Notes under the pieces: model-generated
Seen by the model: only the letters and a program-made list of their open reading frames with translations
Databases searched by the model: none
Told to the model about the DNA's origin: nothing
Source: Asanoa siamensis
GTDB lineage: Bacteria; Actinomycetota; Actinomycetes; Mycobacteriales; Micromonosporaceae
Reading direction: 5' to 3'
Length of the DNA: 44,657 bases
NCBI RefSeq assembly: GCF_016862555.1
Contig: NZ_BONE01000062.1
Location: forward strand, 1-44,657
In this document: positions 1-44,657 of the stretch, piece after piece
Numbering within the stretch: position 1 is the stretch's first letter
How the letters are laid out: each line of letters begins with the position of its first letter
Made by a program: the position numbers and the translations under genes

Positions 1-30
1 GGCCAAGCCAGGCGGAGACGTGGCCTGGCC
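1..30. terminator. GC-rich hairpin, possible end of a gene to the left
   Basis: Bases 1-10 (GGCCAAGCCA) pair with 21-30 (TGGCCTGGCC) in nine of ten positions around a 10-base loop. There is no T tract, as is common for actinomycete hairpin terminators. The gene it would serve lies outside the window, so the function is a guess. Bases 31-214 show no recognisable feature. Confidence 0.3.
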
Positions 31-214
31 CACACACACCGCCAGCGCCACGCCACGAAACGCGGCTCGCGCCGGAGCATCTGCCTTGACCTGCCCAGCG
101 GCAACCAAGTTGGGTGCTCGAGAGTTGCTCGAGCGTCCGGCTGGCCGGGCTGAACGAGCTTGACGCGGGAACAGGCTCCACGTTTTCCCGCAGGTCAGGT
201 ACCCTAAGCCCCGC

Positions 215-287
215 GGGCCGCTAGCTCAACCGGCAGAGCAGTGGACTTTTAATCCATAGGTTCAGGGTTCGAGTCCCTGGCGGCCCA
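215..287 (+). tRNA. tRNA-Lys (anticodon TTT)
   Basis: A full cloverleaf can be drawn. The 7-bp acceptor stem is GGGCCGC (215-221) with GCGGCCC (280-286), followed by discriminator A at 287. The D arm contains GCTC/GAGC, the anticodon stem is GTGGA/TCCAT around loop CTTTTAA, and the T arm is CAGGG-TTCGAGT-CCCTG. The anticodon TTT at 248-250 specifies lysine. CCA is not encoded. I found no duplicated copy of its 3' end elsewhere in the window and no integrase, so there is no evidence that it serves as an attachment site here. Confidence 0.95.
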
Positions 288-552
288 CGATTGTCGCGCA
301 CGTTCGTGTAGCGACTGCGAAAGCAGGAAATAGGGCGCTGGTAGGACTTTGTCGTTCTGCGTTCCTCAGGTTCGCGGCGCGACTAACTCATTGCGCTAGC
401 CACCGCTATGTGCGGGATTGTCCGTGGCGGGTTGGGCGGCGGAACAGGCCGCTGCCCGGCAGGTGAAAGCTCGGTGAAGGCATCGTCTGGTTTGATCTGC
501 CATCAAGGTATGGCGATGGACTTGACGGCCGTCAATTGCAGCCTCCTCCGAC

Positions 553-793
553 GGGTGTGGCCCTGTATACGTGTGGGAGGGACTGGTGGACGAGACGGAG
601 GCTGACCTCGAGGCGTACGGGGCGCCCGATGCCTACGTGCGCGCGATGCCCGCGACCACGAATTTAAACTGGCGGCGGCGCCGCTGGCGGGCAAAGGGGA
701 CTACAGAACGCCAGTGTCAAATGCGGCACCGCCCGCGCGCTCGCCGCGCTTCGCGCCGACCCCACTGTGCGGCCGTGCTGCTTGGGGAGATGA
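553..793 (+). pseudogene. SigE-family RNA polymerase sigma factor remnant
   Basis: Two pieces of a SigE-type (ECF-like) sigma-70 factor are recognisable in different frames. Frame 1 from about 553 reads RVW...LEAYGAPDAYVRAM...NWRRRRWR, the end of region 2 (typical form: ..YVRxMLVN..WWRRRWR). Frame 2 from about 713 reads SVKCGTARALAALRADP, the end of the region 4 helix-turn-helix (typical form: GTVKSQTARALAxLR). It stops at TGA 791-793, 5 bp before the next start. The N-terminal sigma region and the stretch between the two pieces are missing, so this is an internally deleted and frameshifted relic. In related actinomycetes this sigma type commonly sits just upstream of a single-pass membrane protein, as here. 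The interval 288-552 shows nothing else I can support. Confidence 0.6.
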
Positions 794-797
794 ACCC

Positions 798-1612
798 ATG
801 AGCCACGATCGCGTGGCGCGCCTGCTTGACCAGATCCCGTGGGACATGCGTCGGCCACGACTGCCGGAGCTTCCTACGTTGGCACGGCGCGGTCGTGTCC
901 GCCGCAACGCGGCCTTGGCCGCAGTCGTCACGCTGATCCTGCTGACCGGACCGGCACTGTGGTACGCCTTCACCCTCGACGGTCGACAGCGCAGGATGAC
1001 CGCGGGCTCTAATCGACCGACTACGACCGCCAGAGCCGCGCTCACCTTGTGGATGGCGCGGGTTGACCGGAACGGAATACGAATAACCCTCTTTTGTCGC
1101 GGACGCTCGACAGTCCTCCTTGCCAGGGCTCTCTGAGTCCGATGGCGAATGCCGCGGTCACCGTCACAGTCTCCGACGGCTCGGGGAACAGCGTCGGGTG
1201 CACCAACGAGAACCTGCTTGCCACAGTGCAGATCACGCTGCCGGAGCCGCTCGCCGACCGCGTCCTCATCGACGGGCACGACGACACCCGCCGGCCGGTG
1301 TACCGCGAAGCGGATGAGCCGCGGGTACCCGGCGGTAGCGACGGCTGGCCTGAGGTGCCGGCTCGGTTCGTCGCACCTAGCTCAGCCGATTCCGTGCCGC
1401 CGGGCTCCTGGCACCAGTCGTACACGCGACCCGGCGGCCCCGACATCAGAGTTAAGGGAAGGCCGCTGGCATTGGAATCGGGGTCGGCTGCGGTGGGCGG
1501 CTTCTGGCACGATCTATCCCCTCGAGACGGTCCCCGCGGAGGGAAACGTATGTCGCTGTCAACCTTCCGCGAGATCCTCGGCGCATCGGCGTCTCGGGAG
1601 CGAGCCCACTAG
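798..1612 (+). pseudogene. Frameshifted single-pass membrane protein paired with the sigma relic
   Basis: The ATG at 798 follows GGGGAGA at 784-790. The first frame gives an Arg-rich cytoplasmic head (MSHDRVARLLDQIPWD..), one transmembrane helix at about residues 33-56, then a soluble part that hits TGA at 1134-1136. The other frame, entered around 1130, continues with VTVTVSDGSG, TLPEPLADRVLIDGHD and PGGPDIRV to TAG at 1610-1612. The two parts fit end to end as one protein of about 270 residues: a one-base shift near 1125-1136 would restore it. Such proteins follow SigE-type sigma genes in actinomycetes and may act as their membrane partners; that role is inference. It is either a real pseudogene, matching the decayed sigma gene upstream, or a sequencing error. 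Confidence 0.6.
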
Positions 1613-1672
1613 CGGCTCGGCCCATACGTCTACTTCCACATTGGAGATGCGTCCACACCACGAGGAGCGACA

Positions 1673-2527
1673 GTGACTAGGAGGCAGAGCATCCCTTTGG
1701 CCATTGCCCGGACGTCGCGTTGGCGGCGCGTCCCCGAATCATGGGTCGCGGTTCTGGTCGCGGGGGTCCTTGTCGCGCTCATCGCAGCGGCGCTGGCTTC
1801 CAGCAACGCCAAATATTACGAAGTCTGGATCTACAACGATCCACAGACCAGCGAGGAACAACGCGACTGGCTTATGGTCGACGTGTTCATGGCCCACACG
1901 TCTGGCTTCTTCTGGAACCAGTTCATCGTGTTCTTCCTGGGCGCGTTCCTAGGCGCACGGCTGCGCGGGATGTTGCAAGCGCTAGCAGCAGCCGTGCTCG
2001 CTGGTGCGGTCCTCGCTGCGGTCAACTTCGCTGTCGCCTGGCACACGTCCGCGCACGTCCGCCGTCGGCTCGCGTGGTGGCTCGAGAACTCTTCGATGCC
2101 GGTCCCCGCCGACCTACTTGCCGATGAACAACTCCAACACGTCCTGGCCGCTGGTCTGGCCGCGTTTCCGCTCGCGGCGCTCGCCGGGGTTGGCCTCGGG
2201 AACCTGATCGCGCCGGCACTACGCGGATCTGCCGTTTTGCTCGTGCCACTCATGGCCATCTCCACGGTGTTCTGGGGTGTACCCCTCGGGATCTTTGGTT
2301 GGGTGGTCGCGGCTTCCGGCGATGAGCCGATCGCACTACTCGCGGTGCTCGCATTGGTGCCGCCACCGGCAGCGGCAATACCCTCAGCGGTCCGTACCGC
2401 TCTTGTCGATCATGGCGACGCTTTCACCATCACGATGTTGATAAGCAATGCTGCGTGGGCGCTAGCGCTAATCCTCGCGGGATGGGTCGTTCAACGTCGC
2501 AGAACGCGGAGAGCGCTAGCCGGGTAA
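1673..2527 (+). CDS. Polytopic membrane protein, function unknown
   Basis: 284 residues starting at GTG 1673, which GAGGAG (1662-1667) precedes at a good distance. It has about six to seven hydrophobic helices: near residues 23-42, 80-98, 102-124, 162-185, 190-215, 222-243 and 255-275. The N-terminus is basic and an Arg-rich tail follows the last helix. The loop after helix 1 carries a YYEVWIYNDPQTSEEQ stretch, probably outside the cell. I do not recognise a transporter or enzyme family; the topology resembles ABC-2-type permeases but no ATPase gene is nearby. It sits 60 bp behind the broken membrane protein gene and may once have been in its operon. Confidence 0.75.
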   Translation: MTRRQSIPLAIARTSRWRRVPESWVAVLVAGVLVALIAAALASSNAKYYEVWIYNDPQTSEEQRDWLMVDVFMAHTSGFFWNQFIVFFLGAFLGARLRGMLQALAAAVLAGAVLAAVNFAVAWHTSAHVRRRLAWWLENSSMPVPADLLADEQLQHVLAAGLAAFPLAALAGVGLGNLIAPALRGSAVLLVPLMAISTVFWGVPLGIFGWVVAASGDEPIALLAVLALVPPPAAAIPSAVRTALVDHGDAFTITMLISNAAWALALILAGWVVQRRRTRRALAG

Positions 2528-2644
2528 CGGCACGCGTTATGACCTCGACCAACGTGGCCCCCCGTACGACCGTCGCGAACCGGGCGTACCCATGGTCCTG
2601 GAGCCCGAGCGGTATGCACAACGACCGATGGTGAGACTGGTGGG

Positions 2645-3184
2645 ATGGAGTTCCTCTGCTACCACCGCGACCGGCCGGGCTCGGTGGCGCTGCGCGACGA
2701 GCTGGTCGAGGCCCACTGGTCCTACATGGACCGCTTCGAGGCCGAGCTGATCGCCCGCGGGCCGACGCTCGCCGACGACGGCGACACGCCCACCGGCAGC
2801 GTCCACATCGTCGATCTGCGCGACCCGGCGGCGGCGCGGGCGTTCGCCTTCGACGAGCCCAACTACCAGGCCGGTGTCTACCGCGACGTGCTGCTGCGCC
2901 GGTGGCGCAACCTGCTGGGCCGCACGATGTGGGAGTTCCCGGGCGGCCGCGGCGACGGCTATCTGGTGCTGGGCCTCGGCGCAGGGCCCGGCGCCGACCT
3001 GACCGTGCCCGACTCGGCGGACCTGGTCGCGTACGGGCCACTGCTCTCCGACGACGGCACGGCCTGGCTCGGCACGGCGCTGCTGGCGCGCACCCCGGGC
3101 CCGGACGCCGCCCGCGCGCTGCTGACCGCGGACCGCTACGCCGACGTCGAGGTGCACAACTGGACCTTCGGCGGGCGGCGCTAG
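2645..3184 (+). CDS. YciI-like protein
   Basis: 179 residues from ATG 2645, with GGTGGG just upstream. The N-terminal half (MEFLCYHRDRPGS..HWSYMDRFEAELIARGPTL) matches the YciI/YCII-related ferredoxin-like fold: an opening beta strand, a helix with His and Tyr, and an (I/L)xRGP turn. A second, weaker repeat seems to fill the C-terminal half, so it may be a two-domain member. Family members are small dimeric proteins of mostly unknown reaction. The stop codon overlaps the stop of the convergent gene by four bases. Confidence 0.7.
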   Translation: MEFLCYHRDRPGSVALRDELVEAHWSYMDRFEAELIARGPTLADDGDTPTGSVHIVDLRDPAAARAFAFDEPNYQAGVYRDVLLRRWRNLLGRTMWEFPGGRGDGYLVLGLGAGPGADLTVPDSADLVAYGPLLSDDGTAWLGTALLARTPGPDAARALLTADRYADVEVHNWTFGGRR

Positions 3185-3549
3185 CCGGCCCAGACGGGGC
3201 GCACCTCGACCAGGCCCAGCGCCGCCTCCGGGATCCCGGCCGCCCATTCCCGCGCCCGCTCCGGTGACGCGCAGTCGACCAGGTAGAAGCCCGCCAGGTG
3301 CTCCTTCGCCTCCGCGAACGGGCCGTCGCTGGGCAGGCCGAGCGCGGCCAGCGCCGCCGGCTGGGCGGGCAGGCGGGTGCCGGTCGACGGGTCCTCGAGG
3401 CGTTCCGCGAGCACCAGTTCGCCGGCCGCGTCCATCGCCGCGCGCAGCGCCGTGTGCTCGGCCATGCCGGCCGCGCGCTGCTCGTCGGTGAAGCTGTCCC
3501 AGACGGCGCGGGACCGCGGGTTGCCGTACACCATGATCAGGTATTTCAT
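3181..3549 (-). CDS. YciI/DGPF-domain protein
   Basis: 122 residues on the minus strand, from ATG 3549 to TAG 3181. The start MKYLIMVYG is typical of the YCII-related DGPF family, and the signature DGPFAEAKEHLAGFYLVD is present in the second half. An upstream in-frame ATG would add eight residues; I prefer 3549 because AAGG lies just before it and the family usually begins with MKY(L/M). In actinomycetes these proteins often sit next to ECF sigma factors, but here the neighbours are another YciI protein (convergent) and an acyl-CoA synthetase (divergent, 48 bp away). Function unknown. Confidence 0.85.
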   Translation of the reverse strand: MKYLIMVYGNPRSRAVWDSFTDEQRAAGMAEHTALRAAMDAAGELVLAERLEDPSTGTRLPAQPAALAALGLPSDGPFAEAKEHLAGFYLVDCASPERAREWAAGIPEAALGLVEVRPVWAG

Positions 3550-3597
3550 GCCCTTCAGTGTGGCGCGGGTCATGGTGATCGGGAGCAGACTGGGTCG

Positions 3598-5289
3598 GTG
3601 AGCGGAGAAGCGTTTCGGGCCGCGCGGGACTTCCTCCTCGCCGCCGCCGACGACTACGACCGGGCCTACGCCGAGTTCCGTTGGCCGCGGCTGGACGCCT
3701 TCAACTGGGCGCTGGACTGGTTCGATCCGATCGCCGCGGGCAACGACAAGCCCGCGCTGTGGATCATCGAGGAGGACGGCGCGGAGGCGAGACGGTCGTT
3801 CCGCGAGCTGGCGGAGCGGTCCGACCAGGTCGCCAACTGGCTGCGCGACGAGGCCGGGGTGGCCCGCGGCGACCGGGTGATCGTGATGCTCGGCAACCAG
3901 GTCGAGCTCTGGGAGACGATCCTCGCCTGCGCCAAGCTGGGCGCGGTGATCATCCCGGCGACGCCGTTGCTCGGGCCGGCCGACCTGCGGGACCGGCTCG
4001 ACCGCGGCGGCGCCCGGCACGTGATCACGACCTCGGCGTCGAGCGGGAAGCTGGCCGACGTGGCGGGTGACTACACCCGCGTCGCGGTCGGCGGGGCCGC
4101 GCCCGCGGGCTGGCTCGACTACGCGGCGGCGGAGCACGCCGCGCGCGCCTTCACGCCGGACGGGCCGACCCGCGCGAGCGATCCGCTGCTGCTCTACTTC
4201 ACCTCCGGGACCACCGCGTTGCCGAAGCTCGTGGAGCACACGCACGCGTCGTACCCGGCGGGTCATCTCTCGACCATGTTCTGGATCGGCCTGCGGCCCG
4301 GCGACGTGCACCTCAACATCTCGTCGCCGGGGTGGGCCAAGCACGCGTGGAGCAACGTGTTCGCGCCGTGGAACGCGGAGGCGTGCGTGTTCCTCTACAA
4401 CTACACCCGGTTCGACGCGACCGCGCTGATGGCACAGATGGACCGCTGCGGGGTGACCACGTTCTGCGCGCCGCCGACCGTCTGGCGCATGCTGATGCAG
4501 GCCGACCTGCGCAAGCTGGACACGCCGCCGCGGGAGGCGGTGGCCGCCGGCGAACCCCTCAACCCCGAGATCATCGAGCAGGTACGCCGCGCGTGGGGCC
4601 TGACCGTCCGGGACGGGTTCGGGCAGACCGAGACGACGGTGCAGATCGCGAACACGCCCGGGCAGCCGGTGAAGCCGGGTTCGATGGGCCGGCCGACGCC
4701 GGGTTACACGGTGGCCCTGGTCGACCCCGTCACCGGCGAGCCGGGCGACGACGGCGAGATCTGCCTGGACCTCACCGAGCGGCCGCTCGGGCTGATGGTG
4801 GGCTACCAGGGCGACCCCGCGCGCAACGCGGAGGCGATGGCCGGCGGTTTCTACCACACCGGCGACGTCGGATCGCGGGACGCGGACGGCTACATCACCT
4901 ACGTCGGCCGGATGGACGACGTGTTCAAGGCGTCGGACTACCGGATCTCGCCCTTCGAGCTGGAGAGCGTGCTGATCGAGCATCCGGCGGTCGCGGAGGC
5001 GGCGGTGGTGCCGTCCCCGGACCCGGTGCGGCTGGCGGTGCCCAAGGCGTTCGTCGTGCTCGCCGCCGGGTGGGAGCCGTCCGCCGAGACCGCGACCGCG
5101 ATCTTCGCCCACTGCCGGGAGCACCTCGCGCCCTTCAAACGGGTCCGCCGGCTGGAGTTCGGGCCGTTGCCGAAGACGCTGTCCGGCAAGATCCGGCGCG
5201 TCGAGCTGCGGACCGGCGACCACGACGCGTACGCGGCCGGCGGTCGCCCGGCGACGGAGTTCCGTGAGGAGGACCTCCGGGCGACTTGA
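3598..5289 (+). CDS. AMP-forming acyl-CoA synthetase (medium-chain/acetyl type)
   Basis: 563 residues from GTG 3598; an open frame extends further upstream but overlaps the opposite gene and has no better start. The protein activates a carboxylic acid with ATP and joins it to CoA. ANL-superfamily motifs are seen in order: the phosphate-binding loop LLYFTSGTTALPK (about 200), the aromatic-motif GFGQTET (about 340), YHTGD (about 420), GRMDDVFKASDYRISPFELE (about 440) with the hinge, and PKTLSGKIRR (about 525) holding the catalytic Lys. The sequence style resembles ACSM/AcsA-like medium-chain synthetases. The substrate cannot be read from sequence. GGGAG at 3581-3585 may be its ribosome site. 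The MMPL exporter follows 60 bp downstream, compatible with lipid activation and export. Confidence 0.9.
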   Translation: MSGEAFRAARDFLLAAADDYDRAYAEFRWPRLDAFNWALDWFDPIAAGNDKPALWIIEEDGAEARRSFRELAERSDQVANWLRDEAGVARGDRVIVMLGNQVELWETILACAKLGAVIIPATPLLGPADLRDRLDRGGARHVITTSASSGKLADVAGDYTRVAVGGAAPAGWLDYAAAEHAARAFTPDGPTRASDPLLLYFTSGTTALPKLVEHTHASYPAGHLSTMFWIGLRPGDVHLNISSPGWAKHAWSNVFAPWNAEACVFLYNYTRFDATALMAQMDRCGVTTFCAPPTVWRMLMQADLRKLDTPPREAVAAGEPLNPEIIEQVRRAWGLTVRDGFGQTETTVQIANTPGQPVKPGSMGRPTPGYTVALVDPVTGEPGDDGEICLDLTERPLGLMVGYQGDPARNAEAMAGGFYHTGDVGSRDADGYITYVGRMDDVFKASDYRISPFELESVLIEHPAVAEAAVVPSPDPVRLAVPKAFVVLAAGWEPSAETATAIFAHCREHLAPFKRVRRLEFGPLPKTLSGKIRRVELRTGDHDAYAAGGRPATEFREEDLRAT

Positions 5290-5349
5290 CCGTTTTAAGC
5301 TGTATGCCCGGTCCCTGGGCGAGCCTGGACCGCCCGCGGAGGGACCCGC

Positions 5350-7758
5350 ATGCACGCGTTCCTGGCTCGGCTCGGCCGCACCTGCGCCCGGCACCATTGG
5401 GTGGTCATCGGCGCGTGGCTCGTGCTGGTGGTCGGTCTGGCGGTCGGCAACAACCGGCTGGGCGGGGACTACCTCAACGACTACACGGTGCCGGGCAGCC
5501 AGTCCGACAAGGGCGCCGAGATCATCTCGGGCGAGTTCCCGGGGCAGAGCACGTTCGTCGGGCAGTTGGTGTTCCATGCGCCGGCCGGGTCGACCCTGTA
5601 CGCGCAGCAGAGCGTGATCGACCAGTCGACCGCCAACGCCGGGACGCTCGGGCACGTCATCAGCGCGACCAGCCCGTTCGCCACGAACCCGCCGACGGTG
5701 TCGCCGGACGGGACCATCGCGTACGCCACCGTCGACTACGACATCTCCACCGACACCTTGGGCGCCGAATATCTCGACCAGCTCAACGCGGCGGTGGCGC
5801 CGGCCCGCGCGGCCGGCCTCACCGTCGAGTACGGCGCCGCCTCCGGCCTGATCGACCGCAGCACCAACGACCTGGGCTCCGAACTGGTCGGCATCATCGT
5901 CGCGTTCGTGCTGCTGTTCCTGATCTTCTTCTCCGTCGTCGCCGCGCTGATCCCCCTGATCGCGGCGGTCTTCTCGGTGCTCGGCGCCTTGTCGATCCTG
6001 GGCCTGCTGGCGCTGGCGATGACGGTCCCGACCACGGGCCCGACCCTGGCGACGCTGCTGGGTCTGGGCGTGGCGATCGACTACGGGCTGTTCCAGGTGG
6101 CCCGGCACCGCGAGGACCTCGCCGACAGTTCCGACTACACGGGCGCCGCGGCGAGCGCCAACGGGCATTCCGGGATGGCCATCCTGGTGGCTGGTACGAC
6201 CGTGATCATCGCGATGCTCGGCCTCTACATCGCCGGCCTGCCGTTCATCAGCGCGTTGGGGGTGTCGGCCGCCCTGGGCGTGGCGATGACGATGCTGGCC
6301 GCGCTCACGCTGATTCCGGCGTTCCTCGGCCTCGCGGGGCGCACGGTCCGGGCGATCCGGTTCCACCGCCGCAGCCGGCCGGGAATCGGCGGCGGAGGTG
6401 CGGCCGGGCGCGAAGGTGCGGCCGGCGGAGGTGCGGCCGTGCCGTCGGCGCCGCCGCACCCGCGGCAGGAGGAGGCGACGCCGCGGCGGGATCAGCCACC
6501 GGCGACCGGCGCCGGGCCTGGCTCTGACGACCCGGCCCGCGCCGGCTATGCGGGAGAACCCGACGCGGCAGATCCGGGCGCGGCGGCGGGCGCACCGCAG
6601 GGCGCGCGGACCGACTCCGTCACCCACCCCGCGCACGAGCGTGGGGCGTTCGCGCGCTGGGGGCGCTACGTCACGCGGCGGCCCTGGCCCTGGGCGATCG
6701 GCGCCGTCGTGGCGTTGTTGGTGATCACCATCCCGCTGATCTGGATCGACTTCGGCCAACTCGGCCCCGGCACCGACCCGACGAGCTACACCGACCGCCG
6801 CGCGTACGACCTGATCTCCCAGGGTTTCGGTCCCGGCGCGAACGGCCCGTTGACCGTCGTCGTCGAGATCCCGGCCGGCACCGACCCCGAGACCCTGCTG
6901 ACCAGCACCCAGCTCACGCTGGAGCAGCAGCCCGGCGTCGCCTCGGTGACGCAGCCGCTGGTCAACCCGCAGGGCACCGCCGCGCTGATCAACGTGGTGC
7001 CGACCACCGGACCGACCGACCCGGCGACCAACGACCTGCTCGACCGGATCCGCGCCGACGTGCTGCCGAACGTGCCCGCGACGACCTTCCTGACCGGACA
7101 GACGGCCGGGTACGACGACTTCACCGCGCGCACCGTCGAGCGGCTGCCGTGGCTGATCCTCGCGGTCGTCGTGCTCTCCCTGCTGCTGCTGACCACGGCG
7201 TTCCGGTCGCTGGTGATCGGCATCCAGGCCGCGCTGATGAACCTGCTCTCGGTCGGCGCCGCGTACGGCGTGATCGTCGCCGTCTTCCAGTGGGGCTGGG
7301 CGGCGTCCTGGATCGGCGTCGACATGCCGCTGTCCATCCCGGCGTACGTACCGATGATCATGTTCGCCGTGGTCTTCGGCCTGTCGATGGACTACGAGGT
7401 CTTCCTGATGTCCCGCATCCACGAGGCCTACCTGCACACCCGCGACACCCGGCGTAGCGTGGCCCTGGGCATCGGCGGCACGGCCCGGGTGATCACCACC
7501 GCCGCCCTGATCATGATCGTGGTGTTCATCAGCTTCGTCGCCGACCCGGACCCGACGATCAAGATGCTGGCGGTCGGCATGGCGGTCTCGGTGCTGCTCG
7601 ACGCGAGCATCGTCCGCATGATCCTCGTGCCGGCGATCCTCGCCATCCTGGGCGACCGGTCGTGGTGGATCCCCCGCTGGCTCGACCGCATCCTGCCCCG
7701 GCTCGACATCGAGGGCGCCCCACCGCCGAAGCCGGAGCTGGAGGGGGCGGCCCGATGA
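5350..7758 (+). CDS. MMPL/RND-family lipid transporter
   Basis: 802 residues from ATG 5350 behind GGAGGGA. Layout is the usual MMPL one: TM1 at residues 15-35, a periplasmic domain (about 40-180), TM2-6 (about 180-335), a cytoplasmic linker, TM7 (about 440-460), a second periplasmic domain, and TM8-12 (about 595-780). The FGLSMDYEVFLMSRI motif and the earlier GLGVAIDYGLFQVAR equivalent carry the paired Asp-Tyr thought to relay protons. MMPL proteins export lipids or siderophores across the inner membrane in actinobacteria. The linker between TM6 and TM7 (about 338-430) is long and low in complexity (Gly/Ala/Pro/Arg), partly from a DNA tandem repeat. The stop overlaps the ligase start as ATGA. 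Confidence 0.92.
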   Translation: MHAFLARLGRTCARHHWVVIGAWLVLVVGLAVGNNRLGGDYLNDYTVPGSQSDKGAEIISGEFPGQSTFVGQLVFHAPAGSTLYAQQSVIDQSTANAGTLGHVISATSPFATNPPTVSPDGTIAYATVDYDISTDTLGAEYLDQLNAAVAPARAAGLTVEYGAASGLIDRSTNDLGSELVGIIVAFVLLFLIFFSVVAALIPLIAAVFSVLGALSILGLLALAMTVPTTGPTLATLLGLGVAIDYGLFQVARHREDLADSSDYTGAAASANGHSGMAILVAGTTVIIAMLGLYIAGLPFISALGVSAALGVAMTMLAALTLIPAFLGLAGRTVRAIRFHRRSRPGIGGGGAAGREGAAGGGAAVPSAPPHPRQEEATPRRDQPPATGAGPGSDDPARAGYAGEPDAADPGAAAGAPQGARTDSVTHPAHERGAFARWGRYVTRRPWPWAIGAVVALLVITIPLIWIDFGQLGPGTDPTSYTDRRAYDLISQGFGPGANGPLTVVVEIPAGTDPETLLTSTQLTLEQQPGVASVTQPLVNPQGTAALINVVPTTGPTDPATNDLLDRIRADVLPNVPATTFLTGQTAGYDDFTARTVERLPWLILAVVVLSLLLLTTAFRSLVIGIQAALMNLLSVGAAYGVIVAVFQWGWAASWIGVDMPLSIPAYVPMIMFAVVFGLSMDYEVFLMSRIHEAYLHTRDTRRSVALGIGGTARVITTAALIMIVVFISFVADPDPTIKMLAVGMAVSVLLDASIVRMILVPAILAILGDRSWWIPRWLDRILPRLDIEGAPPPKPELEGAAR
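6391..6439 (+). repeat. Short tandem repeat inside the MMPL linker
   Basis: Three imperfect units of 15-18 bases, each ending GGTGCGGCCG (6391-6406, 6407-6424, 6425-6439). They encode the Gly-Ala rich linker in frame, so loss or gain of an 18-base unit would keep the frame while the 16- and 15-base variants show it has already diverged. Confidence 0.6.
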
Positions 7759-8759
7759 GCCCGGCCGCACGCCGCAAGCCGCCCGGGCTGGGCTGGCCGC
7801 CGGTGATCGAGCCGATGTTGGCCGTCCCGGGTGAGATACCGACCTCGGCCGGCTGGGCCTACGAGTTCAAGTGGGACGGCGTCCGCACCGTCGCCTACAC
7901 CGACGGGCGCGGCGGCATCCGGCTGCGGTCACGCAACGACCTCGACGTCACGGCCAGCTATCCCGAACTCGGCGTGGTCGCGGACCTCGTCGGTCGCCGC
8001 CGGGTCGTCCTCGACGGCGAGATCGTCACGTTCGACCGGCGCGGCGTCTCGTCGTTTTCCGCGCTGCAGCGCCGGATGCACGTGATCGACCCGAGCCCGA
8101 CGCTCATCTCGTCGACACCCGTCGTGTACGGCGTCTTCGACGTGCTCTTCCTCGACGAGCCGCTGACCGCCCGCCCCTGGCACGAACGCCGGGCCGTGCT
8201 GGACGACCTCGGGATCGACGAGCTGCCCGTGCTGGTCGCCCCGTACTTCGAGCGCGACCCGGACGCGGTGATGGCGACCGCGCGGGAGCGCGGCCTGGAG
8301 GGCGTGGTCTCGAAGCGGGTCGACGCCGTCTACCACCCGGGCCGGCGGTCGCCCGCCTGGCTCAAGACCCCGTTCATCCAGACCACCGAGGTGGTGATCG
8401 TCGGCTGGAAACCGGGCGCCGGCCGCCGCGCGGGCACGATCGGCTCGCTGACCCTGGGCGCCTACGACGAACGGAAACGCCTCGTCTACTGCGGCGGCGT
8501 CGGCACCGGTTTCACCGAGGACATGCTGGCCGAACTGCTCGACCTGGTGCGGCCGCTGGAGACCGACACGTCGCCGCTGGCGCAGGACATCCCGACGGCC
8601 GACAGGCGTGGCGTGCGCTGGGTGCGCCCGAAGCTGGTCGGCGAGGTCGTGTTCCGCTCGGTCACCCCGGACGGCCGCCTCCGCCACCCGGCCTGGCGCG
8701 GCCTGCGCCCGGACCGCCGCCCACGCGAGGCCCACCTCCCGCGCCCCACGGGTCCGTAG
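7755..8759 (+). CDS. ATP-dependent DNA ligase, LigD ligase-domain type
   Basis: 334 residues from ATG 7755, overlapping the MMPL stop by ATGA, so probably translationally coupled. Nucleotidyltransferase motifs are clear: motif I EFKWDGVR with the adenylated Lys at residue 39, RSRN, LDGEIV (motif III), EGVVSKR (motif IV) and WLKTP (motif V). An OB-fold follows (VIVGWKPGAGRRAGTIGSLTLG...). Length and motifs match the stand-alone ligase domain of LigD used in non-homologous end joining. No Ku, polymerase or nuclease partner lies in the window, so its pathway is unproven; actinomycetes often encode several such ligases. The next gene is a MerR-sliding clamp fusion, another protein with a DNA-repair-type domain. 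Confidence 0.9.
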   Translation: MSPAARRKPPGLGWPPVIEPMLAVPGEIPTSAGWAYEFKWDGVRTVAYTDGRGGIRLRSRNDLDVTASYPELGVVADLVGRRRVVLDGEIVTFDRRGVSSFSALQRRMHVIDPSPTLISSTPVVYGVFDVLFLDEPLTARPWHERRAVLDDLGIDELPVLVAPYFERDPDAVMATARERGLEGVVSKRVDAVYHPGRRSPAWLKTPFIQTTEVVIVGWKPGAGRRAGTIGSLTLGAYDERKRLVYCGGVGTGFTEDMLAELLDLVRPLETDTSPLAQDIPTADRRGVRWVRPKLVGEVVFRSVTPDGRLRHPAWRGLRPDRRPREAHLPRPTGP

Positions 8760-8764
8760 CAAGC

Positions 8765-8795
8765 TTGACCCTCTACCTGGTCGAGGCACCAGGGT
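8765..8795 (+). promoter_or_regulatory. Candidate MerR-type operator/promoter
   Basis: TTGACC at 8765-8770 resembles a -35 box. ACCCT (8768-8772) is mirrored by AGGGT (8791-8795) around an 18-base centre, the layout of MerR operators that sit between -35 and -10. The outer five base pairs match exactly and the inner ones poorly. It lies 20 bp before the MerR-like gene, so autoregulation is likely if the site is real. Confidence 0.4.
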
Positions 8796-8815
8796 GCTGG
8801 GACGTGGAGAGCGAC

Positions 8816-9874
8816 ATGCGGAGCATCGGCGACACCGCCCGGGCCAGTGGGCTGAGCGTGAGCGCGCTGCGGTTCTACGACCGCGCGGGCGTCATCGTCC
8901 CGGCGCTCGTCGACCCGGTCAACGGCTACCGCTGGTACACGGACCACCAGGTCCGGCAGGCCAGGCTGGTCGCCGGCCTGCGCCGCGTCGGCATGCCGGT
9001 CGCCGAGATCGCCGCCGTGCTGGCCGCCGGGACACCGACGGCGCACGGCCTGGTGGACGCGCACCTGCGCCGCCTCGAGGCCGGGCTGACCGATGCCCGC
9101 CGTGAGCTCTCCCGTGTCCACGCCCTTCTCGACACGCAGGAGATCCCCATGACCAGCATGACCCTGACCAGCGCCGCCCTGGCCGCCGCGTGCGACTCCG
9201 TGCGGTTCGCCGCCGGCTCCGACCCCGAGTTGCCGATGCTCGCCGGCGTCCTGCTCGACACCGAGCCCGGCGCGATCACCTTCGTGGCCACCGACCGCTT
9301 CCGGATGGCGATCCACCGGGAGCCCGGCACCGTCGACGGCGACCCGGTCCGGGTGATCGCCCCGCTCGACTGGGTCGACGAGATCCGCGGGCGACGCGGC
9401 CGGGACGAGCCGGTCACCCTGCACCTGTCCGGCACCGCGATCGAGGCCGCCGGCGCGGGGTGGACGATCAAGGGCACCCCGCTCGGGTACGACTACACCG
9501 ACTGGCGCCGTGCGATCGAGGCCCGCAGCGCCGGCGGCGACCCGCGCCGGGCACCGGTCGACGCGGCGAGCCTGCGGGCGGCGATCGAGGACCCCGGAAC
9601 GCCGCGGGTCGTCCGCCGGCACGACGGCGTCGACCACGAGGTCGTCGTGCTCGCCGTCGGCGACACCGGCGGGATCGACGTCGTCGGCGATGCCGAATGG
9701 CAGGCCGGCGAGGACGAGCACGTCGCGGTCAACCGCGAGTTCCTGCTCCAGGCGCTGGCCGCGGGCGGCGACGGCCAGCTCGTCCTGGAGCTGGACGGCC
9801 CGATCCGCCCGCTGGCCATCCGCCGCCCGGCCGACGACCGCGCGTTCTCCCTGCTGATGCCCGTCAAGCGTTAA
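8816..9874 (+). CDS. MerR-type regulator fused to a DnaN (sliding clamp) fragment
   Basis: 352 residues from ATG 8816, preceded by GTGGAGAG. Residues 1-70 are a MerR winged helix (GDTARASGLSVSALRFYDRAG..NGYRWYTDHQVRQ), followed by a dimerisation coiled coil (about 72-105). From about 115 the sequence resembles DNA polymerase III beta: LAGVLLDTE...FVATDRFRMAIHRE matches clamp domain 2, and VNREFLLQALAA...LVLELDGPIRPLAIRR...LLMPVKR matches domain 3 including the C-terminal end. Domain 1 is missing and replaced by the DNA-binding head. In other MerR proteins this region binds the inducer, so the clamp fold may act as the sensor or partner-binding module. Similar fusions may be annotated in some actinomycetes; the role is unknown to me. 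The stop overlaps the convergent small gene by 11 bases. Confidence 0.85.
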   Translation: MRSIGDTARASGLSVSALRFYDRAGVIVPALVDPVNGYRWYTDHQVRQARLVAGLRRVGMPVAEIAAVLAAGTPTAHGLVDAHLRRLEAGLTDARRELSRVHALLDTQEIPMTSMTLTSAALAAACDSVRFAAGSDPELPMLAGVLLDTEPGAITFVATDRFRMAIHREPGTVDGDPVRVIAPLDWVDEIRGRRGRDEPVTLHLSGTAIEAAGAGWTIKGTPLGYDYTDWRRAIEARSAGGDPRRAPVDAASLRAAIEDPGTPRVVRRHDGVDHEVVVLAVGDTGGIDVVGDAEWQAGEDEHVAVNREFLLQALAAGGDGQLVLELDGPIRPLAIRRPADDRAFSLLMPVKR

Positions 9875-10115
9875 GGGCGCTCCCGGGCCGGGCCTGCTGC
9901 AGGATCGCTGCCGGCAGCTCCGGCCCGGCCGGCAGCGCCACCGGCTCCTTGGCCCGGGCCACCAGCTCCACCACGGTCCGGCTGAGCTGCGCCGCCGACT
10001 GCGACATCGACTCGTTCGCGGTCACGATCGCGGTCACGACCTCCGCCCGCGCCGCCTGCCCGTACCGGACGGCCTCCTCGACCCCCCGCGCCTGCGCGTC
10101 GATCGACTCCGCCAC
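9864..10115 (-). CDS. Small hypothetical protein, possibly 5'-truncated
   Basis: From GTG 10115 it encodes 83 residues, mostly helical (SIDAQARGVEEAVRYGQAARAE.., then a Pro-rich end). The same frame upstream reads like protein (LAAHFLPQIARTIQTPTIRP, bases about 10130-10190) but has no ATG or GTG before running into the end of the neighbouring gene; CTG at 10175 is the only nearby alternative. Either an unusual start is used or the 5' end was lost. I recognise no family. It lies directly behind the SnoaL-like gene on the same strand and overlaps the MerR-clamp stop at its 3' end. Confidence 0.4.
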   Translation of the reverse strand: MAESIDAQARGVEEAVRYGQAARAEVVTAIVTANESMSQSAAQLSRTVVELVARAKEPVALPAGPELPAAILQQARPGSALNA

Positions 10116-10194
10116 CTCCAGGATCGTCTCCGGCCGGATCGTCGGCGTCTGGATCGTGCGGGCGATCTGCGGCAGGAAGTGCGCAGCGAGACGT

Positions 10195-10578
10195 CTACCA
10201 GCGCTCCACCAGATGTTCGCGGCCTGGCGGCGGATCGTATGGCTCCGGCCAGTAGTCGACGACCCGGGTGATCAGCCCGTCATCGGACAGCTCGAACCAC
10301 ACGCAGGCGTCCTGGTGCTCGGTGTCGACGCGTGCATCGATCCACGCCGCGCCATGGCGGCCGTCGGCGACGATGAGACGTATCCGAAGGTGCCAGTCCC
10401 CGGGGTATTCCCTGTTGAACCGCAGGAAAGCCGACCTGCCACGGATCCGTTCACGGGTCTGCGGCATCTCGTACACCATGTCTTCGGTGAGCAGGTCGCT
10501 CAGCCGTTGCCAGTCGCGCTGCTCGGCGCTGTCAACGTAAACGCGCACAGCCTCTCGGGTTCTCGATGTCTCGTCCAC
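10195..10578 (-). CDS. SnoaL-like (NTF2 fold) protein
   Basis: 127 residues from GTG 10578 to TAG 10195. The cone-shaped NTF2-like fold is suggested by an opening helix (REAVRVYVDSAEQRDWQRLSDLLTEDMVYEMPQTRERIRGR), the following GRSAFLRFNREYPGDWH segment and alternating strands ending ITRVVDYWPEPYDPP. These proteins are either small enzymes or ligand binders, often called nuclear transport factor 2 family proteins. No catalytic residues can be assigned safely. It lies 41 bp behind araA on the same strand and may be the last gene of that operon, but it has no obvious link to arabinose. Confidence 0.75.
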   Translation of the reverse strand: MDETSRTREAVRVYVDSAEQRDWQRLSDLLTEDMVYEMPQTRERIRGRSAFLRFNREYPGDWHLRIRLIVADGRHGAAWIDARVDTEHQDACVWFELSDDGLITRVVDYWPEPYDPPPGREHLVERW

Positions 10579-10619
10579 GGCGCGCAACGCTACCTGGCAG
10601 CACCGACAACCTCGAGGTG

Positions 10620-12107
10620 TCAGAGGGCGCGGTTGAGCCGGTGGTACGCGGCCGTCCAGCGGAGTTCCTGGACGAAGCGGCGGACCGTGGTGGTGCCGTC
10701 GACCAGGGCCAGCTCCGTGCCCGTCATCTCGGCCAGGTCGTGCAACTCCGCCGCGCCGACCGCCTGGGACAGCGCCGTGTGGTGCGGGCCGCCGGCGGTC
10801 AGCCAGGCCTCGGCCGCGGTCAGCAGGTCCGGCCGGGGCACCCAGATCGCCCGGGCGACCGGCAGTTTCGGCAGCGGGTGGTCCGCCGGGACCACGTCGA
10901 CCTCGTTGGCCACCAGGCGGAAGCGCTCGCCCAGGTCGGCCAGACCGACCACGACCGCCGGGCCCGGAGCCGCGTCGAAGACCAGGCGCACCGGGTCCTC
11001 GCGGCCGCCGATCGACAGCGGGTGGATTTCGGCGCGTGGCGTGTCGCCGGCGATCGACGGGCAGATCTCCAGCATGTGCGCGCCGAGGGTGCGTTCGTGG
11101 CCGGGTGTCAGGTCGTAGGTGTAGTCCTCCATGAACGAGGTGCCGCCCGGAAGCCCCACGGACATCGCCTTGAGCGTGCGGACCAGCACCGCCGTCTTCC
11201 AGTCGCCCTCGCCGCCGAAGCCGAAGCCGTCGGCCATCAGCCGCTGCACCGCCAGACCCGGGAGCTGGCGCAGCCGGCCCAGGTCCTCGAAGTTGGAGGT
11301 GAACGCCCCGAAGCCTCCCGCGGTCAGGAACGACCGCAGCCCCAGCTCGATGCGGCCGGCGTAGCGCAATGACTCGTGCCGCTCCCCGCCCGGACGCAGC
11401 ACCGGGTCGAGCCGGTAGACCTGGTCGTACTCCGTGACCAGTTTGTCCACATCGGAGTCCGATGCGGCGTCGACCGCGTCCGCGAGGTCGGTCACGCCGT
11501 ACGTGTTGACCGAGACGCCGAACCGCAGCTGCGCCTCGACCTTGTCGCCTTCGGTGACCGCGACGTCGCGCATGTTGTCGCCGAACCGGGCCAGCCGCAG
11601 CGACCGCATCTCGGCCCGGCCCAGCGCGGCCCGGGTCCAGGTGCCGATCCGGGCGGTGACCCGCGGGTCGCTGACGTGCCCGGCCACCGTCTTGCGGGGC
11701 ACGCCGAGCCGGGTCTGCACGTAGCCGAACTCGCGGTCGCCGTGCGCCGCCTGGTTGAGGTTCATGAAGTCCATGTCGATGTCGGCCCACGGCAGGGCCA
11801 CATTGGACTGGGTGTGCAGGTGCAGCAGCGGCAGGTCGAGCGCGTCGAGCCCGGCGATCCACATCTTCGCGGGCGAGAACGTGTGCATCCAGGCGATCAC
11901 GCCGACCACGTCGTCGGTCGACGCGGCGGCGCGGCAGCACCGCAGGATGGCCTCCGACGAGGTGAGCACCGGCTGCCACTCGACCTGGGCCGGCACGTCG
12001 GCGCTGGTGTCGAGGGCGGCGGCGATCTCCTGCGACTGCTCGGCCACCTGGCGCAGGGTGTCGGGCCCGTAGAGCTCCTGGCTACCCGTGAGGAACCACA
12101 GACGCAT
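10620..12107 (-). CDS. araA: L-arabinose isomerase
   Basis: 495 residues from ATG 12107, preceded by AAGGAG; a much longer open frame in the same register overlaps araB and is not used. AraA converts L-arabinose to L-ribulose in the cytoplasm with a divalent metal. The start [18 protein letters not shown] is diagnostic, and the metal/catalytic positions known from the E. coli enzyme are present: GFGGEGDWK (Glu), FMEDYTYDL (Glu), [12 protein letters not shown] (His) and GGPHHTALS (His). Length is normal. It lies 17 bp behind araB in an operon that also encodes a sugar ABC importer. The usual third gene, araD, is absent from the window. Confidence 0.97.
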
Positions 12108-12124
12108 CCGCGTACTCCTTGTGG

Positions 12125-13771
12125 TCAGGCGCCCGCGCGGCGGGCGTGCAGACGGTGCAACACCTTCGAGGCACCGCGCCCGAAGTGGTCGTGCAGCTCG
12201 CGGTAGTCGGCGTAGATCGGGTCGTACGCGTCGGCGCGCTCCGGATCGGGCCGGTAGACCTCCGGCGCCCGGCTGCCCATCACCGCGGCCGCGGCCCGGA
12301 CGTCGGGATAGCACCCGGCGGCCACCGCGGCATGGATCGCCGAGCCCAGCGCCGGCCCCTGCGCGGATCCGGCCACCGCGATCGGCCGGCGCAGGACGTC
12401 CGCGTACACCTGCATGAGGAACGCGTTCTTCAGCAACCCGCCCGCCGCGACCACCTCGCGGACCGGCACGCCGGCGGCCTCGAACGTCTCGACGATCATC
12501 CGGGTGCCGAACGCGGTGGCCTCGACGAGCGCGCGGTACTGCTCCTCGGGCCGGGTCGCCAGGGTCTGGCCGAGGATCACGCCGGAGAGCGCGTGGTCGA
12601 CCAGCACCGACCGGTTGCCGCTGTGCCAGTCGAGCGCGACCAGACCGTGCGCGCCGACCGGCTGTGCGGCGGCGAGCGCGCTCAGGTGCTCGTGCACGTC
12701 CCGGCCGGCGGCCGCCGCCGCCGCCTCCACATAGGAGGGCGGCACCGAGGTCGCGGCGAACCAGGCGAAGATGTCGCCCACGCCGCTCTGGCCGGCCTCG
12801 TAGCCCCAGAGGCCCTCGACGATCCCGTCGGCCACCACGCCGCACATGCCGGGCACCTCGGCGAGCTGGTCGCTGGAGAGCACGTGGCAGGTCGAGGTGC
12901 CCATGATGGCGACGAGCTGGCCGGGTTCGACGGCCCGGGCGGCGGGCGCGGTGACGTGCGCGTCGACGTTGCCGACGGCGACCGCGATGCCTTCCGGCAG
13001 CCCGGTGAGCGCCGCCGCCCGCGCCGTCAGCGAGCCGGCCCGACCGCCCAATGGGGACAGTGGCTGCCGCAGCTTGTCGACGAACCCCGCGAAGCGCGGG
13101 TCGAGGGCGGCCAGGTAGTCCGGCGAGGGGTAATCGCCGTCCTGGTGGATGCCCTTGTAGCCCGCCGTGCAGACGTTGCGGGTCTCCGCGCCGCACAGCT
13201 CCCAGACGATCCAGTCGGCGGCCTCGATCCAGCGCGCGGCCAGTGCGTAGAGCTCCGGGTCCTCGTGGAGCAGTTGCAGGCCCTTGGCGAACTGCCACTC
13301 CGAGGAGATCTTGCCGCCGTAGCGGCGCAGCCACGGCTCACCGCGGGCCGCGGCGACGGCGTTGATCCGGTCGGCCTGGCCCTGGGCGGCGTGGTGCTTC
13401 CAGAGCTTCGGGTACGCGTGCGGCCGGTCCGCCAAGCCGTCGACCTCGCAGAGCGGGGTGCCGTCGGCGAGGGTCGGCAGGACGGTGCACGCGGTGAAGT
13501 CGGTGCCGACGCCCACGACGTCGGTCGGGGCGACGTCGGCCGCCGCCAGCGCCTTCGGGATCGCCTCGCGCAGCACGTCCCGCCAGTCCTGCGGCACCTG
13601 CAGCGCCCAGTTCGGCGGCAGCGGACGCCCGCTGACCGGCAGGGCGCGCTCGACCGCGCCGTGCGCGTACTCGTGCGTCGCGGAGCCGACCTCCGCGCCG
13701 TCGGAGACCCGGACCACCACGGCCCGGCCGGAAAGCGTGCCGAAGTCGACGCCGACCACGTAGTCGGGCAC
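12125..13771 (-). CDS. araB: Ribulokinase
   Basis: 548 residues from GTG 13771, behind AGGGGGTGG. AraB phosphorylates L-ribulose to L-ribulose 5-phosphate with ATP. The FGGY-kinase N-terminal fold begins [15 protein letters not shown] (phosphate-binding loop), and the ribulokinase signature MGTSTCHV is at about residue 290, followed by [11 protein letters not shown] and the C-terminal [19 protein letters not shown] motif. Order in the operon is transporter, araB, araA. Spacing to the upstream permease gene is 10 bp, so the two are cotranscribed. Expression is probably controlled by the LacI protein at 18482. Confidence 0.96.
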
Positions 13772-13781
13772 AGCCCACCCC

Positions 13782-14789
13782 CTATCGGCGCCGCCGCGTG
13801 ACGACGCGCTGCAGGACGATGAAGACGAACAGGAACAGTCCGATGAAAATCTTCGTCCACCAGGAGCTGAGATTGCCCTGGAACGTGATGATCGTCTGGA
13901 TCAGGCCGAGCACCAGGACGCCGAGCACCGTGCCCAGGACATAGCCGGAGCCGCCGGTGAGCAGCGTGCCGCCGATGACCACCGCCGCGATCGCGTCGAG
14001 TTCCATGCCGGACGCGTGCAGGCCGTAGCCGGAGGACATGTAGAAGCTGAGCAGCACCCCGCCGAGGCCCGAGCAGAGCCCGCTGATCGTGTAGACCGCG
14101 ACCCGGGTGCGGCCGACCCGCAGGCCCATCAGGCGTGCCGACTGCGGGTCTCCGCCCACGGCGTACACGTCGCGGCCGAAGGTCGTGTATGCCAGCACGT
14201 AGGCGGCGATCAGCACGACGGCGAGCGCGACGAGGACGCTGATCGAGATGAACCAGCCGCCGAACCAGAGTTGGGCGTTGGACACGCGTACCCAGAACGG
14301 GTCGTCGATCGGGATCGAGTCGGTGCTGATCACGTAGCAGAGCCCGCGGGCGAGGAACATGCCGGCGAGGGTCGCGATGAACGGCTGCACGTCGAAGTAA
14401 TGGATCATCAGGCCCATGCCGAGCCCGATCGTCGAGCCCATCAGCAGCGCGACGGGCAGCACGACGGCCGGTGGCCAGCCGTTCTCCAGGAGAAGCGCGA
14501 CCACCATCGTCGTCAACGCGACCACCGCGCCGACCGAGAGGTCGATGCCGCCGGTCAGGATCACGAACGTCATGCCGACCGCGACCACGAGCAGGAACGC
14601 GTTGTCGATGAAGATGTTGAGCACGATCTGGGTGTCGCTGAAGCCGGTGTAGTTGACGACGCCGATCCCGTACATCAGGGAGATCAGGACCGCTGTCGCG
14701 GTGACCGGCAGGTATTTCTGGCGTGGCACGAACCGGCGCACGCGGGCCGTGACAGGCGCCGGCGCGACCTTGGTGTCGAGATCCATCAT
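13782..14789 (-). CDS. Sugar ABC transporter permease, YjfF type
   Basis: 335 residues from ATG 14789, which overlaps the upstream stop by ATGA. About eight to ten membrane helices follow a short cytoplasmic start. The sequence contains the AraH/RbsC-family hallmark FVILTGGIDLSVGAVVAL near residue 85 and AVVIGGTLLTGG in the second half. It forms the membrane channel with the neighbouring permease; two different permeases, one binding protein and one double ATPase is the Ytf/Yjf (galactofuranose or arabinofuranose) arrangement. The coupling to araBA argues for L-arabinose in furanose form or a similar pentose as substrate, which is inference. Confidence 0.88.
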   Translation of the reverse strand: MMDLDTKVAPAPVTARVRRFVPRQKYLPVTATAVLISLMYGIGVVNYTGFSDTQIVLNIFIDNAFLLVVAVGMTFVILTGGIDLSVGAVVALTTMVVALLLENGWPPAVVLPVALLMGSTIGLGMGLMIHYFDVQPFIATLAGMFLARGLCYVISTDSIPIDDPFWVRVSNAQLWFGGWFISISVLVALAVVLIAAYVLAYTTFGRDVYAVGGDPQSARLMGLRVGRTRVAVYTISGLCSGLGGVLLSFYMSSGYGLHASGMELDAIAAVVIGGTLLTGGSGYVLGTVLGVLVLGLIQTIITFQGNLSSWWTKIFIGLFLFVFIVLQRVVTRRRR

Positions 14790-15799
14790 GCGCGCGCCAC
14801 CTCCGCTGGCTGGCGACGGGTGAACCGGGCGCGGAAGGCGGGTGCCTGCACGAGGCAGAGGATCACCACGACCACCGCCTTGAACAGCAGCGTGACCTCG
14901 GGCGGGATGCCGATCGTGTAGACCGTCGTGTCCAGCGTCTTGATCAGGATCGCGCCGATCACGGTGCCCGCGATCGAGAACCGACCGCCCAGCAACGAAG
15001 TGCCGCCGATCACCACCGCGAGGATCGCGTCGAGTTCGATCAGCAGGCCCGCGTTGTTGCCGTCGGCGCTGGACACCGTCGAGCTGACCATCAGCCCGGC
15101 CACGCCGGCGCAGACCGCGCAGGCCACGTACGCGATGATGATCAACCGCCGGGACCGGATGCCGGCGAGCCGGCTGGCTCCGGCATTTCCGCCGACCGAC
15201 TCGAGCAGCATCCCGAACGCGGTGCGCCGGGTGACCACCGCGACGATCGCCACCAGCGCGGCCGCGATGATGATCGGCACGGGGACGGCCAACAGGAAAC
15301 CGGTGGCGATCGCCTTGTACGGAGGCGAGTTGACGTTGATGATCTGGCCGTCGGTGATGAGCTGCGCGACGCCGCGGCCGGCGATCATCAGGATCAGGGT
15401 CGCGATGATCGGCTGGATGCCGACGACGCCGACCAGGAAGCCGTTCCACAGCCCGAGGCCCGCGCAGAGCAGCAGGGCCAGCGCCACGGCGAACAGGACG
15501 CCGCCGACCGCGCCCTGGTCGCCGAGGCCGCTGATCTGCTGGCACGCCAGCGCTCCGGAGATCGCGACGACGGCGCCCACCGAGAGGTCGATGCCGCCGG
15601 TCGCGATGACCAGCGTCATGCCGAGCGCGACGAGGAGCAGCGGTGCGCCCTGCCGGAGGATGTCGAACAGCGCGCCGTAGAAGTGACCGTCGCGGACCTC
15701 GACGGCGAAGAAGTCGGGCGTGAAGAAGAGGTTGCCGACGAGCAGCGACACCAGCATCGCCAGCGGCCAGAAGAGGCGGTGCCGGACAACCGTCGTCAT
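14786..15799 (-). CDS. Sugar ABC transporter permease, YtfT type
   Basis: 337 residues from ATG 15799, overlapping the ATPase stop by ATGA. It is the second RbsC-like permease of the set, with LVIATGGIDLSVGAVVAISG near residue 70, GIRSRRLIIIAYVACAVCAG in the middle and AVVIGGTSLLGGRFSIAG towards the end. About ten hydrophobic helices. The protein belongs in the inner membrane with the YjfF-type partner and delivers the sugar to the cytoplasm when the ATPase hydrolyses ATP. The chain of ATGA overlaps through three genes suggests fixed stoichiometry of the complex. Confidence 0.88.
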   Translation of the reverse strand: MTTVVRHRLFWPLAMLVSLLVGNLFFTPDFFAVEVRDGHFYGALFDILRQGAPLLLVALGMTLVIATGGIDLSVGAVVAISGALACQQISGLGDQGAVGGVLFAVALALLLCAGLGLWNGFLVGVVGIQPIIATLILMIAGRGVAQLITDGQIINVNSPPYKAIATGFLLAVPVPIIIAAALVAIVAVVTRRTAFGMLLESVGGNAGASRLAGIRSRRLIIIAYVACAVCAGVAGLMVSSTVSSADGNNAGLLIELDAILAVVIGGTSLLGGRFSIAGTVIGAILIKTLDTTVYTIGIPPEVTLLFKAVVVVILCLVQAPAFRARFTRRQPAEVARA

Positions 15800-17322
15800 G
15801 CCGCGCCTCCGCTCGCGATCGCCGCCATCACCCGGTCGGTGTCGAGACCGTCGGTGTTCTCCAGCTCGGCGACCAGCCGCCGGTCGCGCAGCACGGCGAC
15901 CTTGTGGCTGAGCCGCAGCACCTCTTCGAGCTCGGCGGAGATGAACAGCACCGCCATGCCGCCGTCGGAGAGCTCGACCACGAGACGCTGGATCTCGGCC
16001 TTGGCGCCGACGTCGATGCCGCGGGTCGGCTCGTCGAGGATCATCAGCTTGGGCTCGGTGATCAGCCACCGGGCCAGCAGCACCTTCTGCTGGTTGCCGC
16101 CGCTGAGGTTGCGGACGGGCAGCTCCGGGTCGGCCGGGCGGATGTCGAGCGCCTTGACGTAGCGGGCGACCAGCTCGTCCTGCCGGCCGCGGGGCACCGG
16201 GCGGGCCCAGCCACGCGCGGCCTGCATCGCCAGGATGATGTTCTCGCGGACCGTCAGGTCCTCGACGAGGCCGTCGGTGCGCCGGTTCTCGGGGCAGTAG
16301 GCGATCCTGTGCCGCATCGCGGACTGCGGGCCCCGGAACGCCACCGGCGCCCCGTCGACGCGCAGCCGGCCCTGGTCGGCGCGGTCGGCGCCGAAGAGCA
16401 GGCGGGCGATCTCGGTGCGGCCGGAACCCAGCAGGCCGGCCAGGCCGACCACCTCGCCCTTGTGGATGGCCAGCGAGAACGGCGCGATCGCGCCTGTGCG
16501 GCCGAGCGTCTCGGCGCTGACGATCGGCGTGCCCCGTTCCAGCGCGGCGACCTCGCGGCGCGGGGCCTCCTCGATGTCCTCGAGCGCCGCCAGCTCCTTG
16601 CCGATCATCGCGGCGACGAGGTCGAGCTGGCTCAGCTCGGCGGTGCGGAACTCGCCCACCAGGCGGCCGTTGCGCAGCACGGTCATCCGGTCGGCGATCT
16701 CGTAGACCTGGTCGAGGAAGTGCGTCACGAACAGGATCGCGATGCCCTCGTCCTTGAGCCCGCGCATGACCCGGAAGAGCTGGTCCACCTCGGACGCGTC
16801 AAGGCTCGAGGTGGGCTCGTCGAGCACCAGCACCTTGGCGTCGACGTCGAGGGCACGGGCGATGGCGACCATCTGTTGTACGGCGATCGAATGCGTCCCG
16901 AGGTCGGAGCCGACGTCGATGGACAGGTGGAGGCGCGCCAGCAGGTCCTCGGCCCGGCGCCGCATCGCCGACCACCGGATCCGGCCGAACCTCGTGGGCG
17001 ACCGCCCGATCAGCACGTTCTCGGCGACCGAGAGGTTCGGACAGAGGTTGATCTCCTGGTAGACGGTGCTGATGCCGGCCTGCTGGGCCTGGTGGGGCCC
17101 GGCGAAGGCGACCTGCTCGCCGCCGAGCGTGATGTCGCCCTGGTCGTGGTGGTAGGCGCCGGTGAGCACCTTGATCAGGGTCGACTTGCCCGCGCCGTTC
17201 TCGCCCATGAGGGCGTGCACCTCGCCCGGGAACAGTCGCAGGTCGACGCCGTCGAGCGCGACGACGCCGGGGAACCGCTTGCCGATGCCGCGCATGACGA
17301 GCACCGGCTCCGTTTCCGACAT
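15796..17322 (-). CDS. Sugar ABC transporter ATP-binding protein (two ABC domains), YtfR/AraG type
   Basis: 508 residues from ATG 17322. The first nucleotide-binding domain has GENGAGKST at about residues 40-48 (Walker A) and VLVLDEPTSSLD (Walker B). The second starts near residue 260 with the degenerate loop LLGSGRTEIARLL, then the signature LSGGNQQKVLLARWL and LMILDEPTRGIDVG. Double ATPases of this layout power ribose, arabinose and galactofuranose importers. It lies 74 bp behind the binding-protein gene with a strong hairpin in the gap. Confidence 0.93.
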   Translation of the reverse strand: MSETEPVLVMRGIGKRFPGVVALDGVDLRLFPGEVHALMGENGAGKSTLIKVLTGAYHHDQGDITLGGEQVAFAGPHQAQQAGISTVYQEINLCPNLSVAENVLIGRSPTRFGRIRWSAMRRRAEDLLARLHLSIDVGSDLGTHSIAVQQMVAIARALDVDAKVLVLDEPTSSLDASEVDQLFRVMRGLKDEGIAILFVTHFLDQVYEIADRMTVLRNGRLVGEFRTAELSQLDLVAAMIGKELAALEDIEEAPRREVAALERGTPIVSAETLGRTGAIAPFSLAIHKGEVVGLAGLLGSGRTEIARLLFGADRADQGRLRVDGAPVAFRGPQSAMRHRIAYCPENRRTDGLVEDLTVRENIILAMQAARGWARPVPRGRQDELVARYVKALDIRPADPELPVRNLSGGNQQKVLLARWLITEPKLMILDEPTRGIDVGAKAEIQRLVVELSDGGMAVLFISAELEEVLRLSHKVAVLRDRRLVAELENTDGLDTDRVMAAIASGGAA

Positions 17323-17340
17323 GGCCCTCTCCCGTAACGG

Positions 17341-17392
17341 GAAGGGGTGACGCAGTGTCTGCCTTCGGGGCCTGACCCTGGGTCACCCCTTC
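17341..17392 (-). terminator. Intercistronic hairpin after the binding-protein gene
   Basis: GAAGGGGTGAC (17341-17351) and GTCACCCCTTC (17382-17392) form a perfect 11-bp stem. A smaller GCC-TTCG-GGGC hairpin sits in the loop. It lies between the binding-protein stop and the ATPase start. Such stems often protect the upstream message or cause partial termination, so that binding protein exceeds the membrane parts. Confidence 0.6.
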
Positions 17393-17396
17393 GCAC

Positions 17397-18329
17397 TCAG
17401 TACTTGCGGTTGGGCAGTTCCGTCTTGGCCTGTTCCTGGGTGAACGTGGTCTCCTCGGTGAGCACCCGCTCGGGCACCGTCTCACCGGCGACGACCTTCT
17501 TCGCCAGGTCCATGAGCTGTGGGCCGAGCAGCGGGCTGCACTCCACAATGAAGTTGATCTTGCCGTCGGCGAGGGCCTGCATGCCGTCCTTCACCGCGTC
17601 GACGGTCACGATCTTGATGTCGGTGCCGGGCTTCTTGCCGGCCGCCTCGATCGCCTCGATGGCGCCGAGACCCATGTCGTCGTTGTGCGCGTAGAGCAGG
17701 TCGATGTCGGGGTTCGCGCGCAGGAACGCCTCCATGACCTCCTTGCCCTTGAAGCCCTCCTTGCGGTCGATCGCCGGCGCCGCGCCGGTGTTGCCCTGCA
17801 ACTCGACCATGTTGACCGGGCCGCTCGCGCTGGCGAACTCCTGCTTGACCCACTCGCCGGCCTTCTTGCCCTCGAGCACGAAGTCGGAGCCGATGAACGT
17901 CTTGTAGAGCGTCTTGTCGGGTGAGTCGACCGCCCGGTCGGTCAGGATCACCGGGATGCCGGCGTCCTTGGCCTCTTTGAGGACGGTGTCCCAGCCGGAC
18001 TCCACCACCGGCGAGAAGGCGATGATGTCGACCTTCTGCGAGATGAAGCTGCGGATGGCCTTGATCTGGTTTTCCTGCTTCTGCTGCGCGTCGGAGAACT
18101 GAAGCTTGATGCCGGCCGCCGCGGCGGCCTCCTGGACGGACTTGGTGTTGGCCGTGCGCCAGCCGCTCTCGGCGCCGACCTGGGAGAAGCCCATGGTGAT
18201 CTGGCCGTCGTCCTTGGCGGCCCCGGAACCCGTACCGCTGCCGGCGCCTCGCTCCTGACCGCCACAGGCGGTCAATGTGGCAGCGACGAGCACGCCACCG
18301 AGCACCACCGCGGACACCTTTCTGAGCAC
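17397..18329 (-). CDS. Periplasmic sugar-binding lipoprotein of the arabinose importer, YtfQ type
   Basis: 310 residues. I place the start at GTG 18329 because GAGGAGG lies just ahead of it; a longer open frame upstream runs through the operator sites. The signal peptide ends in the lipobox LTAC, so the mature protein is anchored to the outer face of the membrane. The rest is a type I periplasmic-binding fold (MGFSQVGAESGWRTANTKSVQEAA, then FSPVVESGWDTVLKEAKDAGIPVILTDR, YAHNDDMGLGAIEAIEAAGKKPG). The GWRTANTKS opening is characteristic of YtfQ-like proteins, which bind galactofuranose in E. coli. With araBA downstream, arabinose (perhaps arabinofuranose) is the likely ligand here. Confidence 0.92.
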   Translation of the reverse strand: MLRKVSAVVLGGVLVAATLTACGGQERGAGSGTGSGAAKDDGQITMGFSQVGAESGWRTANTKSVQEAAAAAGIKLQFSDAQQKQENQIKAIRSFISQKVDIIAFSPVVESGWDTVLKEAKDAGIPVILTDRAVDSPDKTLYKTFIGSDFVLEGKKAGEWVKQEFASASGPVNMVELQGNTGAAPAIDRKEGFKGKEVMEAFLRANPDIDLLYAHNDDMGLGAIEAIEAAGKKPGTDIKIVTVDAVKDGMQALADGKINFIVECSPLLGPQLMDLAKKVVAGETVPERVLTEETTFTQEQAKTELPNRKY

Positions 18330-18368
18330 GGCTTTCCTCCTCACGTACGTCGATGGCTCGCGTGTTGC

Positions 18369-18386
18369 GAGAGTGTTAGCGCTCTC
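18369..18386. promoter_or_regulatory. Candidate LacI-type operator 1
   Basis: GAGAGTGTTAGCGCTCTC has inverted GAGAG/CTCTC ends and a TTAGCGCT core of the LacI-family kind. It lies about 40 bp before the binding-protein start and 96 bp before the divergent lacI-like gene. Confidence 0.5.
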
Positions 18387-18418
18387 ATAATCGACGTCAA
18401 TAGCTCCGAAAGGCCGAT

Positions 18419-18432
18419 TGTTAGCGTTCACA
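18419..18432. promoter_or_regulatory. Candidate LacI-type operator 2
   Basis: TGTTAGCGTTCACA is a pseudo-palindrome centred on CG with five of seven positions paired per half. It shares GTTAGCG with operator 1, 50 bp away. Two sites at this distance would suit DNA looping or repression of both divergent promoters. Confidence 0.5.
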
Positions 18433-18481
18433 GCGCGGTTATGATCGACAAGGCGGGTAGACTGCCCGCCGAGGAGTTGCC

Positions 18482-19507
18482 ATGGATCACCCGTCTCCGC
18501 CCCGACCGGCGGTGATGATCGACGTCGCGCGACTGGCCGGCGTCTCGCACCAGACCGTCTCGCGCGTCCTCAACGGACACCCGAGCGTGCGCAGCGAGAC
18601 CCGGGAACGCGTGCTGACCGCCGTCCGTCAGCTCAACTACCGCCCCAACGCACTCGCCCGCGGGCTGGCCGGCCGGCGCTCACGGGTGCTCGGCGTGGTC
18701 AGCTTCGACACCATCCTCTATGGACCAGCGGCGACCCTGCTCGGCGTCGAGCGGGCGGCCCGCGCGGCGGGCTACGGCGTCAGCATCGTGACCCTGGAGC
18801 AACTCGACCACGACGGGGTCGGCGACGCGCTGAACGCGCTGGCCGAGCAGTCGGTCGCCGGGGTCGTCATCATCGCCCCGTTCACCAACGCGGCGGCGGC
18901 GTTGCGGGCGCTGCCGACCGGCATCCCTGCGGTGGTCGTCGAGGCGGGCACCAGCGGCGCGCTGCCGGCCATCTCGGTCGACCAGGTCGCCGGCGCCCGG
19001 CTGGCGGTGCGGCACCTGCTCGACCTCGGCCACGAGACCGTCTGGCACGTGCGGGGCCCGCAGAACTGGTTGGAGGCCCGCGACCGCGAGGACGCCTGGC
19101 GGTCCACGTTGGAGTCCGCCGGCGCCCCGGTGCCGCCGGTCATCGACGGCGACTGGAGCGCCCGCTCGGGCTACGAGGCCGGCCTGCGCCTCGCCGGCGA
19201 CCCGCGGGTCACGGCGGTGTTCTGCGCCAACGACCAACAGGCGCTGGGCGTGCTGCGGGCGTTCCACGAACGCGGCGTGCGCGTGCCCGACGACGTCAGC
19301 GTGGTCGGCTTCGACGACATTCCCGAGGCGGAGTTCATGTCTCCGCCCCTGACCACGATCCGCCAGGACTTCGACGAGGTCGGCCGCCGCTGCCTGGCGA
19401 TGCTGCTGAACCTGCTCGACGCACCCCCCGCCACGGTGGTCGAAACCTACCCCCGCGTCGAACCGGCCCTGGTGGCGCGCGCGAGCACCGGGGCCGCGAA
19501 GGGCTGA
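18482..19507 (+). CDS. LacI-family regulator, probably of the arabinose operon
   Basis: 341 residues from ATG 18482, behind GAGGAG. Residues 12-60 are a LacI helix-turn-helix (IDVARLAGVSHQTVSRVLNG) with the hinge helix NYRPNALARGLAGRRS. The remainder is a periplasmic-binding-like sugar sensor, including VFCANDQQALGVLRAFHERGVRVPDD and VVGFDDIPEAEFMSPPLTTI. It is divergent from the binding-protein gene, and two LacI-type dyads fill the shared intergenic region. By family knowledge it should release DNA when arabinose or a related sugar is bound; the exact inducer is inferred from context. Confidence 0.93.
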   Translation: MDHPSPPRPAVMIDVARLAGVSHQTVSRVLNGHPSVRSETRERVLTAVRQLNYRPNALARGLAGRRSRVLGVVSFDTILYGPAATLLGVERAARAAGYGVSIVTLEQLDHDGVGDALNALAEQSVAGVVIIAPFTNAAAALRALPTGIPAVVVEAGTSGALPAISVDQVAGARLAVRHLLDLGHETVWHVRGPQNWLEARDREDAWRSTLESAGAPVPPVIDGDWSARSGYEAGLRLAGDPRVTAVFCANDQQALGVLRAFHERGVRVPDDVSVVGFDDIPEAEFMSPPLTTIRQDFDEVGRRCLAMLLNLLDAPPATVVETYPRVEPALVARASTGAAKG

Positions 19508-19514
19508 GATGGCC

Positions 19515-19520
19515 TACCCT
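19515..19520 (+). promoter_or_regulatory. -10 box of a probably leaderless gene
   Basis: TACCCT ends seven bases before the GTG at 19528, and there is no Shine-Dalgarno sequence. This TAnnnT-to-start distance is typical of leaderless actinomycete transcripts. Confidence 0.45.
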
Positions 19521-19527
19521 CGGGGCT

Positions 19528-20241
19528 GTGTTCTCGCCTCGCGGTCCGTCACTGGGTGAACTGTGCGTCCAGGCGTTGTCGTCGGTCGAGCACGGTTACG
19601 ACCTGCTGGCGCCGAAGTTCGACTACACGCCGTTCCGTACCCCCTCGAGCATTCTCGGGGCGACCACCGAGGTGCTCTCCACGTTCGGGCCGTTCGGCCG
19701 CGGGCTCGACGTCTGCTGCGGCACCGGCGCGGGGACGCTGGTGCTCCGGCCGCTGTGCACGAGGGGCTTCACCGGCGTCGACTTCAGCGCCGGGATGCTG
19801 GGGCAGGCCCGCGTGGCGCATCCCGACGGCACCTGGGTGCGGGCCGACGCCCGGGCCATGCCGTTCGCGGCCGGGTTCGACCTCGCCGTGACGTTCGGTG
19901 CACTCGGGCATTTCCTGCCCGCGGAGCGGCCCGCGCTGTTCGCGGGCGTCCATCGCGCGCTGCGGCCGGGCGGGCTCTTCGCGTTCCCGGTCGGCACCCT
20001 GCCACCGGCCACCTCGGTCGCCCACTGGGTCACACTCGGCTTCGACGTGGCCATGCGGGTGCGCAACGCCGTCTGGAAGCCGCCCTTCGTCATGTACTAC
20101 CGGACCGGGGCGGTGCCCGCCGTCAGCGCCGACCTGGCCGCCGCCGGGTTCACCGTCGAGGCCGTCGCGCTGACCGGGCTCGGCGAGCACAGCGACGGCA
20201 GCCCGCGGTGCCGGCTCGTGCTCGCCCGCAAGCACGCCTGA
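19528..20241 (+). CDS. Class I SAM-dependent methyltransferase
   Basis: 237 residues from GTG 19528. The SAM-binding loop is LDVCCGTGAGT at about residue 60, followed by GVDFSAGMLGQAR (motif Post I), ADARAMPF and FGALGHFL (motif II region) and LRPGGLFAFPVG (motif III). It resembles UbiE/Methyltransf_25-type small-molecule methyltransferases. The acceptor cannot be predicted. It follows the LacI gene by 20 bp but seems to have its own leaderless promoter. Confidence 0.85.
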   Translation: MFSPRGPSLGELCVQALSSVEHGYDLLAPKFDYTPFRTPSSILGATTEVLSTFGPFGRGLDVCCGTGAGTLVLRPLCTRGFTGVDFSAGMLGQARVAHPDGTWVRADARAMPFAAGFDLAVTFGALGHFLPAERPALFAGVHRALRPGGLFAFPVGTLPPATSVAHWVTLGFDVAMRVRNAVWKPPFVMYYRTGAVPAVSADLAAAGFTVEAVALTGLGEHSDGSPRCRLVLARKHA

Positions 20242-20298
20242 CCCACCAGCACCGGCAGCCCCAGCGCGTTTGCCCGCCCCAGGAGTGGAAAGGCGAAG

Positions 20299-21531
20299 GT
20301 GGTGCAGGAAGACGTGCGGCCCGCGCTCGACGTGGACTTCGATGCCGTGCTGGCGGGACGGTTGATCCAGCCCGTGTTCCAGCCGGTCGTCGCGCTGGCC
20401 GACGAGCGGCCCGTGGGGTTCGAGGCGCTCGCCCGTGGTCCCGAGGGGCCGTTCCGCGAGGCGGCGGCGCTCTTCGCGGCCGCGACCCGGGCGGGCCGGG
20501 CGGCCGAGCTCGACTGGATGTGCGCCTCGGCGGCAGGGCGCCACTTCCGCACGGCGGAACTGCCGGAAGAGCTCGCCCTGTTCGTCAACCTCAACCCGGA
20601 CACCCTGGTCCTCGACCCACCCGACGAGGTGATCAAGGAGTACACCGGGCTGACCCAGGAGCGGCCGGTGGTCCTGGAGATCACCGAGCAGTCGGTCATG
20701 CGGGAGCCCGCACGGCTGCTCGAGGCCGTCCTCGACGCGCGCCGGCGCACCGCCCGGATCGCCCTCGACGACGTCGGGGCGGAGCCCGGCAGCCTGGCCG
20801 CGATGCCCCTGATCAACCCGGACATCATCAAGCTCGACCGGTCGATCATCCAGAGCCGGGCGAACTCGTGGGCGGTCTCGCAGGTCGTCAACGCGGTCCT
20901 CGACGAAGCCAACCGCCGGGGTGCGCAGATCCTGGCCGAGGGCATCGAAACCCGGGAGCACGTCGCCGTGGCCCGCTCGCTGGGTGCGACCCTGGGCCAG
21001 GGGTGGCTGTTCGGCCGGCCCGGCCCGTTGCCGCCGAAGGACGTGCGCTGCTCGGAGCACGAGCTCGCCCGGGTCAAGAGCCGCCGGGTCTCCCGCACGA
21101 CGCCGTTCGAGGTGCTCGCGCCGACGACCGACGTGCATCCCACGACCGACGACCTGTTCGAGAACATGGCCGAGCACATCGAGTACCAGGCGAAGCAGAC
21201 GTCCAGCCCGGCGATCCTGACGGTCAACGTGGGTGACGGGGGTTTCGACGACGAGGCCCGCCTGCGCCACACCTACCTGACCAACCGGGGCATCGACGTG
21301 TTCGTGCTGGGCACCAACCTCCCCCACGACCTCGGCGGCCGCATCCGCGGCATTCCGCTCCTGGAGACGGACCCGCTCGTCCACGAACGCACGGTCCTGT
21401 TCGTCGGCAGCCGCTACGGCAGCGCCGCCTTCGCCCGCCGCCACGGCGACACCCTCGACGCCGGCACCTGCTACGACCCGGAGCACGTCATCGAGGCGAC
21501 GCTCACGCTGGTCAACCGCCTGCCGGCCTAG
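20299..21531 (+). CDS. EAL-domain protein with C-terminal DICT sensor domain
   Basis: 410 residues from GTG 20299. Residues 15-250 are an EAL domain, the fold of cyclic di-GMP phosphodiesterases: FEALAR, VNLNPDTL, LEITEQS, LDDVGAEPGSL, IIKLDRSII, AEGIETREH and GQGWLFGRP keep the Glu, Asn, Glu, Asp-Asp, Lys, Glu and Gln positions needed for metal and substrate binding. Loop 6 is usually DFGTGYSSL and is altered here. Residues about 275-400 match the DICT domain (VNVGDGGFDDEARLR..LTNRGIDVFVLGTNL..RTVLFVGSRYGSAAF), found next to signalling modules and thought to sense light or ligand. No GGDEF domain is present. It could degrade or only bind cyclic di-GMP. Confidence 0.88.
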   Translation: MVQEDVRPALDVDFDAVLAGRLIQPVFQPVVALADERPVGFEALARGPEGPFREAAALFAAATRAGRAAELDWMCASAAGRHFRTAELPEELALFVNLNPDTLVLDPPDEVIKEYTGLTQERPVVLEITEQSVMREPARLLEAVLDARRRTARIALDDVGAEPGSLAAMPLINPDIIKLDRSIIQSRANSWAVSQVVNAVLDEANRRGAQILAEGIETREHVAVARSLGATLGQGWLFGRPGPLPPKDVRCSEHELARVKSRRVSRTTPFEVLAPTTDVHPTTDDLFENMAEHIEYQAKQTSSPAILTVNVGDGGFDDEARLRHTYLTNRGIDVFVLGTNLPHDLGGRIRGIPLLETDPLVHERTVLFVGSRYGSAAFARRHGDTLDAGTCYDPEHVIEATLTLVNRLPA

Positions 21532-21537
21532 CCTGAC

Positions 21538-22749
21538 CTACTGCTGGTAGCCCGCCAGGAAGCGGCCGACCCGCCGGATCGCGGCGTCGAGGTCGTCGAC
21601 GGGCTGCAGCGTCACCACGCGGAAGTGGTCGGGCCGCGGCCAGTTGAATCCCGTGCCGTGCATGACGAGGATCTTCTCCCGTCGCAACAGGTCGAGCACG
21701 AACCGCTCGTCGTCGGCGATCGGGTAGACGTCAGGATCGATGCGCGGGAAGGCGTAAAGGGCGCCCTGCGGCAGCACGCAGGAGACTCCGGGGATCTCGT
21801 TGAGCAGCTCCACGGCCCGGTTGCGCTGCTCCACCAGGCGGCCGCCGGGCAGCAGCAGGTCCACGATGTCCTGCCGGCCGCCGAGCGCCGCCTGGATCGC
21901 GTGCTGGGCCGGGACGTTGGGGCACAGCCGCAGGTTGGCGAGCGTGTCGAGCCCGTCCAGGTAACCGCGGGCGTGCTGGTTGGGGCCCGACACCACGAGC
22001 CAGCCCGACCGGAAGCCGGGCACCCGGTAGACCTTGGACAGTCCGCCGAAGGTCAGGCAGAACACGTCGGGCGCGAGCGCGGCGATCGAGGTGTGGGTGA
22101 CGCCGTCGTAGAGGACCCGGTCGTAGATCTCGTCGGAGAGCAGCACGAGTTGGTGGCGGCGGGCCAACTCGGCCAGCCCGTCGAGCAGCTCGTCCGAGTA
22201 GACGGCGCCGGTCGGGTTGTTGGGGTTGATCAGCACCAGCGCCCGGGTGGCCGGCGTGATCCGCGCCTCGATGTCGGCCAGATCCGGGAACCAGCCGGCG
22301 GACTCGTCGCAGAGGTAGTGCACGGGCCGCCCACCGGCGAGGCTGGTGGCGGCCGTCCACAACGGATAGTCGGGCGCCGGGATGAGCACCTCGTCGCCCG
22401 GGTTCAGCATGGCCTGCAGGGCCATCACGATCAGCTCGGAGACACCGTTGCCGAGATAGACGTCCTCGACGTCAACGCCGGCGACGCCCCGCTGCTCGTA
22501 GTACTGGGTGACCGCGCGGCGCGCCGACAGCAGGCCCTTGGCGTCGCCGTACCCGTGGGCCTGTGGCAGGTTGCGGATCATGTCCTGGAGGAGCTCGACC
22601 GGCGCCTCGAAGCCGAACGGGGCCGGGTTGCCGATGTGCAGCTTGAGGACGTGGTGGCCCTCCTGCTCGAGCCGCTGTGCCTCGCGCAGCACCGGGCCGC
22701 GGATGTCGTAGTGGATGCCGGCGAGCTTCGCGGACTGGTCCAGCTGCAT
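21538..22749 (-). CDS. Pyridoxal-phosphate aminotransferase, alanine transaminase type
   Basis: 403 residues from ATG 22749; an upstream in-frame start would run through the operator. Fold type I class I/II aminotransferase: LHIGNPAPFGFEAP near residue 40, LINPNNPTGAVY near 170, LLSDEIYDRVLYDG near 205 (Asp and Tyr bind the cofactor), GGLSKVYRVPGFRSGW near 240 with the cofactor Lys, and ALYAFPRIDP near 320. It is close to E. coli AlaA, which makes alanine from pyruvate and glutamate. Substrate is inferred from family. It faces an HxlR regulator across three dyads, so it is probably that regulator's target. TATAAC lies six bases before ATG on this strand, suggesting a leaderless message. Confidence 0.9.
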   Translation of the reverse strand: MQLDQSAKLAGIHYDIRGPVLREAQRLEQEGHHVLKLHIGNPAPFGFEAPVELLQDMIRNLPQAHGYGDAKGLLSARRAVTQYYEQRGVAGVDVEDVYLGNGVSELIVMALQAMLNPGDEVLIPAPDYPLWTAATSLAGGRPVHYLCDESAGWFPDLADIEARITPATRALVLINPNNPTGAVYSDELLDGLAELARRHQLVLLSDEIYDRVLYDGVTHTSIAALAPDVFCLTFGGLSKVYRVPGFRSGWLVVSGPNQHARGYLDGLDTLANLRLCPNVPAQHAIQAALGGRQDIVDLLLPGGRLVEQRNRAVELLNEIPGVSCVLPQGALYAFPRIDPDVYPIADDERFVLDLLRREKILVMHGTGFNWPRPDHFRVVTLQPVDDLDAAIRRVGRFLAGYQQ

Positions 22750-22750
22750 T

Positions 22751-22804
22751 GCTTGGTTATACCAAGCAGCTACTTGGAAAGTCCAACCAACTGCTTGGTA
22801 GGGT
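22751..22804. promoter_or_regulatory. Divergent promoter with three inverted repeats
   Basis: Three dyads share TTGG/CCAA arms: GCTTGGT-TAT-ACCAAGC (22751-22767), TTGGA-AAG-TCCAA (22774-22786) and ACCAA-CTGC-TTGGT (22786-22799). For the plus gene, TAGGGT at 22799-22804 ends seven bases before ATG. For the minus gene, TATAAC overlaps the first dyad. Binding by the HxlR protein would cover both promoters. Confidence 0.65.
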
Positions 22805-22811
22805 GCGGTCC

Positions 22812-23219
22812 ATGCCACGGCGCAGCTACGACCACTACTGCGGGATCGCCCGCGCGCTCGACCACCTCGGCGAACGCTGGGCGTTGCTGATCGTCCGCGA
22901 GTTGCTGGCGGGGCCGCGCCGCTACAGCGACCTGCTGGCGGATCTGCCCGGCATCAGCACCGACGTGCTGGCCACCCGCCTGCGCGAGCTGGAGGCCGAC
23001 GGGTTGGTCAGCCGAGAGCGGGGCGGCGTGCGGATGTACACGCTCACCGACGCCGGCGCCGAGGTCGCACCGGTTCTCGACGCGCTCGCCACGTGGGGCC
23101 TGGGCCGGCTCGGCGAGAAGACGCCCGGAGACGCGGTGCGAGACCACTGGCCCGCGCCCCGGCCGGTAGCGGTGGCGGGCCCCGCGACTCCGGGACCCGC
23201 CACCGATGAACCGGTCTAA
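22812..23219 (+). CDS. HxlR-family winged-helix regulator
   Basis: 135 residues from ATG 22812, with no Shine-Dalgarno and a -10-like TAGGGT seven bases upstream, so probably leaderless. The HxlR core is plain: YCGIARALDHLGERWALLIVRELLAGPRRYSDLLADLPGIS, then the recognition helix DVLATRLRELEADGLV and the wing YTLTDAGAE. Members form dimers and often respond to reactive small molecules such as aldehydes, quinones or disulfide stress, some through a Cys; there is one Cys near the N-terminus (residue 10). It probably controls itself and the divergent aminotransferase. A Pro/Ala-rich tail follows the domain. The stop overlaps the next convergent gene by four bases. Confidence 0.9.
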   Translation: MPRRSYDHYCGIARALDHLGERWALLIVRELLAGPRRYSDLLADLPGISTDVLATRLRELEADGLVSRERGGVRMYTLTDAGAEVAPVLDALATWGLGRLGEKTPGDAVRDHWPAPRPVAVAGPATPGPATDEPV

Positions 23220-26200
23220 CCGAAGGCCTTCACCTCGAGCAGCCCGACCGAGCCCGCGCCGCTCTGCAGCGCGACCCGCAACCGGGTGGTGCTCACCTGG
23301 CCGAAGGTGACGGTGTTGTACGCGTTGAGCGCCACCGGGTACCCGCTCGCCGACGGAACGTTCACATAGGAGCTTCCGTTCCAGTACTGCAGGGTCCACG
23401 ACGCCGGGACGCGTACGCCTCCGTTGTCATCGAAGAAGTAGACCTGCGCCGAACGCAGCGTCTGCGCCGACGACCACGTCAGCTCCGCCCACTGGGCGCC
23501 CGTGTTGGGCCAGGTGCCCCAGCGGTCGTTGACCGTGTCGTTGGACGACGGTGGGTCGATGCCGTCGTTGATGGCCGCGACACTCTCCCAGGACGAGGTG
23601 TACGAGGCCGACGGCGTCGCCGACAGCGCAAGGTTGCCGCCGGGCTCCGGATCGGGATCCGGGTCAGGGTTGGTCCCGCCGCGGTTGTAGAGCTTCAGTT
23701 CGGTCAACCCGGTCTTCGCCGACCCGGACGCGTGCGTGAAGGAGATCCGCAGCCGGGTCGTCGATACCGGTGTGAAGCTCACCTTGTTGTAGTTGGACTG
23801 CGGCGATCCCGGCGACTTCACCTGGTTGCCCGCCGCGACGAACGCGCTGCCGTTCCAGTACTGCACGGTGTAGGACGACGGCGGCCGGTAGCGGTTGGTC
23901 GCCCGGTCGTTGCGGAAGTAGATCCGGGCCTCGTCCACGGCCCGGCTGGTCCCGAAGTTCACCTCGTACCAGTCGCTGCTGTTCGGGCTCCCGTAGGCAC
24001 CCCAGATCGGGGCGTTGGTCGGGAAGCCGTCGACGGCACCGGTGGGCGACGTGCCCGACGCCGTGTAGGACGCCGAGACTGACGCCCCCGACGCCAGGTT
24101 CGGCAGCGACGACGTCAGGTCGACGCCGGCCTTCGCGGCCACGTCCACCATCCGCGCGCTGTTCAGGTTGACGTTCTGCGGCGCCTGCAGGCCCGAGAAC
24201 GACGTGCTGAAGGTGACCACGCCGGAGCCGGACGGGAAGGTGACCGACCCGTTCGACGGGTTGTAGAGCACACGGGTGAGCCGGTCGACGGTGGCCACCC
24301 GGGTGCCGTTGAGGAAGATGGAGTAGCCCTGCGGGATGCCGCTGTAGCGCGTCACGCCGTCGGCCGGGTCGTCCCAGACGATCGACAGGTTCGCGTTGCG
24401 GTAGCGCAGGTTGTTGACCGCGAAGTGGCTCCACCCGATGTTGATCGGCGACAGCTCGATCTGGGTGTCGACCCGCGGACGCAGGCCGGCCACGTCCTCG
24501 ATCACGGTCCAGTTGCTGCTGCCGAGGATGTTGTGGTGGATCCACGAACGATATTGGATGCTGCTGCCGTTCCAGTCGGCCCAGAACTCGTTGGCGTCCG
24601 GATACCGGGTGTCGCCGTTCGGGTACTGCGCCCAGGCGTTCCAGTACAGCAGCTTCTTGTAGTCCTCGGTGGTCATCCACGAGTTCGGGTAGTTGCGCAG
24701 CGCCGACGAGTAGAGACGGAACTGCACCGTCGAGTTGATGGTCGAGAAGTTGTTGCTACCCGGCTGCCCGGCGGCCGCCGCGGCGGCCTTGTCCCGCTGG
24801 TTCGCGGTGTAGAACGGGAAGATGGGGTAGTCGGCCGGGTCGGCGTAGAGCCGCAACGCCTCGCGGTACTGCGCGGTATTGGGCATCAGGCCCACCGAGT
24901 ACGGGTAGTAGTTGTTGATTTCCTTCCACGGCACGAAGGCGTTCGTGCTGACGTGCTTGTGCTCCAGGAGCTGCCGCGACGGGTTCCACAGGGTGTTGAT
25001 GACACCGTTGCGGATCCGGTCGGCCAGCGTCTGCATCTCACTCGCCTTGGCGGAGTTGCCGAGCAGCGCGTAGGCCTGTTGCGAGGCGACCGCACCCGCC
25101 CAGACGTACGCGGTCTCGGCCCGGTCGAGGTTGCCGGAGCGCCAGTGGAACGACACCGCGTCGGCGTCGTTGCCGGTCATCGCGCCCCAGTCGTACTCGA
25201 TGACGCCGTTGTTGTTGGTGTCGTAGGAGGCGAGCTGGCCCTTGGCGTCACCCTCGGCGTAACGCGCGAAGTTCTGCAGCAGCCCCGGCTGTCCACCGTG
25301 GATCTGATAGGCCTTCCAGGCGGCCTCCGACACATACTGCGTGTACGAGTTCGACCAGTTCTCCGGGTCACCCGGGTTGTCGACGAACCGCCCGTTGGCC
25401 GAATACTGCCCGATCGACAGCCACGGCCCGTAGGAGTATTCCGGCGACCGCAGATACTTCAGGTCGTCGATGTGCATCGGCTGCGTCAGCACGATCGCGT
25501 TGTTGTAACCGGTGACACCCTCGATCGACTGCGGGAACTGGAAGTCCTGCCCCGGGATGTCGACGTCGAGGTAGTTGTAGCGCATCAGCCACCAGCGGTA
25601 GTAGATGTTCTTCTTGATGGCCGCGTCCGGCACGTCGATGTACGGCAGGTTCTGCGCCCACCACAGGTTGTAGGCCCGCACGTGGGTCGCGAACGCCGTC
25701 GCCGGCGTGAAGCCGCGGTAGCTGTTGTACTCGGTCAGCGAGGCCGGGATCTCGTTGGCCACGAAGCCGAGTTGCACCTTGGCGGTCACGGTCTGGCCGG
25801 CGCCGACGGTCACCGAGCGGGTGAGCCCGCCGCTGCTGACCGTGAAGCTGTCACCGGAGAACCGCGGGAACAGCGTGGTGAGGTTGTTCTTCACCGCCCG
25901 GGTGCCGGTCAGCTCGGAGCCGCTGGCGGTCGTCGCGTACGGCGAGGTCGCCCGCAGCGAGAGCGTCGCGGACGCCGAGCCCGTGTTCGCGATGTCCATA
26001 TTGGTCACGAGCACGTTGTTGTGGGTGATGAACTTCGTGACCGTGATCCGGATCGAGCCGCTCGCGTGCACGCTGCGCCAGTAGCTCGGCGCCTGGAACC
26101 GTTGCGAGGCCTGCTCGGTGAACGTGCCCGGCGACGGCACGATGCTGTAGGCACCCTGGCTGCTGATGTTGTCCCAGTAGGCGGCGTTGCCGCCGAACCC

Positions 26201-26527
26201 GATCACCGAGGGCGTGTGGGTGTTCATGTACGCGCCTCGGCCGCGGGTCATCAGCCAGGTGCCGGCCGGGTCGTTGCCCGAGCGGCCGAGCAACCGGTCC
26301 ATCCAGAAGTCGGTGCCGCCGCTCTCGGCGTCGTAGATGGCCTGCATGGTGTTGTTGGCGTTGTAGCCGACGGGCGGCTGGGGAATCGAGCCGGTGTTGC
26401 CGAAGGTCGGGTAGCCGATGGTCTGTGCCGCGGCCGCGGGGGTCGCGGCGATGACGCTCAACAGGCTGCCGGCGAGGACGGCGACGAGGCCGGCGGCCAG
26501 CTTCGGACGTCTGACACGTAGGGACAT
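23216..26527 (-). CDS. Secreted (alpha/alpha)6-barrel glycoside hydrolase (MGH1/GH63-like) with two discoidin-like modules
   Basis: 1103 residues from ATG 26527, which AGGAGG precedes by eight bases; a GTG nine bases upstream is too close to that site. A signal peptide (about 1-34) shows export. Residues about 40-275 look like an all-beta domain, 285-730 an (alpha/alpha)6 barrel rich in Trp/Tyr (IYYRWWLMRYNYLD, IPGQDFQFPQSIEG, WIHHNILGSSNW) of the GH63/GH37/MGH1-like kind. Residues about 805-946 and 962-1103 are discoidin-like carbohydrate-binding modules joined by a DPDPDPEP linker. I cannot assign a CAZy family: GH142 and GH121, both beta-arabinose-cleaving families on such barrels, are candidates given its neighbours. 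It is the last gene of the secreted operon. Confidence 0.8.
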   Translation of the reverse strand: MSLRVRRPKLAAGLVAVLAGSLLSVIAATPAAAAQTIGYPTFGNTGSIPQPPVGYNANNTMQAIYDAESGGTDFWMDRLLGRSGNDPAGTWLMTRGRGAYMNTHTPSVIGFGGNAAYWDNISSQGAYSIVPSPGTFTEQASQRFQAPSYWRSVHASGSIRITVTKFITHNNVLVTNMDIANTGSASATLSLRATSPYATTASGSELTGTRAVKNNLTTLFPRFSGDSFTVSSGGLTRSVTVGAGQTVTAKVQLGFVANEIPASLTEYNSYRGFTPATAFATHVRAYNLWWAQNLPYIDVPDAAIKKNIYYRWWLMRYNYLDVDIPGQDFQFPQSIEGVTGYNNAIVLTQPMHIDDLKYLRSPEYSYGPWLSIGQYSANGRFVDNPGDPENWSNSYTQYVSEAAWKAYQIHGGQPGLLQNFARYAEGDAKGQLASYDTNNNGVIEYDWGAMTGNDADAVSFHWRSGNLDRAETAYVWAGAVASQQAYALLGNSAKASEMQTLADRIRNGVINTLWNPSRQLLEHKHVSTNAFVPWKEINNYYPYSVGLMPNTAQYREALRLYADPADYPIFPFYTANQRDKAAAAAAGQPGSNNFSTINSTVQFRLYSSALRNYPNSWMTTEDYKKLLYWNAWAQYPNGDTRYPDANEFWADWNGSSIQYRSWIHHNILGSSNWTVIEDVAGLRPRVDTQIELSPINIGWSHFAVNNLRYRNANLSIVWDDPADGVTRYSGIPQGYSIFLNGTRVATVDRLTRVLYNPSNGSVTFPSGSGVVTFSTSFSGLQAPQNVNLNSARMVDVAAKAGVDLTSSLPNLASGASVSASYTASGTSPTGAVDGFPTNAPIWGAYGSPNSSDWYEVNFGTSRAVDEARIYFRNDRATNRYRPPSSYTVQYWNGSAFVAAGNQVKSPGSPQSNYNKVSFTPVSTTRLRISFTHASGSAKTGLTELKLYNRGGTNPDPDPDPEPGGNLALSATPSASYTSSWESVAAINDGIDPPSSNDTVNDRWGTWPNTGAQWAELTWSSAQTLRSAQVYFFDDNGGVRVPASWTLQYWNGSSYVNVPSASGYPVALNAYNTVTFGQVSTTRLRVALQSGAGSVGLLEVKAFG
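23219..23644 (-). repeat. Discoidin-like module, copy 1 of a repeated family
   Basis: This C-terminal module of the large hydrolase is nearly the same protein as the N-terminal module of the metalloprotease at 31250-31675 (shared: ATPSASYTS, RWGTWPN, VYFFDD, GVRVPASW, LQSGAGSVGLLEVKA). A more distant copy ends the GH43 enzyme (26552-26977). The likeness is visible in DNA as well, for example CTTCACCTCGAGCAGCCCGA in copies 1 and 2. Confidence 0.8.
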
Positions 26528-26535
26528 GGGGCTCA

Positions 26536-26547
26536 CCTCCTAGGAGG
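26536..26547. promoter_or_regulatory. Ribosome site inside a perfect palindrome
   Basis: CCTCCTAGGAGG is a 12-base perfect palindrome that contains the AGGAGG ribosome site of the large hydrolase gene. Its spacing to ATG 26527 is eight bases, which decides the start. In the message the anti-Shine-Dalgarno half lies directly upstream, but the two halves touch, so a hairpin would need some unpaired centre. Confidence 0.6.
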
Positions 26548-26548
26548 A

Positions 26549-27973
26549 TCAGGCCTGGAAGGCCTGCCATTCGAGGACGCCGGTGGAAAGTCCGGAGCGA
26601 GAGGTGATCGACAGCCGCAACCGGGTCGTGCTGACCGTGTTAAAGGTCGTCGAGTTGAACGTGTTGCCGGCCACCCCGCAGGCCGACTGACCGGGCACGG
26701 CGACGTAGGCGCTGCCGTTCCAGTACTGGACCTGGCACGACGCGGGCACGTCGATGCCCTGGTTGTCGTCGAACCAGTAGGTGGCCACCCGGTTGATCGA
26801 CCGGGCCGAGGGCCACTGGTACTCGATCCACTGCGTGCCCTGCTGCGGCCAATTCCCGTACGCCAGGTTCGACCGGTCCTGCGAGTTGGCCGGCGTGCCA
26901 CCGTTGTTGACGGCCGCGAGCGACTCCCACGACGACACGTACGACGTCGAGGCGGTGGCGCTCGGTCCCAGATTGGTGCCGGAACCGCCACCGCCGCCCG
27001 GGTTCGCCGGCGGCCCCGTGGTCGTCTGCACCACCCGCTGGATCGTGCCGTCGGCGTTGAAGAACATCCGGTCGACCGCCACCGACCGCCGGAAGTTGCC
27101 GCCGCCGGGCGCGTTGGCGTTGTGGTAGACCATGTACCACTGGCCGTTGAACTCGACGACGCCCGCGTGGTTGGTGGTCGACGAGACCTGGCCGAGCACG
27201 ATGCCGCGGTGGGTCCACGGCCCCATCGGGTTCGTCGCCGTCGCGTACCGCTGACAGGCGTAGCTCGACGACGTCACGCAGCCGTTCGTGTCGTTGGCCG
27301 CGTAGATCATGTAGTAGAGCCCGTTGCGCTTGAACATGAACGGGGCCTCCCAGTAGTTGGTGAGCCCCTGCGGCGTGACGACCGAGCCGACCGTGTCGAT
27401 CATGTTCGAGGCGAGCCGGACCGCCCGGGGAGCCCAGTAGCCGCCCCAGTACAGGTAGGCCTGGCCGTCGTCGTCGACGAACACGGTCGGGTCGATGTTG
27501 AGCCCCGACGAGTTGGGCGTGCTGTCGCTGATCAGCGGCCCGCCCTTGGCGTCGGTGAACGGGCCGAGCGGGCTGTCACCCACCGCGACACCGATGTTCA
27601 TCCAGCCCGCGCCGTTGCCGTTGACCGACGTGTACCAGTAGTAGCGCCCGTTGCGGGGCTCCACCTCGCTGGCCCACGCGTCGGCGCCGGCCCACGGGAA
27701 GGTGGCGATGTTGGCCCTGGCGCCGCGGTCGGTCCAGGTCGCGGCGTCCGTCGACGAGAGCACGTGCCACTCCCGCATGACGAAGTTCTGCTGGCTGGTC
27801 GAGGCCTCGTAGCGCCCGGTGTAGATGTACATGGTGTTGCCGACGACCAGCGGTGCCGGGTCGGCCGTGTAGATGGCGGTGACGACAGGGTTGGCGGCCT
27901 GGGCGGCAGCGCCGAACAGCACGGCGGCCGCGAGCGTCACCACCCCGCTGGCCAGCGCCAGACGTTTACGCAT
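26549..27973 (-). CDS. Secreted GH43-family glycosidase with discoidin-like module (probable alpha-L-arabinofuranosidase)
   Basis: 474 residues from ATG 27973. A signal peptide (1-27) is followed by a five-bladed beta-propeller with the GH43 triad positions: Asp38 in ADPAPL (base), Asp161 in NIDPTVFVDDDG (pKa tuning) and Glu209 in WEAPFMFKR (acid). A Gly-rich linker (about 318-330) leads to a discoidin-like carbohydrate-binding module (about 333-474). GH43 enzymes remove alpha-L-arabinofuranose or beta-xylose. With a beta-arabinofuranosidase upstream and araBA in the window, alpha-L-arabinofuranosidase is the likelier activity. The gene starts 8 bp behind the previous stop and ends 21 bp before the next start. 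Confidence 0.9.
   Translation of the reverse strand: MRKRLALASGVVTLAAAVLFGAAAQAANPVVTAIYTADPAPLVVGNTMYIYTGRYEASTSQQNFVMREWHVLSSTDAATWTDRGARANIATFPWAGADAWASEVEPRNGRYYWYTSVNGNGAGWMNIGVAVGDSPLGPFTDAKGGPLISDSTPNSSGLNIDPTVFVDDDGQAYLYWGGYWAPRAVRLASNMIDTVGSVVTPQGLTNYWEAPFMFKRNGLYYMIYAANDTNGCVTSSSYACQRYATATNPMGPWTHRGIVLGQVSSTTNHAGVVEFNGQWYMVYHNANAPGGGNFRRSVAVDRMFFNADGTIQRVVQTTTGPPANPGGGGGSGTNLGPSATASTSYVSSWESLAAVNNGGTPANSQDRSNLAYGNWPQQGTQWIEYQWPSARSINRVATYWFDDNQGIDVPASCQVQYWNGSAYVAVPGQSACGVAGNTFNSTTFNTVSTTRLRLSITSRSGLSTGVLEWQAFQA
26552..26977 (-). repeat. Discoidin-like module, copy 3 (more diverged)
   Basis: C-terminal module of the GH43 enzyme, sharing TASTSYVSSWESLAAVN, YWFDDN and QYWNGSAYV patterns with the other copies but with clear divergence, for example two Cys in its middle. 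Confidence 0.65.
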
Positions 27974-27981
27974 GGAAGACC

Positions 27982-30465
27982 TCACAGACCCGAGGAGTTG
28001 AGGGAGGCGATCTCGCTCGCCGACAACGCGCGGCTGTAGACGCGGAAGCCGTCGACGGCGCCGTTCAGGTACGGGTCGCCGCTGTACTGCGAACGCCCGA
28101 TCCAGTTCTGCGTGGTCGTGCCCAGGCCCGACGGCCGCGTCGTCAGGGCGGAGTTGCGCGCGACCTCCGCACCGTTGACGTAGAGGACGCCGAGGTTGCC
28201 GGTGTGCGTGACCGCGACGTGCGTCCACACACCGGCCGGCAGCGCGGACGGCGCGTCGATGCGCTGCTCCGCGCCGGCCCCACCCGCGGTGATGGCGTAC
28301 CGGGCGGTGCCGCTGCCGCTGCGCGGCACGAGGAACAGGTAGGTGCCCGTGCCGGTGCCGAAGTCGAACAGCCGGGCCCAGTTGGCCAGCGTGGTGACCC
28401 GCACCCAGGTGGCGATGGTGAACGAGGTGGCGCCGGCCAGGATTCCCGACGGCAGGCTGACATATTGGCTGGAGCCGCTGAGGTTGACCGCGTTGCCGCT
28501 GCGCCCGGTGGTACGCCCGGCGCCGCCAGCCAGGGTCGCCGTGCGGCCGTTTCCGGTCGCGTCCGCCGCGGTGGTGCCCGACGACTCGTCGAACGGGTAG
28601 TGCGCGACGAACGCCGGCAGCGTCGGTGTGTTCGTCACGTTCCAGTAGACGGTGTAGCGCACGCCGTGCGTCTTGTAGAACGGCAGCAGCGTCACTGAGC
28701 CTGTCGAAGCCGTCGCGGTGTACTGCAACGGCGTGCTGGTCGCCGCGAGGGTGCTCGCGTTGAGGGTGGGCAGCCCGCTCAGGTTGGTCGACCCGTACTG
28801 GCCGGCGAGCACGATCGGCCCGTGCTTGACCGCGCGGACGGCGGAGTTGTCGGGCGTCGGCTCGGTGTGCAGCGACATCGGCAGGCTGATGTCGACGGTG
28901 TCGCCGCTGGCCCAGGTGCGGTTGATCGCCAGGTAGCTGCCCGGCGTCGCCGTGCCCTGGACGACACCGTTGACCCGCACCGTCGCGCCCGAGGTCCAGG
29001 CCGGGATGCGCACCCGCAGGTCGATCGCGCCGGAGCCGGTGACGGTGAGCCGGCTGGTCGCCGCCTCCGGGTAGGTGGTGTCCTGCCGGATCGTGATGCC
29101 GCGCCCGGGCCAGGTCAAGGTGGACGCGATGAACAGGTTGACCCACAGGGTGTTGCCGTTGTGGAAGTAGATGCTCTCGCCGTACTTCGTGTTGGTCTCC
29201 ATGCCCGTGCCGTGGCAACAGGTGAAGTTGTTGTAGTCATTGCTGTAGGTCTTGATGCCACCGGCCCGCAGCGGCACGTAGTAGCAGTGGAAGCCGTGCG
29301 ACGAGCTCGGGTTCTGCGCGCCGAGCAGGTGGTTGTAGAGCGTCTTCTCGTAGAAGTCCATCAGCTGCGCGGCGCGCGCCGGGAACGTGAAGAACAACTG
29401 CCGGGTCAACTTCAGCATGTTGTACGAGTTGCAGCACTCACAGGTCGTGTCCGAGAGCTCGCTGGCGATCGCGAACGGCTGCTGGAAGTACTCGCCGTTG
29501 GAGTTCCCGCCGATCGCGTACGAGTGCTGGTTGACGACAAAGTTCCAGAAGTTGTTCGCGATGTCGCGATACCGCGTCGTGCCCGTGGCGTGGTAGCCGC
29601 GGATCGCCGCGAGCGCCTTGGGGATCTGGGTGTTGGCGTGGAACCCGTTGAGCTGGTCGACGTTGTTGGCCAGCGGGTCGAAGATCTGCGCGTGGTCGAA
29701 ATAGTGGGCCGTGGTGAGGTGCGCGGCGTTCTCGCCGTACTGGTAGAGGTTGTAGAGGGTCTCGCCGACGCCGCCGAACTCGGTGCGCAGCATGGCCTGC
29801 CGCTGGGCCAGCGTCAGCCGGCTGTTTCGGAACTGCACCCAGGCGGCCTTGCGGTTGAGGATCGTCAGCGCCTGGGCGTTGCCGGCCAGCAGGTGCATGT
29901 CGAGCAGGCCGGCCATGATCTTGTGCAGCGTGTAGTAGGGCGCCCAGACCGTCTGCCCGGTCTCCACCCGGTCGATGAAGCTCTCCGGGTACGCGGACAG
30001 GTAGCCGGTGTTGAAGCCGCGGGCGGCGGCCCGGTCCTGGCAGAGGCCGAGCTGGGTGACGATGTAGTCGCCCTTGGTCTTGTAGGAGGCGTCGCCGGTG
30101 CTGGCGTACGCCTGGGCCAGCGCGGTCAGCACGTGCCCGATGGAGTGCCCGCGCAGCTCCGTGGTCGGCGACTCCCAGCCGCCGCACGGGGTCGCCGACG
30201 AGGCGAGGCCGGCGTTGACGCGGAACATGTGCAGGAGCCGGTCGGCGTCGAGGAACGTCAGGTAGGACATCGTCCGGCCGGCGTTGGCCTGGAACGGTCC
30301 CGCCAACAGGCGGACGGCGGTGAGGGGGAAGGCGTACGCCGAGACACCGGTGTCCGGGCGGGCGGCCTGTGCGGTGCTCGGTAGCGCGACGGCGGCGGTG
30401 GTGGCCACCGCCGTTGCCGCGCCGGCCTTGAGGACGGTCCGGCGCGACAGCGGGGGTCTGTGCAT
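27982..30465 (-). CDS. Tat-exported beta-L-arabinofuranosidase (GH127/GH146 type) with LamG domain
   Basis: 827 residues from ATG 30465 behind AAAGG. The N-terminus SRRTVLKAG is a twin-arginine signal. Residues about 45-600 match the DUF1680/GH127 family: an (alpha/alpha)6 barrel plus beta domains. The catalytic cysteine/zinc set is present, Glu343-Cys344-Cys345 in ECCNSYNMLKL and Cys416-Cys417 in FTCCHGTGMETN, close in spacing to Glu338, Cys340, Cys417 and Cys418 of the Bifidobacterium enzyme HypBA1. ExCNxYNML is the form seen in GH146 members. Residues about 620-827 are a LamG/concanavalin-like domain (FTIATWVRV.., GVWTHVAVTHTGNLGVLYVNG) that may bind polysaccharide. It releases beta-linked L-arabinofuranose outside the cell. 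Confidence 0.92.
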   Translation of the reverse strand: MHRPPLSRRTVLKAGAATAVATTAAVALPSTAQAARPDTGVSAYAFPLTAVRLLAGPFQANAGRTMSYLTFLDADRLLHMFRVNAGLASSATPCGGWESPTTELRGHSIGHVLTALAQAYASTGDASYKTKGDYIVTQLGLCQDRAAARGFNTGYLSAYPESFIDRVETGQTVWAPYYTLHKIMAGLLDMHLLAGNAQALTILNRKAAWVQFRNSRLTLAQRQAMLRTEFGGVGETLYNLYQYGENAAHLTTAHYFDHAQIFDPLANNVDQLNGFHANTQIPKALAAIRGYHATGTTRYRDIANNFWNFVVNQHSYAIGGNSNGEYFQQPFAIASELSDTTCECCNSYNMLKLTRQLFFTFPARAAQLMDFYEKTLYNHLLGAQNPSSSHGFHCYYVPLRAGGIKTYSNDYNNFTCCHGTGMETNTKYGESIYFHNGNTLWVNLFIASTLTWPGRGITIRQDTTYPEAATSRLTVTGSGAIDLRVRIPAWTSGATVRVNGVVQGTATPGSYLAINRTWASGDTVDISLPMSLHTEPTPDNSAVRAVKHGPIVLAGQYGSTNLSGLPTLNASTLAATSTPLQYTATASTGSVTLLPFYKTHGVRYTVYWNVTNTPTLPAFVAHYPFDESSGTTAADATGNGRTATLAGGAGRTTGRSGNAVNLSGSSQYVSLPSGILAGATSFTIATWVRVTTLANWARLFDFGTGTGTYLFLVPRSGSGTARYAITAGGAGAEQRIDAPSALPAGVWTHVAVTHTGNLGVLYVNGAEVARNSALTTRPSGLGTTTQNWIGRSQYSGDPYLNGAVDGFRVYSRALSASEIASLNSSGL

Positions 30466-30487
30466 GCGCGGCACCTTTCACGAAGGG

Positions 30488-31771
30488 TTAGTAGCCGTAC
30501 CGGTTCTTCAGGTGGCGCCACCAGTCGCGCAGCATCCACGCGTCGAACTCGGTGATCGACGAAGCGCTGCCGGCGCGCATGATGAAGCCGCCGACACCGC
30601 TGGGCGTCCAGTCGTAGAAGTCGTCGAGACCGTAGGTGTGCCCGATCTCGTGCAACAGGATCGTCATGTTCTCGGCGTTGAGGTTGTTCATGAAGTACTC
30701 GCGGCCCATCCGCTGGCCCCAGTCACCGCCCGCGCCGCCGCCGAAGCCGTCGGTCAGCCAGAGCGAGTGGTCGTAGTGGCGCGCGGCGCCGCCCGGGCAG
30801 TTCGGGTAGGAGCCGCCCTGGTTGAAGAAGCGGCCGCAGGGCGCGGCGCACTGCGGCGCGTTCTCGCGGATGTCGCCGACGTAGATGTCGACGCTGGTGT
30901 CGGACCACTGGAGCTGCGCGCGGTCCCGCACCGCCCAGCCGACGACCCGCACCGGGACGTCGGTGTAGGGCCAGTTGTTGTGGCCCACCATCACGTCCAT
31001 CCACTTGCGATATTGCCGGGCCAGCGCCGCGTGCACCTGGTCCCGCTGGGCGGCGGTGACCGGCGCCGACGAGTCCCAGCGCACGCAGTAGTTGATGGAG
31101 CCGCGGTTGGCGAACAGCTGGTCCCAGCCGTAGTTGCGGAACTCGTACAGGTTGCCGTTGTTGTAGGTCTGCTCCTGGTGGGTCCAGACCTGGTTGAGCG
31201 GCGTCACCAGGTTGCCGGGCGGGTTCCAGCCGCTGCCGCCCGTCGGTGGGTTGCCGTGTGCCTTCACCTCGAGCAGCCCGACCGATCCGGCTCCGCTTTG
31301 GAGGACGACGCGGAGCCGGGTCGTGCTGACCGCCGTGAACGTCACCTGGTTGTAGCGGTCGGCGGCCACGGGATAGCCGCTCGCGCCGGCGACGTCGACG
31401 TACGCGCTGCCGTTCCAGCTCTGCACGCGCCAGGAGGCGGGCACCCGGACGCCGCCGCCGTCGTCGAAGAAGTACACCTCGGCGGCGCCGATCGTCTGCG
31501 CGCTCGTCCAGGTGAGCTGGGCCCACTGCTGGCCCTGGTTGGGCCAGGTGCCCCACCGCGGGTTGGCGGTGTCGTTGGACCGGGTCGGGTCGATGCCGTC
31601 GCGGATCGCCGCGACGTTCTCCCACGGTGAGGTGTAGGACGCGCTGGGCGTGGCCGTCCAGGCCAGGTTGTCGCCGGGCGCGGCTTTCGCCGGGGCGCCG
31701 CCGACGACGAGAGCGAGCCCGGCCGCCACCAGGATGCTCGCTGTGCTGGCCAGGGCTTTTCGGGTGTTCAT
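30488..31771 (-). CDS. Secreted zinc metalloprotease with N-terminal discoidin-like module
   Basis: 427 residues from ATG 31771 with GGAGAGGAG upstream. Signal peptide 1-31, a discoidin-like carbohydrate-binding module at 33-174, a short Pro/Gly linker, then a peptidase domain. The zinc motif HEIGHTYGLDD starts at His374 and has the form HExxHxxGxxD, with an Asp as likely third ligand, as in snapalysin-type enzymes. Several Cys (about 232 and 300-330) may form disulfides outside the cell. I cannot place it in a MEROPS family with certainty. It is the first gene of a four-gene operon of secreted sugar hydrolases, and its module is almost the same as that of the last gene, so its target is probably a glycoprotein or a wall-bound protein. 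Confidence 0.85.
   Translation of the reverse strand: MNTRKALASTASILVAAGLALVVGGAPAKAAPGDNLAWTATPSASYTSPWENVAAIRDGIDPTRSNDTANPRWGTWPNQGQQWAQLTWTSAQTIGAAEVYFFDDGGGVRVPASWRVQSWNGSAYVDVAGASGYPVAADRYNQVTFTAVSTTRLRVVLQSGAGSVGLLEVKAHGNPPTGGSGWNPPGNLVTPLNQVWTHQEQTYNNGNLYEFRNYGWDQLFANRGSINYCVRWDSSAPVTAAQRDQVHAALARQYRKWMDVMVGHNNWPYTDVPVRVVGWAVRDRAQLQWSDTSVDIYVGDIRENAPQCAAPCGRFFNQGGSYPNCPGGAARHYDHSLWLTDGFGGGAGGDWGQRMGREYFMNNLNAENMTILLHEIGHTYGLDDFYDWTPSGVGGFIMRAGSASSITEFDAWMLRDWWRHLKNRYGY
31250..31675 (-). repeat. Discoidin-like module, copy 2
   Basis: N-terminal module of the metalloprotease, closely similar over about 142 residues to the module at 23219-23644 about 8 kb away. Likely a recent duplication or gene conversion inside the operon. 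Confidence 0.75.
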
Positions 31772-31790
31772 GGGACTCCTCTCCTTGCAT

Positions 31791-31808
31791 AGATGTAGAT
31801 CAATTTCT
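31791..31808. promoter_or_regulatory. AT-rich dyad before the secreted operon
   Basis: AGATGTAGATCAATTTCT is centred on GATC with six of nine positions paired per half, and sits 20 bp before the metalloprotease start in a locally AT-rich patch. It differs from the operators of both LacI genes, so if real it binds another regulator. Confidence 0.35.
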
Positions 31809-31812
31809 AAGG

Positions 31813-31845
31813 CCAGAGTCCGCCCATGGAGCCGCCGGAGTCTGG
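31813..31845 (-). terminator. Hairpin terminator of the importer operon
   Basis: CCAGAGTCCG (31813-31822) pairs with CGGAGTCTGG (31836-31845) in nine of ten positions around a 13-base loop, just behind the MalG-type permease stop. The RNA then runs into a TTAGAAATTG stretch. It separates the importer operon from the secreted-enzyme operon. Confidence 0.5.
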
Positions 31846-31849
31846 TGTG

Positions 31850-32647
31850 TTACCCCTTGATGGCGCCCGAGGTGAAGCCCCGGACGTAGCTGCGCTGCAT
31901 GAACGCGAAGAGGATCAGGCAGGGCACGGCCATGAAGACCACGCCGGCCTCGAGCGCGGCGTAGTCGATCGAGCCGTGGCTGGCCGTACGCATGTTGACG
32001 ACCGCGAGCGTGGTGGTGAACTTGTCGGTCGAGTTGAGCAGGATCAGCGGCGCGAAGAACTCGCTCCACGACGTGAGGAACGCGAACAGCCCGACCGTGA
32101 TCAGGCCCGGTTTCACTGCCGGTAGCATGATCCGGACGAGCGTGCCGACGCTGGCACACCCGTCCAGCTGCGCCGATTCTTCTAACTCGTGCGGCACCGC
32201 CTCGAACGAGTTGCGCATCATGAAGATCGAGAAGGGCAGCTGGAACATGATCAGCACGAGGCTCAGGCCGATCAGGGTGTCCTCGAGACCGATCCAGCCC
32301 AGCAGCACGTAGAGGGCGATCAGGATCGTCGCGTACGGGACCATCAGGATCGCGAGGGTGACCAGGAACAGCAGGTCGCGGCCCGGGAAGCGGAAGCGAC
32401 CGAAGGCGTAGCCGCCCAGCGTCGCCACGAACAGCGTGCCGCCGACGGTCAGGGCACTGACCACCAGGCTGTTGATCACGTGGTGCGGCCGCACGCCGTT
32501 GTCGGAGGTGAACAGCCGGTCGTAGTTTTCCAGGCCGAAGCCGGAGCCCGTGCGCACCGAGGCCCAGCCGCTCCAGAGCAGCGGGAACAGGAACAGGATG
32601 GCCAGCGCGGCGCCGGTGACCGACCAGCCGATGCGGGAACGGTTCAT
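31850..32647 (-). CDS. Carbohydrate ABC transporter permease, MalG type
   Basis: 265 residues from ATG 32647. Six hydrophobic helices and the EAA loop EESAQLDGCASVGTLVRIMLP, where the permease touches its ATPase, identify the MalG/CUT1 family. The gene lies 10 bp behind the MalF-type gene. No ATPase is encoded in this operon; CUT1 importers of actinomycetes commonly share one MsiK-type ATPase from elsewhere in the genome. The likely cargo is an arabinose-containing oligosaccharide, judged from the GH127 gene at the front of the operon. Confidence 0.93.
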   Translation of the reverse strand: MNRSRIGWSVTGAALAILFLFPLLWSGWASVRTGSGFGLENYDRLFTSDNGVRPHHVINSLVVSALTVGGTLFVATLGGYAFGRFRFPGRDLLFLVTLAILMVPYATILIALYVLLGWIGLEDTLIGLSLVLIMFQLPFSIFMMRNSFEAVPHELEESAQLDGCASVGTLVRIMLPAVKPGLITVGLFAFLTSWSEFFAPLILLNSTDKFTTTLAVVNMRTASHGSIDYAALEAGVVFMAVPCLILFAFMQRSYVRGFTSGAIKG

Positions 32648-32657
32648 CGCGCTGCCC

Positions 32658-33608
32658 TCAGCTCGACCGGCGGCGCAGGACGCCGAGTTGGATGACGTTG
32701 AAGACGATCAGCACCCCGAGCAGCACCACCGAGATGCCGGCGGCCGAGCCGAGGTCGAGGCGGATGAACGCCTCCCGGTAGATCACCATGACCAGCGAGG
32801 TGGTGCTGTTGTCGGGCCCGCCGCGGGTGAGGATCCAGAACTGGTCGAAGGCCAGCAGCGACCCGGTCACCATCAGCGTGAGCACGAGGGCGATCGTCGG
32901 GCGCAGCAGCGGCAGCGTGATGCGGCGGAAGGTCTGCCAGCGGCTGGCGCCGTCGACCCGGGCCGCCTCGTAGATCTCCGGCGGGATCGCCTGCAGGCCG
33001 GTCAACAGGATCAGCATGTTGAAGCCGGCGAACCGCCAGAGCACCAGCACGACGGCCGAGCCGAGCGCGGAGTTGGCGCTGCCGCTGGTCCACGAGACGT
33101 AGCCGTCGATCAGGCCGACCGCCCGCAACAGGTCGCTGACCGGCCCGATCTCGTCGCTGAGCAGGCCGAGGAAGAGCAGGGAGGCGCTGGCGAAGCCGAC
33201 CGCCATGGGCAGGAAGAAGGCGGTACGCAGGAAGCCGACGCCCGGCCGGCGATGCTGGACCAGCAGGGCCAGGCCGAGGGCGACGGCGAAGAGCAGCACG
33301 GTGATGACGACCGTGTATTTCACGGTGAACCAGGTCGCCGACCGGACGAGCTCGTTGTCGCCGATGTCGGTGAAGTTCTCCGGGGCGTTGAACGTGGGCG
33401 GTGCGAGCAGCGGCCACCGGTGCAGCGACATCCAGCCGACCAGCACCAGGGGGACGAGGAAGAACAGGGCGACCATGACCGCCGCCGGGCCGGCATAGGC
33501 GATGCCGAGCCAGGCGCGCCGCGTCTGGCGCTTCCGCGGGCGGCGGACCGTGCGCCGGCCTGCCTGTGCGGCCGGCTGTTCCCGGCGTGGGGAGATCACG
33601 GTCGTCAT
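32658..33608 (-). CDS. Carbohydrate ABC transporter permease, MalF type
   Basis: 316 residues from ATG 33608. An Arg-rich cytoplasmic start is followed by six membrane helices and the EAA loop IYEAARVDGASRWQTFRRITLPLL, then FDQFWILTRGGPDNST, both typical of CUT1 MalF-like permeases. It should form the channel with the MalG-type protein. A strong hairpin separates it from the upstream binding-protein gene. Confidence 0.93.
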   Translation of the reverse strand: MTTVISPRREQPAAQAGRRTVRRPRKRQTRRAWLGIAYAGPAAVMVALFFLVPLVLVGWMSLHRWPLLAPPTFNAPENFTDIGDNELVRSATWFTVKYTVVITVLLFAVALGLALLVQHRRPGVGFLRTAFFLPMAVGFASASLLFLGLLSDEIGPVSDLLRAVGLIDGYVSWTSGSANSALGSAVVLVLWRFAGFNMLILLTGLQAIPPEIYEAARVDGASRWQTFRRITLPLLRPTIALVLTLMVTGSLLAFDQFWILTRGGPDNSTTSLVMVIYREAFIRLDLGSAAGISVVLLGVLIVFNVIQLGVLRRRSS

Positions 33609-33631
33609 CGTCGTCCTTTTGCTTGGTGGGT

Positions 33632-33660
33632 GGGGCCCCGGAACGGCCTACCGGGGCCCC
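33632..33660 (-). terminator. Strong intercistronic hairpin after the sugar-binding gene
   Basis: GGGGCCCCGG (33632-33641) pairs perfectly with CCGGGGCCCC (33651-33660) around AACGGCCTA. It sits five bases behind the binding-protein stop (reading the minus strand) and 23 bases before the MalF-type start. It should slow decay of, or partly terminate after, the binding-protein message. Confidence 0.65.
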
Positions 33661-33665
33661 GGGTC

Positions 33666-34955
33666 TCAGCTCTGTTGCAAGGACTTCGTGATGTCGGTGT
33701 TGCCCTGGCTCAGCGCCGCCGCCGCGTCACCGAAGAGCGCGCCGCGCACGGTCTGCAGCCACGGGCTCTGCGGGTCGTTGAAGGAGGCGTTGAAGTTGCG
33801 GGCGTACGGGGTCTGGCCCTTGGCCATCAGCGAGTTGATCAGCACGACCCGCGGGTCGGTCGACGAGTACTTGTTGGAGGCCAGGTCCGTACGCGTCGGC
33901 ACGCCCTTGTTCTTCGCGACGACCTCGATCTGCGCCTCGTCGGACATGGTCCAGGCGAGGAAGTCCCACGCCTGCGCGGCCTTGGTGCTGGTGGCGCCGA
34001 TGCCGATCGCGTCGCCGCCGACGAACGTCGACTCGCCCCCGTCGGGACCCGGAATCGGGGCCACGCCCATCTTCACGCCCTTCTCCTCGATCAGGCCGAG
34101 CCAGACCGACGGGCCGGGCGCGATGCCGACCTTGCCGCCCTGCAGGGCACCGAGCCAGGTCGGGCCGGCCTCGTCCTTCGACGCCGGCGCGGCCACGCCC
34201 TCGTCGTAGAGCGAGCGGTAGAGGGCGAAGACGTCCGCCATCTCCGTGGAGTCGATCTTCGCGTTGTTGCCCTCGGCGTCCAGCACCGCGCCGCCCGCGG
34301 CCCAGACCGACGGCCAGAACGTGAACTCGACGCAGCCGCCGCAGTTGCCGCCGAAGTAGGTGCCGTTGACGTCACCGCCCAGCTTGTCGATCTTGCGGGC
34401 GTGCTCCGCGAACTCCTTGAGCGTGGTCGGCGGCTTCTCGGGGTCGAGGCCGGCCTTCGCGTAGAGGTCCTTGTTGTAGAGCATCACCGACATGTCGATG
34501 GTGTGCGGGACGGCGTAGGTCTTGCCCTCCCAGGTGCCGGCCTTCACGTGCGCCGGGGCGACCTTGTCCTTGACGTCGAGCGCGCCGAACCGGTCGCTCA
34601 GGTCGACCCAGAGGCCCTGCGACGCGTACTGCGCGGCGAACACGACGTCGGAGGCGAACAGGTCCGGCAGCGCCTTCGCGCCGGCCGCCGACGCCAACTT
34701 GGCCGGGTACTCCTCGTTGGGGTAGGCGGTCACCTCCACCTTGTTCTTGTGCGTGGCGTTGTATTTCTCCGCGTACGCCTTGGAGACCGCTTCTGTCGCC
34801 GCGCGGGTCCACAGGGTCAACGTGGCGCCGTCGTCGGCCGAGGCTTGTGCGCCTCCGCCGGCGGGTTCCTCGTCGTTGCCGCAGGCCGCGACAGCGGTGA
34901 CCAGTAGCGCCGCCGCCAGGCCGGCGACGACGCGTCGTGCTCGGTATCTAGCCAT
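33666..34955 (-). CDS. Sugar-binding lipoprotein of a CUT1 importer
   Basis: 429 residues from ATG 34955 (AAGGAG upstream), overlapping the GH127 stop by eight bases. The signal peptide ends in VAAC, a lipobox. The mature part is a cluster B solute-binding protein (LTLWTRAATEAVSKAYAEKYN, YPNEEYPAKLASAAGAKALPDLFASD, GKTYAVPHTIDMSVMLYNKDLYAKAGLD). The order GH127, binding protein, permease, permease resembles the beta-arabino-oligosaccharide loci of bifidobacteria. Beta-L-arabinobiose is therefore a good candidate ligand, by inference. Confidence 0.92.
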   Translation of the reverse strand: MARYRARRVVAGLAAALLVTAVAACGNDEEPAGGGAQASADDGATLTLWTRAATEAVSKAYAEKYNATHKNKVEVTAYPNEEYPAKLASAAGAKALPDLFASDVVFAAQYASQGLWVDLSDRFGALDVKDKVAPAHVKAGTWEGKTYAVPHTIDMSVMLYNKDLYAKAGLDPEKPPTTLKEFAEHARKIDKLGGDVNGTYFGGNCGGCVEFTFWPSVWAAGGAVLDAEGNNAKIDSTEMADVFALYRSLYDEGVAAPASKDEAGPTWLGALQGGKVGIAPGPSVWLGLIEEKGVKMGVAPIPGPDGGESTFVGGDAIGIGATSTKAAQAWDFLAWTMSDEAQIEVVAKNKGVPTRTDLASNKYSSTDPRVVLINSLMAKGQTPYARNFNASFNDPQSPWLQTVRGALFGDAAAALSQGNTDITKSLQQS

Positions 34956-36870
34956 CCGTACTCCTTCGCCGAGGGGACTGGACGGTGGGCAGCCAGACCC
35001 GCATGGTGGCGGGGCCGCGGCGCGCCCACCGGTGATAGGGCAACAGCCGGATCAGTCCGAGCGGCGGGTCGTCGCCCGCCGGGTGGTCGTAGGGCCAGGC
35101 GTTGTCGGCCGCCGTGGCGAGGCCGCCCCAGACGTCGACGCCGTCGCCGGCATCGGCCGGGGCCCGGCCCTGGTCGACCCGGAGCAGGTCGAGGTCGCCG
35201 ATCGGCTCGCGCTCCGGTGACTCGGCACAGTAGACGACGGGACCGCGCTCGACCGCGACACAGCCGCGGACGGCGTCGATGCGCGGGTCGGGCGTGGTGA
35301 ACCGGGGCGCCACGGGCAGGTGCAGGTGGACCTCGTCGCCCACGGCGAACGCGCGCCGCACGGTGATCGTGCTCTCCGCCTGCTCGGTGACGCCGTCGAC
35401 CGTCACCGTCGCGCCGTGCGCCCACTCGGGCACGCGCAGGGTCAGCGGCCACTCGCCGCCGTCCGTCGCGGTGATCCGGATGGTGACGTCGCCGTCGGCG
35501 GGATAGGCGGTGGCGACCTCCAGTGCCACGCGGCGGCCGTCGGCGAGGCGCGTGTCGACCGTCGCGTCCGCGTACTGCATGATCCGCAGGCCTTCGTCGT
35601 CGCCCGCGGCGAGGTAGGTGCCGAGGCTGGCCAGCAGGCGGGACACGTTGGGCAGGCAGCAGGACACCTCGAACCAGGGCGCCCGCGGCCCGCCGCCGAA
35701 GCCGAGTTGCTCCTCGTCGTCCGGCAGGGCGCGGGTGGGCGTGCGCTGGTGCAACGTGTGCGCGTAGAAGAAGGCGCGGCCGTCGTCCTCGATGGCGGTG
35801 GCGACCACGTTGTAGAGGATGCGCTCGATGACGTCGGCGTAGCGGACCTCGCCGGTGGCCAGCAACAGCCGCCAGGACAGCATGACGGCGGCGACCGCGG
35901 CGCAGCTCTCGCTGTAGGCGCGGTCGGAGGGCAGCACGAAGTCGTCGCTGAACGCCTCGTCCATGTGCCGCGAGCCCATGCCGCCGGTCAGGTAGGTGCG
36001 CCGGGCGAGCGTACGGTCGAACTGCTCCCGCACGGCCCCGAGCAACGCGTCGTCGCCGGTCTCGACGGCGACGTCGACCACACCGCAGGCCAGGTAGAGC
36101 GCGCGGACGGCGTGTCCACGCAGGACGGTCGCGTCGCGGACCGGGATGTCGTCGCTGAAGTAGGACCAGCCGAACTGGTGCGCCGGCAGGGTCTGGTGCC
36201 CGCGCCGGCCGACGAAGAGCTTGGCCTGGTCGAGGTATTTCCGCTCTCCCGTGACCCGGTAGAGCTCGACCAGCGCCGGCTCGATCTCCGGATGGCCGCA
36301 GACGCCGGTGCTGCCGGTCTCACCGAATGTCTCGCAGACGTGGTCGGCGACCCCACGGGCGATGTCGAGCAGCGGGCCCGGGCCGTGCACCCGGGTGTGC
36401 GCCACCGCGGCCTGCAGCAGATGGCCGGCGCAGTAGAGCTCGTGGCCCCACTGCAGGTCGCTCCAGCGCGGCGCCTGGCCGGGCCGGCCGTAGGCGGTGT
36501 TGAGGTAACCGTCGCTCTCCTGGGCGCCGCCGACCAACGCGACGAGCTCGTCGATCTCCCGTTTCCGGGCGGGGTCCGGCGTGCGGCCGGTCTCCCAGGA
36601 CATCGCCTCGATCAGCTTGTAGACCTCGGAGTCGGCGAACTCGCGCCCGCGGTGCTCGGCCGGGCCGGTCGCGCCGCCGATGGTGAAGTTGGCGGTCCAC
36701 CCGACCTTGTCCATCCAGGCCCGGGCGTGGTCCAGGCTGCCCTCGCTGATGACACGCTGCCGGTCGGCCCAGAAGCCCGCGGTGATCCGCGCCTCGGCCA
36801 GGCCGAGCGGGCGGAGCGCACCCCGGGACGGGTCCACCGGCCGGCCGCCGGTGGGGTCGGAAGCTGCCAC
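34948..36870 (-). CDS. Cytoplasmic beta-L-arabinofuranosidase, GH127 family
   Basis: 640 residues from GTG 36870, which GGAGG precedes; an upstream extension in the same frame would cross the operators. There is no signal peptide, so it works inside the cell. The GH127 active-site set is visible: Glu321-Ser-Cys323 in YSESCAAVA and Cys404-Cys405 in VSCCLPNVSR, the counterparts of Glu338, Cys340, Cys417 and Cys418 in HypBA1, where the Cys is the nucleophile and a zinc is bound. Length matches HypBA1 (about 650). It should split imported beta-1,2-arabinobiose or similar glycosides to L-arabinose, which AraA and AraB then use. First gene of the operon with the importer; translation of the next gene is coupled by overlap. 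Confidence 0.94.
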   Translation of the reverse strand: MAASDPTGGRPVDPSRGALRPLGLAEARITAGFWADRQRVISEGSLDHARAWMDKVGWTANFTIGGATGPAEHRGREFADSEVYKLIEAMSWETGRTPDPARKREIDELVALVGGAQESDGYLNTAYGRPGQAPRWSDLQWGHELYCAGHLLQAAVAHTRVHGPGPLLDIARGVADHVCETFGETGSTGVCGHPEIEPALVELYRVTGERKYLDQAKLFVGRRGHQTLPAHQFGWSYFSDDIPVRDATVLRGHAVRALYLACGVVDVAVETGDDALLGAVREQFDRTLARRTYLTGGMGSRHMDEAFSDDFVLPSDRAYSESCAAVAAVMLSWRLLLATGEVRYADVIERILYNVVATAIEDDGRAFFYAHTLHQRTPTRALPDDEEQLGFGGGPRAPWFEVSCCLPNVSRLLASLGTYLAAGDDEGLRIMQYADATVDTRLADGRRVALEVATAYPADGDVTIRITATDGGEWPLTLRVPEWAHGATVTVDGVTEQAESTITVRRAFAVGDEVHLHLPVAPRFTTPDPRIDAVRGCVAVERGPVVYCAESPEREPIGDLDLLRVDQGRAPADAGDGVDVWGGLATAADNAWPYDHPAGDDPPLGLIRLLPYHRWARRGPATMRVWLPTVQSPRRRSTDG

Positions 36871-36910
36871 CGTGTTACCTCCAGGTTTCGTGATGGCGCT
36901 CACTCTGAAC

Positions 36911-36928
36911 GCCGAAAACCTTTTCGGC
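36911..36928. promoter_or_regulatory. LacI-type operator with perfect arms
   Basis: GCCGAAAA-CC-TTTTCGGC has eight-base perfect arms around two bases. It lies 41 bp before the GH127 start and 86 bp before the divergent LacI gene, so binding would affect both promoters. Confidence 0.7.
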
Positions 36929-36998
36929 AAGATGCCAAATCGGCTGGCGCGCACTCGCTCTTCAGGCTGCTACGTTGCGTTCAGCACCTGAAAACGTC

Positions 36999-37013
36999 GG
37001 CGAAAGGTTTTCC
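36999..37013. promoter_or_regulatory. Second, partial operator over the LacI ribosome site
   Basis: GGCGAAAGGTTTTCC repeats the core of the operator at 36911 (GCCGAAAAGGTTTTCGGC on the other strand) with one base missing and a worn right arm. It covers the GAAAGG ribosome site and ends at the ATG, which suggests autorepression. Confidence 0.5.
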
Positions 37014-38057
37014 ATGGGGCGGCACCGTTCGCAGGCTGTGACGTTGTCCGACGTCGCGCGCCGGGCAGGCGTCTCGGTCGCCACGGCATCGAAGGCGCTC
37101 AACGACCGCGCCCAGGTGGCGGCGGCGACCCGGCAACGCGTCCTGGAGGCCGCGAGCGAGTTGTCGTTCCACCCCAACGCGCTGGCCCGCGGCCTGATCG
37201 TGGGCCGCACCCGGACCATCGGCCTGCTCACCGACGAACTCGGCGGCCGGTTCTCGATCCCGATCCTGCTCGGCGCGGAGAACGCGCTGGGCAACGAGCA
37301 GATGTCGGTGCTGCTGTGCGACGCCCGCGGCGACGCGATCCGCCGGCAGCACTACATCCGCACGCTGCTCGCCCGCCGGGTCGACGGCTTCATCGTGCTC
37401 GGCGACAGCAACGACATCCGCCCGTCCCTCACCCGCGACATCCCGGTGCCGGTCGTCTACGTGTACGGGGAGTCGGCGGACCCGGGCGACTTCTCGCTGC
37501 TGGCCGACGACGAGGGCGGGGCCCGGCTGGCGGTGGAGCACCTCGTCGCGCTGGGTCGCCGGCGGATCGCCCACGTGACGGGTCCGCACGCCTACCGGGC
37601 GGCCCGCGACCGGGTGACGGGTCTGCGCGCGGTGCTGGCCGAGCACGACCTCGCGCTGGCCGGTGGCGAGCCGCTGTTCGGCGAATGGTCGCAACGCTGG
37701 GGCCGGCACGCGGCGCGGATGCTGCTCTCGGCGGAGCCGGAGATCGACGCCATCTTCTGCGGCAACGACCAGATCGCCACGGGGGTCTCCCAGACGCTGC
37801 TCGACCTGGGCCGCCGCATCCCTGACGACGTGGCGATCGTGGGCTACGACAACTGGGAGGACTTCGCCACGGACTGCCGCCCACCGCTGACCACCGTGGA
37901 CCTCAACCTCGAACACCTGGGCGCGACGGCGGTCGAACACCTCTTCGGCGCGCTGGACGGCACCCCGTCGACGGGCGTGCTCCGCCAGCCGTGCCGCCTG
38001 GTGATCCGCGAGTCCACGGTCCCCACCACGGTCCCGCAGCCCCGCCCGTCCGCCTAA
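37014..38057 (+). CDS. LacI-family regulator of the beta-arabinoside operon
   Basis: 347 residues from ATG 37014 with GAAAGG upstream. Residues 8-58 hold the helix-turn-helix TLSDVARRAGVSVATASKALND and hinge FHPNALARGLIVGRT. The sensor domain follows (IGLLTDELGGRFSIPILLGAENAL, IFCGNDQIATGVSQTLLDLGRRIPDD, VGYDNWEDFATDCRPPLTT). It is divergent from the cytoplasmic GH127 gene and the shared region carries one perfect and one partial copy of a LacI-type operator. Inducer unknown; an arabinose disaccharide or arabinose would fit. Confidence 0.93.
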   Translation: MGRHRSQAVTLSDVARRAGVSVATASKALNDRAQVAAATRQRVLEAASELSFHPNALARGLIVGRTRTIGLLTDELGGRFSIPILLGAENALGNEQMSVLLCDARGDAIRRQHYIRTLLARRVDGFIVLGDSNDIRPSLTRDIPVPVVYVYGESADPGDFSLLADDEGGARLAVEHLVALGRRRIAHVTGPHAYRAARDRVTGLRAVLAEHDLALAGGEPLFGEWSQRWGRHAARMLLSAEPEIDAIFCGNDQIATGVSQTLLDLGRRIPDDVAIVGYDNWEDFATDCRPPLTTVDLNLEHLGATAVEHLFGALDGTPSTGVLRQPCRLVIRESTVPTTVPQPRPSA

Positions 38058-38198
38058 GCCCGCGACGCCCGCAGGCCAGCAGCACCAGCGGCTGCCGCAT
38101 CCGCGCCAGGACGCCGCCCCCGGCGGGTCGAGCAGCGGCTCCTGCCTGATGAGGTCGCGGCCGACCCGGCCGGTCGCGAGTCGAGGCCGGCCATGTCC

Positions 38199-38325
38199 GT
38201 GTCACCGCGGCGGCGAACGGTCTGCTCACCGACGCGACCTGGAACCGGGTACGCGGGTCGACGCTCCCACCGGCGCGGACGATCTCACCGGTGGGAGCGA
38301 CGAGCAGTGCGGCGCCTTCGAGCAC
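38199..38325 (-). pseudogene. 5' fragment of a serine hydrolase (beta-lactamase-like)
   Basis: From GTG 38325 the minus strand reads MLEGAALLVAPTGEIVRAGG, then PRTRFQVASVSRPFAAAV. This resembles the start of class C beta-lactamase-like esterases, where the SxxK motif would be SVSK; here Lys is replaced by Arg. After about residue 42 the likeness is lost and the frame turns into low-quality sequence. The stretch 38058-38198 shows no gene. I read this as a truncated, dead copy. Confidence 0.45.
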
Positions 38326-38334
38326 TCCCGCAGG

Positions 38335-39636
38335 CTAGAAGTCGTCGACGTTCACCGTGATCCGGTGTTCGGACGAGGGCCAGTTGGGCACGTTGGCGAG
38401 GTCGTAGCCGCCGCCGCGTTGGCCGACGACGATCGAGACCAGGCCGAGGTGGGCCGGCGCGGCCGGGACGAAGACGTCCATGCCCGTGATGAAGGTCTGG
38501 GCGAAGAACGCCGGCAGCGGTGCGGTCAGGTCCGTCCTGCGGTCCTTGCCCGCGTCGAAGGCGAAGATCCCGATCACCCGCTTGACCCGGGGCGCGTTGG
38601 CCGCGTTGAGGATGTCGGTGCCGTTGACCCACAGGCGGTCGCCGTCCGCGCCCTGGTCACCCCACCATTCCTTCTGCCTCTGCACGGTCAGCGCGGTGTG
38701 CCGGTCACCGGTCTCCACGAGCGCGCCGAGGCCCTCGCCCGGTCGGCTGGTGAGCAGGCGGACGAGCGCGTCGTCGCGGAGGAACGGCTGGAAGTAGAAG
38801 TGGTGCGTGGCGGCGCCGGGCCGGACGACCGCGAACTCGTACCGCTGGCTGCCCTTGAGAGTGACCGGTCCGAACGCGCCGTCGCCGGTGAGAGCGGCGC
38901 GATGCACGGGGTGGCGGTCGAGGCGCCGGCCGGTCAGCGGGCTGACCCGGTAGACCTCGAGCGTCGCGTCGGTGACGCCGGCGTTGCTCGGGAAGAGCAC
39001 GGCCCGACCGGAGATCCGCGCGGTGGCGGTCGGCACGATCGTCGTCGTACGCGGGTCGCGCCCCGTCAGGAACCGGAACATCGCCCGGAAGGACTCCGCG
39101 GAGGAGACCGTCTGCGTGTGTGACTGGTCGGGCAGGTAGACGTTGGTCGCGCCGGTGATCGCGCGGGTCTGGTCGCCCTCGCCCCAGACCGCGAGCGTCG
39201 GCACGCCGCCGGGCGGCGCGGTCGCGGTGCGGCCGTCGAGGTTGACGTAGTGCGCGACGCGGGCGGCCCTGGCCGGCGAACTCGCGAGGTAGCTCTGCAT
39301 CACGAACGTGCCGAGGGAGTGCCCGACGATGTCGACCTGGTCGGTCTTCGTGCGCTCGAGGAGCCGGGCGATCCGCTCGTCCAGGCCCGCGAAGACGGTG
39401 GGGAGGATCGTCGCGATGTTCGGGCTGTCGTACTCGTGTGCTTCGATCCGGTCGATGGGGTAGCCGTTGCTGGTCAGCCGCCGGGCCTGCGAGTCGAACT
39501 GCGACGCGGATCCGGCGCTGCCGTGCACGAAGATGACGGGGCGGTGATGCGAGCCGCGCTCGGGCGCCGCCGCCGCCGGCGTACCGGCGACGGCGAGGAC
39601 GACCGCGGTGGTGACGGAGAGCAGACGTATACGCAC
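38335..39636 (-). CDS. Secreted alpha/beta hydrolase (lipase-like)
   Basis: 433 residues from GTG 39636, chosen because GGAGG lies just upstream; the frame also offers an earlier ATG without a ribosome site. Signal peptide 1-24. The hydrolase fold shows HRPVIFVHGSAGSASQF (oxyanion loop), the nucleophile elbow DIVGHSLGTFV near residue 108, and an Asp/His pair likely in WGEGDQ and PDQSHTQT. The C-terminal half (about 210-433) is a beta-rich region also seen in secreted actinomycete lipase/esterase-like proteins. Substrate unknown. The methyltransferase gene lies 68 bp upstream on the same strand. Confidence 0.85.
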   Translation of the reverse strand: MRIRLLSVTTAVVLAVAGTPAAAAPERGSHHRPVIFVHGSAGSASQFDSQARRLTSNGYPIDRIEAHEYDSPNIATILPTVFAGLDERIARLLERTKTDQVDIVGHSLGTFVMQSYLASSPARAARVAHYVNLDGRTATAPPGGVPTLAVWGEGDQTRAITGATNVYLPDQSHTQTVSSAESFRAMFRFLTGRDPRTTTIVPTATARISGRAVLFPSNAGVTDATLEVYRVSPLTGRRLDRHPVHRAALTGDGAFGPVTLKGSQRYEFAVVRPGAATHHFYFQPFLRDDALVRLLTSRPGEGLGALVETGDRHTALTVQRQKEWWGDQGADGDRLWVNGTDILNAANAPRVKRVIGIFAFDAGKDRRTDLTAPLPAFFAQTFITGMDVFVPAAPAHLGLVSIVVGQRGGGYDLANVPNWPSSEHRITVNVDDF

Positions 39637-39704
39637 GGCACCTCCAGTTTTTGCATTGAGAGTGCGCATATCGTCGCAGTCCGATGTGTGGTTGGTCTAC
39701 CTTC

Positions 39705-40712
39705 CTAGGCGTGTCCCCAGGTCAGGGCGTGCATCGGGGTGATCGAGGCGAAGCCCAGGTCGGTGAAGCCGTGCCGGGTCAGCAGGTCGTCGTAGACGCG
39801 GCGGGGCAGCAACTGGTCGTCGATCTGCGCCTCGAAGATCTGGATGCCGGACATCACGCGGCCGGGCACGGTCCGCAGGCCCTCGTCGTCGTCCGCGAAC
39901 GGGAAGTCGGAGATGACGAACACGCCACCGGGCTTCAGCGCCGCCTTGACGTTGCGCGCCACCGCGTCGATGTCCCGGCACTCGTGCATGCTGATGTTGT
40001 TGATCACGACGTCGTAGGGCTCGCTGACGGCGAGCTTCTCCAGTGGACTGTCCCAGACCTTGACGCGGTCCTGGAGCCCCTTCGCCTTAAGCGTCCCGCA
40101 GGCGACGTCGATCGAGTGGGCGTCACCGTCGACACCGTCGATCGTGCTGTTCGGGTACGCGTCGGCGAGCATGACCAGCCCGTGCCCGGAGCCGCAGGCG
40201 GTGTCGAGGACGCGTGCTCCGCTGTGCAGCTTGGCTTCGAGGCCGGGCACGCGGGCGAGCCCGTCCGGGACCAGGCGGCGGTAGAACGGCCGGCCGGTGC
40301 CGCCGACGGCCTGGATGAAATCGGGTGAGCAGCCGTCCCACCACAGCCGCTCGCCGTTGGCGAGGCTCGCCTCGAACCGGTCGAAGATCTCGGGCTGTTC
40401 GAGGACCTTGAAGACACCGCCGACGTACGCGGGGGAGGTGTCGTCGAGCAGCACGGTGTCGAGGTTGTCGGCGAGCCGGTAGACGTCGCCCTGGCGGTCG
40501 CAGACACCGGCGCCGTAGGCGGCGCGGCACCAGGCGAAGGTGTAGAACGGATCGTGTTCGGTGCGTTCGGCGAGCTCGTCCGGGGTGGCGGGCCCGTGCT
40601 GGGCGAGCGCGTGGATGAGCCCGGCCCGCAGCCCGGTGGCGACGGTGCGGTGGCCGACGTAGCCGGCGAGCAGCCCCAACATGGACCCTACGGATTCCTT
40701 GATGTCAGTCAT
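39705..40712 (-). CDS. SAM-dependent methyltransferase with winged-helix N-terminus
   Basis: 335 residues from ATG 40712 (MTDIKESVGSML); a GTG 15 bases upstream is also possible. The first 90 residues resemble the helix-turn-helix dimerisation domain of O-methyltransferases and related regulators (TVATGLRAGLIHALAQHGPATPDELAERT). The catalytic domain has VLDTACGSGHGLVMLAD (motif I) near residue 170, VDGDAHSIDVA, VINNISMHECRD and LKPGGVFVISDFPF. Substrate unknown. It is divergent from an HxlR-SCP2 gene, which may control it. Confidence 0.85.
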   Translation of the reverse strand: MTDIKESVGSMLGLLAGYVGHRTVATGLRAGLIHALAQHGPATPDELAERTEHDPFYTFAWCRAAYGAGVCDRQGDVYRLADNLDTVLLDDTSPAYVGGVFKVLEQPEIFDRFEASLANGERLWWDGCSPDFIQAVGGTGRPFYRRLVPDGLARVPGLEAKLHSGARVLDTACGSGHGLVMLADAYPNSTIDGVDGDAHSIDVACGTLKAKGLQDRVKVWDSPLEKLAVSEPYDVVINNISMHECRDIDAVARNVKAALKPGGVFVISDFPFADDDEGLRTVPGRVMSGIQIFEAQIDDQLLPRRVYDDLLTRHGFTDLGFASITPMHALTWGHA

Positions 40713-40799
40713 GGATCCGATGCTCACCCCCGGACGGGCTCGGCCGTCAGTTCACGAAATGAAGCCAACCAGTTCTGTTTCTGTACTGCCCTTCGGTCC

Positions 40800-40805
40800 T
40801 ACGTT
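40800..40805 (+). promoter_or_regulatory. -10 box of the leaderless HxlR-SCP2 gene
   Basis: TACGTT is separated from GTG 40812 by six bases, with no Shine-Dalgarno. Pattern of a leaderless actinomycete transcript. Confidence 0.5.
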
Positions 40806-40811
40806 GAGTAG

Positions 40812-41525
40812 GTGGGTACCTACTACCAGTTCTGCCCGGTCTCCAAGGCCTTGGAGGTCCTGGACGAACGCTGGACACTGCTGATAGTCCGCGAACTCCT
40901 GATGGGCAGCCGCCACTTCAACGACATCCGCCGGGGCGTCCCCCGCATGTCCCCGGCGCTGCTCGTGAAACGCCTGCAGCGGCTGGAACGCGTAGGCGTG
41001 ATCGAACGCTTCCCGGACGGCAACAAGGTGATCTACCGCTTGACGCCGGCGGGCAAGGATCTGCAGGCCATTGTCGACGGTTTGGGCGACTGGTCGATGC
41101 GCTGGCTACCGGAGCTGGGCGACGAAGACCTGGACCCGCACTTGCTCTTCTGGGACATGCGCCGCCAGGTGACCCGCGAGGCGCTCCCCCCAGGCCGCAC
41201 GGTAATCCACGTCCTGCTCGGCGACGTGACGCCGAAGAGCCAACGCTGGTGGCTGGTCCTGTCATCAGACGACGCAGACGTCTGCGACTTCGACCCGGGC
41301 CTGCCAGTAGCCGTGACAGTCGAGACGACCTTGCGCTGCATGACACTGCTCTGGCGCGGCGAGCTCAGCTGGCGCGAAGCTGTCCGCGCCGGCGACCTCA
41401 CGACAACGGGCTCCCAGACTGCGATGCGAGCGGTCCCACGCTGGCTCAACGTCCGCGCAACCCCAGCGGACCCCCGCCCCCAATTCAGCGTAGTCGCCCG
41501 CCTAGCAGCCAACCTGCGTCGGTAA
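40812..41525 (+). CDS. HxlR regulator with C-terminal SCP2-like domain
   Basis: 237 residues from GTG 40812. Residues 1-100 are an HxlR winged helix (QFCPVSKALEVLDERWTLLIVRELLMGSRHFNDIRRG, SPALLVKRLQRLERVGVIER, YRLTPAGKDL). Residues about 130-220 resemble the SCP2 sterol-binding fold (WWLVLSSDDADVCDFDPGLPVAVTVETTLRCMTLLWRGELSW), which carries a hydrophobic ligand tunnel. The fusion suggests a regulator that binds a lipid-like molecule. It is divergent from a methyltransferase that is its likely target. Confidence 0.88.
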   Translation: MGTYYQFCPVSKALEVLDERWTLLIVRELLMGSRHFNDIRRGVPRMSPALLVKRLQRLERVGVIERFPDGNKVIYRLTPAGKDLQAIVDGLGDWSMRWLPELGDEDLDPHLLFWDMRRQVTREALPPGRTVIHVLLGDVTPKSQRWWLVLSSDDADVCDFDPGLPVAVTVETTLRCMTLLWRGELSWREAVRAGDLTTTGSQTAMRAVPRWLNVRATPADPRPQFSVVARLAANLRR

Positions 41526-41554
41526 AAGTCAAATCGAACGATCCGAGCGCCCTG

Positions 41555-41581
41555 TTGCGTGCTCGCCTCAAGGCGACGCAA
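41555..41581 (+). terminator. Hairpin behind the HxlR-SCP2 gene
   Basis: TTGCGT (41555-41560) pairs with ACGCAA (41576-41581) and CGCCT (41564-41568) with AGGCG (41571-41575), with a GCT bulge. It lies 29 bases behind the stop. No T tract. The following stretch up to 41767 contains no gene I can support. Confidence 0.4.
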
Positions 41582-41767
41582 GCAGGTGCGTCCGCCGGTG
41601 GCGGCCTCGTCGCAATCCCTGAGGGTTACACGCAGGCACTACGCTGCGCTGACCCAGTGATGACCGTTGGTAACCCTACGGTGTTGCACACGACTCCGCC
41701 AGTGAGGCGAGCGCAACAGGTGGGCGACGCAGCGCGCCAACCGACTGGCGGCCAGGTTGCGGTCGGC

Positions 41768-41773
41768 TAACGT
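41768..41773 (+). promoter_or_regulatory. -10 box of the leaderless DNA methyltransferase gene
   Basis: TAACGT is followed by six bases and then GTG 41780, without a ribosome site. Confidence 0.5.
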
Positions 41774-41779
41774 GGCCCT

Positions 41780-43462
41780 GTGACGATCACGGCAGACGAA
41801 ACGAACCCGCGTTCCGATCGTCTCGCCAAGATGGGTACGACCGCAGGCCGAGGCGAGGTCTTCACTCGACGCTGGATCGTTGAGCTCATCCTTGACCTGT
41901 GCGGCTACACCGATGACAAGGATCTGACCGGGCTCCGTCTACTCGACCCGGCTGTAGGTGCCGGGGCGTTCCTGTCGGTTGCGCTTGACCGGCTTCTCGC
42001 GGCTCGCGCACGGCAGGCCGAGCCCACGGGCTGGGCGGATCTCTCCTCCGCGATTTCTGCGGTCGACATCGAGCAGCGCCACGTCCTCATGTGCCGAGAG
42101 GCAGTGGCAGACCGCTTGCGTCACGAGGGCTGCCCCGCTGCTGAAGCAGCGCAACTCGCGTCGGCTTGGGTCCGTCGAGCCGATTTCCTCTTGGATGACA
42201 TAACAACGACGTCATTTAATGTCATAGTAGGAAATCCGCCATATGTGCGCATCGAGGACCTCGAAGCGGACCTTCTTGCCGCCTACCGGCGGGCGCGCCC
42301 CACGATGGGCGGCCGGGCCGATATCTATGTGGGCTTCTACGAACGAGCTTTGGACCTGCTGGCCGCAGACGGCCAACTCGGCTTTATCTGCGCTGACAGA
42401 TGGATGCGAAACCAGTACGGCCGCGCTCTGCGCGCTAAGATCCTTAACGAGGGCTACGCGATCGACACATGCCTCGTGATGCACGACGTCGCTGCGTTCG
42501 AAGCTGACGTCTCGGCATATCCCGCCATCACGGTTATCCGCCGGGGTGCACAGCGGTCTGCGGTTGTCGGGGATGCCAGCGAGAATTTCGACGGGCCTGC
42601 AGCGGCGAATCTTGTCGAGTGGGCGCAACGACCCGGTGCGCGGCCGTTCAAGAGCGAGTCAGTGACAGCGGCGATCCTTCCACATTGGCATGACTCGGCC
42701 GACTCTTGGCCGGACGGCACACCTTCTACGCTGGCGTGGTTGGAATCGCTGGCCGAAAAGCTCCCGGTTCTGGAGGACGAGGCAACCGGTACCAGAATTC
42801 GGATCGGCGTTGCCACGGGTGCTGACGCCGTATACGTCACCCGCGACCCAAACGCCGTAGAAGAGGATAGGCTCCTGCCGCTTGCCATGCCTGCCGACAT
42901 ACGGTCCGGAAGTTTTGAGTGGAACCAGCAATTCTTGATCAATCCTTGGGATGATGACGGCTTGGTTGATCTCGACGACTGGCCATTGCTGTCGCGTTAC
43001 CTGCAAAGGCATGGCGATGTCGTACGTAGGCGCGCCGTCGCGAAGAATAATCCGGCTCGTTGGTACCGGACGATCGACAGGGTCTCGCTCGAGATCAAAG
43101 GGAAGCGCAAGCTGCTCTTGGAGGATCTAAAAGCCAAGGCCAGCCCGGTGCTAGAGCCCGGCGACACCTACCCGCACCACAACCTCTACTACATCGTGTC
43201 CGACGCGTGGGACCTCGAAGTGCTAGGCGGGCTTCTCCTGTCGGAAGTGGTGGAGCGGCAAGTCGCGGCTTACTGCGTCAAGATGCGCGGGCGAACCCTT
43301 CGATTTCAGGCGCAGTACCTTCGACGCGTCCGTGCACCCCAGCCAGATCGCATCGACGCCAGCCTCGCCGTTGCACTACGGGAAGCGTTCCAAGTCCGCG
43401 ACCGCGCCGCAGCCACTGCGGCCGCTCTTGAGGCGTACGGAATGTCTCATCTACCAGAGTGA
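41780..43462 (+). CDS. N6-adenine DNA methyltransferase, Eco57I/TaqI type
   Basis: 560 residues from GTG 41780. The SAM-binding motif I is LLDPAVGAGAFL (Asp56-Phe64) and the catalytic motif IV is NPPY at 152-155, in the gamma order of N6-adenine methyltransferases. GEVFTRRWIVELI near residue 25 is the usual motif X (TP..VV/IV-like) region. The C-terminal half (about 300-540) should be the target recognition domain, ending LRFQAQYLRRVRAPQP as in TaqI/Eco57I-type enzymes. It methylates adenine in a short DNA site that cannot be read from sequence. The convergent neighbour is a nuclease candidate whose 3' end overlaps by 12 bases. AT-richer codons near motif IV suggest foreign origin. Confidence 0.92.
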   Translation: MTITADETNPRSDRLAKMGTTAGRGEVFTRRWIVELILDLCGYTDDKDLTGLRLLDPAVGAGAFLSVALDRLLAARARQAEPTGWADLSSAISAVDIEQRHVLMCREAVADRLRHEGCPAAEAAQLASAWVRRADFLLDDITTTSFNVIVGNPPYVRIEDLEADLLAAYRRARPTMGGRADIYVGFYERALDLLAADGQLGFICADRWMRNQYGRALRAKILNEGYAIDTCLVMHDVAAFEADVSAYPAITVIRRGAQRSAVVGDASENFDGPAAANLVEWAQRPGARPFKSESVTAAILPHWHDSADSWPDGTPSTLAWLESLAEKLPVLEDEATGTRIRIGVATGADAVYVTRDPNAVEEDRLLPLAMPADIRSGSFEWNQQFLINPWDDDGLVDLDDWPLLSRYLQRHGDVVRRRAVAKNNPARWYRTIDRVSLEIKGKRKLLLEDLKAKASPVLEPGDTYPHHNLYYIVSDAWDLEVLGGLLLSEVVERQVAAYCVKMRGRTLRFQAQYLRRVRAPQPDRIDASLAVALREAFQVRDRAAATAAALEAYGMSHLPE

Positions 43463-44497
43463 CAACGATTCGCCGCCCGCCGGAAGCACATCGCAGCTGG
43501 CTCGTCGTTCGCGGGCTTCGAGATGGAAGTTGATCGGACTGTGCTTCAGAACTCGCGAGACCATCAGTCCGAGGAAGCGTCCGGGATCGAGTTCGGGCGG
43601 AACCTGACCCCTGAGCAAAATCACCGTAGGCAGGCGGTCCAAGTCGGCGCTTAAACTGTCGTTACGATCATCCGCACCCTCTGGCGCATCAAGCAGAGGA
43701 GCCTGAACACCCGCCGCGACAAGCGGATCGTCCCGCGGGTCCTCTCCCACCTGGTCTGACGGCGGCTCCACGTGGTCGTCCCCCCAGTGGGGTATGAGCA
43801 AACCAACCGCGTGGTACGCGTCGTCCTCCTCGCCAAGCTTTGCAAGAAGGTCGATCAGCCACGCCGCCTTCTCAGGCTCCGTTGTCAACGCAGTTGAGCG
43901 CAACCCGTACAAGAAGCCAAGCGCAGCGAGAGGATGGCGCAGTCGAAGGTTCTTTGCGTCTCCATAGCTCTCCTCGACCCGGTTAGCTGCGTTCTTGCCG
44001 AACGAGGAATCCATACGTTTTGTCGAGATCAGCAGCTCTGGTCCCGTGTTCCATGCACTGATGCCGACGTCCACCTGTTTGACGTAATTTTTTCCCAGGA
44101 TGTTCGCGTTGGCGCTTCCGGCGCCCCGGCCAACGGCTTGCCGCACCTGGCCTTGGAGCGACAGAGGGAGCGAACGCAAGAGCAACGCAACGTCGGTTGG
44201 CAGCACTCGTGGGGCCTCGGCCCTCGGCCAGACAACGTCAGGGCTGAAGCCCGACCGACGTAGCTCATAGGCCGCCCAGACATCGAGCGCTAGTGCCGGA
44301 ACACCGGTCTGGCTAGTAGCCCCAAGCAGCAGCGGCACCCCCAGCAACCGTTCCAGCGTGTCGTAGTCAGGCTCGTAGATCGGGTCGCCCCCAGAGTCCG
44401 GTCGTCGCCAAGGGTTGGTGTAGCCCTCGCGGGACGCCGCGGCGACGATCTCATCGAACAGCGCCCACCCGCGAGCCCTGATTGTCGCAGTCGCCAC
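43451..44497 (-). CDS. Putative restriction endonuclease, partner of the methyltransferase
   Basis: 348 residues from GTG 44497, chosen because AGGAG lies four bases upstream; the frame stays open to an ATG at 44626, but that extension (rich in Ser/Arg/Gly) looks non-coding. The middle carries VDVGISAWNTGPELLISTKR, with Asp, Glu and a Lys after a strand in the order of a PD-(D/E)XK nuclease core, then MDSSFGKNAANRVEESYGDAKNLR, a conserved-looking block. The C-terminal part has an acidic, probably disordered stretch (about 255-310). I do not recognise a named restriction enzyme family. Convergence with an Eco57I/TaqI-type methyltransferase supports a type II restriction-modification pair, by inference. 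Bases 44498-44657 hold no further gene I can support. Confidence 0.65.
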   Translation of the reverse strand: MATATIRARGWALFDEIVAAASREGYTNPWRRPDSGGDPIYEPDYDTLERLLGVPLLLGATSQTGVPALALDVWAAYELRRSGFSPDVVWPRAEAPRVLPTDVALLLRSLPLSLQGQVRQAVGRGAGSANANILGKNYVKQVDVGISAWNTGPELLISTKRMDSSFGKNAANRVEESYGDAKNLRLRHPLAALGFLYGLRSTALTTEPEKAAWLIDLLAKLGEEDDAYHAVGLLIPHWGDDHVEPPSDQVGEDPRDDPLVAAGVQAPLLDAPEGADDRNDSLSADLDRLPTVILLRGQVPPELDPGRFLGLMVSRVLKHSPINFHLEARERRASCDVLPAGGESLSLW

Positions 44498-44657
44498 GCC
44501 ACTCCTCGCCGGTGATGTAGGAAGAACAGCTATTCTCGCACCGGGGTCGAGTCCACGCTGCCGGGATGAGCCCGCCGAGATGTGCTGGCTTGCTGTTCCC
44601 AGCGGATTGCGCGCAGGCTCTCGCATTGCAGTGGACGATGCAAGCTCATCTTCCCCT

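Follow-up and report, generated by a model that had tools for sequence, protein, structure and literature searches.

Extensins belong to the more recalcitrant proteins of plant walls, and little is known of their recycling by soil bacteria. A locus of Asanoa siamensis, lying in the window (the whole stretch of 44,657 nucleotides analysed here), raises the question of whether one bacterial gene set can dismantle such proteins, both sugar and backbone. Judged from sequence, it is probably a complete, locally regulated operon for the beta-L-arabinofuranosyl oligosaccharides of hydroxyproline-rich wall glycoproteins, namely extensins and solanaceous lectins. That its protease also cuts the glycoprotein backbone is suggested by the gene context, at about even chances. 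The features are listed below.

23216-26536, minus strand: secreted GH121 beta-L-arabinobiosidase (HypBA2-like), 1106 aa, with C-terminal F5/8 type C and DUF7402 modules
26549-27973, minus strand: secreted GH43 alpha-L-arabinofuranosidase-like enzyme, 474 aa, with a C-terminal F5/8 type C-like module
27982-30474, minus strand: secreted GH146-type beta-L-arabinofuranosidase, with a LamG-type module and a twin-arginine-like leader
30488-31771, minus strand: secreted metzincin-like metalloprotease, with a signal-like leader, a module and a catalytic domain
31850-32647, minus strand: importer permease, GlcU/MalG-like (Pfam BPD_transp_1; NCBIfam matches below cut-off)
32658-33608, minus strand: importer permease, UgpA/MalF-like (Pfam BPD_transp_1; NCBIfam matches below cut-off)
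33666-34955, minus strand: sugar-binding lipoprotein of a CUT1-type importer (Pfam SBP_bac_8, E 8e-37; lipobox-like AACGND)
34948-36870, minus strand: cytoplasmic GH127 beta-L-arabinofuranosidase (HypBA1-like), 640 aa (Pfam and PDB matches)
36909-36930, strandless: operator-like palindrome between the LacI and GH127 genes, with the core CGAAAACCTTTTCG at 36913-36926
37014-38057, plus strand: LacI-family regulator, 347 aa, divergent from the operon (Pfam LacI and Peripla_BP_3)

The proteins named in an earlier sequence-only reading were all found as open reading frames in their places, and the Pfam domains agree. The eight codirected genes on the minus strand (23216-36870) encode GH127, the three importer proteins, the metalloprotease, the GH146-type enzyme, GH43 and GH121, and the gaps between them are −8 to 78 bases. 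This order recurs in 9 of the 80 protease loci fetched, in the families Micromonosporaceae and Pseudonocardiaceae; together with the window they make ten full-operon loci. The earlier division into two adjacent operons is rejected, as the gaps are short throughout, the 78-base gap before the protease holds no operator-like match and only one operator-like palindrome is present. The eight genes thus form one conserved operon.

The palindrome is likewise conserved. Its core has one exact match within the window. With 0–2 mismatches, a core lies between LacI and GH127 in all ten full-operon loci, the window included. When up to two mismatches are allowed, TTGCCGAAAANNTTTTCGG has its sole place in the 8.78 Mb genome at this palindrome. 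The start of the LacI gene is most likely ATG 37014 by frame and position. A local LacI regulator with a predicted operator site at the operon is a mark of the Hyp/Bau-type systems, and by analogy with characterised relatives the LacI protein would repress the whole operon from this single operator.

The large (alpha/alpha)6-barrel hydrolase, as it was described earlier, is present and its family can now be named. Pfam assigns to it an MGH1-like glycosidase domain, an F5/8 type C module and a DUF7402 module. It matches the PDB entry 6m5a with E 6.3e-193 and 647 bits, and its E339, D457 and E650 are the three essential acidic residues of HypBA2, which place it in GH121 on sequence grounds. A GH63- or GH142-like identity was rejected, since GH121 is the best by far (647 bits versus 71 for GH142).

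Against the HypBA2 equivalog model NF041578, the enzyme scores 846.9 bits, under the curated cut-off of 3200 bits, so it is filed as GH121 and not as a HypBA2 equivalog. None of the 396 genomes of the phylum draw passes that cut-off. The model matched 32 of them, and most of its catalytic part is covered only in the own genome, G222 and G387, with G222 having a second, shorter match of 102 bits. Nearly all the other matches in the phylum fall beyond model position 1030, in the module and anchor regions.

The cytoplasmic GH127 most likely starts at GTG 36870 behind GGAGG. Its catalytic domain is found by Pfam with E 2.9e-81 (in the ORF 34948-36954), and the middle and C-terminal domains are matched too. 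The PDB matches include 4qjy (E 1.6e-103) and HypBA1 itself, 3wkw (E 1.4e-80), and the protein carries E-x-C and CC motifs. By eye, no signal peptide is seen in the 640-aa reading, in line with the cytoplasmic GH127 of the Hyp/Bau-type systems. No importer ATPase gene lies in the operon.

In the GH146-type enzyme, Pfam finds the GH127 catalytic domain (E 2.1e-109) and Laminin_G_3, and the structures separate the two families: the GH146 entries 5opj and 8k7x score 329 and 206 bits, the best GH127 entry 65 bits. It carries ECC and CC motifs, and both GH146 and GH127 keep the Zn-binding Glu and Cys residues of the cysteine glycosidases. The GH43 domain (Pfam E 3.3e-44, in the ORF 26549-29218) was already recognised in the sequence-only reading; the gene is 26549-27973 and not the whole ORF. 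Its nearest PDB entry is 3qed (E 2.4e-73), accompanied by other xylosidase/arabinofuranosidase entries.

The enzymatic steps for hydroxyproline-linked arabinosides are established (PMC6085000, PMC10850190, PMC5928203). In Xanthomonas euvesicatoria, XeHypAA (GH43), XeHypBA2 (GH121) and XeHypBA1 convert Ara4-Hyp to arabinose (PMC6085000), and XeHypBA1 and Bll4HypBA1, both of GH146, are active on Araf-beta1-Hyp (PMC10850190). Characterised GH121 enzymes in the cited literature act on hydroxyproline-linked beta-arabinose, and the operon does hold the GH121 that an argument from Bifidobacterium had led one to expect, which favours the extensin-type reading. As GH43, GH121, GH146 and GH127 co-occur in the operon, there is a candidate for each step.

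By analogy with these relatives, GH43 would take off the alpha-linked terminal arabinose outside the cell, GH121 would free beta-Ara2 from Ara3-Hyp and GH146 would take off the last Araf-beta-Hyp. The CUT1-type importer may then bring the disaccharide into the cell, where GH127 would split it into L-arabinose, a product that AraBA could metabolise. The earlier reading had araBA with a second importer 10 kb away; both are present, at these distances.

10620-13334: ORF containing araA, whose domains start at about 12104
12125-13771: araB, 9.4 kb from the operon
13782-18431: second importer, 4.8 kb from the operon

The stretch between this importer and the operon carries a second LacI gene, a methyltransferase, an EAL gene and an aminotransferase. 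No member of the proline racemase/hydroxyproline epimerase family was found in the own genome, and hydroxyproline use via that route is thus not indicated.

The same enzymes could be turned to other arabinosides. A target in pectic arabinan or arabinogalactan proteins, through their beta-arabinofuranosyl caps, or in RG-II is rather unlikely; in that case GH146 and GH43 would do the work and the GH121 likeness would reflect family and not substrate. In its favour, the GH146 enzyme BT0349 is active on oligosaccharides derived from arabinan, and Bll3HypBA1 takes beta1,3-Araf off arabinogalactan proteins and arabinan (PMC10850190); the closest entries to the GH43 are arabinofuranosidase/xylosidase ones, and the large enzyme weakly matches GH142 of the RG-II system. 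That match is dwarfed by the GH121 one, however, and the three GH121 residues are kept. Moreover, the Pfam scan of 29 window ORFs saw no further arabinan, pectin or RG-II enzyme, and such a target gives the protease no reason, arabinogalactan proteins excepted.

Mycobacterial arabinan also carries beta-linked arabinofuranose caps, so the D-arabinan of actinobacterial cell walls, with its beta-D-Araf caps, might be attacked in predation or recycling. This is very improbable, as the GH121, GH127 and GH146 enzymes in the cited literature act on L-arabinofuranosides, araBA for L-arabinose is nearby and CBM2 in relatives of the protease points to plant material. The hydroxyproline-linked arabinosides are hence kept as the preferred target.

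Among the nearest described systems is that of Bifidobacterium longum, whose hypBA1-hypBA2-hypAA with BauABC and BauR1 serves the use of beta-arabino-oligosaccharides (PMC5928203, PMC10850190). By gene family the two are alike in the cytoplasmic GH127, the secreted GH121 and GH43, the predicted ABC importer and the local LacI regulator. They differ in that the window operon includes a protease as well as a secreted GH146; in B. longum, the locus tag of Bll4HypBA1 (BLLJ_0089) sets it apart from BLLJ_0211-0213. The window GH121 has 1106 aa and no FIVAR or membrane anchor was seen in it, while the B. longum one has 1943 aa. No Bifidobacterium cluster for direct comparison was found in the 43 genomes of one genus, whose identity is presumed only.

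X. euvesicatoria has the same three secreted-enzyme families in XeHypBA1, XeHypBA2 and XeHypAA (PMC6085000, PMC10850190), but its BA2-AA operon is regulated by HrpX (PMC6085000), while a LacI gene adjoins the window operon. The Xanthomonas account expects the deglycosylated proteins to be degradable by proteases, and the parts of it cited here name no co-encoded protease (PMC6085000). The stripping of the sugars has been described in other bacteria; what is new is the attached protease.

The protease consists of an F5/8 type C-like module at about residues 31-180 and a catalytic domain at about 180-427, where HEIGHTYGLDD (HExxHxxGxxD) begins at residue 374 with a Met downstream. The module scores 25.2 bits with F5_F8_type_C_2, slightly below the cut-off of 27.8, and matches positions 1130-1288 of the HypBA2 model with E 3.7e-13. 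It is shared within the operon, being 72% identical to the GH121 module and 49% to the GH43 module. It may hold the protease on the same polymer as GH121 and GH43, where the backbone would be cut.

The catalytic domain reaches no curated family cut-off in Pfam or NCBIfam. The window protein scores best with M6dom (18.0 bits versus a cut-off of 110.8) and Reprolysin_5 (12.9 versus 27), so that M6, M7, M10, M12 and M66 were all rejected as its family. Against the PDB, its catalytic profile has no sequence match and the N-terminal module is the only part of the whole protein matched. H195, E196, H199, G202, D205 and M219 are nevertheless invariant in 93 protease rows, which all have the metzincin motif HExxHxxGxxH/D and a putative Met-turn in the downstream Met.

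Fold and profile comparisons point weakly to the metzincins (M12B, M10, M6, M7, M66 and others). The best E-values of metzincin-family profiles across the 93 members are only 2.9e-5 and 2.4e-5. An AlphaFold2 model from the 93 sequences has a pLDDT of 86, and its best Foldseek matches are ADAMTS-1 (probability 0.92, E 0.024) and MMPs; none is at or below 0.001, and among the 50 matches shown almost every one is a metzincin. An earlier model from 10 sequences was poor (pLDDT 61) and its structure search gave no convincing match.

A secreted metallopeptidase acting on extensin has a precedent in Svx of Pectobacterium atrosepticum, which recognises the arabinan chains of extensin and cleaves this protein (PMC13164431). 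By description, the two are set apart: Svx belongs to the gluzincins and has an acyltransferase-like domain, whereas the window protease has the metzincin-type HExxHxxGxxD and a binding module.

How tightly the protease is tied to the sugar enzymes depends on the range of genomes. In a draw of 200 genomes from the order, all 9 that match the protease strongly also carry GH121, the own genome and G070 with only a GH121 fragment included, versus 6 of the 191 others. The Fisher p is about 4e-12, or 5e-10 if G070 is counted as lacking GH121, both ignoring kinship. Outside the order, only 2 of the 8 genomes that match the protease strongly carry GH121, and in a relative (L162, G193) an operon with this gene order lacks the protease. 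Hence, the sugar route can do without the protease, which counts as an accessory.

It is quite possible, although the odds are against it, that the glycosidases target extensin-type glycans while the protease has a different job, in that it cuts wall or microbial proteins in general or serves to mature the enzymes secreted with it, or is a passenger. This disputes the protease step alone, so its likelihood overlaps with that of the arabinoside operon. Besides the distribution outside the order and the protease-free operon, it is favoured by the cellulose-binding CBM2 in 8 of the 10 protease relatives given, 4 of these from loci without GH121, and by two CBM2-bearing relatives (L037, L040) that adjoin a CBM2-bearing sugar dehydrogenase. 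Against it speak the module of the same kind in GH121 and GH43, the position kept in the nine loci and the co-occurrence with GH121 inside the order even where the two are unlinked (G105, G169).

Returning to backbone cleavage, we tentatively propose, at somewhat less than even odds, that the protease is the founding member of an undescribed, metzincin-like family of glycopeptidases that F5/8-type or CBM2 modules target to plant walls, and that in these actinomycetes it was built into one operon that completely dismantles hydroxyproline-rich glycoproteins, sugar and backbone. If the proposed role of the operon is right, deglycosylation and proteolysis can form one regulated trait, the route known from gut bacteria and Xanthomonas extends to actinomycetes of soils and plants, and a protease family that lacks a curated model has a clear candidate substrate.

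The wider set of relatives shows how the linkage varies. Of the 77 genomes from which protease loci were fetched, a sample weighted towards close relatives, 63 have a GH121 match above 150 bits, and 51 of the 80 loci have no GH121 inside the fetched flanks, some of which end at contig ends. On a tree of 93 proteases, linkage to GH121 switches 13 times by the best count, at least 8 of them on strong branches, yet its clustering exceeds that of all 500 shuffles.

Single-sequence protease searches matched 10 of 200 and 13 of 394 genomes, weak matches and the own genome included; a profile search of 396 phylum genomes matched the own genome only, which is not taken as evidence of absence. The module architectures were labelled by simple motif rules, by which some loci are unlabelled and some fragments are called naked. 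Both Herpetosiphon loci are among the unlabelled, and Pfam shows CBM2 in them. Among the 80 loci compared, that of Asanoa hainanensis is the nearest to the window.

The genes in question form one run and a divergent regulator gene.

36870 down to 23216, minus strand: GH127, solute-binding lipoprotein, two permeases, metalloprotease (30488–31771), GH146-type enzyme, GH43 and 1106-residue hydrolase (23216–26536), in this order
37014–38057, divergent from the operon: LacI gene

The intergenic gaps in the run are −8, 57, 10, 78, 13, 8 and 12 bases and the layout recurs with its LacI gene, so the two adjacent operons of the sequence-only reading become a single eight-gene one. The proteins it had listed are all present. 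Judged by eye, hydrophobic leaders start the four that it took as secreted, namely the protease, the GH146-type enzyme (twin-arginine-like), the GH43 and the large hydrolase. By the same judgement, the binding protein of the importer has a lipobox-like leader and the GH127, taken as cytoplasmic, has none.

The large hydrolase is, by sequence, a GH121 member. Among the solved structures, it matches 6m5a, the Bifidobacterium HypBA2 β-L-arabinobiosidase, with an E value of 6.3e-193 and the GH142 enzyme 5mqr with only 4.2e-19. Its E339, D457 and E650 align with HypBA2 Glu383, Asp515 and Glu713, which the HypBA2 study describes as kept in the GH121 sequences aligned there; activity was lost in the mutants of both Glu residues and very little was left in those of Asp515 (PMC7263609). 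The HypBA2 equivalog model NF041578 gives 846.9 bits, under its 3200-bit cut-off, with the window protein covering in a single stretch the first ~1033 of the 1709 model positions. A second GH121 type, about 40–45% identical and in frames of 1600–1900 residues, occurs at three loci (L160, L161 and L166, of genomes G038, G042 and G133), and is accompanied by GH127, GH43 and an importer in G038 and G133.

For the secreted GH127/GH146-type enzyme, the best structure matches are GH146 (329 and 206 bits, against 65 bits for the best GH127); for the cytoplasmic enzyme, the best match is GH127 (351 bits, against 25 bits for GH146). Both retain the Glu-x-Cys and the Cys-Cys pair of the Zn-bound cysteine glycosidases. 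The closest structure to the GH43 is 3qed, which we take to be an arabinan-specific α-L-arabinofuranosidase.

The predicted substrate class follows from GH121. In Xanthomonas, GH43 is described to cut the α1,3 bond of Ara4-Hyp before GH121 acts and XeHypBA1 comes last (PMC6085000). XeHypBA1 is a GH146 member reported to hydrolyse mainly Araf-β1-Hyp, and the bifidobacterial GH146 Bll4HypBA1 likewise takes off the final residue (PMC10850190). In Bifidobacterium, BauABC is the presumed importer of the disaccharide that is set free, and cytoplasmic HypBA1 splits it, a system reported to be under the LacI-type regulator BauR1 (PMC5928203). The window operon has a candidate for each of these steps, all within one gene run, and the sugar route has good support from the protein families, key residues, operon structure and regulation.

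The araBA genes with a second importer, also claimed earlier, are indeed found at 10620–18431 as araA, araB and a BPD_transp_2-type importer (permease, two-stretch ABC_tran ATPase and binding protein), adjoined by a second LacI gene at 18482–19507. No araD was noticed among the window ORFs scanned with Pfam.

Of the 80 protease loci fetched (the top 80 of 298, hence biased to close relatives), 9 repeat the full layout including LacI; they are from Asanoa, Umezawaea, Lentzea (3), Saccharothrix (2), Crossiella and Actinosynnema. Genome G083 has this layout too. A palindrome close to TTGCCGAAAAGGTTTTCGG lies between LacI and GH127 in the window and all nine loci, its core having 0–2 mismatches. 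The window's genome has it at a single place with up to 2 mismatches, the second match being the same palindrome on the other strand. Thus, the LacI regulator looks dedicated to this operon, probably acting from this putative operator. One more 2-mismatch core match within the LacI gene carries no meaning, as 6 of 100 window shuffles had two or more. In genomes G222 and G387, the fetched stretches contain GH121 together with LacI, importer, GH127 and a GH146-like piece, and no protease. Locus L162 (genome G193) has GH127, importer, GH146, GH43 and GH121 in the operon's order without the protease, and is a natural comparison for its contribution.

The protease is predicted to be metzincin-like, short of a proven metzincin. 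All 93 proteases in the alignment, that of the window among them, keep HExxHxxGxxD and a Met downstream of it, the row of L107 being omitted; this Nonomuraea jiangxiensis locus has a stop codon inside the aligned stretch. The window protease is above no Pfam or NCBIfam cut-off, and the weak family matches of the 93 are chiefly to metzincin families (best 2.9e-5 and 2.4e-5). A second structure model (pLDDT 86, pTM 0.87) has ADAMTS-1, matrixins and karilysin as top matches, the best E being only 0.024.

Its N-terminal F5/8 type C-like module shares 72% identity with the last GH121 module, 49% with the GH43 module and 38% with the first GH121 module. Genome-wide, it matches only these three and itself, and it also matches HypBA2 model positions 1130–1288. 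Cellulose-binding CBM2 was found in 8 of 10 full-length protease relatives given to Pfam, four from loci without GH121 (two Herpetosiphon) and four from loci with it; the other two, from Saccharothrix operons, have no Pfam match, yet their modules are 80–81% identical to the window's. At two loci, a gene for a CBM2-bearing glucose/sorbosone dehydrogenase (L037:7811–9331 and L040:7915–9435) adjoins that of a CBM2-bearing protease relative. These contexts fit a role at the plant wall.

Protease and GH121 were searched in the same 200 genomes drawn from the window's order. The protease matches in 10, and the weak match of G144 (21.5 bits) was dropped. GH121 is present in 9/9 genomes with a strong protease match (the window's own included; a 55-bit fragment in G070) and in 6 of the 191 others, with a Fisher p of ~4e-12, or 5e-10 if G070 is counted without GH121, uncorrected for kinship. 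Both lie on one contig within 5 kb in six of the nine. Among the fetched loci, biased as they are, 63 of 77 distinct genomes (without L095) have a GH121 match above 150 bits, two of them only of a 44%-identical kind, and GH121 is inside the fetched flanks at 29/80. In other orders of the class draw, GH121 accompanies the protease in only two of eight genomes with a strong match, and on the protease tree linkage to GH121 switches 13 times, with at least 8 of the switches on strong branches. Therefore, the protease is a wider family that has repeatedly been coupled to the GH121 system or dropped from it. A proteolytic step is plausible though unproved, supported by the shared module and the co-occurrence inside the order.

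The nearest precedent for an extensin-directed protease here is Svx, described as a gluzincin that cleaves extensin and requires a second domain recognising the extensin arabinan chains (PMC13164431). By this analogy, a protease of this kind could depend on the sugars themselves and not on their removal. Neither a GH121 operon with a protease nor this operon in actinomycetes appeared in titles or abstract starts of the matches listed from the open literature, outside which most subscription papers lie. A Lentzea genome study, by term search, lists GH146 and is without mention of GH121, GH127 or extensin (PMC9120177).

Beyond the LacI gene, 38335–39669 encodes an alpha/beta hydrolase whose C-terminal domains are Lipase_C and AF_1763-like, and close to the end of the window an Eco57I-type DNA methylase-like gene (41780–43462) lies in a stretch of lower GC.
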